Virus record (IMG/VR): IMGVR_UViG_3300025137_000054
Span: 1-53,701 of that record
Strand: one strand, 5' to 3'
DNA: 53,701 bases
DNA from: a virus
The notes under the pieces were generated by a model that made no database searches, was not told the origin of the DNA, and worked only from the letters and a program-made list of their open reading frames with translations. Both the position numbers and the translations under genes were made by a program. Below are positions 1 to 53,701 of the stretch, in pieces (within the stretch, counting starts at the first letter, position 1; each line of letters begins with the position of its first letter).

Positions 1-709
1 CATTGTTATCTCCTCGTAGTCCATAACTAACAGCCATTACATTTGTGTCTGTCACTGCTGACCCTTTGAATATTTCAAAATTAGTATTCTTTGGAATAGG
101 GGTTGGGTATTTAGGAGAAAATTCTATTCCATCACCAAACTCATCGAAAGTAGTAATCCTAGTTATCTTAGCAAAGTGAGGTCTAGAAGAATCACTTTGT
201 GTAGTAGAGTTAAATATTTCAGGATTAATTAAAATAAAGTAGTCATAATTTTCTATATCTATACCTAATGTGTCATCATCAGCAGGATTATCTATTGTAG
301 AATATACAAACTTTCTATTAATATCTCCGCCATCAATGCTACTGTCATATGCTTTTATTTTAAATGACGGAGTAATTTCTTTATTGGTTGCATACACAGT
401 TAAAGTAGTATTAGTTGGTAGTATTCTATTTCCAATTTTATCTGCTGTATCATTCGAAATACTACTACCATGTGGCCCTCTTCTAATCTCAGTGAAGATA
501 GCAGATGCAACCACATCAGAAGTAGCACTACTTATTCCATTCTGCTCTGCCTCTACGAATGTTGCCTTCAACTTTGGATTTACAGACACATCTTTGAATG
601 CTGTACCACTAGAAAACTCAGTAGTCATACTAGCATAGGCTTCATTTGCATTTGCTTCGTTGACTTGACTAGTCAGTGGATAAACAATAGTTCCATTTGC
701 CTTAACCAT
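1..709 (-). CDS. Virion structural protein, C-terminus cut off by window edge
   Basis: An open frame starts with ATG at 709 and runs off the left edge without a stop, giving about 236 residues. It begins MVKANGTIVYPLTSQVNEAN and continues with beta-rich, Ser/Thr/Asn-rich sequence with no membrane segment. The start directly abuts the stop of the adhesin gene upstream (TAAATG), so the two are translationally coupled. Being the most distal visible gene of the late operon, after tape measure and adhesin, it is probably a tail-tip, baseplate or fibre protein. I do not recognise the family. What is certain is the open frame and the coupling; the role is inferred from position only. Confidence 0.75.
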   Translation of the reverse strand, partial: MVKANGTIVYPLTSQVNEANANEAYASMTTEFSSGTAFKDVSVNPKLKATFVEAEQNGISSATSDVVASAIFTEIRRGPHGSSISNDTADKIGNRILPTNTTLTVYATNKEITPSFKIKAYDSSIDGGDINRKFVYSTIDNPADDDTLGIDIENYDYFILINPEIFNSTTQSDSSRPHFAKITRITTFDEFGDGIEFSPKYPTPIPKNTNFEIFKGSAVTDTNVMAVSYGLRGDNN

Positions 710-3268
710 TTAATCACCAAATGAATAATAAAACAGTGTATCGTTATAATTAGGAGTTAACGTATTAATTGTGGCACAAGGAGATGAAGATTTGTGTAAT
801 GCTATTTCATACAGTTCGCCCATAAATTGTGTAGCCTTTCTAGCACTAGCAGATAAACTACCATCTTGTCCAATATAACAATCTCCTGTATTTAATTGAA
901 ACTTACCAATATTTATTTTTGCTCGTTTTACAGGTTGATTATTAAGATACAATGTTAAAGTATTTCCGTCGAATGAAAACCCTACTTTACTCATTTGTTC
1001 TAAATACAATGCTTCCTTAAGTTGGTCGGTATATATTGTCGATGTTATTGCGCTAGTAGGTGCAGATGTTAAAACAATATTATCTCCTGTAATAGAGGCG
1101 ACAGTACCAATTAATATGCCAACGTTATTGTACACAGAATTCCCTGCTCCTAACGTAGATGCTTCTCCTGACCCTACTGAAATAGTAGTACTATTACCAG
1201 TACTAAAATTACTCAATGTTAACCCTGAACTTATATTATTGTTACTCATAACATGACTACCTGACATAGCACTTGCTCTAACAGTGACAGTACTTCCATT
1301 TCTAGAAACGACTAACGAACCGTTGTGACCATTACTCCCTCCAATAACTCCTCTTAAATTATCAGCAGTATTAGCAGTACTACTAGTATCATTAGAAAAG
1401 TAAACTACTGCAACACCATTATCAGTACCAGTAGAATTATTAGGTTCAGTAGTTGCAGGTTTGTAGTTCTTTGTTAATCCACTACTATCTGTAACAACAA
1501 TATGTGCATTAGTAGTAGTTGCAGGAGTACCCGCTACATAATTAGCAAATGGGTTTGAACCAAATGATACTATGTTATCTGATGTATATTCATTGGTTCT
1601 AGATAACGTCTGACCACTTTGAGAACCAGTACTAGGAGAAGTTAGAGTTATTGTTGTACCACTAACAGTAGCAACAGTTGAATTAAACCCGTTAGAATGG
1701 TTTATTGCGTTTCTTAACGCATTAGCAGTAGCAGAGGTGTTGCCACCAATTACTACTCTAACAACTGAAGTTCCATTAGCAGTTGTACCGACAGAATTAG
1801 TGTTACCATTTGCAGTTGGGATAAATTTGAAGTTCTTTGTTATCAAACTACTTCCACCACTATTTCGCATACTAATTGTCAAATATTCATTGATATTAGT
1901 TCCAGTTATTGCATTCGCGCCTCCTGAGAAAACAGTAGCACTCAACTTACCACTACTAGCAATAGTTGAGCCAATAACAGGCCCAGTGTTAGGGGTAGTG
2001 CTATGATTTCCTGCTGACCCACTAGCATCTTGTATCAATGAAATACTTCCTGTAACACCAGTGGTAGTAGGAGTTGTGGCTGTTATATCTAATCCTGAAC
2101 TTGGGTTGCTTCCGCCACCATTTTGTAGGTTAATAGCGGCAGTTAACATCTCTCTAAAGTGTTGATTAGAACCATTAGGACTTACTCCCGTTTCAGGAAC
2201 GAATACATCATTATCCGAATATCCTGCGTTAAGCAATGTATCAATTGTAAGACTACCTTGTGGCATACCATTGATACCTGCCATGTTCGATGGCTTTGCA
2301 CTCGCCCCTTGCATGTCAGAAGGAAAACCATTACTAGCAGAATTATCGATGTAGAAGAATCTGAATGTTTTATTTGCAGTAGTCCCTGAACCTGTTTGTC
2401 TGTTCCTGAGAATAATAGCATTGTTGTTACTAGCAGTTGTACTTGCTGTTATAGCAGTAGGATTCCAACCACTACTGAATGTTATAGCCCCCGTTGCCGT
2501 AGTAGCAGAAGTAGTACTTGCATCTAAACTTCCATTAGAAGTAGTTGGCATTGTATTCATAGAAATTGTGGCAGTACCTAAGGTGGCTGACGTGGATGCA
2601 ACATTAGCAAACGAAGCCAAATTACCTGTTATTTGTAATGACCCGCTAGGCAATTGTGCTGTTGCACTAGTAGATATTGCAGTTTTAGAAGTAGATAAAA
2701 CTCCTGATGTTTGTGTTTCATATAGACCATTAGCATCATAATATCCATAAAGTGTTTTTTTAGAAATAAATATTGGCTCACTAGCCAATGTGTGACTTAT
2801 AGGTACTCCAACAGAATCAGTTATTTCAACAACTAATTTATATTCAGCAGGTTGATTAAAATTAGAACTAGTAGTATTTTGTAAATAGAACTTAAGATAA
2901 TCATTACAAAAAATCATCATCTTGTGTGAGTTTCTTCCTGCTCCAAAATAACTTACACTTTGATAATTAGAGGTAGTATTAGCATGGTCATCTAAATTTA
3001 AATTGGGACTAGGTGGAGTTTTTGTACTATCTAACCTACCTTGTCCAGTAGTGTTATCTCCTACGCCATTTACATCATAAGGAGTAATCAATGCCTCTAC
3101 TGTAAACGGTCCGTTCTCACTCCATAGTGGATGTCTAGCGGTATCTATTGTATTTGTTCCAGTTAGATTATTACTATTGTAATCATCATATTCTATTTTT
3201 AAATGACCATCGCACATTACAGGAAATATTAACGCTCTAGTATCGCCTACATGTACTGTTGATGCCAC
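710..3268 (-). CDS. LamG/ConA-like tail adhesin with Ser/Thr/Asn-rich repeats
   Basis: 852 residues, GTG start with a GGTGAT ribosome site just upstream. The first roughly 170 residues (with WSENGPFTVEALITPYDVNG) and the last roughly 110 (with VGFSFDGNTLTLYLNNQPVK and MGELYEIALHK) look like the two halves of a LamG / concanavalin-A-like jelly roll. Between them lie about 550 residues that are very rich in Ser, Thr, Asn and Gly, with at least two related modules containing a helix of the type TANALRNAINHSNG and a strand pair such as VSGTTITLTSP. Modules like these are common in phage fibres. The likely role is receptor binding or capsule recognition at the tail tip. Known: LamG folds bind glycans. 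Inferred: adhesin function. The insertion of repeats inside the lectin fold is unusual. Confidence 0.7.
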   Translation of the reverse strand: MASTVHVGDTRALIFPVMCDGHLKIEYDDYNSNNLTGTNTIDTARHPLWSENGPFTVEALITPYDVNGVGDNTTGQGRLDSTKTPPSPNLNLDDHANTTSNYQSVSYFGAGRNSHKMMIFCNDYLKFYLQNTTSSNFNQPAEYKLVVEITDSVGVPISHTLASEPIFISKKTLYGYYDANGLYETQTSGVLSTSKTAISTSATAQLPSGSLQITGNLASFANVASTSATLGTATISMNTMPTTSNGSLDASTTSATTATGAITFSSGWNPTAITASTTASNNNAIILRNRQTGSGTTANKTFRFFYIDNSASNGFPSDMQGASAKPSNMAGINGMPQGSLTIDTLLNAGYSDNDVFVPETGVSPNGSNQHFREMLTAAINLQNGGGSNPSSGLDITATTPTTTGVTGSISLIQDASGSAGNHSTTPNTGPVIGSTIASSGKLSATVFSGGANAITGTNINEYLTISMRNSGGSSLITKNFKFIPTANGNTNSVGTTANGTSVVRVVIGGNTSATANALRNAINHSNGFNSTVATVSGTTITLTSPSTGSQSGQTLSRTNEYTSDNIVSFGSNPFANYVAGTPATTTNAHIVVTDSSGLTKNYKPATTEPNNSTGTDNGVAVVYFSNDTSSTANTADNLRGVIGGSNGHNGSLVVSRNGSTVTVRASAMSGSHVMSNNNISSGLTLSNFSTGNSTTISVGSGEASTLGAGNSVYNNVGILIGTVASITGDNIVLTSAPTSAITSTIYTDQLKEALYLEQMSKVGFSFDGNTLTLYLNNQPVKRAKINIGKFQLNTGDCYIGQDGSLSASARKATQFMGELYEIALHKSSSPCATINTLTPNYNDTLFYYSFGD

Positions 3269-3276
3269 CTAATCAC

Positions 3277-4026
3277 CTACATGTTGTTAATTGGGTTCTC
3301 TGCTATTACAGTAGCAACCTCAAATTCTAAAGTGAAAGGTACGGAGTTTCCTTGTTCTCCGGCAAAGGTACAATTAAATGAACGAATAAATCCATCCATT
3401 CCTGATAGTTCATCCACAACACTAGCATCACTAAATGATGACACTTCTGATAAAGATAGCCCAAGTGAAGCCCCTGTTGTTGAACTAATGAAATCGTTTA
3501 TAGTACGCTTAAATCTTTCATCATACCTTCTATTATCAAACGTAAATGGTATTAGCGGTAGCCCACTCATGTCTTGGGTTTCATCATCTGCTGTATGATA
3601 CTCGAAGTTTGTATCAATTCTACTAGGAATTAGTATGATTAATTTATTTATTGCTTGGTCATCTTGTGCCGCACTACTATCTACATAAGAGTGAATTAAC
3701 TGCGCCATTTCAAATGGTGTTAATATTCGCTCTTTTGCAGATTGTTCATTCTCTCCTGTATTTTTTGAAATTCGTTGATTGAGTAAAACCCCAGTTAACG
3801 AAATAGATTTATTTGCTATTCCCATATCAAAGGCTAATGTTTCAGATTTACCAGTAGCCATAGAAGCAAAGGGAATAGGAATTGTAGGCACTGTTTTTTG
3901 AGTGGTAATACCAATCTCAGTAATGAACAATGGTATTCTATTAATTGCTCTATCTCCACCTATTTCGTTTCTTCTTTGTAATTCTAACCATACACTAAAA
4001 TTACTATAATTATCACTTGTTGCCAT
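3277..4026 (-). CDS. Putative tail protein downstream of tape measure
   Basis: 249 residues starting MATSDNYSNFSVWLELQRRN. The start codon shares one base with the stop of the tape-measure gene (TAATG), so it is co-translated with it. The protein is soluble, of mixed alpha/beta pattern, with no cysteine cluster or membrane segment apart from one Cys near the C-terminus. In siphovirus-like gene orders this slot holds the distal tail protein or another baseplate component, and that is my best guess from position. I do not recognise sequence motifs that prove it. Confidence 0.65.
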   Translation of the reverse strand: MATSDNYSNFSVWLELQRRNEIGGDRAINRIPLFITEIGITTQKTVPTIPIPFASMATGKSETLAFDMGIANKSISLTGVLLNQRISKNTGENEQSAKERILTPFEMAQLIHSYVDSSAAQDDQAINKLIILIPSRIDTNFEYHTADDETQDMSGLPLIPFTFDNRRYDERFKRTINDFISSTTGASLGLSLSEVSSFSDASVVDELSGMDGFIRSFNCTFAGEQGNSVPFTLEFEVATVIAENPINNM

Positions 4027-5969
4027 TAAAATCTCACCACCGATGTTGAACTTCTATTCATTTGAGTATTAATTTCTCTTGCTACCTTCTGAGCAATATC
4101 TCTTATTTCAGTATCGGAAGCACCAACTCTTCCTGTAACCTGAACTGTAATATGGTTAGTTACAGAAGAAGCCATTGCTTTAGATTGTGAATTAGAATGT
4201 ACTTGTGCGCCCGCAGGTAATGTAACTAATTCCGGTCCTTTTTCTCCGACTATTGCTAATCCACCAGTAGATATTTTTCCACCTTCTGCGAGTCCGGGTA
4301 AAAATGATAACTTATCTTTAACCTTGCCTGTAACATCAGATGCACTAGGAATAGCATCAGCGATTTCACCCGGTATTGCTCTAATAGATTCCCATAATCC
4401 ACTAAGAGTATCTATCATCGTTCCTATGCCACTTGCTATTACGTCTGAGTATTGATATAGATATTCTGCGACCTTCCAAATAATAAAGGCTATTCCTGCA
4501 ACTATTAATGCAGGTAAACCAAAGAAAACAGCCGCTAGTAATGCAATTCCTACAACAATTTGAGCAACAACCGATATTGTTTTTAATACTCCACCTACTA
4601 TTGCCGCTCTAACATTACCAAATTCTTCAAGGGCTAAATTAAAGTTTGAATTAAATACTTCTTGTAAAAATACTCCAACCCCTGCAATAACAGCCCCAAA
4701 CGTTGCAACAAGCAATCCACCCAATACTGTTAGTCCTGCAATTATTAAATTTCCTACACCATATATTACTTCCATGAGTTTACCATCTTGGAAACCTGCC
4801 CATATTTGTTCTAGAGCATCCTTTGCTTTTCCTAACCCTTCTTGAACAATAGACATACCTAACATAAATACTTCTTTTAATGTGTTAAACCCTGATATAA
4901 ATGCTTCTTTATTTGTTTCAAATACTTGTTTCAATATTGTCAACCCTAACATTACAATTAGTAAATATCCCGCCGCCATTAGCATAGTTTTTACAACTAA
5001 CCCAATTCCCTTTGCTATTCGCCAAGTAAACTTTGCAATATTAGTTATAGGTGTCATTAGAACTTTAGTGAATTTTCCACTAACCCTTGCACTTTTTTTC
5101 ATTATATTATTATTGGTTAATTGTAGTTGCTTTAACTTCTCGAATTCTTTGTATTTTTCTTTTGTTACCAACTTGCCTCCAACTCTTCGTTGTATATTAC
5201 CTGACGCAGTAACTTTTGTTTTCGCATCTTTTGAACTATCTAAACCTAATTTTTGAAATCTTTTTTCTAGTTCATCTGCATCAACACCAAATGCTTTTTC
5301 AGAAACCTTTGAGATATTTTTACCTATCTTATCTACTCCTGAACCTGCAATATCTTTAGCATGTTTAGCCTGTTTTTTCATCAAATCACTTAATTTAGTT
5401 GCACCTTTTACAGTAAGTGAATTAGCAATTAAACTACTTTTTTGTCTTCTAGCAGATTTACTAGCGACCTTTTCTAATTTTTCGACATCTTTAAGTTGCC
5501 TATCCATCAACTCTCCCATCTTTTTCATGGCAACATTTGCGTCACCATATTGAAACAAAAGACCCCCAAATATATCCGAAGTATCTTTTAATTTTTTTAA
5601 TCCGTCTTCTCTTGCCTTTCCTGTTGATTGTTCAATTGCTACAATATCTTTTTGAATGTTCTTTGCTGTTTCTGCTACCTTAGCAATTTCAGCATAAGAC
5701 TTGAGATTAGCCGCCTCTGTTACTCTTCTTCTTTCTGAGGCATTTTGCATTTCATTAAGAAACATTACAGACGCTTTTAGTCTGTTAGTTATTCTCCAAA
5801 GACCTGTACCTGAAATGAATCTAGAAAAGATTTCCCAGTTCTTTGAAGTTAAAACTCCATTTGTTTTACTTATCGAGGCTTGGAGTGAACGCATGTTTTT
5901 TGCGCCGTCAATGATGGCTCTATCGATTGCATTAAAATTATTTAATAAATCATCAACACCATCAGCCAT
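4026..5969 (-). CDS. Tail tape measure protein
   Basis: 647 residues. The N-terminal half is lysine-rich and predicted coiled coil, with patterns such as MKKMGELMDRQLKDVEKLEK. The middle (about residues 310-510) has several strongly hydrophobic segments of 20 or more residues. The C-terminal part carries GLAIVGEKGPELVTLPAGAQ, a signature found near the C-terminus of many tape-measure proteins. It sits just after the G/GT chaperone pair, the universal position of this gene. The protein sets tail length and is ejected into the host during infection. At about 650 residues it is short for the family, implying a short tail of roughly 100 nm if the usual 1.5 angstrom per residue holds. No peptidase or lysozyme domain is visible. 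Confidence 0.92.
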   Translation of the reverse strand: MADGVDDLLNNFNAIDRAIIDGAKNMRSLQASISKTNGVLTSKNWEIFSRFISGTGLWRITNRLKASVMFLNEMQNASERRRVTEAANLKSYAEIAKVAETAKNIQKDIVAIEQSTGKAREDGLKKLKDTSDIFGGLLFQYGDANVAMKKMGELMDRQLKDVEKLEKVASKSARRQKSSLIANSLTVKGATKLSDLMKKQAKHAKDIAGSGVDKIGKNISKVSEKAFGVDADELEKRFQKLGLDSSKDAKTKVTASGNIQRRVGGKLVTKEKYKEFEKLKQLQLTNNNIMKKSARVSGKFTKVLMTPITNIAKFTWRIAKGIGLVVKTMLMAAGYLLIVMLGLTILKQVFETNKEAFISGFNTLKEVFMLGMSIVQEGLGKAKDALEQIWAGFQDGKLMEVIYGVGNLIIAGLTVLGGLLVATFGAVIAGVGVFLQEVFNSNFNLALEEFGNVRAAIVGGVLKTISVVAQIVVGIALLAAVFFGLPALIVAGIAFIIWKVAEYLYQYSDVIASGIGTMIDTLSGLWESIRAIPGEIADAIPSASDVTGKVKDKLSFLPGLAEGGKISTGGLAIVGEKGPELVTLPAGAQVHSNSQSKAMASSVTNHITVQVTGRVGASDTEIRDIAQKVAREINTQMNRSSTSVVRF

Positions 5970-5973
5970 TTAA

Positions 5974-6545
5974 TTACACTCCTTTGTTTACTTTGTTCAT
6001 TGCCTCCGATTCCAGTTTCTTTACTTCTCCATGTATTTCTAACATTTCCTTAATCAGTGTAACTGGCGTATCATAAGCATCCTTTGGGTCTATTGAGAAA
6101 GCAGTACAATAAGTATAGAGCATTATTTTCATCCCTACTACTGTATCTACACTACCTCCTTTTAATGCCCTTCGGATTAGTTTTCGTTTCCCGTATCATC
6201 CCCCATAATATCCATAAATGGATTAGGGAGGATTTCTTTTAGTTGCGCACCAATGTAAGGATTGAGTCTAACTAATTCGGTAGTAGATAATTGAGGTTCA
6301 GTCTTTTCTACAAAGTTCTCAACCATAAAACGGTACATCTTGTTAAGGTTAATACCCATAGTTTGGCCCTGAGCATTCATATCCATAACAGACGATAACG
6401 CCTGTTCTACCTGTAACCAAGTTGGTTCTTTAATCCACACTTGGAGGTATTCATCAGAATCAGAGGCTACTCTAATCTGATGGCATTCGGTTGCCGTTCT
6501 TGCGAACAGCGCATTCTTATCATTTACAATTTTTCTTTCTGTCAT
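5974..6545 (-). CDS. Tail assembly chaperone GT fusion, made by -1 frameshift
   Basis: The 122-residue G frame (6177-6545) ends in codons ACG GGA AAC GAA AAC TAA. It therefore contains the heptamer G GGA AAC in exactly the phase needed for -1 slippage. After slipping, the ribosome continues through CGA AAA CTA ATC into a 70-codon frame with no independent good start, ending at the TAA at 5974-5976. The extension begins RKLIRRALKGGSVDTVVGMK and ends KKLESEAMNKVNKGV. The fusion would be about 190 residues. Known: lambda-like and many other tailed phages make a G-GT pair by this mechanism, between tail tube and tape measure, to chaperone the tape measure. The position here is identical. Seen: heptamer, phase and open extension. 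Inferred: that slippage happens in this archaeal host. Confidence 0.85.
6177..6545 (-). CDS. Tail assembly chaperone G (unshifted product)
   Basis: 122 residues from the ATG at 6545 (MTERKIVNDKNALFARTATE). I prefer this start over an in-frame GTG at 6557 because GGTGG lies 8 bases before it. It is an acidic, helical protein between the tail tube and tape-measure genes, the fixed location of phage G-type chaperones, and it ends just past a canonical slippery heptamer. It should coat the tape measure together with the frameshifted GT product during tail assembly and be absent from virions. Confidence 0.85.
   Translation of the reverse strand: MTERKIVNDKNALFARTATECHQIRVASDSDEYLQVWIKEPTWLQVEQALSSVMDMNAQGQTMGINLNKMYRFMVENFVEKTEPQLSTTELVRLNPYIGAQLKEILPNPFMDIMGDDTGNEN
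6186..6192 (-). promoter_or_regulatory. -1 ribosomal frameshift site GGGAAAC
   Basis: Minus-strand heptamer GGGAAAC read as G GGA AAC, matching the X XXY YYZ rule. It lies three codons before the zero-frame stop. A purine-rich stretch AAAAGGAGGTAG follows about 25 bases downstream and could act as a Shine-Dalgarno-type stimulator, or as a ribosome site for an internal ATG in the extension. Confidence 0.85.
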
Positions 6546-6596
6546 TTTACTTTCCACCTAACTATATACTAACAAACAAACGATGTTAGTGGAATT

Positions 6597-6631
6597 TAAA
6601 AAAGGACTAAGCGTTACCTGTTTGGTTACGC
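6597..6631 (-). terminator. Hairpin plus T-run after the tail tube gene
   Basis: On the minus strand GCGTAACC (6631-6624) can pair with GGTAACGC (6618-6611) through a 5-base loop with one mismatch, followed by CTTAGTCC and a run of six T (6603-6598). It lies between the stop of the tail tube gene and the start of gene G. A partial terminator here would lower expression of chaperones and tape measure relative to the abundant tube protein. Confidence 0.55.
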
Positions 6632-6634
6632 CTC

Positions 6635-8182
6635 CTAATTTCCTGTTGCCGTTCCGCCTAGGGTCTGTATTGCCCACTTACCTTTGTAAGTGGCAGAAGT
6701 CAGAGTTCTAGCAGTTGCGGCAACTTCTACTTCTATTGCCCCCTTGTCTTCGGGGAAAGGAATTGTAACAGAGTTAATGGTGTAGTCAGACAATTGAATA
6801 TCTATTTTTTCTCCTCCACTCTTTTCAAATTTAAGTTGTAGAACACCAGTAGATTCATTTTCACTTCTCATTTCATCCCACAATTTAGTGTCGGTAATAA
6901 GCATAGTTAATGTAACTTCATACGTTCTTTGACCCGGCAAATGCGCAGAAGTAATTTGTCGGTTGTAATTACCAATAAATCTTTGTGGAGTTAGGTTGTT
7001 AGAAATAGTTAGAGACCCACCCTTTACTCTTGCCATAGTTTGACCAAATAATTTAATCAATCCATCTGAAAATAAGAACGGATAATTATCTGCAAGAGTT
7101 GTACTGTAATTACCAACTCCACCTGCGTCATTAGAACTATCATCTAGCCCCGCTAATCCTACTTGTCCACGAAGAGGAAGATATCCATCAGGAGCATCAA
7201 ATGCTCTACGTGTAACTAATTCAACTGATGACTTAAGTTCCTGTCCTTCTTCAAAATTAAGAGTTAAAGAATTAACTTGACACCCAGTATATATTACAGA
7301 ATATAAATTCTCATTGGGAGTGTTAGAGTCTACAACACTAGTATTGGATTGATTTGACTTTCTGTATGCCACATCTAACGCAAATGAAGGCAATACGTCA
7401 TCGTCGGCTTCTGCAAAGGTATATGTCCATGAACCACCAGTTGAATAATTAATATTTGTGTGACCTAAGAATACATTTGAACTAGCAATTTCAGGATATA
7501 TATTCTGACCTATGACTCGAACTATTTGCTTATTACTAAGGTGATAACCAAAACCATTTAGAGAATTACTATGGTCAGCATTTTGAGCAGTAGAACCACC
7601 TGCTATTGAAGATATTTTACCTAATGCGTAATATAACCAAGAACCATTATTCAACGACAAATCGAGAGAACCGCCACTTACAGTTTCTGCTCCCTTATAT
7701 TGATAGTCAAGATTTCTACCTCCTGCCGCCGCAAGATTAAGTTGTTTCATTTCTACTTCTACATTAGGTGGTGTAAAGGTATTTACTAACCCTACCCAAT
7801 TATCAGACAGAATAGTACCTGTACTACTTTTCACTTTACCGTATGCAGGTGCGCCAAAAGATAGTATTGTTAAATCTCCTACATTGTCACTACCTGCAAG
7901 ATTTGCACCTGTACTGTCTACCGCAGGGCTATCTATTGTAATAGTTGTAGCAGTATTAGCAGTTATAGTTCTATATGATGTCGCGTCATTAGAAGTCAAC
8001 CCATCAATTTTGACTGTGCATCCAATGTATAAATTTGGTATTAATTTAACGAGAGAAGCAGATAAATCATGTTCGTATATTAATCCAGTTGCATCTACAT
8101 CTACTGAGTTAAAAAATAAGTCTAATTCAGGACATAATCCTACTTGTGCGTTTGCTCCAACAAATACTTCATTATTTACCAT
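6635..8182 (-). CDS. Major tail tube protein
   Basis: 515 residues, ATG start preceded by GAGGGATAAAAA. The C-terminal two thirds have the beta-rich pattern of tube proteins, with a run VEVEMKQLNLAA followed by YQYKGAETVSGGSLDLSL and a C-terminal IPFPEDKGAIEVEVAATART. About 100 N-terminal residues (GCTVKIDGLTSNDATSYRTI and following) look like an added small beta domain. It sits between the tail terminator and the G/GT chaperones, the canonical slot for the tube gene. Tube proteins are usually 150-300 residues, so this one is long and probably decorated. The role is established by family pattern and synteny rather than a catalytic motif. Confidence 0.82.
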   Translation of the reverse strand: MVNNEVFVGANAQVGLCPELDLFFNSVDVDATGLIYEHDLSASLVKLIPNLYIGCTVKIDGLTSNDATSYRTITANTATTITIDSPAVDSTGANLAGSDNVGDLTILSFGAPAYGKVKSSTGTILSDNWVGLVNTFTPPNVEVEMKQLNLAAAGGRNLDYQYKGAETVSGGSLDLSLNNGSWLYYALGKISSIAGGSTAQNADHSNSLNGFGYHLSNKQIVRVIGQNIYPEIASSNVFLGHTNINYSTGGSWTYTFAEADDDVLPSFALDVAYRKSNQSNTSVVDSNTPNENLYSVIYTGCQVNSLTLNFEEGQELKSSVELVTRRAFDAPDGYLPLRGQVGLAGLDDSSNDAGGVGNYSTTLADNYPFLFSDGLIKLFGQTMARVKGGSLTISNNLTPQRFIGNYNRQITSAHLPGQRTYEVTLTMLITDTKLWDEMRSENESTGVLQLKFEKSGGEKIDIQLSDYTINSVTIPFPEDKGAIEVEVAATARTLTSATYKGKWAIQTLGGTATGN

Positions 8183-8192
8183 TTTTTATCCC

Positions 8193-8723
8193 TCATGTCG
8201 CTCTTGCAAACCTTTTCATCTCGACTCCCATCTTGTATCCCAATAGTCTTTTCCCTCTATCGTTTGCTTCATTTCTACTAGTTATTTTAATTAAATCTGC
8301 ATTTCCAAGTACAGGTGACGCGGTGTCTCCGGCTGTCGTATACACAGTTGGCCTAAAAGCATTGTTTTCAAATACACGTCTGACAATCTTGTATAATGCC
8401 GCTAATCTATCTCTAGATAATGTATTTGATACCATGTCTCGACGATGTAAAATACGCAAATGTAATGTAAAAGTAAAGGTTTCATCTCTTGCAGAATAGT
8501 CAATAGTTCTATAATCTGTTGTTGAACTATCTTCATATACAATTAAAACAGATTCTGAATCAATATCTACTCTTCTTCCTTCTTTTGGTTCGATTGAACG
8601 AACATCAATAAATTTAGGTGTAGCATTGTGACTGGCTGATATTTCACCAGTGCTAACTAAATCCGAACCTGCACCACTCCAATTATCTTTCAAGAGCCTA
8701 ATAATAAATGTCACTTCATCCAT
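8193..8723 (-). CDS. Tail terminator / tail completion protein
   Basis: 176 residues with an excellent ribosome site (GGAGG seven bases before ATG). The pattern is the small alpha/beta fold of tail terminator proteins: an N-terminal helix (MDEVTFIIRLLKDNW), a central strand pair with RDETFTFTLHLRILHRRDM, then a helix LAALYKIVRRVFEN and C-terminal strands. It lies directly before the tail tube gene. Such proteins cap the tail tube and join it to the head connector. The N-terminus overlaps the preceding small gene by 13 bases. Confidence 0.72.
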   Translation of the reverse strand: MDEVTFIIRLLKDNWSGAGSDLVSTGEISASHNATPKFIDVRSIEPKEGRRVDIDSESVLIVYEDSSTTDYRTIDYSARDETFTFTLHLRILHRRDMVSNTLSRDRLAALYKIVRRVFENNAFRPTVYTTAGDTASPVLGNADLIKITSRNEANDRGKRLLGYKMGVEMKRFARAT

Positions 8724-8908
8724 GTTGAAACCTCCGATATTAAATCTTTTTTATATTGTTTAATAAATACATTCATTGCATTATTCATTACCATTTCATC
8801 AGAAAAACTGATGTCGAAACCTAATTCTGCTTCTAGTTCCTTTAACGTTTTATTACGTTCCTTTTCTAAGTTAAGAATCATCTTAAATTTACTTCGGGCA
8901 TCACTCAT
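8711..8908 (-). CDS. Small helical protein between connector and tail terminator
   Basis: 65 residues (MSDARSKFKMILNLEKERNK...), charged and entirely helical in pattern, with no cysteines or membrane segment. Its 3' end overlaps the tail terminator gene and its start lies four bases after the stop of the connector gene, so it is in the same translation-coupled run. I do not recognise it. Position suggests a neck or head-completion accessory protein. Confidence 0.6.
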   Translation of the reverse strand: MSDARSKFKMILNLEKERNKTLKELEAELGFDISFSDEMVMNNAMNVFIKQYKKDLISEVSTWMK

Positions 8909-8912
8909 AATA

Positions 8913-9989
8913 TCACGCTATAAAATGTATAATATCTCTCTTACCCTTTAGTATAGCATTTGCTTCCTCAAGTAATATATCATGCTTAGTTTTCAAATCT
9001 ATGTTAGAACCTGTTTCTGCAATTAATATAGAATTATCATCATGTCTAATAATTTCTGCGGCAACTAATTTAGTAGTAGCGTCATGTACAGTAGCAGGAA
9101 CTCTTGATTCTCCACTAACATACGTTACTCTAATAGAATGTGAATGAAGATATGGGTAATTTTTAAGAAAGAAAATTTTTCCATCTTTATCTATTGTCCA
9201 ATAATCTCCCATTCTTCTTTGGTCTTGGTTGTCAGTAAATTGAGTAATAGTACCAACAGTAGAAGTAATACCACAAGCCGAACCGTCTTCACCTAATAAC
9301 AATGAAGAAATAATTACGGTGTCTCCTGCTTCACTATCAGTTGTTGCATAAAAGAAATCAGAAATATTTATTGCATTATTTCCTTGTGCTGTTACAGATT
9401 TAGCAGTAGTTTCTCCCGTAAACTTAGCAGTTTTATGTGGAAACACTTCATTGATTGCATCTGCCAATTGGCTAGCAGTAGTTTTTGGTCCGAAGTTATC
9501 GAAAAAATCTATCCCTTTATCGATATTAAATGTGTATGTTCCAACGGTTAATGCTATTACCCATGAACCACTTTGAGGTGAAGCGGGCATTTTAATTTTA
9601 GCAGTAGCAGATGCTAAGTCAACATATTCAGTACCTTGCCACGCTTCTAATCTAACTATTTTTTGTATATTGTTTTTGTCTAATTGTACAAACCCTACAT
9701 AGTCTTTGAATCTTTGAACAGGATATGCCCCCATATGGAATGCTTCAAATCCATGAAATTCATTATGATAAATTATTGGTCTAAAAGAATGTCCTACAAT
9801 ATCGTCTACTCTTTCTTCTGCTCGCTTAATGAGAGTACCGACCTCAGGTATAGAAGGAGTTGTTCCTGAACTAAAGGGAGCGATTTGTAGTAGTTTAGAA
9901 ACATCCGTGTGTGTAGTGTAATAACCATTACCAATATTATAGTTCACGTTAATATTTGTAAAGTCACTTGGGGATGATAGTTTTGGCAT
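8913..9989 (-). CDS. Head-tail connector / adaptor protein
   Basis: 358 residues. The N-terminal region (EVGTLIKRAEERVDDIVGHS) and the C-terminal region (HDATTKLVAAEIIRHDDNSI, then a helix with LLEEANAILKGKRD) match the two helical parts of the HK97 gp6-like adaptor family, which form the ring below the portal. About 150 residues of beta-rich sequence are inserted between them, starting near WQGTEYVDLA and ending near RMGDYWTIDKDGKIFF. The family is normally 100-200 residues, so the insertion may make a decoration or collar. Synteny, upstream of tail terminator and tube, supports the call. Confidence 0.68.
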   Translation of the reverse strand: MPKLSSPSDFTNINVNYNIGNGYYTTHTDVSKLLQIAPFSSGTTPSIPEVGTLIKRAEERVDDIVGHSFRPIIYHNEFHGFEAFHMGAYPVQRFKDYVGFVQLDKNNIQKIVRLEAWQGTEYVDLASATAKIKMPASPQSGSWVIALTVGTYTFNIDKGIDFFDNFGPKTTASQLADAINEVFPHKTAKFTGETTAKSVTAQGNNAINISDFFYATTDSEAGDTVIISSLLLGEDGSACGITSTVGTITQFTDNQDQRRMGDYWTIDKDGKIFFLKNYPYLHSHSIRVTYVSGESRVPATVHDATTKLVAAEIIRHDDNSILIAETGSNIDLKTKHDILLEEANAILKGKRDIIHFIA

Positions 9990-9993
9990 TTAT

Positions 9994-11382
9994 TCAACTC
10001 CTAAATTTGCGGGTTTTATTTACAAAGGTTTTAACTCCCTTGATTACTTCATTTATACTTTTCATACTACCTGCATCAGTAGATAAGAAAGCACCTGCTT
10101 CCGCTAATCGTAGTTCACCTTTTTTGTCTATTTTAATAAATATATCAACCATTGGTATTGGGTCTTGTCGGGTAGTTTTAAAATCCTGTGGAGTTACAGA
10201 TTCATTTTGTGATTTTTCATATACTTTGTCAATAAAAGTATCTAATTCTTTAGATAGTTTAACTTCAATAGTAACTACTCCTAATTCTAAATCTTTATAG
10301 TTGGTTACTAATTCAGTAACATTCGGTGGCTTACTTGCCTCTCTATTAGATTTCCCTCTATCTCTTATAGGCTTAGGAACCATAAAGTTAGATTCTTTTA
10401 ACACATATGTAGCGGCAATATCGCTGGCTTTTAGATAATCATCTAATTTAGACAATGCATACTTTTTTGTTTCTCTTAGTATATTCTTCCAACCTTTAAT
10501 TTCTCTTTTTGGAGAACCATTTTCATAAAAAGTAATTGCAGTAATAACATTCTCAGAATCTCTAGTAATATCTATTTCATAATCTAATCCAAATGTTTTT
10601 TTTGCTATTGCTTTATTCATAGGCTTATTAATTCCTTTTTCTTTTTTTGGAATTCTAACTAAATGTGCTTTAGTACTCGCTAATTCTAAAGGGTCTCCTT
10701 CACTAATACTGTATCCTGCATTTAGAAATTCTCTTGTTAAATATCTTTCACAGTCCCAAGTAATACTTACCCTTTCTAATGTAGAATCGTTATCTGTTGT
10801 TTCGTCAAATTTAATTTTATCTACATCAAATAAACTTTCATTTTTGTCTATCTTATCCATTATATTACGAGATTTTCCTTCTGTACCTTTTCGATTTGTA
10901 CCTTCGTATGTTTGACCTAAGTATACAGGCTTAGTTAAATCTGCAAATGTGGCTTTATTCTTATCAATTGCATCAAGAACACTATTTCCAGTTTTTGTTT
11001 TTTCACCAAAAATATTGACTATTGGGTTTGTACCCTTGAAATGTTGAGCCATATCTTTTTCGATAGTTGTTACAACGTTAGCATTGCTAGCCTTTCCAAC
11101 TAAAATTTTCATATATTCCATATAAGTTTTAAATTCTTCATCAGAAGAAAAATCATCTTCATCTAAATTAGTTAAAACACTAAATAATTTATTGACTTGT
11201 TTTATATCTAAATTACCAATTGGTTTAACTTTGTCAGTAGTAATAAACATTTTTAAAATTAAAATTTTATAAATAGTATTTGCATCAGTGTTATTAGTTT
11301 CAGCATTTGCAACTGAGTCATCATCTAGGTTAAATTTGCGTTTTAATCTAGAACTGTTTGATTGCCCAATAACTAAACTCAT
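9994..11382 (-). CDS. Unrecognised late protein in the neck region
   Basis: 462 residues starting MSLVIGQSNSSRLKRKFNLD. It is charged and helical for the first 150 residues, then mixed. The C-terminal 100 residues have alternating strands (LELGVVTIEVKLSKELDTFI, VDIFIKIDKKGELRLAEAGA) that could be a small adaptor-like domain. There is no cysteine pattern and no membrane segment. It is placed between the connector gene and the Gln/Asn-rich protein, so it is probably a virion or assembly protein. No family is recognised. Confidence 0.6.
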   Translation of the reverse strand: MSLVIGQSNSSRLKRKFNLDDDSVANAETNNTDANTIYKILILKMFITTDKVKPIGNLDIKQVNKLFSVLTNLDEDDFSSDEEFKTYMEYMKILVGKASNANVVTTIEKDMAQHFKGTNPIVNIFGEKTKTGNSVLDAIDKNKATFADLTKPVYLGQTYEGTNRKGTEGKSRNIMDKIDKNESLFDVDKIKFDETTDNDSTLERVSITWDCERYLTREFLNAGYSISEGDPLELASTKAHLVRIPKKEKGINKPMNKAIAKKTFGLDYEIDITRDSENVITAITFYENGSPKREIKGWKNILRETKKYALSKLDDYLKASDIAATYVLKESNFMVPKPIRDRGKSNREASKPPNVTELVTNYKDLELGVVTIEVKLSKELDTFIDKVYEKSQNESVTPQDFKTTRQDPIPMVDIFIKIDKKGELRLAEAGAFLSTDAGSMKSINEVIKGVKTFVNKTRKFRS

Positions 11383-11396
11383 GCATTAACCCTCAC

Positions 11397-12107
11397 CTAT
11401 GCCAACCACTTTGCCCAAGCAACACCCTTTGTTATGGCCGCACCTAAACCTAATCCACTTTGAGGTGGTGTATAGGAGGGTTGTCCAGTAGCAGGGTCAA
11501 TCCAATATGGATTATTATTCATATCATATCCTTGAGGAGGTACAGGATATCCAGTACCGTTATTCATAGCCATTTGTTGTTGCATCATAGCATTGTTCAT
11601 GTTTACTCCCATACCTCCACCTTGAATCTGATTTGGATTCAAACCTTGAGGATTTTGCATTCCCATTTGTGGTTGCATACTTGCTTGTTGTTGTGGAGCA
11701 GATGGCGTAGCAAAACCTTGTGACTCTAAATATTGTTGTTTAGCCATTCTGCGTTGCATAATAACTTCTGAGTTAACAGCAGTTGCTAATAGATTAACAA
11801 TGTCAAGGTCAATATTCTCTTGAGTAATACTAGTAAACTCAGTTAATGAATCAGGGTGTACTTCTAAATCACCATTAGTATTAGAAACGAATTTTTGTTT
11901 AACTAACATTTGGCTGACTACTCTAGCAACTACATCTTCCATCATTTTTTCTAATGCATTTAGAAATGGTTCTCCATGATACTGGAAAAACTCTTCAACA
12001 TGGTTTTCTTGTAGAGTTAAAAGATTGTTAACAGACTTAAATTGAGCCTGACCCATTGTATTCATTTGCGTAGCCAAAGCCGAGTTGCTTGTACCGAAGA
12101 CACCCAT
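11397..12107 (-). CDS. Gln/Met/Asn-rich late protein of unknown function
   Basis: 236 residues using the ATG at 12107, which overlaps the stop of the upstream gene (TGATG). The N-terminal 120 residues are helical (LEKMMEDVVARVVSQMLVKQ). Residues about 125-215 are low complexity, rich in Gln, Met, Asn, Pro and Gly, with repeats like QQQMAMNNGTGYPVPPQGYD. The last 15 residues (ITKGVAWAKWLA) could form an amphipathic helix. Such flexible linkers occur in virion-internal or neck proteins. Function unknown. Confidence 0.6.
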   Translation of the reverse strand: MGVFGTSNSALATQMNTMGQAQFKSVNNLLTLQENHVEEFFQYHGEPFLNALEKMMEDVVARVVSQMLVKQKFVSNTNGDLEVHPDSLTEFTSITQENIDLDIVNLLATAVNSEVIMQRRMAKQQYLESQGFATPSAPQQQASMQPQMGMQNPQGLNPNQIQGGGMGVNMNNAMMQQQMAMNNGTGYPVPPQGYDMNNNPYWIDPATGQPSYTPPQSGLGLGAAITKGVAWAKWLA

Positions 12108-12790
12108 CACTTAACACCTTCCTGTGTGTTCACCTTAACGCCTTCGGTCAATAAAGATTTTATTCTTTCAGACATAGCCGCATTCTCTATCATCATAGCG
12201 TATAACTTTTCTTCGGGTGAAGCGTTGTCATTAGTAGGTGGAATTATTTTCCAACCTAATGAAGTTAGAGCGTTAATATCTTCTTGTTTTAGTTGAGTTA
12301 CTGGTCCTGCTTTAACTAAATTAACAGGATTTAAACTTCTAGCAGATGGAATATATGCACTAAAAGATAAACCATGTTCTTCTGCAAGTATTTGTTGTTC
12401 TAACATTTCATACTGCATGTGAATAGCCGCATGTTTATCACAATATGTTCCTCGCATTGGATATCCTCTGCGAACCTTATGTAGTGGTAGTGGTGGTCTT
12501 CTAGCATCATCTGCTGTCCAAACCTTTTGCGTACCACATATAACACATCTATCATTTAGATTATACTTAAATTTGTAAGGCATTTTTAGAAAGGTTTTTC
12601 TTTCAGGTTTTAACACTTTTACTATTTCTTTCATTTGTTTTTTTGGCTTCATTGATTTATACTCGTATGGCATTATCGGTCCGGCGGCCCTAGCGGCTGT
12701 GTGTCTATCCATAAACGGATTTCCACTAGTATTCACAGTAGCATTACTAGCACCAATTAGACTTGGTGGATTAAATCGTTGCATTGTCAT
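12107..12790 (-). CDS. Zinc-finger late protein of unknown function
   Basis: 227 residues with a strong GAGGAGG ribosome site. A central CVICG (near residue 83) and YCDKHAAIH (near 117) give a C-x2-C ... C-x2-H cluster that should bind one zinc. The region before it is very basic (MKPKKQMKEIVKVLKPERKT), compatible with nucleic-acid binding. It is preceded by the GTPase gene and followed, with a TGATG overlap, by the Gln-rich protein. I do not recognise the family. It could be a head-completion or DNA-binding virion component. Confidence 0.6.
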   Translation of the reverse strand: MTMQRFNPPSLIGASNATVNTSGNPFMDRHTAARAAGPIMPYEYKSMKPKKQMKEIVKVLKPERKTFLKMPYKFKYNLNDRCVICGTQKVWTADDARRPPLPLHKVRRGYPMRGTYCDKHAAIHMQYEMLEQQILAEEHGLSFSAYIPSARSLNPVNLVKAGPVTQLKQEDINALTSLGWKIIPPTNDNASPEEKLYAMMIENAAMSERIKSLLTEGVKVNTQEGVK

Positions 12791-12811
12791 TTTTGTTCCT
12801 CCTCACTCGTA

Positions 12812-12827
12812 ATCGGCTAGTGCCGAT
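12812..12827 (-). other. Perfect 6-bp hairpin between GTPase and zinc-finger genes
   Basis: ATCGGC and GCCGAT flank the 4-base loop (ACTA on the minus strand). It lies 21 bases upstream of the next start codon, in the only gap of this stretch, and could be an mRNA processing or attenuation site. There is no T-run directly after it. Confidence 0.4.
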
Positions 12828-12852
12828 AGTCAAGTCTGTCCTATGACACGTA

Positions 12853-13524
12853 CTAATAGTCTTTTATCATTGTTAATATTCCACGATAAACCATTTCAGA
12901 ATCAGACTTGGCACTTACGATATATTTATGACAGGGAATTCCTGTATCATTTAACTTTTGAAGACCCGGCTTAAACGACTCAAATATTGGATGGTCTTCT
13001 ATCTTTCCATTATGATTATACTTATCTTTCCATAAATCATATTTGTTAGCCCAAAGCCCAACCGCCATAGGATAATCTTCATCTTTCTTTTTCTTTTTCC
13101 TTCCACCAACTTGCCATACTGGGTCACAAAGAGTATCAACTAAAAATGTCCAAGACAACTGTTGTTCAATATCGTAATGTTTGTCTAAGTGCCTATCATC
13201 AAATAAAAATATAACATACTTAACATTCCTACTTCGTAAATCCTTAACCCATTCTTCCCAGTATACTGTCTGACCTCCAATATCAGAAGTTTTAATTGTG
13301 TGTGCATCTCCATCTAATTTAACGAATTTTCTAGTTGGTCTATGCCTTCCAACAGTTCTTTTTTTTATTTCGGGAACTTCTCCTCTAGTCATTAGTTGTT
13401 TGTGTAGTGTAGTTTTACCTGCTTGACTAGCACCATAAACTCCGAAATTAATAGCGTGAAGTCGGTTATACAGTTTATTCATGGCTTCAACCATTAGTAT
13501 TGCAAACCCTGCCATTACCGACAT
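12853..13524 (-). CDS. Arf/Ras-type small GTPase
   Basis: 223 residues with a clear ribosome site (TAGGAGGG). All diagnostic G motifs are present: G1 as GVYGASQAGKTT (residues 28-39, lysine 37), G3 as DIGGQ (81-85), G4 as NKYD (160-163), and G5 as SAK (204-206). DxGGQ rather than DTAGQ points to the Arf/Sar/G-alpha side of the superfamily. The N-terminus starts with a hydrophobic stretch (MSVMAGFAILMVEAMN) that could insert in a membrane. There is a Lys-rich insert (GRKKKKKDED) near residue 145. It sits between the decoration and membrane-protein genes and the neck genes, so it is expressed late with the virion proteins. GTP binding is well supported. What it does in a virus is unknown: vesicle or membrane remodelling during assembly or exit, or a virion component, are guesses. 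Confidence 0.85.
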   Translation of the reverse strand: MSVMAGFAILMVEAMNKLYNRLHAINFGVYGASQAGKTTLHKQLMTRGEVPEIKKRTVGRHRPTRKFVKLDGDAHTIKTSDIGGQTVYWEEWVKDLRSRNVKYVIFLFDDRHLDKHYDIEQQLSWTFLVDTLCDPVWQVGGRKKKKKDEDYPMAVGLWANKYDLWKDKYNHNGKIEDHPIFESFKPGLQKLNDTGIPCHKYIVSAKSDSEMVYRGILTMIKDY

Positions 13525-13570
13525 GTGACGTTCCCTCCTATGAAGGCCAGTCTAAGACACACTAAAATGA

Positions 13571-13792
13571 TTAGTGGCCGCCCCATAAGGAAGTCAAAAA
13601 ATGCCAAGCACCGCTATACAAATTTATTCCCCATAAAGAAATAGCATGACCAATAAAAAAACTAGTTACCGTAGAAGCCATTCCCCAAAACCAAAACCTT
13701 GCTCTAAGAAACCAAACATCTGCGGAATGCGCTCTTTGTAAATCATAGGCAAGAGTAGTCTCATCCATTCCGAATAAGATTTCACTTACCAT
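13571..13792 (-). CDS. Small membrane protein next to GTPase
   Basis: 73 residues. After a soluble N-terminus (MVSEILFGMDETTLAYDLQR) there are one or two membrane-spanning segments, from about residue 28 to the end (WFWGMASTVTSFFIGHAISL and WHFLTSLWG). Very rich in Trp and Phe. It lies between another membrane protein and the GTPase gene, in the same operon. It may be a membrane partner of the GTPase or a holin-like exit protein; neither is shown. Confidence 0.65.
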   Translation of the reverse strand: MVSEILFGMDETTLAYDLQRAHSADVWFLRARFWFWGMASTVTSFFIGHAISLWGINLYSGAWHFLTSLWGGH

Positions 13793-13797
13793 TCATA

Positions 13798-14223
13798 TCA
13801 CTCTTGAAACCCAGTTAAGAAAGTTGGGCTAACTGTGGTTTCCTGCTTAGGCATCATAGGCATTTGTGGGAGTACATTATCTCCGTATATATTTTGCCCA
13901 ATACCAAATTGCTGTTGGAATCCTCTAAATGATTCTCTAACTCTTTTTCTATTTTCTTCGTCTTTTGCTTTTCTATTCCAATATGAATTAATTTGTCTTT
14001 GTAATAAAAAATCTTCAATATAGTCATTCAAAACTAAATCAAAGAATGCCTTTAACATCATTATTCCGCCGACGGTTAATATACCGAATAATACAGCGTG
14101 AATATATTCTCCAAACAATAGTAAATCTCCGACAGTAGAATAAAAATAAACATTTACTCCACTGACTGCTCCAACGAATAATATTGTCATTATTAGTTTT
14201 GTATCTGTGTCTATACTTGGCAT
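13798..14223 (-). CDS. Two-span membrane protein
   Basis: 141 residues from the ATG at 14223, preceded by GAGGTG at good spacing; an upstream GTG is less likely. Two hydrophobic segments (LIMTILFVGAVSGVNVYFYS and YIHAVLFGILTVGGIMMLKA) are followed by a charged cytoplasmic-type tail of about 80 residues ending in a Met/Pro/Gln-rich part. With the adjacent 73-residue membrane protein and the GTPase it forms a three-gene cassette embedded in the capsid region. The family is not recognised. Confidence 0.68.
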   Translation of the reverse strand: MPSIDTDTKLIMTILFVGAVSGVNVYFYSTVGDLLLFGEYIHAVLFGILTVGGIMMLKAFFDLVLNDYIEDFLLQRQINSYWNRKAKDEENRKRVRESFRGFQQQFGIGQNIYGDNVLPQMPMMPKQETTVSPTFLTGFQE

Positions 14224-14233
14224 ACTTAACACC

Positions 14234-14527
14234 TCAAGCGTAATTCACCGAAACTGTACCTGTACCTGTTGAGATTTGAACAAATATTCCATTTGCTACT
14301 AGTACGCCATGTAAGTCTTGTTCTATTGTTTGCGCTGTGTTACCTGCATGTAATTGTAGTCGCACAACTTCTTTTTTACCCGATGTAGTTGAATTGTCAC
14401 TGTCCCATATTTTGACAGTCATTAATGCGTTTGCAGTTGATGTTGCATGTACGCTCATTATTTTACAATGATGTTGTACTGCAACGGTGGATGAAGAAAG
14501 CACTCCTGTTGTATTACAGGTTGACAT
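14234..14527 (-). CDS. Putative capsid decoration / head fibre protein
   Basis: 97 residues, almost wholly beta in pattern (ALMTVKIWDSDNSTTSGKKE, VVRLQLHAGNTAQTIEQDLH, ANGIFVQISTGTGTVSVNYA). This alternation of strands with Thr/Ser/Gly turns is what small phage head-decoration or jelly-roll proteins look like. Its gene is two after the major capsid protein, and its start overlaps the stop of the SAP-domain gene. The call rests on size, fold pattern and position. Confidence 0.55.
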   Translation of the reverse strand: MSTCNTTGVLSSSTVAVQHHCKIMSVHATSTANALMTVKIWDSDNSTTSGKKEVVRLQLHAGNTAQTIEQDLHGVLVANGIFVQISTGTGTVSVNYA

Positions 14528-15033
14528 TATTTAGCCTCCGTTAATCTCGCTACCAAATCTGCTTTACGGCCTTCGGTTGAAAGACCTTTTTCTTCTAGTG
14601 TATTCTTTAGTTCTTTGACTGTTAGTTCTCCCCACTCTATATCTAGTGGTGCATCACCGTCGTCTGTTAGTTCTTCTACTGGTTCTTCTACTACTGGTTC
14701 TTCTACCACTAGTACTTCTTCTACGTCCTTAATTAATTTAGGAATAAAAGATTTCTTTTTTGATGGATACATGGTATCTCTAATTTTCTTTGCATCTCCT
14801 TCGATGCTGAATTCTTCTCGTAAGACATCTAAAGCAAATTCAGGCAGTTTAACTATTTCGGGCTTATCTTCCGAATCAAATTTAACTATGATTCCTGAGT
14901 CTCCAAGAAATCCTAATGCTATTCCTAATGGAACATATGTTTCTTCTACTGCTGTTAATGCGTATGTTTCTCCGCCTCTTCTGAGTAGAAGTGGCCCTGT
15001 ATTTTTGTGTACTGCTAATTTTACTTTTGCCAT
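14527..15033 (-). CDS. SAP-domain protein directly after major capsid gene
   Basis: 168 residues. The N-terminal 90 residues are beta-rich (MAKVKLAVHKNTGPLLLRRG...). An acidic Val/Glu/Pro linker follows (VVEEPVVEEPVEELTDDGD). The C-terminal 35 residues form a SAP helix-extension-helix domain (ELTVKELKNTLEEKGLSTEG then RKADLVARLTEAK), a DNA-binding motif also seen in phage head genes. It may be a head or neck protein contacting packaged DNA. Preceded by AAAGGTGATATT as ribosome site. Confidence 0.7.
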   Translation of the reverse strand: MAKVKLAVHKNTGPLLLRRGGETYALTAVEETYVPLGIALGFLGDSGIIVKFDSEDKPEIVKLPEFALDVLREEFSIEGDAKKIRDTMYPSKKKSFIPKLIKDVEEVLVVEEPVVEEPVEELTDDGDAPLDIEWGELTVKELKNTLEEKGLSTEGRKADLVARLTEAK

Positions 15034-15056
15034 AATATCACCTTTTTTTAAAGTTG

Positions 15057-15094
15057 GTAGTAATCCCTGCCCCGTTAAGGACAGAGACTACTAC
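15057..15094 (-). terminator. 16-bp RNA hairpin after the capsid gene
   Basis: Minus-strand arms at 15094-15079 and 15072-15057 pair over 16 consecutive positions around a 6-base loop. Three of the pairs are G-U wobbles that work only in RNA made from the minus strand; on the plus strand they would be A-C mismatches. It lies in the 92-base gap between the major capsid stop and the next gene. It is not followed by a T-run, so it may protect the 3' end of the capsid mRNA or act as a processing site rather than as a simple terminator. Confidence 0.65.
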
Positions 15095-15125
15095 TTTACG
15101 TCATCACTTAATTGTTGTGTTTTAC

Positions 15126-16484
15126 TTAAACACTCTTAATGTTGGTAATCTTACCTTGTCCCTTAAAGAAAGAACAACCAGTCTCTCCCATAGTGCGGTA
15201 CATACCTTGATTTCCAAGTTTGCCTACACCGAATGGGTTTCCACTAGTAATACCATCTTCGAAGTATTGGGTTGGTTTCATTACAGATAACCACAAGTGG
15301 TCTGTATCTAAGATTAACAAGTCACTAAGTTCGTTTGTTGAGTTAGCCCCAGTTGAAGGCATGTCTTTACAAGGAATCAATGGGATGTCATAGTATGTTG
15401 CTACTCTGAATCCTGCTTCTTGTCCTTTTACTCCACGAACTCCGTTATGGGAAGGAACAATCTCTTTCCTATCCATAAATCTCTCTTGGCTTTGTAGTAA
15501 GTCAGCGATGTGCTGAATTGTGTCATAGCCAGTTAAGATAACTTTGGGGTTTCCACCATTTTGACGGATTCTACGAATCATGTCATTTAGCATAGTTAGT
15601 GTCAATACTCTAGAAGTACCTGCTGAGTTATATGAAGCACCGAAGTCTACCTCTGCATCTAAGAAAGAAGCAGTACCAGTAGCAACGTTACTTGATATAG
15701 AAACAGTTCTTTGTGTTCCAAATATCTTTACTACATCACCAACAACTGCGGAGTTGTTTGCGTTGTTTGCACCAGTTACTAACAAGTTACCATTGTACAT
15801 TGCCGCTATCTCTGCCGCAGATGTAACTATCTTCATTAGAGAAGTGTAGTTTCTTTCAATGTTTGCGGCGTTACCGTCATCATATCTCTCAAGAGGCATG
15901 ACTAACATTTTGCTTTGAACTTCAGCATGATGCTTACCCATGTCTTCTCTAACGATAGCACGAATATCTCCAACACCGTCATCTATTCCTGCAAGTTCCA
16001 TTCCAAGTTCTGAGAACTCGAATAGATGTGCAACAGTCTTAGGACTGACATATAGTTTAGTATATTCAGGAGCGATTGCTGGAATATCTGTTCCAAGTGT
16101 CGCGTTTTCACCGACACCACCAATCTTATCTGCGCTAACTGCGGCTGAACCGTTTGCACCAGTACCAATACCGAATGCAGACGCTGAACCACCTTCTGCT
16201 CTGCTCTTTAGAACTCTCCATCCACTGGATGTATAAGGTCTCTTAGCAAGCATAGCAAGAGGATTAACCTCTTGGTTTAGCATTGACCATACTTTTTGTC
16301 CATAAAGAACGTTGTATAGGTCTCCTAATCCACTTGCGGCACTAAACGGGTTAGATGCGGCATCATGGGGCGTTCCGAAACCGCCTACAACACCTGCCGC
16401 TTTCAACAGGGCGTTACCTGATGAACCTGCATAGCCGTATGTAGCCGCTTCTAAGTCTTTTACTGTGTTAATATATCCACTCAT
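15126..16484 (-). CDS. Major capsid protein, HK97 fold
   Basis: 452 residues, ATG with AAGGAGAG upstream. It follows the protease/scaffold gene directly (one base between) and precedes a strong hairpin, the classic capsid-gene arrangement. The sequence has the expected helix-strand layout: an N-terminal extension rich in Ala/Gly, a spine-helix region with IVREDMGKHHAEVQSKMLV, and P- and A-domain segments such as TLTMLNDMIRRIRQNGGNPK followed by VILTGYD. The late region DLLILDTDHLWLSVMKPTQY with IPCKDMPS resembles A-domain loops of several phage capsids. The N-terminal stretch SSGNALLKAAGVVGG resembles the end of the shared tag in two other late proteins and could be a protease-processed delta region; that last point is speculative. 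Confidence 0.87.
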   Translation of the reverse strand: MSGYINTVKDLEAATYGYAGSSGNALLKAAGVVGGFGTPHDAASNPFSAASGLGDLYNVLYGQKVWSMLNQEVNPLAMLAKRPYTSSGWRVLKSRAEGGSASAFGIGTGANGSAAVSADKIGGVGENATLGTDIPAIAPEYTKLYVSPKTVAHLFEFSELGMELAGIDDGVGDIRAIVREDMGKHHAEVQSKMLVMPLERYDDGNAANIERNYTSLMKIVTSAAEIAAMYNGNLLVTGANNANNSAVVGDVVKIFGTQRTVSISSNVATGTASFLDAEVDFGASYNSAGTSRVLTLTMLNDMIRRIRQNGGNPKVILTGYDTIQHIADLLQSQERFMDRKEIVPSHNGVRGVKGQEAGFRVATYYDIPLIPCKDMPSTGANSTNELSDLLILDTDHLWLSVMKPTQYFEDGITSGNPFGVGKLGNQGMYRTMGETGCSFFKGQGKITNIKSV

Positions 16485-16485
16485 T

Positions 16486-17160
16486 TTAATTCACTCTCCT
16501 TGCGAGGTTGTGTATGTCTCCCCATGACATCTCAGCCATTGCTTCCGCAGTGGTTGGGAATCCGTCAGGAAGTGACATTGCAACTTCCTGTGCTTTCATT
16601 ATCTCAGTGTCTTTCTCTGATAGAGATTTGCGTAGTGATGCAAATTCTTCTTTAAGAGCAACAACTTCTGCATGAGCATCGTATTCTGCTCTTTCAGCCG
16701 CCGCTTTCTTAACGTCGAGTTCCGAAGCAAATCTGCTAGCAAATTGCTTAGATAAATTATCATAAGCAAGTTTCTCTAACTGCTCTGCTTTGAAAGCCTC
16801 GTAAGCCTTCTCTACGTTTTCTGCACTGAGGTCTAATGTGCTGAAATCAGCAGACTCTAAACCTTTGCTTACAGGGCCAAGTTCTTTTGGTGCGGCAGTA
16901 GGTCTTCCATTAACCACCACTTCTGTTCCGGCCTCGTAGTCTCTAGTAGAGTCTTCGTCAAGAGCCTTGTCCATATCGTCCATGCTCTCCACTTCTTCTT
17001 CCATCATTTCGACTTCTTCTTCTTTCATCGTTTCTTCTTCTTTCATTTCCATTGTCTCCAATTCTTCGTTTTCTTTTGTTATTGAGTCACCAGTAACTTC
17101 TCTAACTTGTGTTAACAAGCCATTGAGTTCTGCCAGTGCTTTCTCCAATTTTTCCGTCAT
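16486..17160 (-). CDS. Nested scaffold protein from internal start
   Basis: Inside the protease frame an ATG at 17160 (MTEKLEKALAELNGLLTQVR) is preceded six bases upstream by a near-perfect ribosome site, AAAGGAGGT. This would give a separate 224-residue scaffold made of coiled coil and ending in the tag MSWGDIHNLARRVN. The arrangement is that of lambda C/Nu3 and similar in-frame nested scaffolds. A strong ribosome site in the middle of a coding frame is hard to explain otherwise. Free scaffold would be needed in much larger amounts than protease. Confidence 0.8.
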   Translation of the reverse strand: MTEKLEKALAELNGLLTQVREVTGDSITKENEELETMEMKEEETMKEEEVEMMEEEVESMDDMDKALDEDSTRDYEAGTEVVVNGRPTAAPKELGPVSKGLESADFSTLDLSAENVEKAYEAFKAEQLEKLAYDNLSKQFASRFASELDVKKAAAERAEYDAHAEVVALKEEFASLRKSLSEKDTEIMKAQEVAMSLPDGFPTTAEAMAEMSWGDIHNLARRVN

Positions 17161-17700
17161 ATTTCTACCTCCTTTCTCATGTTTTAGTATGTCGAATTTT
17201 GCTTCGGGGTTAATTCCTTTTTCACAGATAGTAACTTCATGTAACTCTAAGTTATCAATCTCGTTGTATTCTCCGAATTCCTCTGATTTTCTTTCTTTTT
17301 TAGAAATGGCTTGTCCACCTATACTGAATGAACGTAGTGTTCCTTTTCTAATTCCTCTTGCTATTTCTTTTGCTTTCTCTATATCATCTCTAACTTTAAT
17401 GACAACATAAAATCCAACTCCGTCAACACCAGTCTTGTGTAGTACTCCGTTAGTATCTCGATATTGTTCAATGACTTCTCCTACTTGAACATTCGAATGA
17501 TTAGACATAACATTCCTGTAAGATTTTTCAGTCATAAAATCTTTAACAGCCTTTTCTAATGCTTCTAATGTAATTAAATCATTTTGTTTATCTACTATTT
17601 CTATTGATGCGTAGCCACCAATTACTAGATTTTCAGACTTAAGTATTTGGAAATTAGCAGTACTATCCTGCCTAACTAATACTTCTTGCTGTGCAAACAC
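16486..17700 (-). CDS. Prohead protease with fused C-terminal scaffold
   Basis: 404 residues, GTG start after AAGGTG. Residues 20-175 match HK97-type prohead serine proteases: GGYASIEIVDKQND, a histidine in VMSNHSNVQVGEV (His68), and the serine in GTLRSFSIGGQ (about 124-126). Residues 180-404 form an acidic coiled-coil scaffold rich in Glu and Met. The last 14 residues are MSWGDIHNLARRVN, a C-terminal copy of the tag seen at the ends of many other late proteins. In lambda and relatives the protease and scaffold are also one frame, with a nested scaffold. The protease should cleave scaffold and the capsid delta region during maturation. Confidence 0.88.
   Translation of the reverse strand: MFAQQEVLVRQDSTANFQILKSENLVIGGYASIEIVDKQNDLITLEALEKAVKDFMTEKSYRNVMSNHSNVQVGEVIEQYRDTNGVLHKTGVDGVGFYVVIKVRDDIEKAKEIARGIRKGTLRSFSIGGQAISKKERKSEEFGEYNEIDNLELHEVTICEKGINPEAKFDILKHEKGGRNMTEKLEKALAELNGLLTQVREVTGDSITKENEELETMEMKEEETMKEEEVEMMEEEVESMDDMDKALDEDSTRDYEAGTEVVVNGRPTAAPKELGPVSKGLESADFSTLDLSAENVEKAYEAFKAEQLEKLAYDNLSKQFASRFASELDVKKAAAERAEYDAHAEVVALKEEFASLRKSLSEKDTEIMKAQEVAMSLPDGFPTTAEAMAEMSWGDIHNLARRVN
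17167..17175 (-). promoter_or_regulatory. Internal Shine-Dalgarno site for nested scaffold
   Basis: AAAGGAGGT on the minus strand, located inside the protease coding frame and six bases before an in-frame ATG. It is among the strongest ribosome sites in the window. Confidence 0.8.
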
Positions 17701-17722
17701 AACACAACACCTTATACTCTTA

Positions 17723-17735
17723 CTATATTAAGTAG
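17723..17735 (-). promoter_or_regulatory. Possible TATA box before protease/capsid genes
   Basis: CTTAATATAG on the minus strand lies in the only gap (39 bases) between ligase and protease, about 25-30 bases before the GTG start. That spacing would give a very short or absent leader. It could supply extra transcription of the protease-capsid genes independent of the upstream operon. Weak evidence: AT-rich words like this are frequent here. Confidence 0.3.
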
Positions 17736-17739
17736 GCGT

Positions 17740-20298
17740 TTATTCCGGTAATTCTAAATTACTAAATTTATCTTTAGTAATATCTATCTTACCTTCATCA
17801 GAATCTTTATCTAACATCTCTTGTTTCTTTCCTGTCCACACAATCCAAGACTTCTTCTCATCTAAAGGTACAACTCTGAAATGTATTCTTGTTTGGAACT
17901 TATCTCCTTCCATTCTATATTCATGATATCCATCTTTTTGTATTCCAAATATTATTTGTCCACTATCTAATACTTTAGTGCTATCTACCTTTTCAGAAAC
18001 CTTTGCCGGAAACTTACCGGATTTACCAAACAACTCATAGATGTCTTGTGGCTTTTCTATATCTATTAACCAAGCCATTCTTTTCTTTTCAGTCTCTACA
18101 ATAAAATCTAAGTTTCCATCATCACGTTGTCTAACTTCGAATTCACCTGTCAACTCAGACTCTTCTTCATCTTTTGCAATATTGTAAGGGGAAGAATCAA
18201 ATTTGTTAGGTGTAATAAAAATAAACGCATCTTGATTTTTCATCCACGCCAAAAGTTCCTTTGGTCTAGATTCAAATATTTCATCATATGCATCTCCATC
18301 TGATTCTCGAATCTTTTCTTCAATGTCATCGAATTCCATAGGAGCATCATTATCAATTAATAATTCACGAATACTAACTCGTAGTTTTGTTTTACGAGAT
18401 TTCATAAATTTATCTAATTGGTCTTTCATATCATCCATTGAACACATTGCATTTTTCTGCATGAGCGGGTCGCCTTCAAATCCATATACAGTGAATCCAT
18501 CTAAATCATGTTTACAAATTATTTCTGCTTCCCCATGAATATAGTCAGTAACAATATATTTTTTTAGTTTCTTTTTATCTTTGCGTTGCATCTCTGCTAT
18601 TACAGTTAATGGACTCACAATATCTGTTCGTTGTACAAGAGGAAAAATTCCAATTGCTTTCTTTGTTTTAGTTGCTAATTGTTCTAATGTTTCTAGTTTA
18701 TCTGACTCTTCTACCTCAGGTAGTTCAATTACTTTAGCAGAATACAAACTAAATCCTTTTTGTTTCTTACTCACTTCATCTACTTTAACTCGAATAATAG
18801 TACCGATGTCAACAGATACTTTAGTGTTCAATGCTTTCCCAACAGGAAGATAATTTTTTTCTTCTAATTCAATGGTTTTGTATTCTCTTGTTTGTTCTGC
18901 TGTTAATGGTCCAATACCCATTGTATAGGAGTGTAATCCACTCTTAGTTTTTTTATCTTCTAGAACTACTACATCTAAGTCAACATATTTTTTCCATTTA
19001 ATCCACTTTGGATTTTTCTTTCTTCCTACATAATATGTAGATTCGATATCTTTGATAACAACTCCTTCTGAGGTAGGTAACTCCATTATTTTCTTAGAAT
19101 AATCTCCAACCTCATCTATGGAATCTGCAATTCTAGTATCTTTTTTAGATGGGAATGCGAGAGGTTCAGAAGAGTGTTGTGAATACTGATAAAACATAAT
19201 GTTGATTCTTTCTCTCAAAGGTTCGTCTGTAATATCTTTACCTTCATGTTTCATAACATCGAAAACATGTGCTCTCAATTGAGTACCTTCAATTTTCTTT
19301 TTGAAAATATGAGTAATAACATTAGCACGATGTAAAGCCTCATCTCCTTGAAATAGGAGTAGTTCTCCATCTAGTACGCAATCTCCAAACGCTTTCTTCT
19401 CCATTTTCTCTACAATTTCAGGACACTTATCAGTAATGTCTTTTTGGTTATATGAATATATTTTTATTTTTTTATCGAACTTGTGGATTTGTATTCTCAT
19501 TCCATCATACTTTTCCTGTACTACGAACTCACCACTCATACCCTTAATATCTTTCATATCTTCTAGTTCAAATATCCTATACATTGGTTTATTCGGAGTT
19601 ATAAAATCTACATCTTGCTTCTCATCTTCTGACTTAGCAATATCAATATCTTCCAGTGCTTCCCATTTGTCATCAGAATAGTTTTCACCAAAGACTTCTT
19701 TTAATGTAGACAAAGCCTCATTAAATTTACCCTTAACTCTTTTACTATCTTTATCATCACCATAATGTTCTATTATGTAAAGAGGAATATCTTTTTCTTC
19801 TAAGTCAAGACCCATAGACCCTTGAGAGATTTCATCAGGTTTTAGATTATTTTTTTCCCAAGCCTTTTTCGGAATAGGGTTAGCATGACTTCTTAGTGCA
19901 TAATGGATAAATGCCGCAAAAGTACTTACATCGTCTAAAAGAACTTCTAATACTTTCTTCCCTAATTGTTTTGAAAATGGGTCTGATGCATTATTAGATT
20001 CAAACCGCATTCTTTTGATGTCATCATATATTTTTTTAGAGACTGTTGATTCAGCATCATATGCTTTATCATCAAATAATTCTTTTTCATTTAGATGTTC
20101 TTTTAATTCTTTAGAGAATTCTCCTAAACCATCATACTCTTCTCTGATTGATTTAACAGTGCTTTTCCATTTTTTACCGTATTCTTTAGGGTTTTCCTTT
20201 GCAGATAAATATGCATAGCGTACTCGTTCAAAAAAATCTAATACTCTTTTTGTAAGAGCCTTAGTTTCTTTTTCAAAGGCTACACCCGAAGTAGTCAT
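17740..20298 (-). CDS. ATP-dependent DNA ligase with long N- and C-terminal extensions
   Basis: 852 residues. The nucleotidyltransferase core has all motifs: EKYDGMR with catalytic Lys263, DCVLDGELLL, the region RAHVFDVMKHEGKDI, EGVVIKD, and PKWIKWKK, then an OB domain to about residue 560. Before the core are about 240 helical residues, similar in place to the DNA-binding domain of archaeal/eukaryal ligases. After it come about 290 extra residues. Part of these (GEFEVRQRDDGNLDFIVETE, then W, then ...IHFRVVP...SWIVWTGKK) has the outline of a LigD-type 3'-phosphoesterase domain but lacks its histidines. The gene lies inside the late operon between the small tagged genes and the protease, unlike typical replication ligases, so a role in packaging or in sealing ejected DNA is possible. 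It carries no tag itself. Confidence 0.9.
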   Translation of the reverse strand: MTTSGVAFEKETKALTKRVLDFFERVRYAYLSAKENPKEYGKKWKSTVKSIREEYDGLGEFSKELKEHLNEKELFDDKAYDAESTVSKKIYDDIKRMRFESNNASDPFSKQLGKKVLEVLLDDVSTFAAFIHYALRSHANPIPKKAWEKNNLKPDEISQGSMGLDLEEKDIPLYIIEHYGDDKDSKRVKGKFNEALSTLKEVFGENYSDDKWEALEDIDIAKSEDEKQDVDFITPNKPMYRIFELEDMKDIKGMSGEFVVQEKYDGMRIQIHKFDKKIKIYSYNQKDITDKCPEIVEKMEKKAFGDCVLDGELLLFQGDEALHRANVITHIFKKKIEGTQLRAHVFDVMKHEGKDITDEPLRERINIMFYQYSQHSSEPLAFPSKKDTRIADSIDEVGDYSKKIMELPTSEGVVIKDIESTYYVGRKKNPKWIKWKKYVDLDVVVLEDKKTKSGLHSYTMGIGPLTAEQTREYKTIELEEKNYLPVGKALNTKVSVDIGTIIRVKVDEVSKKQKGFSLYSAKVIELPEVEESDKLETLEQLATKTKKAIGIFPLVQRTDIVSPLTVIAEMQRKDKKKLKKYIVTDYIHGEAEIICKHDLDGFTVYGFEGDPLMQKNAMCSMDDMKDQLDKFMKSRKTKLRVSIRELLIDNDAPMEFDDIEEKIRESDGDAYDEIFESRPKELLAWMKNQDAFIFITPNKFDSSPYNIAKDEEESELTGEFEVRQRDDGNLDFIVETEKKRMAWLIDIEKPQDIYELFGKSGKFPAKVSEKVDSTKVLDSGQIIFGIQKDGYHEYRMEGDKFQTRIHFRVVPLDEKKSWIVWTGKKQEMLDKDSDEGKIDITKDKFSNLELPE

Positions 20299-20304
20299 TT
20301 TACC

Positions 20305-20787
20305 TCAAAACCTTCTTTCACTTGGTCGCCTATCAGTATCTTGTGATGGTAAATCTCTTGTATCTTTCAGCATACCAATAATACTTTTTATTTTAGTAGT
20401 AAGCATTCTTTGTTGGTCAGGAGGAGCAGTACTATATTTTCGTGATAATTCAGATAACAATTCATTCATAGCATTTCTTTGACCTGACATTTCATCAGAC
20501 ATTCTCTGACCTGCACCACCTTCAACGAACATGGTTTTCAATATCTCATCACATAGTAAATCAAACTCAGCCTTACTTACTTTATCTTCCTTACCTTCAA
20601 CATTACTTGTTTTAGGTAAAGGAACTTCGGAAGGATTTTTCTTAGGTCTTTTGACCTTCTCATCTTCACCAGTTAGTGGTTCATCTAATTCTAATGTCCC
20701 CAAATGTTCTGCCTCTTGCAGTATTTGCTTGGCTTTTAATATGGCTAATTCAACTATTTTCTCTTCTTTCGTAACTCTTTCCGGCAT
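20305..20787 (-). CDS. Charged helical late protein, unknown
   Basis: 160 residues starting MPERVTKEEKIVELAILKAK. The N-terminal helix is followed by a Lys/Pro/Glu-rich linker and a C-terminal helical region (EFDLLCDEILKTMFVEGGAG, QRNAMNELLSELSRKY). There is no shared tag. It sits between the tagged 53-residue protein and the ligase gene, a few bases from each. I do not recognise it. Confidence 0.6.
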   Translation of the reverse strand: MPERVTKEEKIVELAILKAKQILQEAEHLGTLELDEPLTGEDEKVKRPKKNPSEVPLPKTSNVEGKEDKVSKAEFDLLCDEILKTMFVEGGAGQRMSDEMSGQRNAMNELLSELSRKYSTAPPDQQRMLTTKIKSIIGMLKDTRDLPSQDTDRRPSERRF

Positions 20788-20793
20788 ATTATT

Positions 20794-20955
20794 TCACGTC
20801 TCCAAATCTTTAATTACATTTCTTAATGCTTCTACTATTTCAGTTTCTAAAAATAAACCTAAGTTTTCATTCTGAGTTGTTTTAATTAACCCTTCAATAA
20901 ATTTTATTCCTTCGTTTAATTCGTCTACGTTTTTTACTATATCTTTCCAACTCAT
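20794..20955 (-). CDS. Small tagged late protein (MSWKDIVKN)
   Basis: 53 residues: the N-terminal tag MSWKDIVKNV, then two helices (ELNEGIKFIEGLIKTTQNEN and LFLETEIVEALRNVIKDLET). It fills an otherwise empty gap between neighbours with no spare space and has the same start, ATGAGTTGG, as other tagged genes. The body after the tag is unrelated to theirs. Probably a procapsid-internal protein if the tag is a targeting signal. Confidence 0.75.
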   Translation of the reverse strand: MSWKDIVKNVDELNEGIKFIEGLIKTTQNENLGLFLETEIVEALRNVIKDLET

Positions 20956-20960
20956 CTTAA

Positions 20961-21197
20961 TCACCCTGCATTCTCCACCATTTTGTGAATATCATCCCAC
21001 GACATTTTTCCAATGGTATCTCCTGTCGGAGCAACATTACTGTGGTTCATCGACGGAGTTGGAGTATTACGAACAACTAATCCTGCTTTCATTAGTATGT
21101 TGTCTTTATTGTATACTTGTTGTTCTAGAGATTTAACTCTATCAACTAGTTCTTTCATTAGTAGTAACATTTCATTATTTTCTTTTTGTTCTGTCAT
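20961..21197 (-). CDS. Small coiled-coil protein with C-terminal tag
   Basis: 78 residues from the ATG at 21197 (MTEQKENNEMLLLMKELVDR), which follows the previous stop after one base. A coiled coil at residues 8-35 is followed by a linker and the C-terminal tag MSWDDIHKMVENAG. The scaffold ends with the closely similar MSWGDIHNLARRVN, so this looks like a small scaffold paralogue or core protein. Having the tag at the C-terminus shows that it is a protein signal rather than a translation-start signal. Confidence 0.75.
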   Translation of the reverse strand: MTEQKENNEMLLLMKELVDRVKSLEQQVYNKDNILMKAGLVVRNTPTPSMNHSNVAPTGDTIGKMSWDDIHKMVENAG

Positions 21198-21198
21198 T

Positions 21199-21366
21199 TT
21201 AATTACCTCTTGCTTTGGCATTTCTAGCCCTTATTTGTGCTAGTAATTCCGGTTCTTCTTCTTCGGTTCTTTTAGCGGCTTCTTCATCTTGGCCTGTGGA
21301 GTTGGTAGTCGCTAGATGTTTTGCTCCTATTGGTATTCGGTTTTTTAATATATCTTGCCAACTCAT
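21199..21366 (-). CDS. Small tagged late protein (MSWQDILKN)
   Basis: 55 residues: tag MSWQDILKNR, a short linker (IPIGAKHLATTNSTGQ), and a charged helix (DEEAAKRTEEEEPELLAQIR then ARNAKARGN). It starts 13 bases after the next tagged gene ends, and its stop is one base from the start of the C-terminally tagged protein. Nothing beyond the tag is recognisable. Confidence 0.75.
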   Translation of the reverse strand: MSWQDILKNRIPIGAKHLATTNSTGQDEEAAKRTEEEEPELLAQIRARNAKARGN

Positions 21367-21379
21367 TTTAAATCACCTT

Positions 21380-21577
21380 TTAATTGTAATGTTTTTCTAT
21401 AATCGTATGTTCAGAATTGGGGTAGAGATTATCCTGTTCTCTAACATATTCTTCGGCTTCATTTCTATTATCAAAGATAACCCCTGCCACTCTTTTTTTA
21501 CCTAAACCACTACCTTTTAATGCCCTGTATATCCAATACTTTGTCGTTCCTTCTTTCAATATATCTTCCCAACTCAT
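21380..21577 (-). CDS. Small tagged late protein (MSWEDILKE)
   Basis: 65 residues. After the tag MSWEDILKEG comes a small alpha/beta region (TTKYWIYRALKGSGLGKKRV, AGVIFDNRNEAEEYVREQDN). The ribosome site GGAGGAGAAATTACA precedes the ATG. The body is basic at its start and may bind DNA. No family recognised. Confidence 0.78.
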   Translation of the reverse strand: MSWEDILKEGTTKYWIYRALKGSGLGKKRVAGVIFDNRNEAEEYVREQDNLYPNSEHTIIEKHYN

Positions 21578-21594
21578 TGTAATTTCTCCTCCAT

Positions 21595-22050
21595 TTATTT
21601 TGACGCTTCATAAGTTATTGCTAATTGTTCAAGGGTAAGTTTGTCATTCTCGTATTTCATCATCAAATCGCCTCCTTTGAGGTCTACTTCTAAAACTAAT
21701 TGGGATTTTTGATTCAAATTAACAACATACTCAACATCAAACTCACTATTGGATGCCTCAAACTCAAAAACCTTTTTTGTAATAAAATCCTTATCTTCAT
21801 AGTCTTCATCATTGGGAGGAATCCTAGAATAGAAACTGACTTCACCCTCTACTCTATCTATTTGTTCTACATATACTCCACTTTGATTTTCTGTTGTAGT
21901 ATAAATCTTAAAAGAATAACTTTCCACTTCTAATCGTTTTTTATTAGAATCTAATATTTCTACTGAAAAGTTTCTATCCCTGTGGGTTATATTTTGCCAC
22001 ACTTCCATTTCTTGCTTCTTAATGTCTTTTAGTATATTTTCCCAACTCAT
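21595..22050 (-). CDS. Tagged beta-rich late protein (MSWENILKD)
   Basis: 151 residues. The tag helix (MSWENILKDIKKQEMEVWQN) is followed by a beta-sandwich-like body with alternating strands (FSVEILDSNKKRLEVESYSF, VEGEVSFYSRI, QLVLEVDLKGGDLMMKY). Its size and pattern resemble the tagged 146-residue protein at 35392-35832, so the two may be distant paralogues. Its start overlaps a possible 25-residue frame upstream. Function unknown. Confidence 0.78.
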   Translation of the reverse strand: MSWENILKDIKKQEMEVWQNITHRDRNFSVEILDSNKKRLEVESYSFKIYTTTENQSGVYVEQIDRVEGEVSFYSRIPPNDEDYEDKDFITKKVFEFEASNSEFDVEYVVNLNQKSQLVLEVDLKGGDLMMKYENDKLTLEQLAITYEASK

Positions 22051-22124
22051 TCTAAATCACCTACTATTGGTAAACTCATTCCTATTTGCCATACTATCAT
22101 GTCAGTTAGCAATCTAAGTTTCAT
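22047..22124 (-). CDS. Possible 25-residue overlapping peptide
   Basis: An ATG at 22124, inside the end of the 108-residue tagged gene, opens a 25-codon frame (MKLRLLTDMIVWQIGMSLPI and five more residues). Its TGA stop overlaps the ATG of the next tagged gene (ATGA). It exactly bridges the only gap between these genes, as translational coupling would predict. The peptide is hydrophobic. It may be a coupling leader without function of its own. Confidence 0.4.
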   Translation of the reverse strand: MKLRLLTDMIVWQIGMSLPIVGDLE

Positions 22125-22440
22125 CCTTACCCCCCTTTGGGTATACTACTCCTTTAATTTGACTGTAAAGAGTTTCATAATCTTTACGAAGTTCTGCGGC
22201 ACTAGCAAGTATGTCAAGATTCTGTTCTGAAAAGGTTTTCATTTTTTTAGTTAGAGATTTATCTGATTTAACTAAATCTAAATCTGACAGTTCTTTAATG
22301 ACTTCTTCTAGTTTAGTCATCTCTTGTCCCATATACTCTGTCGGTTGTGTAGACTGTAATAGTTTCTTAAGTTTCTTCTTTTCTTTAGGCTCTAGTTTTT
22401 CAAGAAAATCTGATGCTTTCAAAACCTCCTGCCACGACAT
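22114..22440 (-). CDS. Tagged helical late protein (MSWQEVLKA)
   Basis: 108 residues: tag MSWQEVLKAS followed by an all-helical, lysine-rich body (FLEKLEPKEKKKLKKLLQST, then EVIKELSDLDLVKSDKSLTK). No cysteines. Probably a structural or core protein. No known family recognised. Confidence 0.75.
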   Translation of the reverse strand: MSWQEVLKASDFLEKLEPKEKKKLKKLLQSTQPTEYMGQEMTKLEEVIKELSDLDLVKSDKSLTKKMKTFSEQNLDILASAAELRKDYETLYSQIKGVVYPKGGKDET

Positions 22441-22461
22441 AATGTTCTCTCCTAGTGATAC

Positions 22462-23649
22462 CTAGTTAATCTGTATTTGCCTCTTTCTGTCTTTACCGAC
22501 AGTAAATTCGTAATCTTTTACTGTAACATTAATTAGTTTTTCCATTGTTTTTAATGCTTTAAGATGTCTAGAATTCTCAGGCACAAGACTCGACATTTCT
22601 TTTATTGTAGAATAAATCTCTTCTATTTTATCAATTATAGTATCAACATCTGCAAAAACAGTTGTTGTACCAAAAACCCCTTCATCGTATATACTTGCAG
22701 TACCTTTACTATCCGACAAAGTATCTGTCACTTTATCATAAACCATATCTGTTGGTGATTGCCAATTCCTATCTTCTTCGTTTATAGTACCTTTACCTTG
22801 TTCAGTTACCTTTAGGTCTTTTAATCGTTCACGTAACGCATCAAGAATTTCCTTACTTTCAGATTCATCTTCTTTACTAAGTGACCTTTCTTCTTCAAGT
22901 TTGATTTTTTCTAGTGTTATTAGTAGTTCTCTAAATGTACTTTCTAGTCTCTCAATATTATTGCCTAAACTATCAATATCTACTTCTGATTTATTACCGA
23001 GTAGAGTTTCCAACTTATCTAATTTTTTTCTAGTCATACCTTTCCCTCTCAATACTGTCTTATTGATATCTGCAATTTGCTCTAAGAACTCTCTCAATAT
23101 TTCTAGTGACTCTTGTCCATTATATTCCTTTTCTTCTAAGGTATCTAAATCAATTAAGTCTGCTCCTTGTATTGGAGCAACTGTATAACTTTGAGATTCA
23201 TAAAATAAATCTAATAACTTAGGGTCAGCAATTGGTTTTTCTCCCGTCTGCTTAGGTACAAGAGAATAATAAAAATTCATTACTCTATCCTTACTTCCAC
23301 TTTTTGGAACTAGATATGACCTAGCAAATTCCTTTACTAAGTCTCGCATCTCATCGGCATTTATGTCATTAGTCTGACTATATTTATCCAATACATTTTC
23401 CCAAAGTTTAATGTTTTTTGCAGAAGCAACTAGACTATCTTTTTTCCTTTTTACTCTAGCAGTTTCTTTATCACTACTTTCATTACCACTATATTCTGCT
23501 TCTTCTAACTCTCGCTTTTCTCTTGCGGCTAATTGTTTAGGAGTTAACTGAGTTATTCCTTCATCAGTATCTGCTTCCGTTTCAGCAAGAAAATCAGAAA
23601 TATCAGGGTCTTTCTTCTTACGCAAGATATCCATAAAATTCTGCGCCAT
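22462..23649 (-). CDS. Large helical late protein with degenerate tag
   Basis: 395 residues from the ATG at 23649, preceded by AAGGTG at six bases; an earlier in-frame GTG is less likely. The N-terminus MAQNFMDILRKKKDPDISDF keeps the D-I-L-[RK]-K part of the tag but has Phe instead of Trp. The remainder is helical and charged, with long coiled-coil stretches around residues 150-290 (IADINKTVLRGKGMTRKKLD, NNIERLESTFRELLITLEKI). It could be a core or internal-scaffold protein. No family recognised. Confidence 0.72.
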   Translation of the reverse strand: MAQNFMDILRKKKDPDISDFLAETEADTDEGITQLTPKQLAAREKRELEEAEYSGNESSDKETARVKRKKDSLVASAKNIKLWENVLDKYSQTNDINADEMRDLVKEFARSYLVPKSGSKDRVMNFYYSLVPKQTGEKPIADPKLLDLFYESQSYTVAPIQGADLIDLDTLEEKEYNGQESLEILREFLEQIADINKTVLRGKGMTRKKLDKLETLLGNKSEVDIDSLGNNIERLESTFRELLITLEKIKLEEERSLSKEDESESKEILDALRERLKDLKVTEQGKGTINEEDRNWQSPTDMVYDKVTDTLSDSKGTASIYDEGVFGTTTVFADVDTIIDKIEEIYSTIKEMSSLVPENSRHLKALKTMEKLINVTVKDYEFTVGKDRKRQIQIN

Positions 23650-23659
23650 TTTGTTCACC

Positions 23660-23887
23660 TTAAAATGGAATATTTTCTTTTCTATTTTTTTGTTTCTTTG
23701 GAAGTAAAATTACGTCAGGAATATCAGATGCATTAGGTATCTTCTTTTCCACAGTAGTTTGGCTATCTATTCCACCAACAGAATAATCTCTATTCTTAGT
23801 TACATTTCTATTGTGATGAGCATACTGTTCTGCTCTTGCGTTCGCTAGTTCTTTTTCTAATTCTCTTACACCTTTCTTTTCTGTCAT
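23660..23887 (-). CDS. Small basic late protein, unknown
   Basis: 75 residues from the ATG at 23887 (MTEKKGVRELEKELANARAE); a longer frame start upstream overlaps the previous gene and is less likely. The protein is charged, with an N-terminal helix and a basic C-terminus (LPKKQKNRKENIPF). It has no tag. Confidence 0.6.
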   Translation of the reverse strand: MTEKKGVRELEKELANARAEQYAHHNRNVTKNRDYSVGGIDSQTTVEKKIPNASDIPDVILLPKKQKNRKENIPF

Positions 23888-23892
23888 ATTAT

Positions 23893-24078
23893 TCACTCTA
23901 CCCATTCAATTATTTTTTCAAGATTTTGTTCTTCTGCTACTGCGGGGTCTACTGGATGTGCTCTTGCTTCTTCTATTGTTTCAGCAGGTTTAATTTCTCC
24001 CTCTCCACCCATTGAAGTTTCTCCACCCATTGCATCTGTTTGTCCGGCAACCTTTAGTATATTCCACCACTTCATCAT
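23893..24078 (-). CDS. Small late protein with variant tag (MMKWWNILKVAG)
   Basis: 61 residues. It begins MMKWWNILKVAGQTDAMGGE, a variant of the tag that keeps W-x-[ND]-I-L-K, and ends with an acidic helix (AVAEEQNLEKIIEWVE). The start overlaps the stop of the portal gene (ATGATGA). The body is Gly/Glu/Ala rich. Likely an internal head protein expressed with portal. Confidence 0.68.
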   Translation of the reverse strand: MMKWWNILKVAGQTDAMGGETSMGGEGEIKPAETIEEARAHPVDPAVAEEQNLEKIIEWVE

Positions 24079-25706
24079 CCTACTCGCCTCTCTGTTCGGG
24101 AATCAACGTTTTGATTACCTGCTTCTTGCGGTAATCCTGTAAACCTTTTATCAGGACCAGTTTCCATAGACGGTTTATTTCTAGTTTCTCCACCACCTTG
24201 ATTTCCCATCAATTGTTGTTCTTGTAATTGTCCTAGTTGACTAGGGTCAATATCTGTTCCCGCATACGGGTCAGTTTCTACTTCTCCCTCACCCCCTTCC
24301 GGTGGAGGAGCCTCAGGTTGAGGTTCAGGTTTCTTAAATGTGAATCTGCCTTCATCATCCATATCAACTTCAAACCCTAAATTCTTAATAGAAGCGGCTA
24401 CATTTACTTCAATCTCTCTCTTTCGTAGTTTAGCAATTTCATCTTCTTCTTCTGATGGTGGAAGTTTAAGTTCCCAATCAGTTATACCAAACTCCTTAGT
24501 CATAAATGGGAACACATAGTTATTCCAAATTGTTTGTGCCATCTCAACTGCTCGATTAGTAACAAGTATCTGCATACCCTCATTATTTAGTCCACCACTG
24601 GCAGAACTATCTGCCATGAATATTTTACTTACACCATAAAAAGCAGATATTCTATCTCTCAAATCTTCTTTGACTTGTATGTAGTCCATCTCCTTTAGAC
24701 TGTCCATGAACTTAATCCATTCAACGCCACCCTTTCCTCCGTCGGATTCAATTCCCATTACAGGAATAAAGTGTGGGTCTTGTTCCATCTTTTCTTTGAC
24801 CCCCCGCCAAAATGATTTCATAGATTCCATATTACGTGTCTGAACTGCTAACAAGCCTCTAGGCATTCTTGCCTTTGTATAAGAAGAATTAACATAATTT
24901 TCCATTGCTAGTAAAGTAGTAATGTGATTCCACATAGTCATAATAGGAGACTGTCCATATAATCTAGAAGGAGCATACTTACTAAAATGAAGTACTTCTC
25001 CTTCTATGAAATATTGTTCAGTACCATTTACTCTGTTAACATAATGAACAGGATGTAGTTCTGACCCACATATATCACAACTATCACTAATCGAAGTACT
25101 GATGTAATCTCTATGATTTAAACAAGTAAATCCTTCATGACCTCTCTCTCCATTTTCATCAGCATAAATATGCATAGATACAGGGTCTCCACGAAATACT
25201 TCTTTAATTCGATGCATACGAATGTCACCATTACCGTCAACGAAATATTCCTTAACCATAATCATATATGCATCGTCCATAATATTCAAATCGTCTTCTA
25301 ATTCTTTTAGTACATCAATAAATAATTGTTCCGCCTTATTTACATGTCCATCTAATAACTTATGAATATATTTTAATTGGTCTCTATTTGGTTTAATTAA
25401 ATTCAAACTACTACAATCAACGCATTCTTTTACGGGTTGTTTATGTTCTCTACCACAATCACCACAACGGCTAGTAAATTTTTCTTCCCATGTATACCCT
25501 CTTCGGAATATTTCATTTTTTAATTGAGTTATACATGTTCTAAGTATCACTGACTGGAATGCTACATGATAAATAATTGGAGCAGTAATCAGATAAGAAG
25601 TATCCTTCTCTTGAATACCCGGATTATATATCGTTCTATCTTGTGGCTTCGGTGTCGTCCTACGAGTTAATCGTTGAAACAACGTGGGTTTATTTTCTTC
25701 TACCAT
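24075..25706 (-). CDS. Portal protein with two inserted zinc clusters
   Basis: 543 residues from the ATG at 25706, preceded by GAGGGGG. The body has the portal pattern, including the stem/wing region (LHFSKYAPSRLYGQSPIMTM) and the helix and clip region (EDLRDRISAFYGVSKIFMAD), followed by a Pro/Gly-rich tail. Two zinc clusters interrupt the N-terminal half: C81-x2-C84...C95-x2-C98 (RCGDCGREHKQPVKECVDC) and C195-x2-H198...C210-x2-C213. Zinc clusters are not usual in bacteriophage portals. It lies downstream of terminase, separated from it by the LAGLIDADG gene. It forms the dodecameric DNA channel at one capsid vertex. Confidence 0.88.
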   Translation of the reverse strand: MVEENKPTLFQRLTRRTTPKPQDRTIYNPGIQEKDTSYLITAPIIYHVAFQSVILRTCITQLKNEIFRRGYTWEEKFTSRCGDCGREHKQPVKECVDCSSLNLIKPNRDQLKYIHKLLDGHVNKAEQLFIDVLKELEDDLNIMDDAYMIMVKEYFVDGNGDIRMHRIKEVFRGDPVSMHIYADENGERGHEGFTCLNHRDYISTSISDSCDICGSELHPVHYVNRVNGTEQYFIEGEVLHFSKYAPSRLYGQSPIMTMWNHITTLLAMENYVNSSYTKARMPRGLLAVQTRNMESMKSFWRGVKEKMEQDPHFIPVMGIESDGGKGGVEWIKFMDSLKEMDYIQVKEDLRDRISAFYGVSKIFMADSSASGGLNNEGMQILVTNRAVEMAQTIWNNYVFPFMTKEFGITDWELKLPPSEEEDEIAKLRKREIEVNVAASIKNLGFEVDMDDEGRFTFKKPEPQPEAPPPEGGEGEVETDPYAGTDIDPSQLGQLQEQQLMGNQGGGETRNKPSMETGPDKRFTGLPQEAGNQNVDSRTERRVG

Positions 25707-25707
25707 T

Positions 25708-27045
25708 TTATTCCCCCTCATTCTTTGCAATTGATTCTAGTTTATCCATTTCGGACATTTTATCGTTGCCGTAATATTTTACAACACTATCTATGTCAAT
25801 CTCATACTTTGCGAAATCATAGTTCTTATCATCCTTGTGATTCTCATATTTCATCAATTTAAAGAGTTCTACCTTTCTAGCCTTATACCATCCGGCTTTT
25901 TTGTGACTCTTTTTCATTCGTAATAACTCGACTAATATTTCTGCATTTTTTTGTTTCAATTTAAAGTATGGCATACACTTACTAAGTATCTCAGTGACAT
26001 CTGCTCTAGAATAAAAATTTAATCGATTAATTGGTTTAGTATCTTGTGGAGATTTTTGGTCTAGATGAAGTCTACCACATCCTAGAGACTTGTGCATTTC
26101 TAACATGAATGCTTTTCCTCGGTCTCCGGTTGCGACTAATCCAACTCTAGGGTTGTGATTTTTGTCCATTGTAATATATCCATCTGAATCTATAAATGCC
26201 GCAGTATATGCGTAGATATCTTTTTTAATTTCATCATTCATCTTATACAAAGCACCGTCTACAATAGTTATATTCGCAGACTTAGCAATTTTAGAAATGA
26301 TAGCAGGTGAAGATTTTCTAAAAAGATTCTTGGGTAGTCTCTCATGTACTTGTCTTGCAGAAATACCCTGCTCCTCACTAACTAATCTAACAACATGCCT
26401 TTTAATTAATTCCTTTGGCCCAATATTAACAACATATTTTTTTATTGTTTTCTTAACATCTTTTTTAGTAGAACTCATTTCTTTACTAAGTTGAGCGTAT
26501 TCTACATTAAATGGTAATCCTTCTCTTTCTATTCTTGCTTCCCAATACTTACACAATCCATCAATAACATCCCTTCTAGTAGATTCATCATGTATCAATG
26601 AAAGTTTAATTATATTTTCTTCTGATAATGTCATATCTTTCAATGCAGATTTATATTTTTTTACCCAATATATTTTATTTATACTACTATCTAGATGTGA
26701 AGAATATGCATCTATTAAATTATCAATAGATTTTGTTACTGCAATTTTTGATTCGCCCTTTAGAGTTCTTCGGTGTACTCTAAGTTCTTTAATCATCATA
26801 GGAATATCATTTCCTTCTATTTCATATTTCTTTAAATTAAAATGTATTGCTTTTCTAGCGTCTGATAAACCTACGTTATGTTCTTCGGCAAATCTTTTTT
26901 CAATCTCAAAGTGACTAGTAATTGGTTGAGTAGAAAGCCAATCACTTTTCATTTCTTCAGTAAGTACTTTTTGTTGTTCCCGAAGAGTTTCTTCTTGGTC
27001 AGCAAGTTCAGCCGCCTCCCTCAATTTGTCTCCTTTCTCTCCCAT
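25708..27045 (-). CDS. LAGLIDADG homing endonuclease-like protein between terminase and portal
   Basis: 445 residues, ribosome site AGGTGATACT before ATG. A single LAGLIDADG-type motif is clear at residues 280-292 (YTAAFIDSDGYIT), followed by the expected strands (NPRVGLVATGDRGKAFMLEM) and a C-terminal helix-rich part (LKQKNAEILVELLRMKKSH). One motif implies it would work as a homodimer. The first 270 residues are helical and contain DNA-binding-like segments, with no splice motifs, so this is a free-standing gene and not an intein. Its insertion between the two packaging genes is typical for homing endonucleases. A domesticated role in packaging is an alternative. Confidence 0.78.
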   Translation of the reverse strand: MGEKGDKLREAAELADQEETLREQQKVLTEEMKSDWLSTQPITSHFEIEKRFAEEHNVGLSDARKAIHFNLKKYEIEGNDIPMMIKELRVHRRTLKGESKIAVTKSIDNLIDAYSSHLDSSINKIYWVKKYKSALKDMTLSEENIIKLSLIHDESTRRDVIDGLCKYWEARIEREGLPFNVEYAQLSKEMSSTKKDVKKTIKKYVVNIGPKELIKRHVVRLVSEEQGISARQVHERLPKNLFRKSSPAIISKIAKSANITIVDGALYKMNDEIKKDIYAYTAAFIDSDGYITMDKNHNPRVGLVATGDRGKAFMLEMHKSLGCGRLHLDQKSPQDTKPINRLNFYSRADVTEILSKCMPYFKLKQKNAEILVELLRMKKSHKKAGWYKARKVELFKLMKYENHKDDKNYDFAKYEIDIDSVVKYYGNDKMSEMDKLESIAKNEGE

Positions 27046-27053
27046 AGTATCAC

Positions 27054-28487
27054 CTAGAAATTCATGCCCATGACACCGGACATACTGCTCCGAGTGCGAA
27101 CAGGTGTATCAAAGATGTCCAAGTCATCTAGTAAAATGTACTGTTCTCCTGTACCTTGAGATGCGGCATTGGCTAATGCTAAACTCATTACCAAATCGTC
27201 ATGTGCTCCTACTCCCTCAAACTTACCTGCGGCAGTAATAGAAAACATAGAAAGTTCTTCTATTAACAAATTGGTTACTCTTCGACTAGAATTATCTCCA
27301 TAAGGAAATATCATTTTTTTATTCTCAATATTCATTTGTAGATTTAAAATTATTTCTTGTTTCTTTCTTCTAGTAGTATTAAAATCTCTAACATTCAAAT
27401 CTGTCATATTCTTTAATTCTTGAGTAAATGCTTTGGCAAAAGTATTTGTCTCAAAAAGAATTTCTTCCGGTTCAAACACTTTCCCTATTAAGCGAATCTT
27501 ATCTATATTTTCTCTGAACTCTATGTTCTTTGCCCTATCAACATGAACCACTGCTTTATTCTGTTCTTTGTCTACTTCTAAAACTGTAATTACATTGTAG
27601 TCTCCATCAGTAGAAATTGCAGGGTCAACTCCCACATAATATCTATATCCTTTTTCCTTTCTGTTACCTAGTTTTAAAATGTAATCTTTATTTTTACAAT
27701 TAGTAACTAACTCAGGATTGAATAGTGCAGTTCCAGTAGAGATAGGAACGCAAAGATATTCTCTTGTAAATTTCAAAGAACCTATTTCCGCCTTTCGTTG
27801 CATGAGTGCATCAAAGTCCCAACGCTCAGGCCAAAGAGGTTCGTTAAGTGGATTCAAGCAAGGATATTTAGTTACAGTATATGCTTCATTTTCCTCTAAC
27901 TGTGCAAAAATATCAGTATAGGTAAACGGTGTACCAATCATTCTCAACTTAGATGTGTGGTGAAGTGTTGGTATCATATCCCCAAAGAACCAATCAGTAA
28001 CTCTTTGAATACCTGCTAGACTAAATTCTTTCAAAGGGTCGTCAATGATAATTTCTTGAGGGTGAAGTCCTCTAATTTGAGAACCAACGGAACGCTCTAA
28101 AATCGCATTGCCATTGGTTAACTGAATATTACCAATAGCCCAACCCCTACTAGGTTTGTATTGTTTTAATGCAGGGTGATTAAAATATCTATCAATTTCT
28201 CTCATGTGAACTAGAGTCTGCTTTTGGTTAGAAGATATGTATAACATTTGAAACGGTGGTTCTTGAAACACTAAATTCCAAACTACCCAACTGTGCATAA
28301 ATACAGATTTTCCATGGTCTCTTGAACAAATGATAACTGTTCGATTAGTATTTTCCATTGACTCTAACCATTCTTGCATATACTCAGGAAACATTAATCC
28401 TAATACATTTTGAAAAAAATATGGGAAAGAAGTTTTAGATATCTCCATATCCATTTGAGAAACAAAATCTATATTTTCTATTTCCAT
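27054..28487 (-). CDS. Terminase large subunit
   Basis: 477 residues. ATPase: Walker A SRDHGKS (55-61), Walker B EIIIDD (145-150), and the coupling motif around GTPFTY (185-190). Nuclease (RNase-H fold): GVDPAIS (Asp288), ILFETNTFA, and GAHDDLVMSLALA near residue 435 with the final acidic residues. This is the motor that pumps and cuts the genome. Upstream lie tagged small genes and further upstream the small-terminase candidate. No insertion or damage seen. Confidence 0.95.
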   Translation of the reverse strand: MEIENIDFVSQMDMEISKTSFPYFFQNVLGLMFPEYMQEWLESMENTNRTVIICSRDHGKSVFMHSWVVWNLVFQEPPFQMLYISSNQKQTLVHMREIDRYFNHPALKQYKPSRGWAIGNIQLTNGNAILERSVGSQIRGLHPQEIIIDDPLKEFSLAGIQRVTDWFFGDMIPTLHHTSKLRMIGTPFTYTDIFAQLEENEAYTVTKYPCLNPLNEPLWPERWDFDALMQRKAEIGSLKFTREYLCVPISTGTALFNPELVTNCKNKDYILKLGNRKEKGYRYYVGVDPAISTDGDYNVITVLEVDKEQNKAVVHVDRAKNIEFRENIDKIRLIGKVFEPEEILFETNTFAKAFTQELKNMTDLNVRDFNTTRRKKQEIILNLQMNIENKKMIFPYGDNSSRRVTNLLIEELSMFSITAAGKFEGVGAHDDLVMSLALANAASQGTGEQYILLDDLDIFDTPVRTRSSMSGVMGMNF

Positions 28488-28488
28488 G

Positions 28489-28791
28489 TTACCACTTTAC
28501 TTTATTCGCCCAATATGCCGCAGAAGTTTTTCCACGTTTGATATTCTTAGCATGACGAGCCTTAAACGAATCTTGTTTCTTTTTGCGTTTACCTTTAGGG
28601 TCGCTTTCGGTAACAGTTTTTGCACCTTGTTCACCGAATCTAATTGTTTTAACTTTCTTTCCGTCCTTAACAACTACAACGTGTGATTTGGTTTTATGTT
28701 TAGGAGTTCTCTTTGGTTTACTAAAGCCACTAACACCTGCTCTTTTTAGTGCAGGGTGTTTTTTTCTTTTTACAATATCAAACCAAGTCAT
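28489..28791 (-). CDS. Tagged basic protein of the RFG-Q / FKARH family
   Basis: 100 residues. The tag MTWFDIVKRK is followed by a very basic linker and a C-terminal domain with KTIRFGEQGAKTV, RKKKQDSFKARHAKNI and SAAYWANKVKW. From memory, small proteins with this succession (VRFGDQ ... SFRARH ... YWSCK-W) are widespread in tailed marine phages, often as virion-associated proteins of unknown function. A basic DNA-contacting protein inside the head would fit. Its end overlaps the start of the terminase region by design, with one base between. Confidence 0.75.
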   Translation of the reverse strand: MTWFDIVKRKKHPALKRAGVSGFSKPKRTPKHKTKSHVVVVKDGKKVKTIRFGEQGAKTVTESDPKGKRKKKQDSFKARHAKNIKRGKTSAAYWANKVKW

Positions 28792-29528
28792 TGTTCTGCC
28801 TCCTTTTCTGCTTCGGGTGTAGGATATGTAGGAAATCCCCTTTTACCCGTTAGTCTACCCCTCATTTTCGCATGAAACTTAGAAGCATCAGAATCTCCTT
28901 CTACTCTCTTCCTAGACATCATTCTAGCATGATACTTTCGTTTTTCTTCATCTGTGAAATTATCATATTCACTAATATCTCTATGTTGTAAATCTTTATA
29001 CTCATTTCCTGTTGTTTCCTCCCCTTCAAATGGTGGAGTATAGTTTGGATTATTCTTCATTCTATTATACATTCTAAAAGCCATGTTACTCTTAGAAGAC
29101 CTTCCGTGTTCTGTAATAACTTTATGAAACAATCTAGACCAATATTTGTGTTTCTCATCTCTTGAATAATTATCATACATTTCTTTAGTAGTAGTAGGCA
29201 TTCTCTCAATTGCATCATATTGTGGTTGAATCGTATATCTATTCTGTTCGTCTTTTAAAGAATAATAGATTTCTTTAGTTGTTTTACGTTCCAATCTTAA
29301 AAATTGTCTCATATGAAATCTTTCTAATTCTCTACGCCTTCTAATTTCGTCGTCCGGTAAAGGTGGGGCTTCAACTGCTCTTTTAACTTCTCTTTTATAA
29401 TGAGAACGCATAGAATTATGATAATCCTGTTTATTTTTATTATCCATTCTATAATATCTATCTCTTGTTAAAGTACGCCATACGCCGCCATAAGGATTAG
29501 GCATTTTTAGAATACTAAACCAACTCAT
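28788..29528 (-). CDS. Tagged repeat protein (MSWFSILKM)
   Basis: 246 residues, tag MSWFSILKMPNPYGG. The rest contains several copies of a charged aromatic repeat of about 20 residues: YRMDNKNKQDYHNSMRSHYK, EMYDNYSRDEKHKYWSRLFH and EYDNFTDEEKRKYHARMMSR share Y-x-N/M-x4-[EK]-x-[KQ]-x-Y-[HW]. The protein is rich in Arg, Tyr and Met and very basic, suggesting interaction with packaged DNA. No family recognised. Its start abuts the stop of the PAP2 gene, and its end overlaps the next gene (ATGA). Confidence 0.78.
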   Translation of the reverse strand: MSWFSILKMPNPYGGVWRTLTRDRYYRMDNKNKQDYHNSMRSHYKREVKRAVEAPPLPDDEIRRRRELERFHMRQFLRLERKTTKEIYYSLKDEQNRYTIQPQYDAIERMPTTTKEMYDNYSRDEKHKYWSRLFHKVITEHGRSSKSNMAFRMYNRMKNNPNYTPPFEGEETTGNEYKDLQHRDISEYDNFTDEEKRKYHARMMSRKRVEGDSDASKFHAKMRGRLTGKRGFPTYPTPEAEKEAEQ

Positions 29529-30491
29529 CTAACCCCTCCTCTTGAACCAACCATGAAGACCCTCATTTTCTTCTCTTCTGAATGTACCTGTCTTCCTTCT
29601 CTTTGGCTTTCCGCCTCTTCTCTTATAATCTTCACAAGCAGAACATGTAGGGCGGCATCTTCTTTTAGTTCCCTTCGAAGCATCTTTTCTACCACAAGGT
29701 TCTGTACCTTCTTTATCATCTTTACAAGATGCACAACTTACCCAATCTTTAACCAAGGTATCTTGCCAAGATTTTTTAACATCTTTTGTTAGATAAGTTT
29801 CTGCAATTAAATACCCTACTTTTTTACCTACTTCTATGTCACTAGGATAGTGGCTACCTAATTGTAATCTAGACATAGATATCTTATCAGCCAATTTATT
29901 AAGTTCTTCTGTTTTATCAGGATATTTATCTGAAAATATTTTTGCAAGAGCATGTGCTTCTACTGCATGTCCACTAGGAAAAGCCGGACTATCATCAGTA
30001 TCTGTCGTAGACTCTATCTTATCAGAAACTTCGTAAGGTCGTGGCCTAGCATATTTTACTTTGAGTTTGATTGTGAAAATATCTATATCTCTAATTAATT
30101 CATTCCAATCCTTTCTATCTTCCCCTACAACATCTAACATTAATTTGTTATTGTTTTGGTCTAAGTCTTCCATGCTATCTTCATCAAATTTATTACCTTC
30201 CATCACGGCAATAACTTGAAGTATTTCATCTTCGTTTTTTGGATATTTATATTCAGGAAAATCAACCTTAAATGATGGTTCTGATTCTAATAATTCTCTT
30301 TTTTTATCGGATAGATTTTTTGGGCCATATTTAGATTCTGCTTTCTTTACAGAGTTACCCCAATTTTTTGCACCTACTTTTCTGCATTGTACTAATGCTC
30401 CTGAAGCATAAGCAGAAGGCCACTTCTTGTATCTGCTTCTGACCTTATGGTAGCAAGCATCTTTTTCTTTTTTAAGTTCTTCAAACCACAT
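29529..30491 (-). CDS. PAP2-type phosphatase fused to two phage-type basic domains
   Basis: 320 residues from the ATG at 30491, which overlaps the previous stop (ATGA). Three parts are visible. Residues 1-45 have a reduced tag (MWFEELKK) and the segment YKKWPSAYASGALVQCRKVG, seen in many marine phage proteins. Residues 90-235 form a PAP2/vanadium-haloperoxidase-type phosphatase with all three motifs: KVKYARPRP (144-152), PSGH (172-175) and SRLQLGSHYPSD (207-218). Residues 241-320 begin with a second tag-like sequence (SWQDTLVKDW) and continue as a basic Cys-rich domain (CASC, CGRKD, CRPTCSAC). It therefore looks like a fusion of two tagged proteins. PAP2 enzymes dephosphorylate lipid or polyprenyl phosphates. 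A virion-carried enzyme acting on host membrane or surface precursors is possible. Confidence 0.83.
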   Translation of the reverse strand: MWFEELKKEKDACYHKVRSRYKKWPSAYASGALVQCRKVGAKNWGNSVKKAESKYGPKNLSDKKRELLESEPSFKVDFPEYKYPKNEDEILQVIAVMEGNKFDEDSMEDLDQNNNKLMLDVVGEDRKDWNELIRDIDIFTIKLKVKYARPRPYEVSDKIESTTDTDDSPAFPSGHAVEAHALAKIFSDKYPDKTEELNKLADKISMSRLQLGSHYPSDIEVGKKVGYLIAETYLTKDVKKSWQDTLVKDWVSCASCKDDKEGTEPCGRKDASKGTKRRCRPTCSACEDYKRRGGKPKRRKTGTFRREENEGLHGWFKRRG

Positions 30492-30985
30492 CAGAAAGCC
30501 CCTCTCATAAATGGATAAAACCAAGACACCTGTTTCATGATACCCCAATCGTCACCATATCGACTTTTAAAATTGTTAACCATTTCTTCGGGGACGTTCA
30601 TCATATCTTCGTTTTGAAAACCCGCTCGACGATTCATAGATACCCATGTCGCTTGTGGAACTTTAGAAGATTTTAATCCTACAATTTTTGGTACACCGAC
30701 AAATTTTTCTTTTCTAGCATCTAATAGTGCTTTCCAATTTCCACCACCCTTTGGTTTATTTTTACTTCTTGCTTTCATGCCTCCAAAAATAGCATACTCC
30801 CCCTTATCGGTATAACCTGCTATTCCAACTACTTCTCCATCAACACTTCTAACAATCCAATTTTCTAAATTATACCAATTAGGTGCATTCCTAGAATATT
30901 TATCATCAGGGTTATCTCTGTTCCAATAAAAAATAGCATCGGCTTGAGACACCTCTTTAATCTGTATGTCTGCCAAGATACTCAC
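30491..30985 (-). CDS. GNAT-like acetyltransferase fold protein
   Basis: 164 residues. A strand pair followed by a substrate-type loop (WIVRSVDGEVVGIAGYTDKG, EYAIFGGMKARS), then a helix (NWKALLDARKEKF) and late strands (TWVSMNRRAGFQNED) match the outline of GNAT acetyltransferases. The acetyl-CoA loop is not canonical (KNKPKGGG). It lies between the large 858-residue protein and the PAP2 gene with overlaps on both sides. Substrate unknown. Confidence 0.55.
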   Translation of the reverse strand: MSILADIQIKEVSQADAIFYWNRDNPDDKYSRNAPNWYNLENWIVRSVDGEVVGIAGYTDKGEYAIFGGMKARSKNKPKGGGNWKALLDARKEKFVGVPKIVGLKSSKVPQATWVSMNRRAGFQNEDMMNVPEEMVNNFKSRYGDDWGIMKQVSWFYPFMRGAF

Positions 30986-33558
30986 CTAAAATTAGCCTTA
31001 AGGAAATAGACCCCCTCCTCAGGGATTCCGTATTTTACTCCAACGTTACTCATCGAATCAAATTCTTTTACAACATTTTCAACATCAGTCGCGGTAATGT
31101 CAGTTTTATATTGTGTATTCATATGTTCAATTGCAGTAGATACTGCGGTGAAATCATGGACATTAGATAATCCATAAAACAATGGCTTGCCTAACATCTT
31201 TCTAATTTCATCATGGGCTTGTAAAAGTATTACTTCTTCTTTAGCCTTAGTTATTTTCAGGTCTGCTTCTGCTTGATTTATTGTATTCAATAATTTAGCG
31301 GCACCATCTACCCCTGTCTTCGGGTCTAAATATGATTGCTTCTTCATTATTAAATGATTAAATATAGATTCAAACGGATAAATTTTCTGTGACTTGTAGT
31401 CTGCGGCTAATTCTGCGGTGAGTTTTTTCCCACTACCTCCTACTCCAAACTTCTTATCATTCAAATTTGCTTCCTTGAATATTAAACTTAAGAAATTACC
31501 AAACTCTATATTTATTTGCTCTGACATTTCTCCCTCAAAAATATCATCAATCATGTCTGCTAAGTCAGTAGTCTTTTCAAATAATTCTGTCTGCTTAGAA
31601 CCAATGTTTAATGAAGTTAAAAGTTTCATGTAATCGGCTATCTCTGTTAATTGTGATTTAGTTAATGTCCAATCGTTACTTTCCATTCTTAGTAAGTGTA
31701 TGAATGGGCTGTTTCCGGCATCAGGTTCTCTAGCAATATTTTCTATTGGTCTAGACCCGACTTGACTAATGAATGGTAACTCTTCATCAAGAGGGCGGTT
31801 TTGATTTCTACTTGGTTCAATAAAGTATTCGACTATCGCTTGCAATAACTCTGTAAATTTATCATTGATATCTAATGTTTTAAAATCAGTCAAGTGAGTT
31901 TTTCCGGCTCCTGCTCTACCTATTGAAATTCTATCTCTACTAACTCCACTTGCTGAACCTTTAGACCGTCGTTCGAAATCACTTCCAAATTCTATAAACT
32001 CTGCAAACAATGTCAAATATTCTGCTACTTCCTTATTTACGTCTTCACCTGAATATCCTTGGAGTGTGGGTATAACAGGTAGATAATAGTCTGAGGTTAT
32101 TTTACTCTTAAATTTCTTTAGGTTTTCCATATACTTTTGCAATGATGGAATTAAATTATCCATCTCTACTAGAACTAATCCAGTTTTCAATCTACTTTCA
32201 AGTTCTTCTATTTCTTTATCAATAACAGCACCCGCAGGTAGTCCGGCCTCTTCACCAAGCCCAAGTGCATACCCATACAATGGGTCAACTCTAATTTTAA
32301 TCAATGAATTGATTTGGTCTTTAAGTCCCTCCTCTTCATCTTCTTCTGTAATTTTTTGTTCTCCTTGTTCTAACTCGTTCCATTTTGGCACGTCATCTCT
32401 AGAACGTTTTCCTTCGGTGTAGATAAATTTCTCTTCCGGTAAATTACCTATGCTCTTTAAGAAATCTCTAAGAATGAATATTGCTTTTTGTTCAACATCT
32501 GCTACATCTTCAATTTTTACAGAATCATATAATTTAATATATTGTAATTTATCTACATCAAACTTACTAAATTTTTTCATTTTAGTTTCTAATTCAGGTA
32601 ATCCACTAGTATCTAATTTACCTATTGCTGATACAAAACTATTGTGTGCTGATGAAAATTCAGAATGTTTATCTTTAATGTCATCCCAATAACTGTAAAT
32701 TTCTTCTCTCTTTTTTGTACTCTTCATATCTAATCTACCAATAAAGTCAGATGCTCTAAGTGTAGATATAGAATACCGACCCTTACCTTGCTCTTTAGTG
32801 TCAACTAAATCTTTTAGTATCATTTTGAATGGTTGCATTATTGCTTTGAAATATGCAGGAATAGAAGTTTCTAAAATCTTTATAGAATCTAAAATATTAT
32901 CTATCTTTAATGATGGCTTGTAATTGCGCTTAACATAGTTGCTCCATGAAATTGCCCTACGAACTTTTTTCTTACTTGCGAACTGTTCGAAATATACTTC
33001 AAAAACTCTGTAATCAGCAGGACGACTATTTACTTCAAACATTCCCAAAATAGAATTTAATTTGGTATCATTCTTTGCTTCATCAATAACTTGAGTACTA
33101 CTAGAAGTAGTTGTACTGGCCTGAGAATCTTCTTTGGGGGCGGCAGTATTCATTAAAGTAGAAATTAATTTTGCTTTCTTACTACTTGATATTCCAGTTA
33201 AGTTTGGATATTTACTATCTAACTCTTTAATCAATAAACTTTGAACTTCATCACTAGTACGATATGAACCGTCAACGTTAGTGGTAAATCTACCTTGTAG
33301 TATTCCGTTATTTAGAAACCGTTCTTTAGTTTCTCGTTGAGCATTAGATTTCCTAAATAAGAAATCATACAATGCACTGTCAGGATAGGCTTTCAAGTCA
33401 GACATTTTAACTGGTTCTGTAAATTTACTATTTTCTACTTCAAGTTGAGAGTTTAACTTATCTAAATACTGTTGGAGTTTTTGCTTTAACTCACCTTTAG
33501 ATTCTGTCTCCATAAACATCTCAAATGCTCTTACTACGTCGAATGTTGGTTTCATCAT
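30982..33558 (-). CDS. Very large helical late protein, unknown
   Basis: About 858 residues from the ATG pair at 33558 (MMKPTFDVVRAFEMFMETES), which overlaps the previous stop and has GGGGTGG upstream; a longer frame would overlap the neighbour further. It is almost entirely alpha-helical and charged, with no membrane segment or cysteine cluster. Stretches such as LLQAIVEYFIEPSRNQNRPL and KILETSIPAYFKAIMQPFKM suggest a multi-helix scaffold. There is no N-terminal tag, but an internal sequence AISWSNYVKRN near residue 215 resembles one. With the neighbouring 607-residue tagged protein it may form the internal core. No enzymatic motifs seen. Confidence 0.75.
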   Translation of the reverse strand: MMKPTFDVVRAFEMFMETESKGELKQKLQQYLDKLNSQLEVENSKFTEPVKMSDLKAYPDSALYDFLFRKSNAQRETKERFLNNGILQGRFTTNVDGSYRTSDEVQSLLIKELDSKYPNLTGISSSKKAKLISTLMNTAAPKEDSQASTTTSSSTQVIDEAKNDTKLNSILGMFEVNSRPADYRVFEVYFEQFASKKKVRRAISWSNYVKRNYKPSLKIDNILDSIKILETSIPAYFKAIMQPFKMILKDLVDTKEQGKGRYSISTLRASDFIGRLDMKSTKKREEIYSYWDDIKDKHSEFSSAHNSFVSAIGKLDTSGLPELETKMKKFSKFDVDKLQYIKLYDSVKIEDVADVEQKAIFILRDFLKSIGNLPEEKFIYTEGKRSRDDVPKWNELEQGEQKITEEDEEEGLKDQINSLIKIRVDPLYGYALGLGEEAGLPAGAVIDKEIEELESRLKTGLVLVEMDNLIPSLQKYMENLKKFKSKITSDYYLPVIPTLQGYSGEDVNKEVAEYLTLFAEFIEFGSDFERRSKGSASGVSRDRISIGRAGAGKTHLTDFKTLDINDKFTELLQAIVEYFIEPSRNQNRPLDEELPFISQVGSRPIENIAREPDAGNSPFIHLLRMESNDWTLTKSQLTEIADYMKLLTSLNIGSKQTELFEKTTDLADMIDDIFEGEMSEQINIEFGNFLSLIFKEANLNDKKFGVGGSGKKLTAELAADYKSQKIYPFESIFNHLIMKKQSYLDPKTGVDGAAKLLNTINQAEADLKITKAKEEVILLQAHDEIRKMLGKPLFYGLSNVHDFTAVSTAIEHMNTQYKTDITATDVENVVKEFDSMSNVGVKYGIPEEGVYFLKANFR

Positions 33559-35378
33559 GCCACCCCTATTTCCTTCTGAATCCATTGAACAGGTTCTAGA
33601 TTGTCTATTTTCTTACCCATAGATATACCCATTCTACTCAGTTCTTTCATATTGTTACCTACGCCGTCTAAAAACAGTTCTCGAATTTTAGGATATTCTT
33701 GCAATATAAGGTCTTTGAATTCCTCTGCACTAATATTTCCCTCTTCCAAATCTACTTCGTCAATTTCTTCGCCGTCATATAACTCACTTAGTCTTTTCAA
33801 TACAATAATAATATTTCCAAGAGTTCCACCTTTGTTCTGTGGTGAATCAAATGTTCTAACATTATCATCCATTACGTCATCTAGAACTGACCAAGCATTT
33901 ATTTTTTCTTGAGTAAAGAATTTTAACTTATCTATATCTGCGGCAGTTGGCCTATATTTTTTACTAGTAGGCATTAATTTCATACCTTCTAATGCTTCTA
34001 TTACTAAGTCAATATCTCCTATCTCATCTTCAACATCTGAAAAAGTATCAAACGTTTTAGTAATACCCAATGCTTTTATTGCTTCACTGAAATCTTCTTC
34101 ATCATCTGACTTAAGTGCTTCAATAATATCTTCACGGACTTCCGCAGACATACCACTTGATTGAGTAACCTCAGACATTACTTCTTGAAACTCTTCATTT
34201 GCTTTTTCTCTTACTTCATTAAAAAATTGTTTTCTAGCCTTACCTGCTTTTCTAGCCGCATTATCCCATCCTGAACTACTGTCTCTAGATTGTTGCCTTA
34301 GTTCAACTCTTCTTGCAGTTTCTTCTTCGGTCTCATCATTACGACCATAATATGCTTCAATTGATTCTCTATACTTATCATAGATAGTTCGAATTTTTTC
34401 ATTATCTAAAGTTCCTTCTATTAGTTTTTTCAACGCTGAAATTTCTTCTATATTTCTAGGAGTATAAGCGGTAGGAATGTTCGAAGAATCTAATGCTTCA
34501 TACTCTAAAATAAATTCTAATGAAGGTAATATTCTTGAACGACCAAATAGTTGTTTAGCATCCTCACTATTTCTTTCTTCGAAATTGATAAATTGAACTT
34601 TCTTTGCTTCCGATACTCCTCCTAAAATTAATATCTTTTTGATATAGCGAATAACTACATCAGGTGGAATAGTTTGATTAATTTCTATCTTAGGTACTCC
34701 ACCGATTTTTAGTATCTTTTTTATTTCTACAAGTTGAGGGTATTGAGTTTCTGAATCATTTAGAATTTTTGTGTTTAATTCTTTACGACTAACAATGTAT
34801 TTTCTAATTCTGACAACGTATGATTCCTCTTGTTGTAGCATTGCTAGTAAATCAGCGTAATTTGAATCTTCAATTAATTTAGGTATTTTATCAAGTAATC
34901 CTTGTCTAGTATTACCTTGACTTGTTTTTCTAGGCTGAGGAGTGTTCAATCGTTCTAACATTTCATCTTTCTTATCTGCAAACAAATTTTTCATAGTATA
35001 GACAGTCTTACCTAATCTAGTAGGTTTACCTGATAGTAAATTTCTTGCGGCAATCACAGACTGTAATGTTCTTGAATCTAATCCACCTTCTACATATTCA
35101 TTCCAAGTTTCCTCAGTGCTAGCGGCTTGAAATATTTTGAACATTGTACTACTACCAAAGTTGGCCGATTCAGAATAATCAGGATATTCTTTAGTCTCTC
35201 CTTCCTTGCCAAAATCACCCAATCCCATTTGAGTAGACTTACCTGCTTCTTTTGCTCGACGATTCTTTTCTTCTCTTCTGCGATGGAATTTTTTTCTGTC
35301 TTCATTATATCCCATTACCTGAGGTTTAGTTTCCTTAGGAGTAAGTTTTTCATTTTTAAGAATAGACTCCCAACTCAT
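33555..35378 (-). CDS. Large tagged helical protein (MSWESILKN)
   Basis: 607 residues from the ATG at 35378, with AGGTGG seven bases upstream; the ORF could extend four codons but without a better site. Tag MSWESILKNE, then a very basic region (RKKFHRRREEKNRRAKEAGK) and a long helical, acidic body with coiled-coil stretches. No catalytic motif was found. Size and composition fit an internal head or core protein ejected with DNA. It overlaps the start of the 858-residue gene by four bases. Confidence 0.78.
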   Translation of the reverse strand: MSWESILKNEKLTPKETKPQVMGYNEDRKKFHRRREEKNRRAKEAGKSTQMGLGDFGKEGETKEYPDYSESANFGSSTMFKIFQAASTEETWNEYVEGGLDSRTLQSVIAARNLLSGKPTRLGKTVYTMKNLFADKKDEMLERLNTPQPRKTSQGNTRQGLLDKIPKLIEDSNYADLLAMLQQEESYVVRIRKYIVSRKELNTKILNDSETQYPQLVEIKKILKIGGVPKIEINQTIPPDVVIRYIKKILILGGVSEAKKVQFINFEERNSEDAKQLFGRSRILPSLEFILEYEALDSSNIPTAYTPRNIEEISALKKLIEGTLDNEKIRTIYDKYRESIEAYYGRNDETEEETARRVELRQQSRDSSSGWDNAARKAGKARKQFFNEVREKANEEFQEVMSEVTQSSGMSAEVREDIIEALKSDDEEDFSEAIKALGITKTFDTFSDVEDEIGDIDLVIEALEGMKLMPTSKKYRPTAADIDKLKFFTQEKINAWSVLDDVMDDNVRTFDSPQNKGGTLGNIIIVLKRLSELYDGEEIDEVDLEEGNISAEEFKDLILQEYPKIRELFLDGVGNNMKELSRMGISMGKKIDNLEPVQWIQKEIGVA

Positions 35379-35391
35379 AATAACCACCTAA

Positions 35392-35832
35392 TTAATATGA
35401 ACCTTGCCATTCAAAATTTCCACTAATCTCAAACCTATCAGAATCTGTTTGATTTTTCATGTCTATAAGAATATAAACTTCACTAGGATTAAACGCATCT
35501 ACTCCCGAAGGCATATCATCTTCTAATTTGTTAGCATCAAATTTAAGTTTATAGTTTGTTCTTTTGTCATCAAGTGCGGCATCTCCATCTTTGAATGTTA
35601 CATAATCAAAATCTAATTCCACTGATATAGCATAAGAACCAATTGACTTGACTCCCCAATCCCTAACGTCAGCAGAAAAACTACCCTTTACATTACAACT
35701 AATTACTTCTTCTTCTGTATATTCTACATTATTTGGTTTATTAGAAACCTGTATGGAAGGCTCAATCTTCCATGTAATGTCGTACTCTGACTTCCTTAAT
35801 TCTAACTTTCTTAAATTATTTTTCCAACTCAT
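35392..35832 (-). CDS. Tagged beta-rich late protein (MSWKNNLRK)
   Basis: 146 residues. Variant tag MSWKNNLRKLELRKSEYDIT, then a beta-sandwich-type body (VISCNVKGSFSADVRDWGVK, YAISVELDFDYVTF, SEVYILIDMKNQTDSDRFEI). Similar in size and strand rhythm to the tagged protein at 21595-22050. Start overlaps the stop of the next upstream small gene. Function unknown. Confidence 0.75.
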   Translation of the reverse strand: MSWKNNLRKLELRKSEYDITWKIEPSIQVSNKPNNVEYTEEEVISCNVKGSFSADVRDWGVKSIGSYAISVELDFDYVTFKDGDAALDDKRTNYKLKFDANKLEDDMPSGVDAFNPSEVYILIDMKNQTDSDRFEISGNFEWQGSY

Positions 35833-35978
35833 TGTAACTCCTCCAACTCAGGTTCTAAAATCTCCTTCTTATCTTCCTTCCTTCTTGAAGTTGAATCTTT
35901 AGGAGACTTATATCCTCTACCTCGTAAACCAGTTCCTTTTGATTTACCAGTTCTCTTAACGATATCAAACCAACTCAT
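35829..35978 (-). CDS. Small tagged basic protein (MSWFDIVKR)
   Basis: 49 residues from the ATG at 35978, preceded by GGAGGAG; an upstream in-frame extension would lie inside the neighbouring gene. Tag MSWFDIVKRTGKSKGTGLRG, then a basic Ser/Lys segment and an acidic tail (EDKKEILEPELEELQ). Its start overlaps the stop of the zinc-finger small-terminase candidate (ATGA). The body is too short for a fold of its own, so it may be a minimal internal peptide. Confidence 0.75.
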   Translation of the reverse strand: MSWFDIVKRTGKSKGTGLRGRGYKSPKDSTSRRKEDKKEILEPELEELQ

Positions 35979-36634
35979 TGTAACTTCTCCTCCATCTTGT
36001 TTCTGACATCCAACCAAACATCAGGATGGTTCTGTGCTAGAACCTCCTTGATAACCTGCATCTGATGAACGATGATAGTGTCTTGCCTCTTATGTACCAA
36101 TTTACCCTTAAATTCTAGTAGATACTTCAAAGACTCACGAACTTCTTTTGCTAATTTAGTTAACGAGTCAATATATTTCGGGTCAGTTGAATCTTCTAGA
36201 AAAAGAGTGTCAATTTTTTGCTCTAACCTCTGAACATTCATACTCAACGTGTCAATTTCATCAACTTCTCTTATTGCAATCAAACTTGCGGCTGATTGTT
36301 GTACGAGAGGTTTCAGATGTTTGTCTACATGTCGAACAACTTGAACTTCTGAACACCCAATCATATCTGCAACTGCACTTGGAGTAATTTCAGCAGAATG
36401 AAGTCGCTGTTCAATGTCTGCTCTCATTGGATGAGTACATAAATTGCAATTAGGGTTAGCAGATTCAACATATCCCGACATGTGATTCCGTTGATGTCTT
36501 GCAGAAGTTCCACTTTGCCAATTCATCTGTTGGTCAAGAGCATCCGCAGTATAACTCAAAGATTCCAAGTCTTTTTCTAATTGATTTCTATCTTCATGCA
36601 TACACAAAGGACATCTTTTCCTTGTAATAGACAT
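35975..36634 (-). CDS. Zinc-finger DNA-binding protein, candidate small terminase
   Basis: 219 residues. Two tandem modules share exactly the same spacing, C-x2-C-x35-H-x3-H: C8, C11, H47, H51 and C63, C66, H102, H106. Between cysteines and histidines the second has a helix-turn-helix pattern (EITPSAVADMIGCSEVQVVR). A coiled coil follows (residues 125-175, LSMNVQRLEQKIDTLF) and a helical C-terminus. A DNA-binding head plus an oligomerising coiled coil is the layout of small terminase subunits, and the gene lies upstream of large terminase in the packaging block. The intervening distance of 8 kb is unusual, so a transcription regulator is an alternative. Confidence 0.62.
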   Translation of the reverse strand: MSITRKRCPLCMHEDRNQLEKDLESLSYTADALDQQMNWQSGTSARHQRNHMSGYVESANPNCNLCTHPMRADIEQRLHSAEITPSAVADMIGCSEVQVVRHVDKHLKPLVQQSAASLIAIREVDEIDTLSMNVQRLEQKIDTLFLEDSTDPKYIDSLTKLAKEVRESLKYLLEFKGKLVHKRQDTIIVHQMQVIKEVLAQNHPDVWLDVRNKMEEKLQ

Positions 36635-36715
36635 TTAATATGCCCCACAATAAGGACACATTGTCATAGACCAATTTTCTTGTTTAATCGTGCGTATTCT
36701 TTTACAACATTTCAT
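36635..36715 (-). CDS. 26-residue zinc-ribbon peptide
   Basis: MKCCKRIRTIKQENWSMTMC plus PYCGAY. Its ATG overlaps the stop of the upstream gene (ATGA) and its TAA abuts the next ATG, so it fills the gap exactly. CC near the N-terminus and C-x2-C at the C-terminus could hold one zinc. Very small, but the coupling and cysteine pattern support it. Confidence 0.6.
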   Translation of the reverse strand: MKCCKRIRTIKQENWSMTMCPYCGAY

Positions 36716-37785
36716 GCCATCACCTTTACTATTTCTTTCCAATCAGAAGAATCCTGCTTTTCTAACTTCTCTTCCGGTTTTTTATTCTTAAAACCAGCGA
36801 TTTCTGCCATGTTAGCAATTTGCCTTCTTGAGATTCTTAAAAATACATTTTCTAAATCTAATTTAACTTCTGCACCCAACCACTCTAACAACTTAGTTGA
36901 CTCTGCATCACTCAGTTTGAAAGAAATCTTAGCCCTTCTAGAATTTTCATCCACTAATTCACGGTAAACTTTACGAGATGCGAAGTTACCACTCGTTTTT
37001 ACCACATATGCAGGACTATTTACTCGTTGGTCAAACCACCCTTTGAATCCACTCAAGTTTTCATACACCCATCTTGCAACCTGTCCTTTTGATTGCTTAC
37101 CTTTCAATGCAATATTGAGAGGTTTGTCTGAACGGTTAATTGCCTTGGCTCTTGGAATTGCTTCGATAACCATATTACACATCATCAACAAACTTGGGTG
37201 TTTGAATTCTAATTTACCATCACCAAACAATGCTTGCCAAACAGGGGGTTTTGCTTTCCCTGCATTTTTATTGTAGAAGTGTGTAGGTACAACATCCACA
37301 GTTTCATTCTTATGTCTTCCTCGATATTTCACATACTTAGGAGTTCTGAAATCTCCAAATATTTTACTCTTACCAGTTATTTTACCATCCTTAGAATAAC
37401 TCCTAATGCTAGTGAACATAATATTAGCCGGATTTACTTTAGAAGTCCCATTGTTATTTTCATCTAAATATGTTTTCAGAGCAGTAATTGCTACAACTTG
37501 CTCATTAGAATAAAAATTCTTTTTTCCGGCATCTTTTGCTTTGCTAACATACTCTTGTATTGGGGCTTCGGGACTGCTTTGACTACCATCAGATTTTGCT
37601 CTACCCTTTACTCCCATATTTGAAATAAATTCTAGAATATCTGTTGAAGTTCTACCTGTGTTTAACTTGTAACTAGAAGCAGTTGATGCCCAAGTTTGAT
37701 ACAGTTCTGAAAAGTTAGGAATCTCAGTCTCTAATTCTACGACCAATTCCTCGGAAACCTGAATCTCCTGAGTTTTCTTCTTCAT
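36712..37785 (-). CDS. Late protein with C-terminal tag, unknown
   Basis: 357 residues using the ATG at 37785; a GTG seven codons earlier is possible. The body is mixed alpha/beta and basic (YRGRHKNETVDVVPTHFYNK, LNIALKGKQSKGQVARWVYE). After a Lys/Glu linker it ends SSDWKEIVKVMA, a C-terminal version of the tag. Its beginning overlaps the end of the upstream 64-residue tagged gene by about 60 bases. The family is not recognised; the basic surface suggests nucleic-acid contact. Confidence 0.72.
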   Translation of the reverse strand: MKKKTQEIQVSEELVVELETEIPNFSELYQTWASTASSYKLNTGRTSTDILEFISNMGVKGRAKSDGSQSSPEAPIQEYVSKAKDAGKKNFYSNEQVVAITALKTYLDENNNGTSKVNPANIMFTSIRSYSKDGKITGKSKIFGDFRTPKYVKYRGRHKNETVDVVPTHFYNKNAGKAKPPVWQALFGDGKLEFKHPSLLMMCNMVIEAIPRAKAINRSDKPLNIALKGKQSKGQVARWVYENLSGFKGWFDQRVNSPAYVVKTSGNFASRKVYRELVDENSRRAKISFKLSDAESTKLLEWLGAEVKLDLENVFLRISRRQIANMAEIAGFKNKKPEEKLEKQDSSDWKEIVKVMA

Positions 37786-37918
37786 CGGAGTCTTTCTTTT
37801 TACCACGTTTTTTCTTCCCCCCGTACTTTACATTGAACATCGCAGGACTGGAAGTTGTGGTAACTGCGCCAGCCATTCGCAGTAAATTAAACCATGAAGA
37901 ATCTGATACCGATGACAC
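37724..37918 (-). CDS. Small late protein with variant tag (SSWFNLLRMAG)
   Basis: 64 residues from a GTG at 37918 that has AGGTGG eight bases upstream; another GTG lies four codons earlier. The N-terminus reads SSVSDSSWFNLLRMAGAVTT, a tag variant, followed by a Lys/Gly-rich stretch and an acidic and Arg-rich tail (GFRGIGRRIRD). Start codon assignment is uncertain. Confidence 0.6.
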   Translation of the reverse strand: MSSVSDSSWFNLLRMAGAVTTTSSPAMFNVKYGGKKKRGKKKDSDEEENSGDSGFRGIGRRIRD

Positions 37919-37984
37919 AACCTGTTCCACCTGAATATGCTGAGGACAATAAACGTTGTTCTAAAAACATTTTCTTTTACACGA

Positions 37985-38029
37985 TAAAAACGATTTTTAA
38001 ATATCCTAACTGTTCACGGAACATTAGGA
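37985..38029 (-). terminator. Hairpin and T-runs after the 189-residue tagged gene
   Basis: Minus-strand TCCTAATGTTC (38029-38019) pairs with GAACAGTTAGGA (38015-38004) through a 3-base loop with one bulge, spanning the stop codon. T-rich sequence follows (two runs of T in ATATTTAAAAATCGTTTTTATC). The same AT-rich stretch (TATTTAAAAA) could also be the TATA box for the next gene, at 37918. Good terminator candidate. Confidence 0.55.
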
Positions 38030-38583
38030 TTTAAAGCCGTTCTAGTTGTATTGTCTTGTCTCCTAGTAATCGGATTTAGTTTTCTTCCGGTTCTTCTTAA
38101 CTTACCTCTCCAACTTTTATCGTCTTGCATTGCTTGATATCTTCTTGGGTCGGTGAATTTTGTGTTTGGCGACATGCTAGTTGTGGTTGCACCATATTGA
38201 CTAGTACCGGAACCATCGGCGGATAGTGTCTTAGGAATACTAATTTTTAGTTTCCCGCCAAACATTCCAGTTGATACTTTGTAACCTGCTTTTTGATACA
38301 ACTCTTTTAATTTGTTTTTTACCATATCGGCATTATTCCCTAAGGCTTTGAGGTCAGTAGAACCAATAGTGTATGTGTCTCCTGCCATTCCTGACACATA
38401 TGTTTTTGGAGATACTGCAATATTAAACTCAGGAAGTTTAGTTTGGTCTAGTGTTTTAAGATAGTCTTCGATTGCAGGAGTCATAGTCTTTTTTTCATAG
38501 GCTTCTACATCGGCTTGTATTTGAGTAATATTAGCACTACGGTCAAATGGTTGAACTTTCAATATACTCTCCCAATCAGCCAT
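38014..38583 (-). CDS. Tagged late protein (MADWESILK)
   Basis: 189 residues, variant tag MADWESILKVQPFDRSANIT. The middle is alpha/beta (FNIAVSPKTYVSGMAGDTYT, VKNKLKELYQKAGYKVSTGM) and the C-terminus is a basic tail (SWRGKLRRTGRKLNPITRRQ). It is the first tagged gene of the late operon in transcription order and is followed by a hairpin. No family recognised. Confidence 0.75.
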   Translation of the reverse strand: MADWESILKVQPFDRSANITQIQADVEAYEKKTMTPAIEDYLKTLDQTKLPEFNIAVSPKTYVSGMAGDTYTIGSTDLKALGNNADMVKNKLKELYQKAGYKVSTGMFGGKLKISIPKTLSADGSGTSQYGATTTSMSPNTKFTDPRRYQAMQDDKSWRGKLRRTGRKLNPITRRQDNTTRTALNPNVP

Positions 38584-38621
38584 TGTTTACCCCACACACC
38601 CTCAGTTAATTATAGTGTTGA

Positions 38622-39095
38622 TTAATCACATCTCCACAATTCTTCTTGTTCAATTAAATCATACTCAATAAAACTCATTACATCTGACACATCATCATAA
38701 GACAACACTTCTCGATAACCGAGCCGTTTTAGGAATGCAACTAACTGATTCAAATTCGTTTCTTCAATCGGCCTAAGAATCGCTATCTTCGGATACTTTG
38801 ACAAACGCTGATTTCGCCTCAATACCATTTCTTTCAACACGCCATTCTTACGGTGAGCCGCTTTGACATAGTTATTGCCTATGAAATACCAACTTCCCAT
38901 ATCAGCAAACGACGTGTGGGCCACAACTTCATCATCTACGAATTTGCCTATCACGAATAAGTTCTCACAGATGTGCTCAGGATACCCTTTGTCTAACGCA
39001 GTCAGGAAATCATCCCCCCAACGAGCCTGAATTTCACTCTCTTTCAAAAAACCTGAAAACCACTCCCCCTGTTCATTGGATTTAACGGGTAGCAA
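38622..39095 (-). CDS. GNAT-family acetyltransferase-like protein
   Basis: 157 residues, TTG start chosen because AAAGGAG lies nine bases upstream and no ATG is near. The central part has the GNAT order: strands LFVIGKFVDDEVVAHTSFAD and WYFIGNNYVKAAHRKNGVLK (acetyl-CoA-binding-like loop AAHRKNG), the helix EMVLRRNQRL, then ETNLNQLVAFLKRLGYREV, typical of the GNAT C-terminal half. The gene is untagged and separate from the late operon start. Substrate unknown. Confidence 0.7.
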   Translation of the reverse strand: MLPVKSNEQGEWFSGFLKESEIQARWGDDFLTALDKGYPEHICENLFVIGKFVDDEVVAHTSFADMGSWYFIGNNYVKAAHRKNGVLKEMVLRRNQRLSKYPKIAILRPIEETNLNQLVAFLKRLGYREVLSYDDVSDVMSFIEYDLIEQEELWRCD

Positions 39096-39193
39096 TATAT
39101 TGGTCTCCTTTACTTTTTCAAAAAATGGGCCGGAATTTTTCTACTACTAGCAAAAATTTTTCCCTCCTTTTCTTCCTATTCCCAAGATAAGCA

Positions 39194-39418
39194 TTAACTA
39201 TCATCAGTTGTATAATCATCTAACGTCATTTGTCTATACACCTTATCGTTTATTGCTTTAATTAATAATGTAACGCCTGTCTTAATTAAATTCATTTTAA
39301 CTTGTATATCCTTTGGTAATGTACCTGAATTCTGTACATTATCTATTTCTTTTAGTATAGTCTTATGTATACGAGAGGCGTTTTCTAAAATTATCTTTAC
39401 ATCTGTTTCTTTTGTCAT
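39194..39418 (-). CDS. Small helical protein, unknown
   Basis: 74 residues from the ATG at 39418 (MTKETDVKIILENASRIHKT); the ORF extends further upstream but that part looks non-coding. Helical with an acidic C-terminal end (RQMTLDDYTTDDS). No ribosome site is obvious. AT-rich inverted words GCAAAAATTTTT lie on both sides (39150-39161 and, inverted, 39482-39493). A TATA-like TTTTAAAG lies about 50 bases upstream. Confidence 0.55.
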   Translation of the reverse strand: MTKETDVKIILENASRIHKTILKEIDNVQNSGTLPKDIQVKMNLIKTGVTLLIKAINDKVYRQMTLDDYTTDDS

Positions 39419-39523
39419 AACAAATGAGCGGATATGCAGACAGTAAATGAATCTTACATTAGACTTTAAAATCAAAAGGAAAAAAATTTTTGCATATGGT
39501 TGGAGAAATATTTCGGTCTACAA

Positions 39524-39541
39524 CCATATGGTGTTAACTTT
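39524..39541 (-). promoter_or_regulatory. CCATATGG element, copy a
   Basis: CCATATGG (39524-39531) followed after four bases by AACTTT (39536-39541). The left AAAGTT arm is absent. It lies about 105 bases upstream of the minus-strand gene starting at 39418. See the repeated-element finding for the other four copies. Confidence 0.65.
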
Positions 39542-39605
39542 GTCTTGCACCCTGTCATGGGTAGTAGAGGCCAACAGAAAAGGATTAACTGTTGACCCCT
39601 ACATT

Positions 39606-39685
39606 CATAAAACGCGTTAAAAGGGGGGTTTGTTGCATAACTGAAGTTCTTTACCGCCCATTATACCGCATGTTAACGCGTTATG
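39606..39685. repeat. Inverted repeat around ACGCGT
   Basis: CATAAAACGCGTTAA (39606-39620) and TTAACGCGTTATG (39673-39685) are inverted copies differing by a 2-base insertion, separated by 52 bases that include a G6 run. Each arm is itself palindromic at its core (TTAACGCGTTAA-like). It lies just past the stop of the 97-residue gene and could be a terminator or a protein-binding site. Confidence 0.5.
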
Positions 39686-39691
39686 AGTAGT

Positions 39692-39985
39692 TTAAAAATC
39701 TTGAATTATAATGCCGCCTTCAAATTCAATAACTGTTGTGTAGTCGTTTAAGTCTTCATCATTATTGAAATCTTTAGCATATTGCTCGCTGATATCGGTC
39801 AAATCTTTATATTCTCCAAAGTCACAGCATAACGCTATAACATCGAATTCAAGTTCTTCTCCTGAGTCTTCTTCAAATTCTTCGAGATAATCAAATAATG
39901 CATGTAGTCCTAACCTGCTGAAGTTGTCGGGTCTGATTTTCATAAATACGTCAATAAATCGGTGTCTTGTTACTGTTTCCTTCAT
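39692..39985 (-). CDS. Acidic early protein, unknown
   Basis: 97 residues (MKETVTRHRFIDVFMKIRPD...), strongly acidic in the second half (EEFEEDSGEELEFDVIALCC, DEDLNDYTTVIEFEGGIIIQ). Similar layouts, an N-terminal helix pair then acidic strands, occur in small phage DNA-mimic or inhibitor proteins, but that is only a resemblance. It has its own upstream CCATATGG element about 45 bases before the start, so it is probably a separate transcription unit. Confidence 0.65.
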   Translation of the reverse strand: MKETVTRHRFIDVFMKIRPDNFSRLGLHALFDYLEEFEEDSGEELEFDVIALCCDFGEYKDLTDISEQYAKDFNNDEDLNDYTTVIEFEGGIIIQDF

Positions 39986-40024
39986 GACTATACAATTTAA
40001 CCTCAGTATATATCAGGTATGACA

Positions 40025-40055
40025 AAAGTTACTACCATATGGTAGTATTAACTTT
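40025..40055 (-). promoter_or_regulatory. CCATATGG element, copy b
   Basis: AAAGTT (40025-40030), CCATATGG (40035-40042) inside a perfect 16-base palindrome ACTACCATATGGTAGT (40031-40046), then AACTTT (40050-40055). It lies 40-70 bases upstream of the minus-strand gene starting at 39985. Confidence 0.75.
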
Positions 40056-40355
40056 GTAAAGCGTAGCGATACTACCTCATCAACTGAGGAGTCATAGCAG
40101 AGGTAAATGTTCCATGGCTATTGCATTCATATCCGATTAATTGCTTAGAGTATATTCCGGCTTCATCTAAGACTGATAACGCTGTGCGAATGGCTCATGT
40201 AGAACTGTTTACTTGCTAATCATCCCCATTGTTCAAACAAGGCATGGGTGCGAATTACCCAACATTAGGATGCCCTACGCTGGCATCACCTTGCTTTCCC
40301 CTTAAGGGTGGAGTGTAAATGAGCAGTTTTACTTCCTGCTCAGGAACGGTTACGT
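40056..40355. other. Non-coding stretch with several hairpins
   Basis: 300 bases with no convincing frame on either strand; only frames of 25 codons or fewer exist. It contains perfect hairpins: CCTCA/TGAGG (40075-40089), GATGCC/GGCATC with a 7-base loop (40269-40287), and GAGCAG/CTGCTC (40321-40341). The last lies 15 bases after the stop of the 246-residue gene and fits a terminator. The density of stems suggests a structured RNA or a long 3' region. No tRNA could be built. Confidence 0.5.
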
Positions 40356-41096
40356 TCACTCTTCTTCCGAAGAGGCTTGTTCTCTTGCTTCTCTAAGCAT
40401 CGCTATTGTTGATGGCTTACATTCAGAAGAGTGGTTTGAGACAACGTTGAATCTACATTCAATCATTGGTTCTCCTATTGTTTTGTTAATAGACTCTGAT
40501 GAAACAGTGTCCTCAAAGAGTGCCTGTATCTTACCCATCAAAGGTGTGGGTAAGTCAACAAGTTGTTGTTCTAATACTGAATCTTTCTGTACTTTCGAAG
40601 TAGGCCATTCAACAACGAACTTTAAGGTCGTCGAATATGAATAACCTGTTAAGAATACTTGCAGTGATACATCTGTTTCGCCTTCATCATTAGTAGAAAG
40701 AACATGCTTATTGTGTCTCCATGAAATCTCATGAGGAACTCCTTCTAATAATAGACATTCGCCTCTCCAAGATGGGGAAACCATTCTTTTTGTCTCAATA
40801 GTTACATCCTCATATGTATATTCAACACCTTGGTCATCTAATTGTTTCATTACTTTATCTGCAACATTAATATTAGTAAACTCAAGAGAAGTGAGATTTG
40901 CTATTTCTACTGTGTATGAGTATTCTCTTGAAGTCTCTTCTGTATCATCGTACTGAATATCTTCTATGATGTCATCATACTTACCCATGTTGACAATTCC
41001 AACATCTTTCAATGCTAAATGTAGTAGGTCTTTCTCGGAGGAGTCAAAACCAAAGTCATATACTACTTCTACTGTTCTTGTATGTACATAACTCAT
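40356..41096 (-). CDS. Early protein, unknown, beta-rich
   Basis: 246 residues starting MSYVHTRTVEVVYDFGFDSS. Acidic with many alternating strands (YSYTVEIANLTSLEFTNINV, VSLQVFLTGYSYSTTLKFVV) and a C-terminal helix (STIAMLREAREQASSEEE). Its ATG overlaps the stop of the upstream 59-residue gene, so the pair is one operon controlled by element c. I do not recognise the family. Confidence 0.72.
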   Translation of the reverse strand: MSYVHTRTVEVVYDFGFDSSEKDLLHLALKDVGIVNMGKYDDIIEDIQYDDTEETSREYSYTVEIANLTSLEFTNINVADKVMKQLDDQGVEYTYEDVTIETKRMVSPSWRGECLLLEGVPHEISWRHNKHVLSTNDEGETDVSLQVFLTGYSYSTTLKFVVEWPTSKVQKDSVLEQQLVDLPTPLMGKIQALFEDTVSSESINKTIGEPMIECRFNVVSNHSSECKPSTIAMLREAREQASSEEE

Positions 41097-41272
41097 TCAA
41101 TCAACTCCGTTATTCCTGCTAATCCTACTTTGATTAAAGCAAGACAATCTGCTAGATTATCATCTTTAACTTTCAGTGACTTGATGATAAGAACATGCTC
41201 TGAACCTTGCTTAGCATGACCTATCTCCACTGAATACTGGTATTCCTTTTCTTGTACTGCTTCCTGCGACAT
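41093..41272 (-). CDS. Small early protein, unknown
   Basis: 59 residues from the ATG at 41272 (MSQEAVQEKEYQYSVEIGHA); an ORF extension to a GTG at 41320 would run into the control element and is unlikely. One strand-helix unit (EHVLIIKSLKVKDDNLADCL). Similar opening strand to its downstream neighbour (YQYSVEIGHA versus YSYTVEIANL). First gene of a two-gene unit behind element c. Confidence 0.65.
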   Translation of the reverse strand: MSQEAVQEKEYQYSVEIGHAKQGSEHVLIIKSLKVKDDNLADCLALIKVGLAGITELIE

Positions 41273-41321
41273 ATCTATCACATTGTTCCACAGTCTATAA
41301 GGTAAGGCCGTTACACTCACA

Positions 41322-41353
41322 AAAGTTACCTTACCATATGGTAGTCAAACTTT
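41322..41353 (-). promoter_or_regulatory. CCATATGG element, copy c
   Basis: AAAGTT (41322-41327), six bases, CCATATGG (41334-41341), six bases, AACTTT (41348-41353): a symmetric 32-base dyad. It lies about 50 bases upstream of the ATG at 41272. A hairpin AATAACT/AGTTATT (41369-41391) follows on the far side. Confidence 0.78.
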
Positions 41354-41420
41354 GTCCATGGCGACCTCAATAACTGATAATTTTAGTTATTAAGTGCCGT
41401 GGGAGAGTGGGGACACTTAC

Positions 41421-41894
41421 TCAGTTGTCCCCCTTGATAGCAGATATGTAACCTGCCTCGATTTTACCTAATACCGTAGCATTAAGCATATTTGTGATAT
41501 CGCCCCATGTGGTTAATGGTTTGTTATCGTCATCTTTCCGACCACTAAAAGTTGTGTGGTGGTTGTATGCGTCGTTTCGTAGTGTGAGAACTGTATAATC
41601 GTCTCCAACTGTTATCGAAACCATGTCAGCATAATCTTCTTGAGCAGTTGCATCAAGTGTCATAATTCCTGACTTTCTGCTTGATTGCTTACGACCCGCT
41701 AGTGGCGAGTCTGTGAATTGTGCTAAGATATCTTTGATAGTACGCGAAAGCCTTACTTGCTCTCTAGGACTATCGCTACCTTGAGCGATGAAGTTTTTGC
41801 ACATTGTTGCACTAAACTCGTTTACTTCTGCATTTTCGTCATTTACATATTGCAGAACTGAGTCTGCGTATTCATTCCAATTTTCCATAGCCAT
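41421..41894 (-). CDS. Early protein, unknown
   Basis: 157 residues from the ATG at 41894 (MAMENWNEYADSVLQYVNDE), which has GGAGAT eight bases upstream; the longer open frame would start inside the CCATATGG element itself. Helical N-terminal half, then strands (MVSITVGDDYTVLTLRNDAY) and a C-terminal helix (WGDITNMLNATVLGKIEAGY). Includes a basic patch (AGRKQSSRKSG). Not recognised. Behind element d. Confidence 0.7.
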   Translation of the reverse strand: MAMENWNEYADSVLQYVNDENAEVNEFSATMCKNFIAQGSDSPREQVRLSRTIKDILAQFTDSPLAGRKQSSRKSGIMTLDATAQEDYADMVSITVGDDYTVLTLRNDAYNHHTTFSGRKDDDNKPLTTWGDITNMLNATVLGKIEAGYISAIKGDN

Positions 41895-41974
41895 TTTATT
41901 CATCTCCATTGAGTGTGTCGTCTCTCCCACGACAACTATACTGATTAACCACAGTATATGAGGTAGTACTGACG

Positions 41975-42004
41975 AAAGTTGCACAACCATATGGTGTTAA
42001 CTTT
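41975..42004 (-). promoter_or_regulatory. CCATATGG element, copy d
   Basis: AAAGTT (41975-41980), six bases, CCATATGG (41987-41994), four bases, AACTTT (41999-42004). It lies about 80 bases upstream of the ATG at 41894. A hairpin CACCT/AGGTG follows near 42019. Confidence 0.75.
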
Positions 42005-42031
42005 GTAGCGGAGCGCACACCTCAAAGGTGG

Positions 42032-42130
42032 CTACTCTGAACATGGGCATTGTGAGTGCCAATTAGCATCGTAATAATCATCACAACCAATGCAATGTAT
42101 TAGATTACTTCTCATTCCCACAACTCCCAT
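42032..42130 (-). CDS. 32-residue zinc-ribbon peptide
   Basis: MGVVGMRSNLIHCIGCDDYY then DANWHSQCPCSE, with C-x2-C and C-x-C pairs fit to bind zinc. It lies 27 bases after the stop of another tiny zinc protein and is in the same orientation. The start could instead be the second Met. Moderate support, from the cysteine pattern and context. Confidence 0.45.
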   Translation of the reverse strand: MGVVGMRSNLIHCIGCDDYYDANWHSQCPCSE

Positions 42131-42157
42131 GTATACTCTACTGTTTCAACTCTTATC

Positions 42158-42283
42158 TTAAGAATCAAGATTCTCACCTTCCCAACCACAGTGTTCACAC
42201 CATGCATCTTCAAGTAGACCCAAATATGCACCTGTTATTATTACTATTTTATTACACCCTTCACATTCCATTTCGTATTCCAT
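42158..42283 (-). CDS. 41-residue zinc-ribbon protein
   Basis: MEYEMECEGCNKIVIITGAY, then LGLLEDAWCEHCGWEGENLD S. C-x2-C ... C-x2-C gives one zinc site. The ATG directly follows the TAA of the upstream gene (TAAATG), showing coupling. Small zinc ribbons recur throughout this genome. Confidence 0.65.
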   Translation of the reverse strand: MEYEMECEGCNKIVIITGAYLGLLEDAWCEHCGWEGENLDS

Positions 42284-42670
42284 TTACTCTTCCTCCTGTT
42301 GCATCTTTCTTTCTAATTGTTCTAGTTTAATTTTATTTAATCTAACTAACCAATTTTTGTATTGGACGTTAAACGCTCTTTTGTCTAGTGTTGGAACATT
42401 ACAATACCATTCAGCATCTTTCATTCTCTGACAAAACTCAATAGTCAAAGTTTCATAAAAATCTTCATTATTGTATATTGAACATGCCGTGTTACATAGT
42501 AACATCCTGTATCTAAACTCTTCAACGGTTAGTTTCTCCCAAACACCCCATCCGACTCCTGCGTTATCTGCTAACATCCCAAAGCCAAAGCCATTGGTCA
42601 ATGATATATCTCTGTCTGTAAATTCAGTTTGGTTCTCAGGGTGTATTCCTACTATTAGTGGCATACCCAT
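42284..42670 (-). CDS. Early protein, unknown
   Basis: 128 residues (MGMPLIVGIHPENQTEFTDR...). Helical with Trp-rich patches (GVGWGVWEKLTVEEFRYRML, MKDAEWYCNVPTLDKRAFNV) and a Gln/Glu-rich C-terminus (LEQLERKMQQEEE). First gene of a three-gene unit with the two tiny zinc proteins, behind element e, whose core is about 50 bases upstream. Not recognised. Confidence 0.7.
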   Translation of the reverse strand: MGMPLIVGIHPENQTEFTDRDISLTNGFGFGMLADNAGVGWGVWEKLTVEEFRYRMLLCNTACSIYNNEDFYETLTIEFCQRMKDAEWYCNVPTLDKRAFNVQYKNWLVRLNKIKLEQLERKMQQEEE

Positions 42671-42705
42671 ACTTTATTTCAACAGTCTTTAAGGTTATTC
42701 TTAGC

Positions 42706-42727
42706 AAAGTTGCCTAACCATATGGTT
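42706..42727 (-). promoter_or_regulatory. CCATATGG element, copy e
   Basis: AAAGTT (42706-42711), six bases, and CCATATGG (42718-42725) inside the 12-base palindrome AACCATATGGTT (42716-42727). The distal AACTTT arm is degenerate. If CCATATGG acts at the TATA position, transcription would start near 42695, about 25 bases before the ATG at 42670. Confidence 0.72.
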
Positions 42728-43059
42728 GTAAAAACGTAGTTAGAATGAACAGTTGTTTTGGGAATTCTTGGAGGGGTGGTAGGTTCTTTATATAGTGTGG
42801 TATAGAGATATAGCCATATAGAATTGTCTACTGTATATTACAGAAGACTTCTAAAAAGTGCGACAGATTCCATATCCGCTTTTATTAGACAACGGCTAGG
42901 TGTCTTTATTTATTACTACCAAAATCTGTCATGCTTTGTAAGGGCTAAAACTCACTCCCTATATGTATACTATATTTCGTATGTATTATTCTTATAATAT
43001 AACATATAATCATAGTCTATATCGTAGTGGTATTACAACTATTCTTATTTTTTATTGAT
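42728..43059. other. Non-coding divergent control region
   Basis: About 330 bases without a supported gene between the minus-strand and plus-strand modules. A strong archaeal-type TATA word TTTATATA lies at 42787-42794 on the plus strand (TATATAAA on the minus strand). Further TATA-like and TATA-repeat words occur near 42965-43020. Probably promoters for one or both directions. Confidence 0.5.
42787..42794. promoter_or_regulatory. TATA-box candidate TTTATATA
   Basis: TTTATATA preceded by GGTAGGTTC on the plus strand; its complement TATATAAA reads well in the other direction. It sits at the junction between the two transcription directions. Direction and target gene are not determined. Confidence 0.45.
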
Positions 43060-43330
43060 ATTCTCAATATTATCGTTGAGTGATAAAATAAAAATATGCG
43101 AATATAGTCTAGAATTAATGATTATTATTAATATTATCATATTATCATTATTATCATCATCTATACTACTACTACTATGTTACATATACTACTACTCTCT
43201 CTCCCTATCGGAGCGTGATAATATTGATAAAATGATAATATCAAACAAAAACGCTGTACTGCGTGGATGTTCCATTATTATCATAATCGATAATATCAAA
43301 TTAAATGATAATAATAACATTCAAACACTA
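43060..43330. repeat. AT-rich GATAAT/ATTATC repeat cluster, origin candidate
   Basis: The stretch is dense with direct and inverted copies of ATTATC / GATAAT, for example ATTATCATATTATCATTATT (near 43133), GATAATATTGATAAAATGAT (near 43217), and CGATAATATCAAATTAAATG (near 43288). Inverted pairs can form long weak stems and the duplex would melt easily. Its location at the switch between divergent modules is typical for replication origins or control regions. An open frame here is low-complexity and not counted as a gene. Confidence 0.55.
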
Positions 43331-43360
43331 ACTATGTTTCGAACAAACTGAGGAATAAAT

Positions 43361-43711
43361 ATGACAGAATATAAACACAAAACAAATGTAAACGGCAATT
43401 CAACCACTCGAAAAAACACGTTAGGTGGGTTGGCTAAAGGAGCGAACATAACTGTTTCACAGAAGATGATAGCCGAAGTTTGCGATGAGATGAAGACCAT
43501 GCTCTTACAGAAGAACAATCAATATGGAGATTCAGTATTGAATCCCAGTAGGTTCTTTTCTGATGCAGACCAAGAAGAACAAATCAAAGTCAGAATTGAT
43601 GACAAGTTAAACAGACTTGTTCAAGGTAATGACTCACTAGAAGCAGATGACGATATCATAATGGATTTGATAGGTTATCTGACATTACTACTTGTCTCAA
43701 GAAGAAGATAA
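43361..43711 (+). CDS. DUF1599 / MazG-like nucleotide-related protein
   Basis: 116 residues, GAGG eight bases before ATG. The segment MLLQKNNQYGDSVLNPSRFF, then EEQIKVRIDDKLNRLVQ and IIMDLIGYLTLLLVSRR, matches the DUF1599 (nucleotide-modification-associated / MazG-like) pattern with its K-x5-YG-S and R-DDK-R, D-IGYL motifs. Members occur in many phages near nucleotide metabolism genes. First gene of the rightward operon. Activity on a specific nucleotide is not shown. Confidence 0.78.
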   Translation: MTEYKHKTNVNGNSTTRKNTLGGLAKGANITVSQKMIAEVCDEMKTMLLQKNNQYGDSVLNPSRFFSDADQEEQIKVRIDDKLNRLVQGNDSLEADDDIIMDLIGYLTLLLVSRRR

Positions 43712-44297
43712 GTAAATCACACTCGAACATCTACTCAGTAACAACACATTTTGTCTAGCGGCAAATAGTTGAGTAGTCGAGAAGAGGGTTAATCAAATAA
43801 TAAGGATGAAAGATATTAGAGTTGAATTAGAACGCAGAACAGTAAGACCTAGCCGTTTTACTTAGTATGAACTAAAATACGTTCGTTATGTATCGGAATT
43901 ACATAACGGCTTTTCGATATAAAAAATAGAGCAGGATAACGTAGATTCGTAAAAATAAATCGCCCGATGGTGTTACCCATCAGGAATTCCCTAACTCGTT
44001 GAAATTGGCATAGCACACTTTCCTTCCCCTCACACATTCACTTCGGTTTTCTGAATAAAAAATGCAACTTACAGAAGTTGGTTCATCTCCCCGATGCATT
44101 TTTCCGATATCATATTCAAGATGTTCATATTGAACATTACGAGCAGAGTTTTGCATGAATTAAAAAAGGTTAAAACTTATACACACAAGATAAATTGTTG
44201 GGCAAAAAACAGTTTGGTATTGTTTCCTTAGTGCAAGAGGTTGTGGTGGCTTCTTACCTTTCTCTGCTAACAAAATAAACAATGGAGGATAATAAAA
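43712..44297. other. Non-coding stretch with strong stem-loops
   Basis: 586 bases without a convincing gene; the best frame has 19 codons at 43806. Hairpins: CGTTATGTA/TACATAACG with a 7-base loop (43884-43908) followed by GCTTTTC, GATGG/CCATC (43966-43981), and a nested pair formed by AAAAATGCA/TGCATTTTT (about 44058-44103) enclosing CAACTT/AAGTTG with a 4-base loop (44065-44080). A TATA-like word lies near 44170. It may encode a structured RNA or hold the terminator of one unit and promoter of the next. Confidence 0.5.
43884..43908 (+). terminator. 9-bp perfect hairpin with short T-run
   Basis: CGTTATGTA and TACATAACG flank a 7-base loop and are followed by GCTTTTCG. It lies 170 bases past the DUF1599-like gene, so it could end that transcript, or be part of a structured RNA. 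Confidence 0.45.
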
Positions 44298-44756
44298 ATG
44301 AAAATAACAAGACGATGTGACTTCACATTAGATGACGGATATAAATGCAGTAATCTATTTAATTGCCAAGGCAATAATAATAGAAAGTTTTGTGATATGC
44401 ATGTAGGTAATTCACAAGGTCAAGCACATTTAACTGGTCATCATGGATTAGTTGAAAGTAGTAACAGATATGCAGTGACAGGTAATGCAGAGATAATGCA
44501 AAAATGGGTCAAGCATAAGATGAACATTGAACCTAAAGAACGTAAGAGAATTGAGGAATTAGAAAGGGAAGTTAAACGCCTACAAACCTCAATAGATAAA
44601 ATCGATACTAACTCAAAAATCATAAGTAGATTAATTAGAAAAGAAATGCGTTCAAGTTATTTTAGAAAAGCAGTCGATGCTTTAATTGTTAAGAGGATTA
44701 GAAAATCCACTAACATTACAATTAGAAAAGACATTAATCAGGAGGGACAAGAATGA
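44298..44756 (+). CDS. Zinc-finger and coiled-coil protein, unknown
   Basis: 152 residues with a good ribosome site (GGAGGATAATAAAA). The N-terminus has Cys/His pairs (RRCDFTLDDGYKCSNLFNCQ, then KFCDMHVG) that can bind zinc; residues 80-105 form a coiled coil (RKRIEELEREVKRLQTSIDK) and the C-terminus is basic. This suggests a dimeric DNA-binding regulator. First gene after a long non-coding stretch. Its stop overlaps the next ATG. Confidence 0.7.
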   Translation: MKITRRCDFTLDDGYKCSNLFNCQGNNNRKFCDMHVGNSQGQAHLTGHHGLVESSNRYAVTGNAEIMQKWVKHKMNIEPKERKRIEELEREVKRLQTSIDKIDTNSKIISRLIRKEMRSSYFRKAVDALIVKRIRKSTNITIRKDINQEGQE

Positions 44757-45322
44757 ATATATTTGTATTAAATGAATCACCAAAGACATCCGCAGAGATG
44801 ATGTTAAACAAGCATGTAATAAAAATGCCCTTAGAAAGTATGCAGATGTTGTCTACGATTGCGACTCATCTAAAATTAAATGCTCCCTACAAACCTGTGA
44901 TGCTAAATCACCCATCAACTATTTGGGCTAGAGAATCAAAGCAAAACTATCAATGGTTACTTGACCATTGTTTAGCATTATGTGAAGAGTATACCTTTAG
45001 GTATGGTAAGACCCATAAAGTTGAGACGACTTATTACGAGTATACTCAAACTTGGGAAGAGGCATTATCTCTTTTACCTGACACAAAATTAACTCCATTT
45101 GCAATAGCAATATCTCAAGATATGAATTGTAGAAAGGTAGATGGTTTTGATGCAATGACTACAATAGAAAAGTATCAACAATATTACATCCATGATAAAT
45201 GGCCTATCGCTGAATGGAAACGAAAAGAACCTTCATGGTGGCCTCACAAACATGAAGTAAAAATGAAACAACAACAAGAAGAACAACTTCAATCAATATT
45301 ATTAAAATGGGGAATTGTATGA
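44753..45322 (+). CDS. Pyr_excise-like family protein
   Basis: 189 residues beginning MNIFVLNESPKTSAEMMLNK then HVIKMPLESMQMLST, with HPSTIWARESKQNYQWL and CEEYTFRYGKTHKVE. From memory this is a common phage family, often annotated as pyrimidine-dimer glycosylase-like (Pyr_excise); the DNA-repair activity is unproven for most members. The start overlaps the stop of the zinc-finger gene (ATGA) and its own stop overlaps the next start, placing it in a tight operon. Confidence 0.75.
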   Translation: MNIFVLNESPKTSAEMMLNKHVIKMPLESMQMLSTIATHLKLNAPYKPVMLNHPSTIWARESKQNYQWLLDHCLALCEEYTFRYGKTHKVETTYYEYTQTWEEALSLLPDTKLTPFAIAISQDMNCRKVDGFDAMTTIEKYQQYYIHDKWPIAEWKRKEPSWWPHKHEVKMKQQQEEQLQSILLKWGIV

Positions 45323-45486
45323 AAATTATTAAGATAATTAGAGATGATATATGTATGGAATGTCATGGAACAGGAACGGCAGTTTCAATTACCTCTGACG
45401 GTGAGAAAGAACCTGTCCCTTGTCTGTGTGGGTGTGAACCTACATTTGAACAGTGGCTAAAACTACATGGAATTGAAGTAGAATGA
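45319..45486 (+). CDS. 55-residue zinc-ribbon protein
   Basis: MKIIKIIRDDICMECHGTGT, with a DnaJ-like CMECHGTG knuckle, and later CLCGC, giving a zinc site. ATGA overlap on both sides shows translational coupling. Function unknown; possibly a small chaperone-like or nucleic-acid-binding factor. Confidence 0.72.
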   Translation: MKIIKIIRDDICMECHGTGTAVSITSDGEKEPVPCLCGCEPTFEQWLKLHGIEVE

Positions 45487-45779
45487 AAGGGTATATCAGA
45501 TTCACTAACGGTATTGTCTCAATAGAAGAAATGCAAGCATTTACTTGGAGACCGTTAGATGAAGATGACCCTTTAATGAATAGATTCAGAAATAAAGAAC
45601 ATGCTCATATTGAGAAGTTTTTTAGTATTCTGATATTCCTTCGTGGTGGTCAAAAGTTTATGACTGCTACAACAAAAAAGAATTTGAATGATATGATAAA
45701 ACGATTTAAGTTTATTAATCAAGGTGAACAATATGAATATAGTAATGAAGATGATGAAGAAGAAGAGAGAATCTCTTGA
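45483..45779 (+). CDS. Small acidic protein, unknown
   Basis: 98 residues (MKGYIRFTNGIVSIEEMQAF...), alpha/beta, ending in an acidic tail (YSNEDDEEEERIS). The N-terminal strands followed by EKFFSILIFLRGGQKFM look like a small globular domain. Start coupled to the preceding stop. Its end overlaps the next gene by about 47 bases. Confidence 0.62.
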   Translation: MKGYIRFTNGIVSIEEMQAFTWRPLDEDDPLMNRFRNKEHAHIEKFFSILIFLRGGQKFMTATTKKNLNDMIKRFKFINQGEQYEYSNEDDEEEERIS

Positions 45780-46050
45780 AAGAGAATATAATGACTTATC
45801 CAATCTAACTAACGATTGGGAAGAACACACGACTACTTCTGTGTATTCAAATTATAGCATTACACAAGTCGAAAACATGTTATGTGAGTTTTCTCTGTCC
45901 TGCCTCGTAGAGAAAGAATTAGTATTCCTTAAAATGAGGAAACATGACAACAGAGACAAATTAGTAAAGAGGCTAATAAAAATCTTTAATGATGTAAACC
46001 AAAATTGGTTAACTCCTAAAGATGATTTTAATGGAGCGTATAAAAAATGA
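45733..46050 (+). CDS. Small protein, unknown
   Basis: 105 residues from the ATG at 45733, with AAGGTG six bases upstream; an in-frame GTG nine bases earlier is less likely. Helical and basic at the start (MKMMKKKRESLEREYNDLSN). C-terminal helix DKLVKRLIKIFNDVNQNW. No family recognised. Confidence 0.62.
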   Translation: MNIVMKMMKKKRESLEREYNDLSNLTNDWEEHTTTSVYSNYSITQVENMLCEFSLSCLVEKELVFLKMRKHDNRDKLVKRLIKIFNDVNQNWLTPKDDFNGAYKK

Positions 46051-46205
46051 AAGAACAAATGAAAATAATAATGAAAATAATGACAAGAAAAAAGCCTAGT
46101 ATAATGGAAGATTATGCACATTGGTCTAGAGTATTCCAACGTGCTAATTATATTAAAACTGGTGAAATGATTAAACAAGCAGAAGAAGATGGATGGGTGT
46201 GGTGA
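46047..46205 (+). CDS. 52-residue basic helical protein
   Basis: MKEQMKIIMKIMTRKKPSIM, then EDYAHWSRVFQRANYIKTGE and MIKQAEEDGWVW. The ATG overlaps the previous stop and its TGA lies two bases before the next ATG, so it is part of the coupled series. No motif recognised. Confidence 0.62.
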   Translation: MKEQMKIIMKIMTRKKPSIMEDYAHWSRVFQRANYIKTGEMIKQAEEDGWVW

Positions 46206-46207
46206 AT

Positions 46208-46450
46208 ATGGAGACAGTAGAATTTAGATTAGTAGATGATGCAGGAGTACCACCAATAACAATTACCATGGATGAAAATGACAAACCTAAAGTTATTCTT
46301 AATGCTCACCATAAGATATGGTTGGCTATTCATAGGAAGACAATTGGTGGAAGTGCAGAAGCACTATTCGGTAAAATAAATGAACTACTAACGGCTTACT
46401 TAATGGAACAGCGAGCATTCGAGAAACTTGAAGAGAGTGAGTTGGAATGA
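46208..46450 (+). CDS. Small early protein, unknown
   Basis: 80 residues from the ATG at 46208 (METVEFRLVDDAGVPPITIT), with GGTG just upstream. Two strand pairs, then helices (HKIWLAIHRKTIGGSAEALF, LTAYLMEQRAFEKLEESELE). No match recognised. Its stop overlaps the next ATG. Confidence 0.62.
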   Translation: METVEFRLVDDAGVPPITITMDENDKPKVILNAHHKIWLAIHRKTIGGSAEALFGKINELLTAYLMEQRAFEKLEESELE

Positions 46451-46563
46451 AAGAAGTTGGTAGATGTTCAAAATGCAATAAACATGGAATCCTTTGGGTT
46501 TCAATTACTGGGGTGGGCATTTACTGTAAGATGTGTTCTAAGAAACAATATGTAGGTGAATAA
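46447..46563 (+). CDS. 38-residue zinc-ribbon protein
   Basis: MKEVGRCSKCNKHGILWVSI then TGVGIYCKMCSKKQYVGE. Clear C-x2-C ... C-x2-C zinc ribbon. Coupled to the previous gene by an ATGA overlap. Likely nucleic-acid or protein binding; exact role unknown. Confidence 0.72.
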   Translation: MKEVGRCSKCNKHGILWVSITGVGIYCKMCSKKQYVGE

Positions 46564-46596
46564 ATATGAAAATAGAAATAAATGGAAGGGATTAAA

Positions 46597-47709
46597 ATGA
46601 ATGAAATGATTAGAGCGAAAAGAGAATTAGGAGAGGGTAGATGGGATAAAAAACTCATTACTAACATGACTAATTTATCATTAGCGGATAACTATGATGA
46701 TGCGAAACACGAATGGATTGCAACCGGAGAAGTTTGGTGGCAAGGTATAGGAACACCACGTCCACCATGGGCTAGTGTTCATCCGAACAAATGTCTATGT
46801 CAACATAATATTGTATATCACTTTGAAATTCATAATACTGAGACTAATGTTAGAGAGTGTGTCGGTTCAGACCACATTAACTCTTACATGATTATGAGAG
46901 CCATCACAGAAGAGATGGGTATTGATGTAAACGCAATTACTGAGGATATGATTCAAGAGTGGATTGATATCCGTGTATCATCACTCATGCGAGATGCATG
47001 GTGGAGAGCAAATGGTGAAGACTTTACTAATATATTTAATGATGTTAAAGAATTAGATTTACGTGTTAACGTTCGAAGAACTGGTAAATATGTATATGAC
47101 GGAACATTGGGTATTTCTATACCTGAGACACTTATCAGAAAGAAGGGACGAGGACAATTAGGTTCAGCAGATTATGAAATGGCTTCAATTGTTTGGAGAT
47201 GGAATCATCCCGATAATCCTAAGGCTCAGATACACACTAAAGGATTTCCCAATGAAAAACTAATGTCTGATATATCAGTATTCCACATGTTGTTAAATCA
47301 ACATAAAGAAACTGTTGAAGCAGAAGATGAAGTGATAGAGGAAAGAAGACTACATAATCTAAATTATAGAGAACAAGTAGCCATCAGAAATAGTGTTATC
47401 CGTGAGAAGAAAGTAAAGGAATTCGCTGATTCCTGTGAGTATATGGACATTCCAATATTCAATCCTGACATGGGAATGAACGATTGGGAAAGAAGATTCT
47501 TAACAGACATGGAAGGAAGAATACTTCGCAGAAAAGAGTTATCTGAAAGACAAAGTTCTAGGTTAAGAACCATTGTTAACCGTTACTATGATAAGCCAAC
47601 TGAACGTCAGGTGAATTACCTGCGGGCTTTGGGGTATGATGGAGACTATTCAACCTTAAATAAAGGAAATATATCTAAGTTAATAGATGAACTAAAGGAG
47701 GAAAAATAA
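46597..47709 (+). CDS. Early protein with zinc-like cluster and C-terminal helical domain
   Basis: 370 residues from the ATG at 46597, with GGAAGGGAT upstream; the open frame could extend five codons. Residues 60-95 contain CLCQH ... CVGSDH, possibly a zinc site. The C-terminus (TERQVNYLRALGYDGDYSTL, NKGNISKLIDELKEEK) is the short helical module T-x2-Q-x3-LRxLGY found at the ends of various phage DNA-related proteins. The middle is helical and Trp-rich. Not assigned to a function. Confidence 0.72.
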   Translation: MNEMIRAKRELGEGRWDKKLITNMTNLSLADNYDDAKHEWIATGEVWWQGIGTPRPPWASVHPNKCLCQHNIVYHFEIHNTETNVRECVGSDHINSYMIMRAITEEMGIDVNAITEDMIQEWIDIRVSSLMRDAWWRANGEDFTNIFNDVKELDLRVNVRRTGKYVYDGTLGISIPETLIRKKGRGQLGSADYEMASIVWRWNHPDNPKAQIHTKGFPNEKLMSDISVFHMLLNQHKETVEAEDEVIEERRLHNLNYREQVAIRNSVIREKKVKEFADSCEYMDIPIFNPDMGMNDWERRFLTDMEGRILRRKELSERQSSRLRTIVNRYYDKPTERQVNYLRALGYDGDYSTLNKGNISKLIDELKEEK

Positions 47710-47940
47710 ATGACAAAAAAGAAAGAAACAAAGAAAGAAGAAACAACGACAGACGTAAAAGATGCTAGGATTGCAGAACTAGAGCAGTTGCTCTTGCAGA
47801 ACAATGCTAACATTCAGACTCTAGTGAACACAGCCAATAATTACATTGGTCTGTGCCAACACTACGAGCAAACAATAAACATCTTGACTGGAAGAATTCA
47901 AGAGATGCAGACTGTTAAAGAACAGAATGCAAACAAGTAA
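47710..47940 (+). CDS. Coiled-coil small protein
   Basis: 76 residues with GGAGG upstream. Lys/Glu-rich start (KKKETKKEETTTDVKDARIA), then a coiled coil through the rest (ELEQLLLQNNANIQTLVNTA). Start lies directly at the stop of the preceding gene. Function unknown. Confidence 0.65.
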   Translation: MTKKKETKKEETTTDVKDARIAELEQLLLQNNANIQTLVNTANNYIGLCQHYEQTINILTGRIQEMQTVKEQNANK

Positions 47941-47975
47941 ACAAGTAAAAAAAAGTAAATAAGGAGAAAATGAAA

Positions 47976-48176
47976 ATGTTATTAGAAATACAAAATGACT
48001 CAGGACACACAACGACAGAAGCCAAAGTCGAATCTGTACTAGAACAGATTAACGACTACCCCAACCATTGGGTTATTATTGATGGTATTATGACCGCAAG
48101 GGAATTAATATCTGATGTAAATTGGGAAACAGTAGAACACGTACTATTGCAAGAGCAAGTACAAGGTGGCTGTTAG
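47976..48176 (+). CDS. Small protein before ribonucleotide reductase
   Basis: 66 residues using the second ATG at 47976, which is nine bases from AAGGAG; the first ATG at 47970 is only three bases from it. Alpha/beta (MLLEIQNDSGHTTTEAKVES, HWVIIDGIMTARELISDVNW). No family recognised. Separated from the reductase by 78 bases holding a small hairpin TAGG/CCTA. Confidence 0.6.
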   Translation: MLLEIQNDSGHTTTEAKVESVLEQINDYPNHWVIIDGIMTARELISDVNWETVEHVLLQEQVQGGC

Positions 48177-48254
48177 AACCCTTTAGTCTTATCAGTAGTA
48201 GTTTGACTGACGGATAGGTGCAACGCCTATTTACAATTTTAAGGAGATGAATAA

Positions 48255-50144
48255 ATGGAATTACAACAAGAAATATTATCAGACATAACTGTGCATATGA
48301 AGTATGCAAAGTGGAAACCCGCAGAACAGAGAAAGGAAAATTGGGAAGAAATATGTTATCGAAACAAAATGATGCATTTTTCTTCTATTATGAGGAAAAA
48401 CATACCACAAGAAGAGAAGTCAGCATTTGTAGAAAAACTTGCGGAAACATACGATAACTATGTTATACCAAAGAAGGTATTACCGTCAATGAGGTCAATG
48501 CAATTTGCAGGAAAGCCAATTGAATTATCACCCAATCGTGTGTACAATTGTGCTTACATGCCCATTGACCATTACTTGTCGTTTTCAGAAGCAATGTTTT
48601 TGTTGCTTGGAGGAACAGGAGTTGGGTATTCAGTACAAAGACACCATGTTGAAAAACTACCTGAAATTAGATTACCTAATCCTGTTAGAACATATAGACA
48701 TCTGATTGCAGATTCAATAGAAGGATGGGCAGATGCGGTAAAAGTACTGTTCGAATCTTACTTTGGTAAGAGAGCAACAACAGTTAGATTTGATTATTCA
48801 GACATTAGACCAAAGGGTAGTCCTTTGAAAACTAGTGGCGGAAAAGCACCCGGACCTCAACCATTGAAAGAATGTTTAGTTAAAATAGAAGGTATTCTTA
48901 CTGGGAAAGACAATGGAGATAAACTTAGACCAATAGAAGTTCATGATATTCTTTGTCATATTGCTGATGCAGTATTAGCAGGAGGTATTCGTAGAGCCGC
49001 AATGATTAGTTTATTCAGTGCTGACGATGATGAGATGATTACTTCAAAATCAGGACAGTTTTGGGACACTAACCCACAAAGAGCAAGAGCAAACAATTCT
49101 GTTGTCTTGTTAAGACATAGAATAAAAAGAGAATTCTTTAACAATTTATGGAAGAGAGTACAAAATTCAGGAGTAGGAGAACCCGGATTTTATTTCTCGA
49201 ATGATAAAGATTGGGGAACTAATCCTTGTTGCGAGATTGCCTTAAGACCATATCAATTTTGCAACTTAACCGAAGTTAATGTATCTGATGTAACTAGTCA
49301 AGATGAATTGAATAAACGTGTAGAAGCGGCAACTTTCTTAGGAACATTACAAGCATCATACACTGACTTCCACTATCTAAGAGAAGTATGGAAGAAAACC
49401 TCAGAGAAAGACGCACTACTTGGTGTGTCAATGACAGGTATTGCAAGTGGCACTGTTCTTAATTTAGATTTAGAAAAGGCCGCAACTAAAGCAAGAAAAA
49501 CCAATGAGTACTATGCTAATCTTATAGGAATTAATCCTGCGGCTAGAATAACATGTGTCAAACCTGCGGGTACAACTAGTTTAGTTATGGGAACTTCATC
49601 AGGCATACATGCATGGTGGTCTGAATACTATATTAGGAGAATTAGGGTTCTAAAAACAGAATCAATCTATGGTTACTTGGTAACTAAGTTTCCTGATTTA
49701 GTAGAAGATGATTACCATAATCCTAGTCAGGCTATAATCTCAATACCTCAGAAAACTCCTGCCGGAACTGCTATTACTAGAGAAGAATCAGCACTAGAAA
49801 TGTTAGAGAGAATCAAACGGGTGTCTGTTGACTGGGTAGTTTCAGGACATCGTAAGGGAGTGAATACTCACAATGTATCGGCCACTGTAAACATTCGAGA
49901 TGATGAGTGGGATGATGTGAGAAATTGGATGTGGAAAAACAGGGACTTCTATAATGGATTATCTGTTTTACCATTTGATGGTGGAGCATATGAACAGGCA
50001 CCACATGAACCAATAGAACAAGGTCATTATGATGCATTGTTAAGTTTGTTAACTGAGATTGACTTGAATGATGTATTAGAAACTGATGACAATACTAACT
50101 TACAGGGTGAACTTGCTTGTGCGGGTGGAGTCTGTGAGATATGA
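48255..50144 (+). CDS. nrdJ: Adenosylcobalamin-dependent ribonucleotide reductase, monomeric class II
   Basis: 629 residues, ribosome site AAGGAGATGAATAA. Active-site residues match the Lactobacillus RTPR type: Cys99 (VYNCAYMP), Cys325 and Glu327 (NPCCEI, thiyl-radical cysteine and general base), Cys336 (FCNL) at the same +11 distance as Cys408/Cys419 in RTPR, and C-terminal Cys622/Cys627 (CAGGVC) that re-reduce the site. It turns ribonucleotides into deoxyribonucleotides using vitamin B12, supplying DNA precursors during infection. At 629 residues it is about 110 shorter than the 739-residue reference, as is usual for viral forms. The host must supply cobalamin. Stop overlaps the next ATG. 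Confidence 0.93.
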   Translation: MELQQEILSDITVHMKYAKWKPAEQRKENWEEICYRNKMMHFSSIMRKNIPQEEKSAFVEKLAETYDNYVIPKKVLPSMRSMQFAGKPIELSPNRVYNCAYMPIDHYLSFSEAMFLLLGGTGVGYSVQRHHVEKLPEIRLPNPVRTYRHLIADSIEGWADAVKVLFESYFGKRATTVRFDYSDIRPKGSPLKTSGGKAPGPQPLKECLVKIEGILTGKDNGDKLRPIEVHDILCHIADAVLAGGIRRAAMISLFSADDDEMITSKSGQFWDTNPQRARANNSVVLLRHRIKREFFNNLWKRVQNSGVGEPGFYFSNDKDWGTNPCCEIALRPYQFCNLTEVNVSDVTSQDELNKRVEAATFLGTLQASYTDFHYLREVWKKTSEKDALLGVSMTGIASGTVLNLDLEKAATKARKTNEYYANLIGINPAARITCVKPAGTTSLVMGTSSGIHAWWSEYYIRRIRVLKTESIYGYLVTKFPDLVEDDYHNPSQAIISIPQKTPAGTAITREESALEMLERIKRVSVDWVVSGHRKGVNTHNVSATVNIRDDEWDDVRNWMWKNRDFYNGLSVLPFDGGAYEQAPHEPIEQGHYDALLSLLTEIDLNDVLETDDNTNLQGELACAGGVCEI

Positions 50145-50431
50145 ACAAAACAAAACTATTCGAAATTGAAGAATTAGTTATCGACAGTATGACAAATACT
50201 GGTGCAAAAGATATGTTAAGAAAAATGTATAATAATATGAGAAGAAATGCAAGAATAACAACGTCAACTAAGTTGATGAATTACATAAGATATAATATTA
50301 GATTAGGTAATTCTACCTTGCAAAGCGACAGTGAGTTAGAAGAAATATATGACTTACATAGATATAATAAAAGAAATAATATAGGTGTTAAAAATGAAAA
50401 TGAAAGTACATTTACCAATAGTAAGGTCTGA
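50141..50431 (+). CDS. Basic helical protein, unknown
   Basis: 96 residues (MNKTKLFEIEELVIDSMTNT...), very basic and Asn-rich (MYNNMRRNARITTSTKLMNY), all helical pattern. Coupled to the reductase stop (ATGA). Might bind nucleic acid. The end overlaps the following gene by about 38 bases. Confidence 0.62.
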   Translation: MNKTKLFEIEELVIDSMTNTGAKDMLRKMYNNMRRNARITTSTKLMNYIRYNIRLGNSTLQSDSELEEIYDLHRYNKRNNIGVKNENESTFTNSKV

Positions 50432-51593
50432 TAGAGGAAGAGTAGAACAGAGTAGTTCGTTTCTAGTTAAATCAAACAGAAGTTGTCTAAAAAACAAGAG
50501 TGGGAGACTAAATGGCTTTGGGGAATATGATGTTTATGCTAGAGGTAATAGATATAGTAAAATAAAATATCACGAAACTGAGTATTGGAATGTATTTTGT
50601 GATAGTATGATGAAACAATTTATCTCGGACAGTAATTTATCGAATGAAATGACTTGGATTACATTTAGGTATTCAGACGGAGACTCGTTAGTTATACTTC
50701 GTAGAGAAGGTAGCAAACTAATGATGAACGGGGTTCAGAAAAATCAAAAAGATGTGGCTCTCGCTTTAGCCAAAATTATATCTTTCGGCGCAGAGAATAG
50801 AAGTGCTGATGCTATGGACAACTACATTGATAGAAACACTATGTATTCTGCTAATGTATTATATGCACTACAAAACCGTATGCCTTATTGGATTATGCAA
50901 GACGGTAGAAGAGTTAATGTTAAAATAAATGTGAAACTAATTTCTAGAGAAAAGGTAGCATTTGAAATAGGACCGAATATTTGGGCATCCTTAGATGTAA
51001 AAGAAGCAAACACATTTATTGATTGTTATAGAAATGATACTAAACGCTCTAGGAAATGGGCGGCCATAAGTCCTTCTAATTTATGGTTTAACATGTTTAA
51101 TGCACATGCATCAGAATCAGAACGAGAACAAATGATTGCTTGGTTCCTTCAAAATCGAACAGAAGATATAGTAGATAAGAGAGCATTTGAACTATTACAG
51201 AGTCTTGATGCAAGGTACAAAGAAATAACTCTAATTGATTTAAGGAAAGGAGAGTGGTCTTCTTATGATATATCTACTGCACTACCATATGCTATGCATG
51301 TTAGGGGTGAACTATCTGATTGGATAGTATATGGCAATGGTAAAAAACAAGGAACACAACGATGTAGTGTAGTTGATATAATATCTAGTACTGAAAGAGG
51401 TACTGCTTACTGTATTGATGATGTAAACGGTAAGAATGTAGTTGGTGACCAAATGGCTACTAGAGCAATGCTAGTTAAAAACGATAAACAAGCAAAGACT
51501 CTTGTGAGAACATTGCAGGGTATTGAATACCGAGCATATAGAACACCAACAAAAGACATCAAGAATACAAAATATACAGGTGAATACAAATGA
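50394..51593 (+). CDS. Early protein upstream of TFB, unknown
   Basis: 399 residues from the ATG at 50394, six bases after ATAGGTG; ATG at 50400 is an alternative. Basic N-terminal part, then alpha/beta segments (VFCDSMMKQFISDSNLSNEM, TWITFRYSDGDSLVILRREG) and a Lys/Thr-rich C-terminus. No motif that I recognise. Its stop overlaps the TFB start by four bases, so the two are made together; it may act in transcription or replication. Confidence 0.68.
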   Translation: MKMKVHLPIVRSDRGRVEQSSSFLVKSNRSCLKNKSGRLNGFGEYDVYARGNRYSKIKYHETEYWNVFCDSMMKQFISDSNLSNEMTWITFRYSDGDSLVILRREGSKLMMNGVQKNQKDVALALAKIISFGAENRSADAMDNYIDRNTMYSANVLYALQNRMPYWIMQDGRRVNVKINVKLISREKVAFEIGPNIWASLDVKEANTFIDCYRNDTKRSRKWAAISPSNLWFNMFNAHASESEREQMIAWFLQNRTEDIVDKRAFELLQSLDARYKEITLIDLRKGEWSSYDISTALPYAMHVRGELSDWIVYGNGKKQGTQRCSVVDIISSTERGTAYCIDDVNGKNVVGDQMATRAMLVKNDKQAKTLVRTLQGIEYRAYRTPTKDIKNTKYTGEYK

Positions 51594-52453
51594 AAACAAT
51601 ATGTGTGGAATGTAGTTGTTTAACCTTTACTTTTAATGAAAGGTTAGGTGAAACTGTTTGTGACGATTGTGGATTAGTACAAATAGTCAGACCATTTGAA
51701 GAGTCAGTAAAATGGAGTGATAGTTACGAGCCAACTACTAAATTAGGCTCAGGGTTTAAACCTACTAGTAAACAATATTATCGACTACATCAACAAAATG
51801 TTTGGGCTAGTGCAATGTCAGATACTGACAGGAGAACAATCTCTCAGTCAGCAATGATTCTATCTCAATATTCAAGTAAAGAGTTAATGCCAAGAGTTAG
51901 TACATACTTAACTTCACTGAATAATGAAAATGTATTCAAAGGAGTGTCTGTTGAATGTCGTGCTAGTGCTTTAACATATTATTTACTAAAGGAAGCAGGT
52001 GTAACTGTTAACATTAAGAGACATAGTGATATTAGTAATGTGGATAAAAAATATATTTCACGTTTTGGTAGAAGAATAGCAAAACACTTTAGGAAGGCAC
52101 ATATCTTTTCTACTGTTAACGCTTCACAAGTAGCAACATCAGTACTGGATAAATTAGATAACGTAAGTTCTCACTTTAGAAGTGAGACAATGAGAATGAT
52201 AGATTACATAGATATGTACTGTGATAGTATTAATATTAGATTTACTAGTAACAGAATATGTGCAGTGATATGGATTGTATCAGTCATGGAAAAAGAAAGA
52301 CAACACACACAAGAATTAATTCGCAAGGCATCAGGAAACTGTTCTATAATTGGTATTAGATTATCTACTAATGAAATTAGTGGGTGGTTTGGTTTACCCA
52401 AAGAACATTTACTTAGCCTTAGCGTATCTGACTTTACAAGTGGGGTATACTAA
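51590..52453 (+). CDS. tfb: Archaeal transcription initiation factor TFB homologue
   Basis: 287 residues. The N-terminus is a zinc ribbon (C5, C8, C24, C27) followed by a B-finger-like segment (KWSDSYEPTTKLGSGFKPTS). Two cyclin-type helical repeats follow (about 85-170 and 190-280), and the last contains RIAKHFRKAHIFSTVNASQV and ICAVIWIVSVMEK. TFB (TFIIB) recruits RNA polymerase to TBP-bound TATA/BRE promoters and is specific to archaea and eukaryotes. A virus version should redirect host polymerase to viral promoters, perhaps to those with the CCATATGG element. Length is near the usual 300. Confidence 0.87.
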   Translation: MKTICVECSCLTFTFNERLGETVCDDCGLVQIVRPFEESVKWSDSYEPTTKLGSGFKPTSKQYYRLHQQNVWASAMSDTDRRTISQSAMILSQYSSKELMPRVSTYLTSLNNENVFKGVSVECRASALTYYLLKEAGVTVNIKRHSDISNVDKKYISRFGRRIAKHFRKAHIFSTVNASQVATSVLDKLDNVSSHFRSETMRMIDYIDMYCDSINIRFTSNRICAVIWIVSVMEKERQHTQELIRKASGNCSIIGIRLSTNEISGWFGLPKEHLLSLSVSDFTSGVY

Positions 52454-52695
52454 TGGACGACCAAATAATAAATACACTGAAAACTATGCAATATCATTTT
52501 ACTAAAGTGATAGAAGAATACGAAAAACTACCACAGTTAAGAAATGTAGTGCGAAGAACTGTGTTAGAAGATGCACTAAGCGTTGTGGGTGCAACCATGG
52601 ATGGAATAACCCATGAGATAATAGACGCATACCACAATACAAAACAACGAGAAATATATAATAATGGTGATGAATATGAAAAGAAGAATGAATAG
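52453..52695 (+). CDS. Small helical protein, unknown
   Basis: 80 residues (MDDQIINTLKTMQYHFTKVI...), helical throughout. ATG shares one base with the TFB stop (TAATG). Its last 20 bases overlap the E1-like gene. No motif recognised. Confidence 0.65.
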   Translation: MDDQIINTLKTMQYHFTKVIEEYEKLPQLRNVVRRTVLEDALSVVGATMDGITHEIIDAYHNTKQREIYNNGDEYEKKNE

Positions 52696-53281
52696 AAATG
52701 TAATGATAATAGGAGCAGGTGGAATTGGTAGTTTTCTAACTCAATTCCTTGAAAGACTTGGGTATAGAATAACTATTTTTGATGATGATTTGGTTGAGTC
52801 GAAGAACTTAGCATATCAGAATTATTCAACTGTTGACCTTACTGAGAAGAAAGTAGAATGTCTTGCAGATAGAAATTACCTTACTGGTAGCACATCGAGA
52901 ATAATAGATAAGCCGTACTTAGTATTAGTTGAAGAACAACTTCAAGGTTATGATTTAGTAATTTGTTGTGCAGATAACTTAGTTGTTAGACGGCTCCTAT
53001 ACAAGCAAGGTTTTGGTAGCGATGCTAAAATTAAATGGTTAGATTTGAGAGCACAAGGTCGCCAATCTGCGTTGATTTCTTATCTAATTGACCCTAATCT
53101 GATGACTTCACTTCTTAATGGTGACGATAAATCTTATTCGTGTCAGTCAGTTAAATGGGACGGTACAAATGCAGGAGTTGATTGTATGAATATCGCAATT
53201 GCAGGTATAGCCACTCAATGGATACAAAAATGGTTTAATGACAATACTGATGTTAAAGATAGTGTGGTGTTGAACATATGA
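52676..53281 (+). CDS. E1/ThiF/MoeB-like adenylating enzyme
   Basis: 201 residues from the ATG at 52676, with GGTGATGA upstream. A Rossmann fold with GAGGIGS (13-19), then FDDDLVESKNLAYQNYS, carrying the conserved aspartate and Asn residues of E1 enzymes, and VICCADNLVVRRLLY, typical of the ThiF/MoeB/Ubl-activating core. E1-like enzymes adenylate the C-terminal Gly of ubiquitin-like or sulfur-carrier proteins. The zinc-binding CxxC pairs of MoeB and an obvious separate catalytic Cys domain are missing, so it is a minimal form. No ubiquitin-like partner is visible in the window. Confidence 0.8.
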   Translation: MKRRMNRNVMIIGAGGIGSFLTQFLERLGYRITIFDDDLVESKNLAYQNYSTVDLTEKKVECLADRNYLTGSTSRIIDKPYLVLVEEQLQGYDLVICCADNLVVRRLLYKQGFGSDAKIKWLDLRAQGRQSALISYLIDPNLMTSLLNGDDKSYSCQSVKWDGTNAGVDCMNIAIAGIATQWIQKWFNDNTDVKDSVVLNI

Positions 53282-53361
53282 AATGTAATAATTGTGGAAT
53301 GGAATTAACAGAACACAGAATTGAGACTGACGACTGTTGTAGATGGGTGGTGATGAGATGA
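53278..53361 (+). CDS. 27-residue zinc-ribbon peptide
   Basis: MKCNNCGMELTEHRIETDDC then CRWVVMR. C-x2-C and a CC pair, coupled to the preceding stop by ATGA and overlapping the next start. Very small but consistent with the other tiny zinc proteins of this genome. Confidence 0.58.
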   Translation: MKCNNCGMELTEHRIETDDCCRWVVMR

Positions 53362-53588
53362 GAGCAGGTTCAAAGATACACGTAGAGTATGAAGTATTGA
53401 AATATATAATGAATGAAATAGACTTAACTCTATTAGAACAAGACATGTGTCCAACAGGGGATTCAGTAGCATTAAAACGATTTAACGATGGTGCAGAATC
53501 TGCTTCTGAGTTAATTAACAATATGATTGTTAGAAGACTACACAGACTACCAAAGACACACCCTGCTTACAAGGAGAAAGAAGCATGA
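53358..53588 (+). CDS. Small helical protein, unknown
   Basis: 76 residues from the ATG at 53358 (MRAGSKIHVEYEVLKYIMNE), overlapping the preceding stop (ATGA) and preceded by GGTGATG. An in-frame ATG five codons earlier is possible. Helical; no motif recognised. Its stop overlaps the next start. Confidence 0.62.
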   Translation: MRAGSKIHVEYEVLKYIMNEIDLTLLEQDMCPTGDSVALKRFNDGAESASELINNMIVRRLHRLPKTHPAYKEKEA

Positions 53589-53701
53589 GCAATTATTGCT
53601 ATTGTGGTAAATGTGGTTCTGAAATGAAACCCAAAGGATTAGCAAGAATGGAAGGGCTATGTCAATACTGTTGGGACAAGTGGTATAGACAAGAAATTGC
53701 A
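53585..53701 (+). CDS. Zinc-ribbon protein cut off by window edge
   Basis: 39 codons with no stop before the window ends: MSNYCYCGKCGSEMKPKGLA then RMEGLCQYCWDKWYRQEIA. CGKCG and CQYC form a zinc ribbon. ATG is coupled to the previous stop (ATGA). The full length is unknown. Confidence 0.65.
   Translation, partial: MSNYCYCGKCGSEMKPKGLARMEGLCQYCWDKWYRQEIA

Follow-up and report, generated by a model that had tools for sequence, protein, structure and literature searches.

An eight-residue terminal tag on unrelated head-module proteins of magroviruses: a probable capsid-targeting peptide

Results

Magroviruses are very common ocean viruses of archaea. The window analysed here (53,701 nucleotides, positions 1 to 53,701 of IMG/VR record IMGVR_UViG_3300025137_000054) comes from a magrovirus, a tailed virus of Poseidoniales. 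It encodes a ligase and TFB and carries its replication and morphogenesis modules on opposite strands, while its relatives are 92-103 kb long and have PolB in 12/12 cases. These are features of Magrovirales, whose 90-110 kb genomes encode a family B polymerase and an ATP-dependent ligase and have their replication and morphogenesis modules in opposed orientation (PMC12999244, PMC10768690). The best named relatives of the capsid protein are found in Druskaviridae, namely the Haloarcula viruses HCTV-1, HVTV-1 and HCTV-5, consistent with the distant relation of Magrovirales to that family. The assignment to an archaeal virus made in the initial annotation is supported.

That annotation listed 18 copies of a short peptide at the ends of late proteins, and each was found in its place on the minus strand: 11 good N-terminal copies, four weaker copies and three C-terminal copies (Table 1). 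In some of the ORFs the start codon lies a few codons 5' of the tag. In the body cluster of the PAP2-family protein, relatives read MSWFNILK, MNWFNVLK and MSWFDAIK at the tag, and relatives of ORF 22462-23658 keep QDFMDILRKK.

Table 1. Tag copies and head genes in the window
Feature	ORF or protein	Coordinates	Strand
N-terminal tag MSWKDIVK (reads MIKMSWKDIVK)	ORF 20794-20964	20932..20955	-
N-terminal tag MSWQDILK	ORF 21199-21366	21343..21366	-
N-terminal tag MSWEDILK	ORF 21380-21577	21554..21577	-
N-terminal tag MSWENILK	ORF 21595-22050	22027..22050	-
N-terminal tag MSWQEVLK	ORF 22114-22440	22417..22440	-
N-terminal tag MTWFDIVK	ORF 28489-28791	28768..28791	-
N-terminal tag MSWFSILK	ORF 28788-29528	29505..29528	-
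N-terminal tag MSWESILK	ORF 33555-35387	35355..35378	-
N-terminal tag MSWKNNLR (degenerate)	ORF 35392-35832	35809..35832	-
N-terminal tag MSWFDIVK	ORF 35829-36017, MSW at 35978	35955..35978	-
N-terminal tag MADWESILK	ORF 38014-38583	38557..38583	-
N-terminal variant MMKWWNILK	ORF 23893-24078	24052..24078	-
Near-N-terminal variant SSWFNLLR (residues 11-18)	ORF 37724-37930	37877..37900	-
Variant MWFEELKK	PAP2-family protein 29529-30548	30468..30491	-
Variant NFMDILRK (Phe for Trp)	ORF 22462-23658	23617..23640	-
C-terminal scaffold-type tag MSWGDIHN	S78 protease-scaffold fusion 16486-17700	16507..16530	-
C-terminal scaffold-type tag MSWDDIHK	small coiled-coil protein 20961-21221	20982..21005	-
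C-terminal cargo-type tag SDWKEIVK	ORF 36712-37806	36724..36747	-
Prohead protease (Peptidase_S78) fused to helical scaffold		16486..17700	-
Major capsid protein, SU10_MCP, untagged, candidate receptor		15126..16484	-
Portal protein, untagged		24075..25730	-
Terminase large subunit, untagged		27054..28487	-

The cargo-type tag follows the consensus M[STND]W..[IV][LIV]K, in its fuller form M-[STND]-W-x-[DENS]-[IV]-[LIV]-K. In the 80 best related loci, which were identical to the top 80 obtained through TerL alignment, all 428 motif copies that begin with Met are encoded on the coding strand, with 0 on the opposite one. Across 215 marine viral loci we counted 487 distinct N-tagged proteins on the coding strand versus 0 on the opposite strand, falling into ~221 body clusters with 123 singletons, so that the shared tag is real and more widespread than initially noted. 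Of 3,121 N-termini, 387 bear the strict motif, versus 2 of 22,059 internal Met residues, both of the latter being fusion junctions; the start picker is biased towards a tag Met in the first 60 residues, and this bias is bounded because the strict motif is nearly absent at internal Met. Relative to protein interiors, the core motif is enriched per residue ~134-fold at the N-terminus and ~18-fold at the C-terminus. The corresponding DNA pattern gave 107 matches in 12 relatives (1.16 Mb) and 0 when reversed. These strand, internal-Met and reversed-pattern controls establish enrichment far beyond chance in related viruses. The sole match in cellular genomes was a magrovirus-like contig in a Maricaulis MAG, which we took as a binning error.

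The bodies behind the tag are unrelated, as had been proposed: 148 cluster representatives align on MSWxxILK alone and match few, differing Pfam families. Only residues 2-8 are conserved across body clusters, and conservation ends at residue 8. Paralogues do occur within some body clusters, as they would if the tag reflected the shared ancestry of its carriers. However, the bodies are unrelated, and the tag pattern matches nothing in reversed controls or in six further tailed-virus genomes (five T4-like cyanophages and one haloarchaeal virus), which leaves ancestry or chance a negligible probability; chance itself is refuted by the counts. Searches of NCBIfam and PADLOC yielded no useful functions for the cargo bodies. 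Most of them have no known function, a point against the capsid-targeting reading in that homology offers no check on an internal role.

The tag acts at the level of the peptide. Tagged genes differ widely in their choice of Leu, Val and Lys codons, with all six Leu codons in use. In the family of ORF 36712-37806 a cargo-type tag closes 27 of 28 members behind a variable linker; in the predicted structure of the protein (pLDDT 82) it forms a separate helix, residues 356-363, after a disordered linker. This predicted fold has no match in the PDB, and its structural matches are confined to unnamed viral proteins. Fusion proteins retain the tag at domain junctions: in locus L032, for example, the counterpart of the 35829-36017 protein is fused to another tagged protein and keeps its tag inside. 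Bacteriophage homologues of the 28489-28791 body have no tag, so the tag is an add-on. It might instead be argued that the N-terminal copies are a duplicated piece of DNA, carrying a start codon and a translation enhancer and serving no protein function. The strong preference for ATGAGTTGG would agree with this, Ser being encoded by AGT in 257 of 268 tagged genes versus 220 of 414 untagged genes starting with MS. Yet the codon variation just described, the use of TCT, TCA or TCG for Ser in 70 of 84 C-terminal tags, and the fact that translation cannot begin at C-terminal or junction copies make a duplicated DNA element highly improbable. The same observations largely refute a translation-start signal, which we reject in agreement with the initial annotation.

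Tagged ORFs are restricted to the head module: 227 of 998 ORFs upstream of the major capsid gene carry the tag, versus 1 of 945 downstream, in the tail module. The portal, TerL, capsid protein and ligase of the same operon are untagged. Confinement to a single operon region would also be expected if the tag addressed a partner other than the capsid, for instance the portal, a chaperonin or a factory for replication or assembly, so that late head-module proteins would fold or collect at one site, with packaging being incidental. A chaperonin is encoded by Aoguangviridae (PMC10768690), and the N-terminus of the T4 major head protein sends proteins to GroEL, according to work cited in a passage of PMC10052503. 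Against this, the abundant late proteins (capsid, portal and all tail proteins) are untagged, and the scaffold and the coiled-coil protein are always tagged at the C-terminus; we consider a non-capsid partner unlikely.

The copies on these two proteins form a distinct sub-type. The scaffold-type variant W.DIH[NKST] differs consistently from the cargo type W..[IV][LIV]K, and is the C-terminus of 110/110 complete protease-scaffolds (with His after Ile in 108 and Asn in 2) and of 103/103 small coiled-coil proteins. The initial annotation was right that the scaffold carries a C-terminal copy, universal as it proved, but missed that this copy and the one on the coiled-coil protein make up a separate sub-type. 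In an alignment of 39 protease-scaffolds W393 and H397 are invariant, and in the AlphaFold model, whose poor confidence (mean pLDDT 45) limits its use to the C-terminal helix, that helix (residues 393-403) begins at the invariant Trp. The model thus predicts a conserved helix at the extreme C-terminus, as in P22-like scaffolds. The consistent difference between IHN/IHK and ILK means that the sub-types might bind different partners, which counts against a common docking site. Clade differences are few when scaffold and cargo tags are compared for covariation, too few to name the receptor in this way.

One C-terminal copy lies on the protease-scaffold itself, and the targeting sequences of T4 undergo cleavage as well (PMC9026906). 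Both would suit a tag that is no packaging address but serves the S78 prohead protease, as a pro-sequence or as a site for substrate docking. But no position at residues 9-30 is strongly conserved among 205 cluster representatives, i.e. there is no shared cleavage site, and the tag also stands at the far C-terminus of the separate coiled-coil protein. A protease element is therefore very unlikely.

Discussion

The eight-residue tag is probably a capsid-targeting peptide that loads late magrovirus proteins into the assembling procapsid. The initial annotation had proposed a signal for the procapsid interior; that the signal is peptidic, restricted to the head module and present as a variant on the scaffold supports this reading well, short of proof.

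By analogy, the best explanation is that the tag would work like the capsid-targeting sequence (CTS) of T4 or an encapsulin cargo peptide while being related to neither. In T4 the first 10 residues of IPIII suffice, the most important positions being 4 and 7 (PMC9026906). The magrovirus tag resembles this system in being a short N-terminal sequence (about ten residues) common to otherwise unrelated late proteins, in having its key hydrophobic residues three apart (4/7 in IPIII, PMC9026906; W3/I6 in magroviruses) and in the fast turnover of its cargo. It differs in its use at C-termini and junctions, in being shared with the scaffold tail, in its far more numerous families (~221 clusters) and in belonging to archaeal viruses. 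It has no recognisable protease site after it, a non-conserved one being possible, and no sequence relation to the T4 tag, as the 0 matches in the five T4-like cyanophages indicate. The analogue of T4 targeting with a different sequence, as first suggested, thus has the consensus given above. In the cyanophages themselves the T4-type start pattern is sparse (10 matches versus 2 in the control), and shared modules lie inside one large protein.

Other known systems offer partial parallels. The P22 scaffold binds coat protein through its C-terminal helices and no longer does so once 11 residues are lost (PMC9965877); when cargo is fused to a truncated scaffold, it is packaged (PMC9962691). P22 and magroviruses thus have in common a short C-terminal scaffold helix, which in P22 docks to the shell and packages attached cargo (PMC9965877, PMC9962691). 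Coat binding is known for P22, whereas the magrovirus scaffold tail is a candidate for it. Moreover, cargo use in P22 is engineered, the many carriers in magroviruses are natural and mostly N-terminal, and the sequences are unrelated. The N-terminus of P1 DarB directs a reporter into the capsid and is likewise an N-terminal signal leading a protein into a tailed-virus head, but Dar proteins have no common N-terminal consensus (PMC9024508), unlike the sharp consensus of magroviruses. Encapsulins share a short terminal cargo-loading peptide and an HK97-fold shell; the magrovirus shell, in contrast, is a tailed-virus capsid accompanied by portal, terminase and tail genes. Membership among encapsulins was rejected, since the shell gene is SU10_MCP, has a Druskaviridae MCP as its best named relative and lies beside portal, terminase and protease.

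We propose that the tag is a short linear motif which would address late proteins to the procapsid interior during assembly. It may form an amphipathic helix turn with a contact face of W3, I6 and L7 and a fixed charge at K8; the protease-scaffold and the small coiled-coil protein end in a sister form, W-x-D-I-H-[NK]. While the procapsid assembles, cargo and scaffold would then share one kind of docking site. The simplest candidate is the inner face of the major capsid protein, and the scaffold core is the alternative. Docked cargo would be enclosed in the head and probably delivered along with the genome. It is possible, and we suggest it tentatively, that this amounts to a general delivery system, in which a scaffold-mimicking peptide, portable between N-terminus, C-terminus and junction, loads a large, fast-changing and unrelated set of proteins into the head for delivery to Poseidoniales, the IHN/K and ILK forms separating transient from retained binding.

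In the literature searched, neither a proteome nor a structure of magrovirus virions turned up, nor any paper linking archaeal viruses with capsid targeting. To our knowledge, this would be the first signal of its kind, addressing proteins to the capsid, in an archaeal virus, and no virus would use such a signal more widely. If correct, it would also offer an existing peptide with which to load the capsids of archaeal viruses. Several hundred orphan proteins gain from the tag a role that can be tested: readable from sequence, it would sort hundreds of magrovirus orphans into proteins packaged in the head, among which factors of early host takeover and counter-defence would be expected.

Assignment of the virus

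By gene content, the window comes from a tailed virus of marine archaea. Its genes specify a fusion of an S78 prohead protease with a helical scaffold, a capsid protein of SU10 type, a portal and a terminase, as well as an ATP-dependent DNA ligase and a TFIIB-like factor; the late genes lie on the minus strand, the early ones on the plus strand. The nearest named relatives of the capsid protein are Haloarcula viruses of Druskaviridae. Relatives in IMG/VR reach 92-103 kb; all 12 examined encode a family B DNA polymerase, split into two separate pieces in nearly all of them. These features match those of Magrovirales, including PolB annotated as N- and C-terminal domains (PMC12999244, PMC10768690), and on gene content we assign the window to this order. 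The two-piece polymerase fits the PolB-NTD/CTD annotation of Aoguangviridae. One magrovirus contig (L349, NZMJ01000101.1) is binned in a metagenome-assembled genome of the bacterium Maricaulis, so a host call drawn from that bin would be wrong.

Features discussed in the text
Coordinates	Feature	Tag
16486-17700	protease-scaffold	C-terminal, scaffold-type
20961-21221	small coiled-coil protein	C-terminal, scaffold-type
28489-28791	body related to DUF6321; small module shared with phages	N-terminal
29529-30548	small module shared with phages	
35829-36017	protein fused to another tagged protein in locus L032	
36712-37806	family without PDB match	C-terminal, cargo-type
L018:2464-2784	small module shared with phages	
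L083 (HCTV-1) 4831-16949	proteins between portal and protease	different repeated module

A terminal peptide on unrelated late proteins

All 18 copies of the MSWxDILK-like tag listed in the initial annotation are present in the window. Relatives were retrieved with the terminase, capsid protein and small coiled-coil protein as queries, and ORFs were called in 215 sequences. The N-terminal tag occurs in 487 distinct proteins on the plus strand and in none on the minus strand. Bodies trimmed by 14 residues at each end formed 221 clusters with tagged members, 123 of them singletons. The bodies are indeed unrelated: the alignment of 148 cluster representatives has a consensus limited to MSWxxILK. 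In tagged proteins, conservation above the level of the body spans residues 2-8, with a sharp fall in information at residue 9 and background soon after. The strict motif is found at 387 of 3,121 N-termini versus 2 of 22,059 internal methionines, both at junctions of fused domains.

A DNA pattern for M-x-W-x-x-[IV]-x-K matched 107 times across 12 genomes (1.16 Mb), nearly always on one strand and concentrated near the head genes. The pattern read backwards gave none in the same genomes, nor did the forward pattern match in five T4-like cyanophages and HCTV-1. A narrower pattern recovered at least 118 new loci from IMG/VR; among those listed, 105 encode relatives of magrovirus query proteins. 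Most of the other 13 are tagged, often several times; a few are chance matches in unrelated phages (e.g. loci L292, L346 and L306).

The tag is an add-on, judging by sequence comparison. The DUF6321-related body occurs widely in marine bacteriophages; there it lacks the tag and starts with MAKKDPRLERAGVSGFNKPK or similar. Small modules common to magroviruses and marine bacteriophages or T4-like cyanophages are separate tagged proteins in magroviruses and part of one large protein in some phages. The ASGALVxCRKVG and NPRIPRKxGQ..TIHGLGFKD modules, for example, are joined in a T4-like cyanophage protein between gp16 and gp17. The starts of some adjoining cyanophage genes (MKSYNEFISES, MKSFQDFLQES) resemble the T4 targeting sequence, which is suggestive but only a weak parallel.

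Conservation of the peptide

The tag is not a translation-start signal, as the initial annotation had argued from its C-terminal copies. Tag Leu, Val and Lys codons are broadly used. The codon for serine 2 is AGT in 257 of 268 tagged genes, versus TCT, TCA or TCG in 70 of 84 C-terminal tags; at the sequence level, the N- and C-terminal copies thus have only the peptide in common. Copies also lie at domain junctions: in several relatives the DUF6321-related body occurs as [PIRKVKGGYKWG domain]-MDWFDTLK-[HPALKRAGVSGF domain], and in locus L032 the counterpart of 35829-36017 forms the tail of another tagged protein, its own tag internal. Copying may account for the spread of some N-terminal tags. 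AGT is likewise the commonest second codon in untagged MS genes (220/414). Its strong preference after Met-Ser starts in late genes of all loci, tagged or not, points to a translation-start preference in magroviruses.

Association with the scaffold and head genes

Relative to the capsid gene, N-tagged ORFs make up 227 of 998 upstream, 1 of 945 downstream (tail) and 0 of 92 on the opposite strand. Portal, terminase, capsid protein and ligase, core head proteins of the same operon, all lack the tag.

Scaffold C-termini carry a scaffold-type tag: W-x-[DE]-[IVL]-H ends 108 of 110 distinct complete protease-scaffolds, and the other two end in the close variant SWAEIN. An alignment of 39 scaffolds shows W393 and H397 unchanged throughout, behind a variable linker; a low-confidence model places a helix at 393-403. 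The small coiled-coil protein ends in W..[ILV] in all 103 distinct sequences and is present in at least 134 of the 146 loci whose upstream sequence is long enough; it may be a second scaffold or a cargo adaptor. Two distinct window proteins end in the scaffold-type tag.

In the 36712-37806 family, 27 of 28 members carry the cargo-type tag inside the final dozen residues, in very different linker contexts. The model predicts a separate terminal helix (356-363) beyond a disordered stretch, and the protein's confidently predicted fold (pLDDT 82) has no PDB counterpart and resembles only unnamed viral proteins.

Probable capsid targeting

Capsid-targeting peptides are already known from T4 and P1. 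The magrovirus tag differs from them: it is unrelated in sequence, appears to work from either end and at junctions, and is carried by the scaffold and an unusually large set of families in archaeal viruses. Downstream of the tag, strong conservation is absent at every position, so a common T4-style cleavage site was not seen. In T4 IPIII, ten residues suffice for targeting and residues 4 and 7 are key (PMC9026906), a spacing that the hydrophobic W3, I6 and L7 resemble. In P22, a C-terminal scaffold helix binds to coat (PMC9965877), and any protein fused to this helix is packaged (PMC9962691), a precedent for the scaffold-tail docking and cargo packaging proposed for magroviruses. Our literature search found no paper treating archaeal viruses and capsid targeting together, and the magrovirus survey, searched for capsid-targeting terms, describes no motif. 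Proteins of Haloarcula virus HCTV-1 share a different repeated short module (VYIDNPSEAPDNV...GGTYYV; EWVSDPSDDAPNRWRNTETGEYRYQENKPGS), which may represent a comparable system in Druskaviridae.

We consider a capsid-targeting role of the tag probable. The most economical receptor would be the capsid protein, because the scaffold and the coiled-coil protein both carry the tag themselves; the scaffold core is a possible alternative. Most simply, the scaffold tail and the cargo tag would occupy sites of the same kind during procapsid formation, and cargo would thereby be enclosed together with the scaffold. The Leu of cargo tags is constantly His in scaffold tags; speculatively, this difference may distinguish partners that are retained from those that are released.
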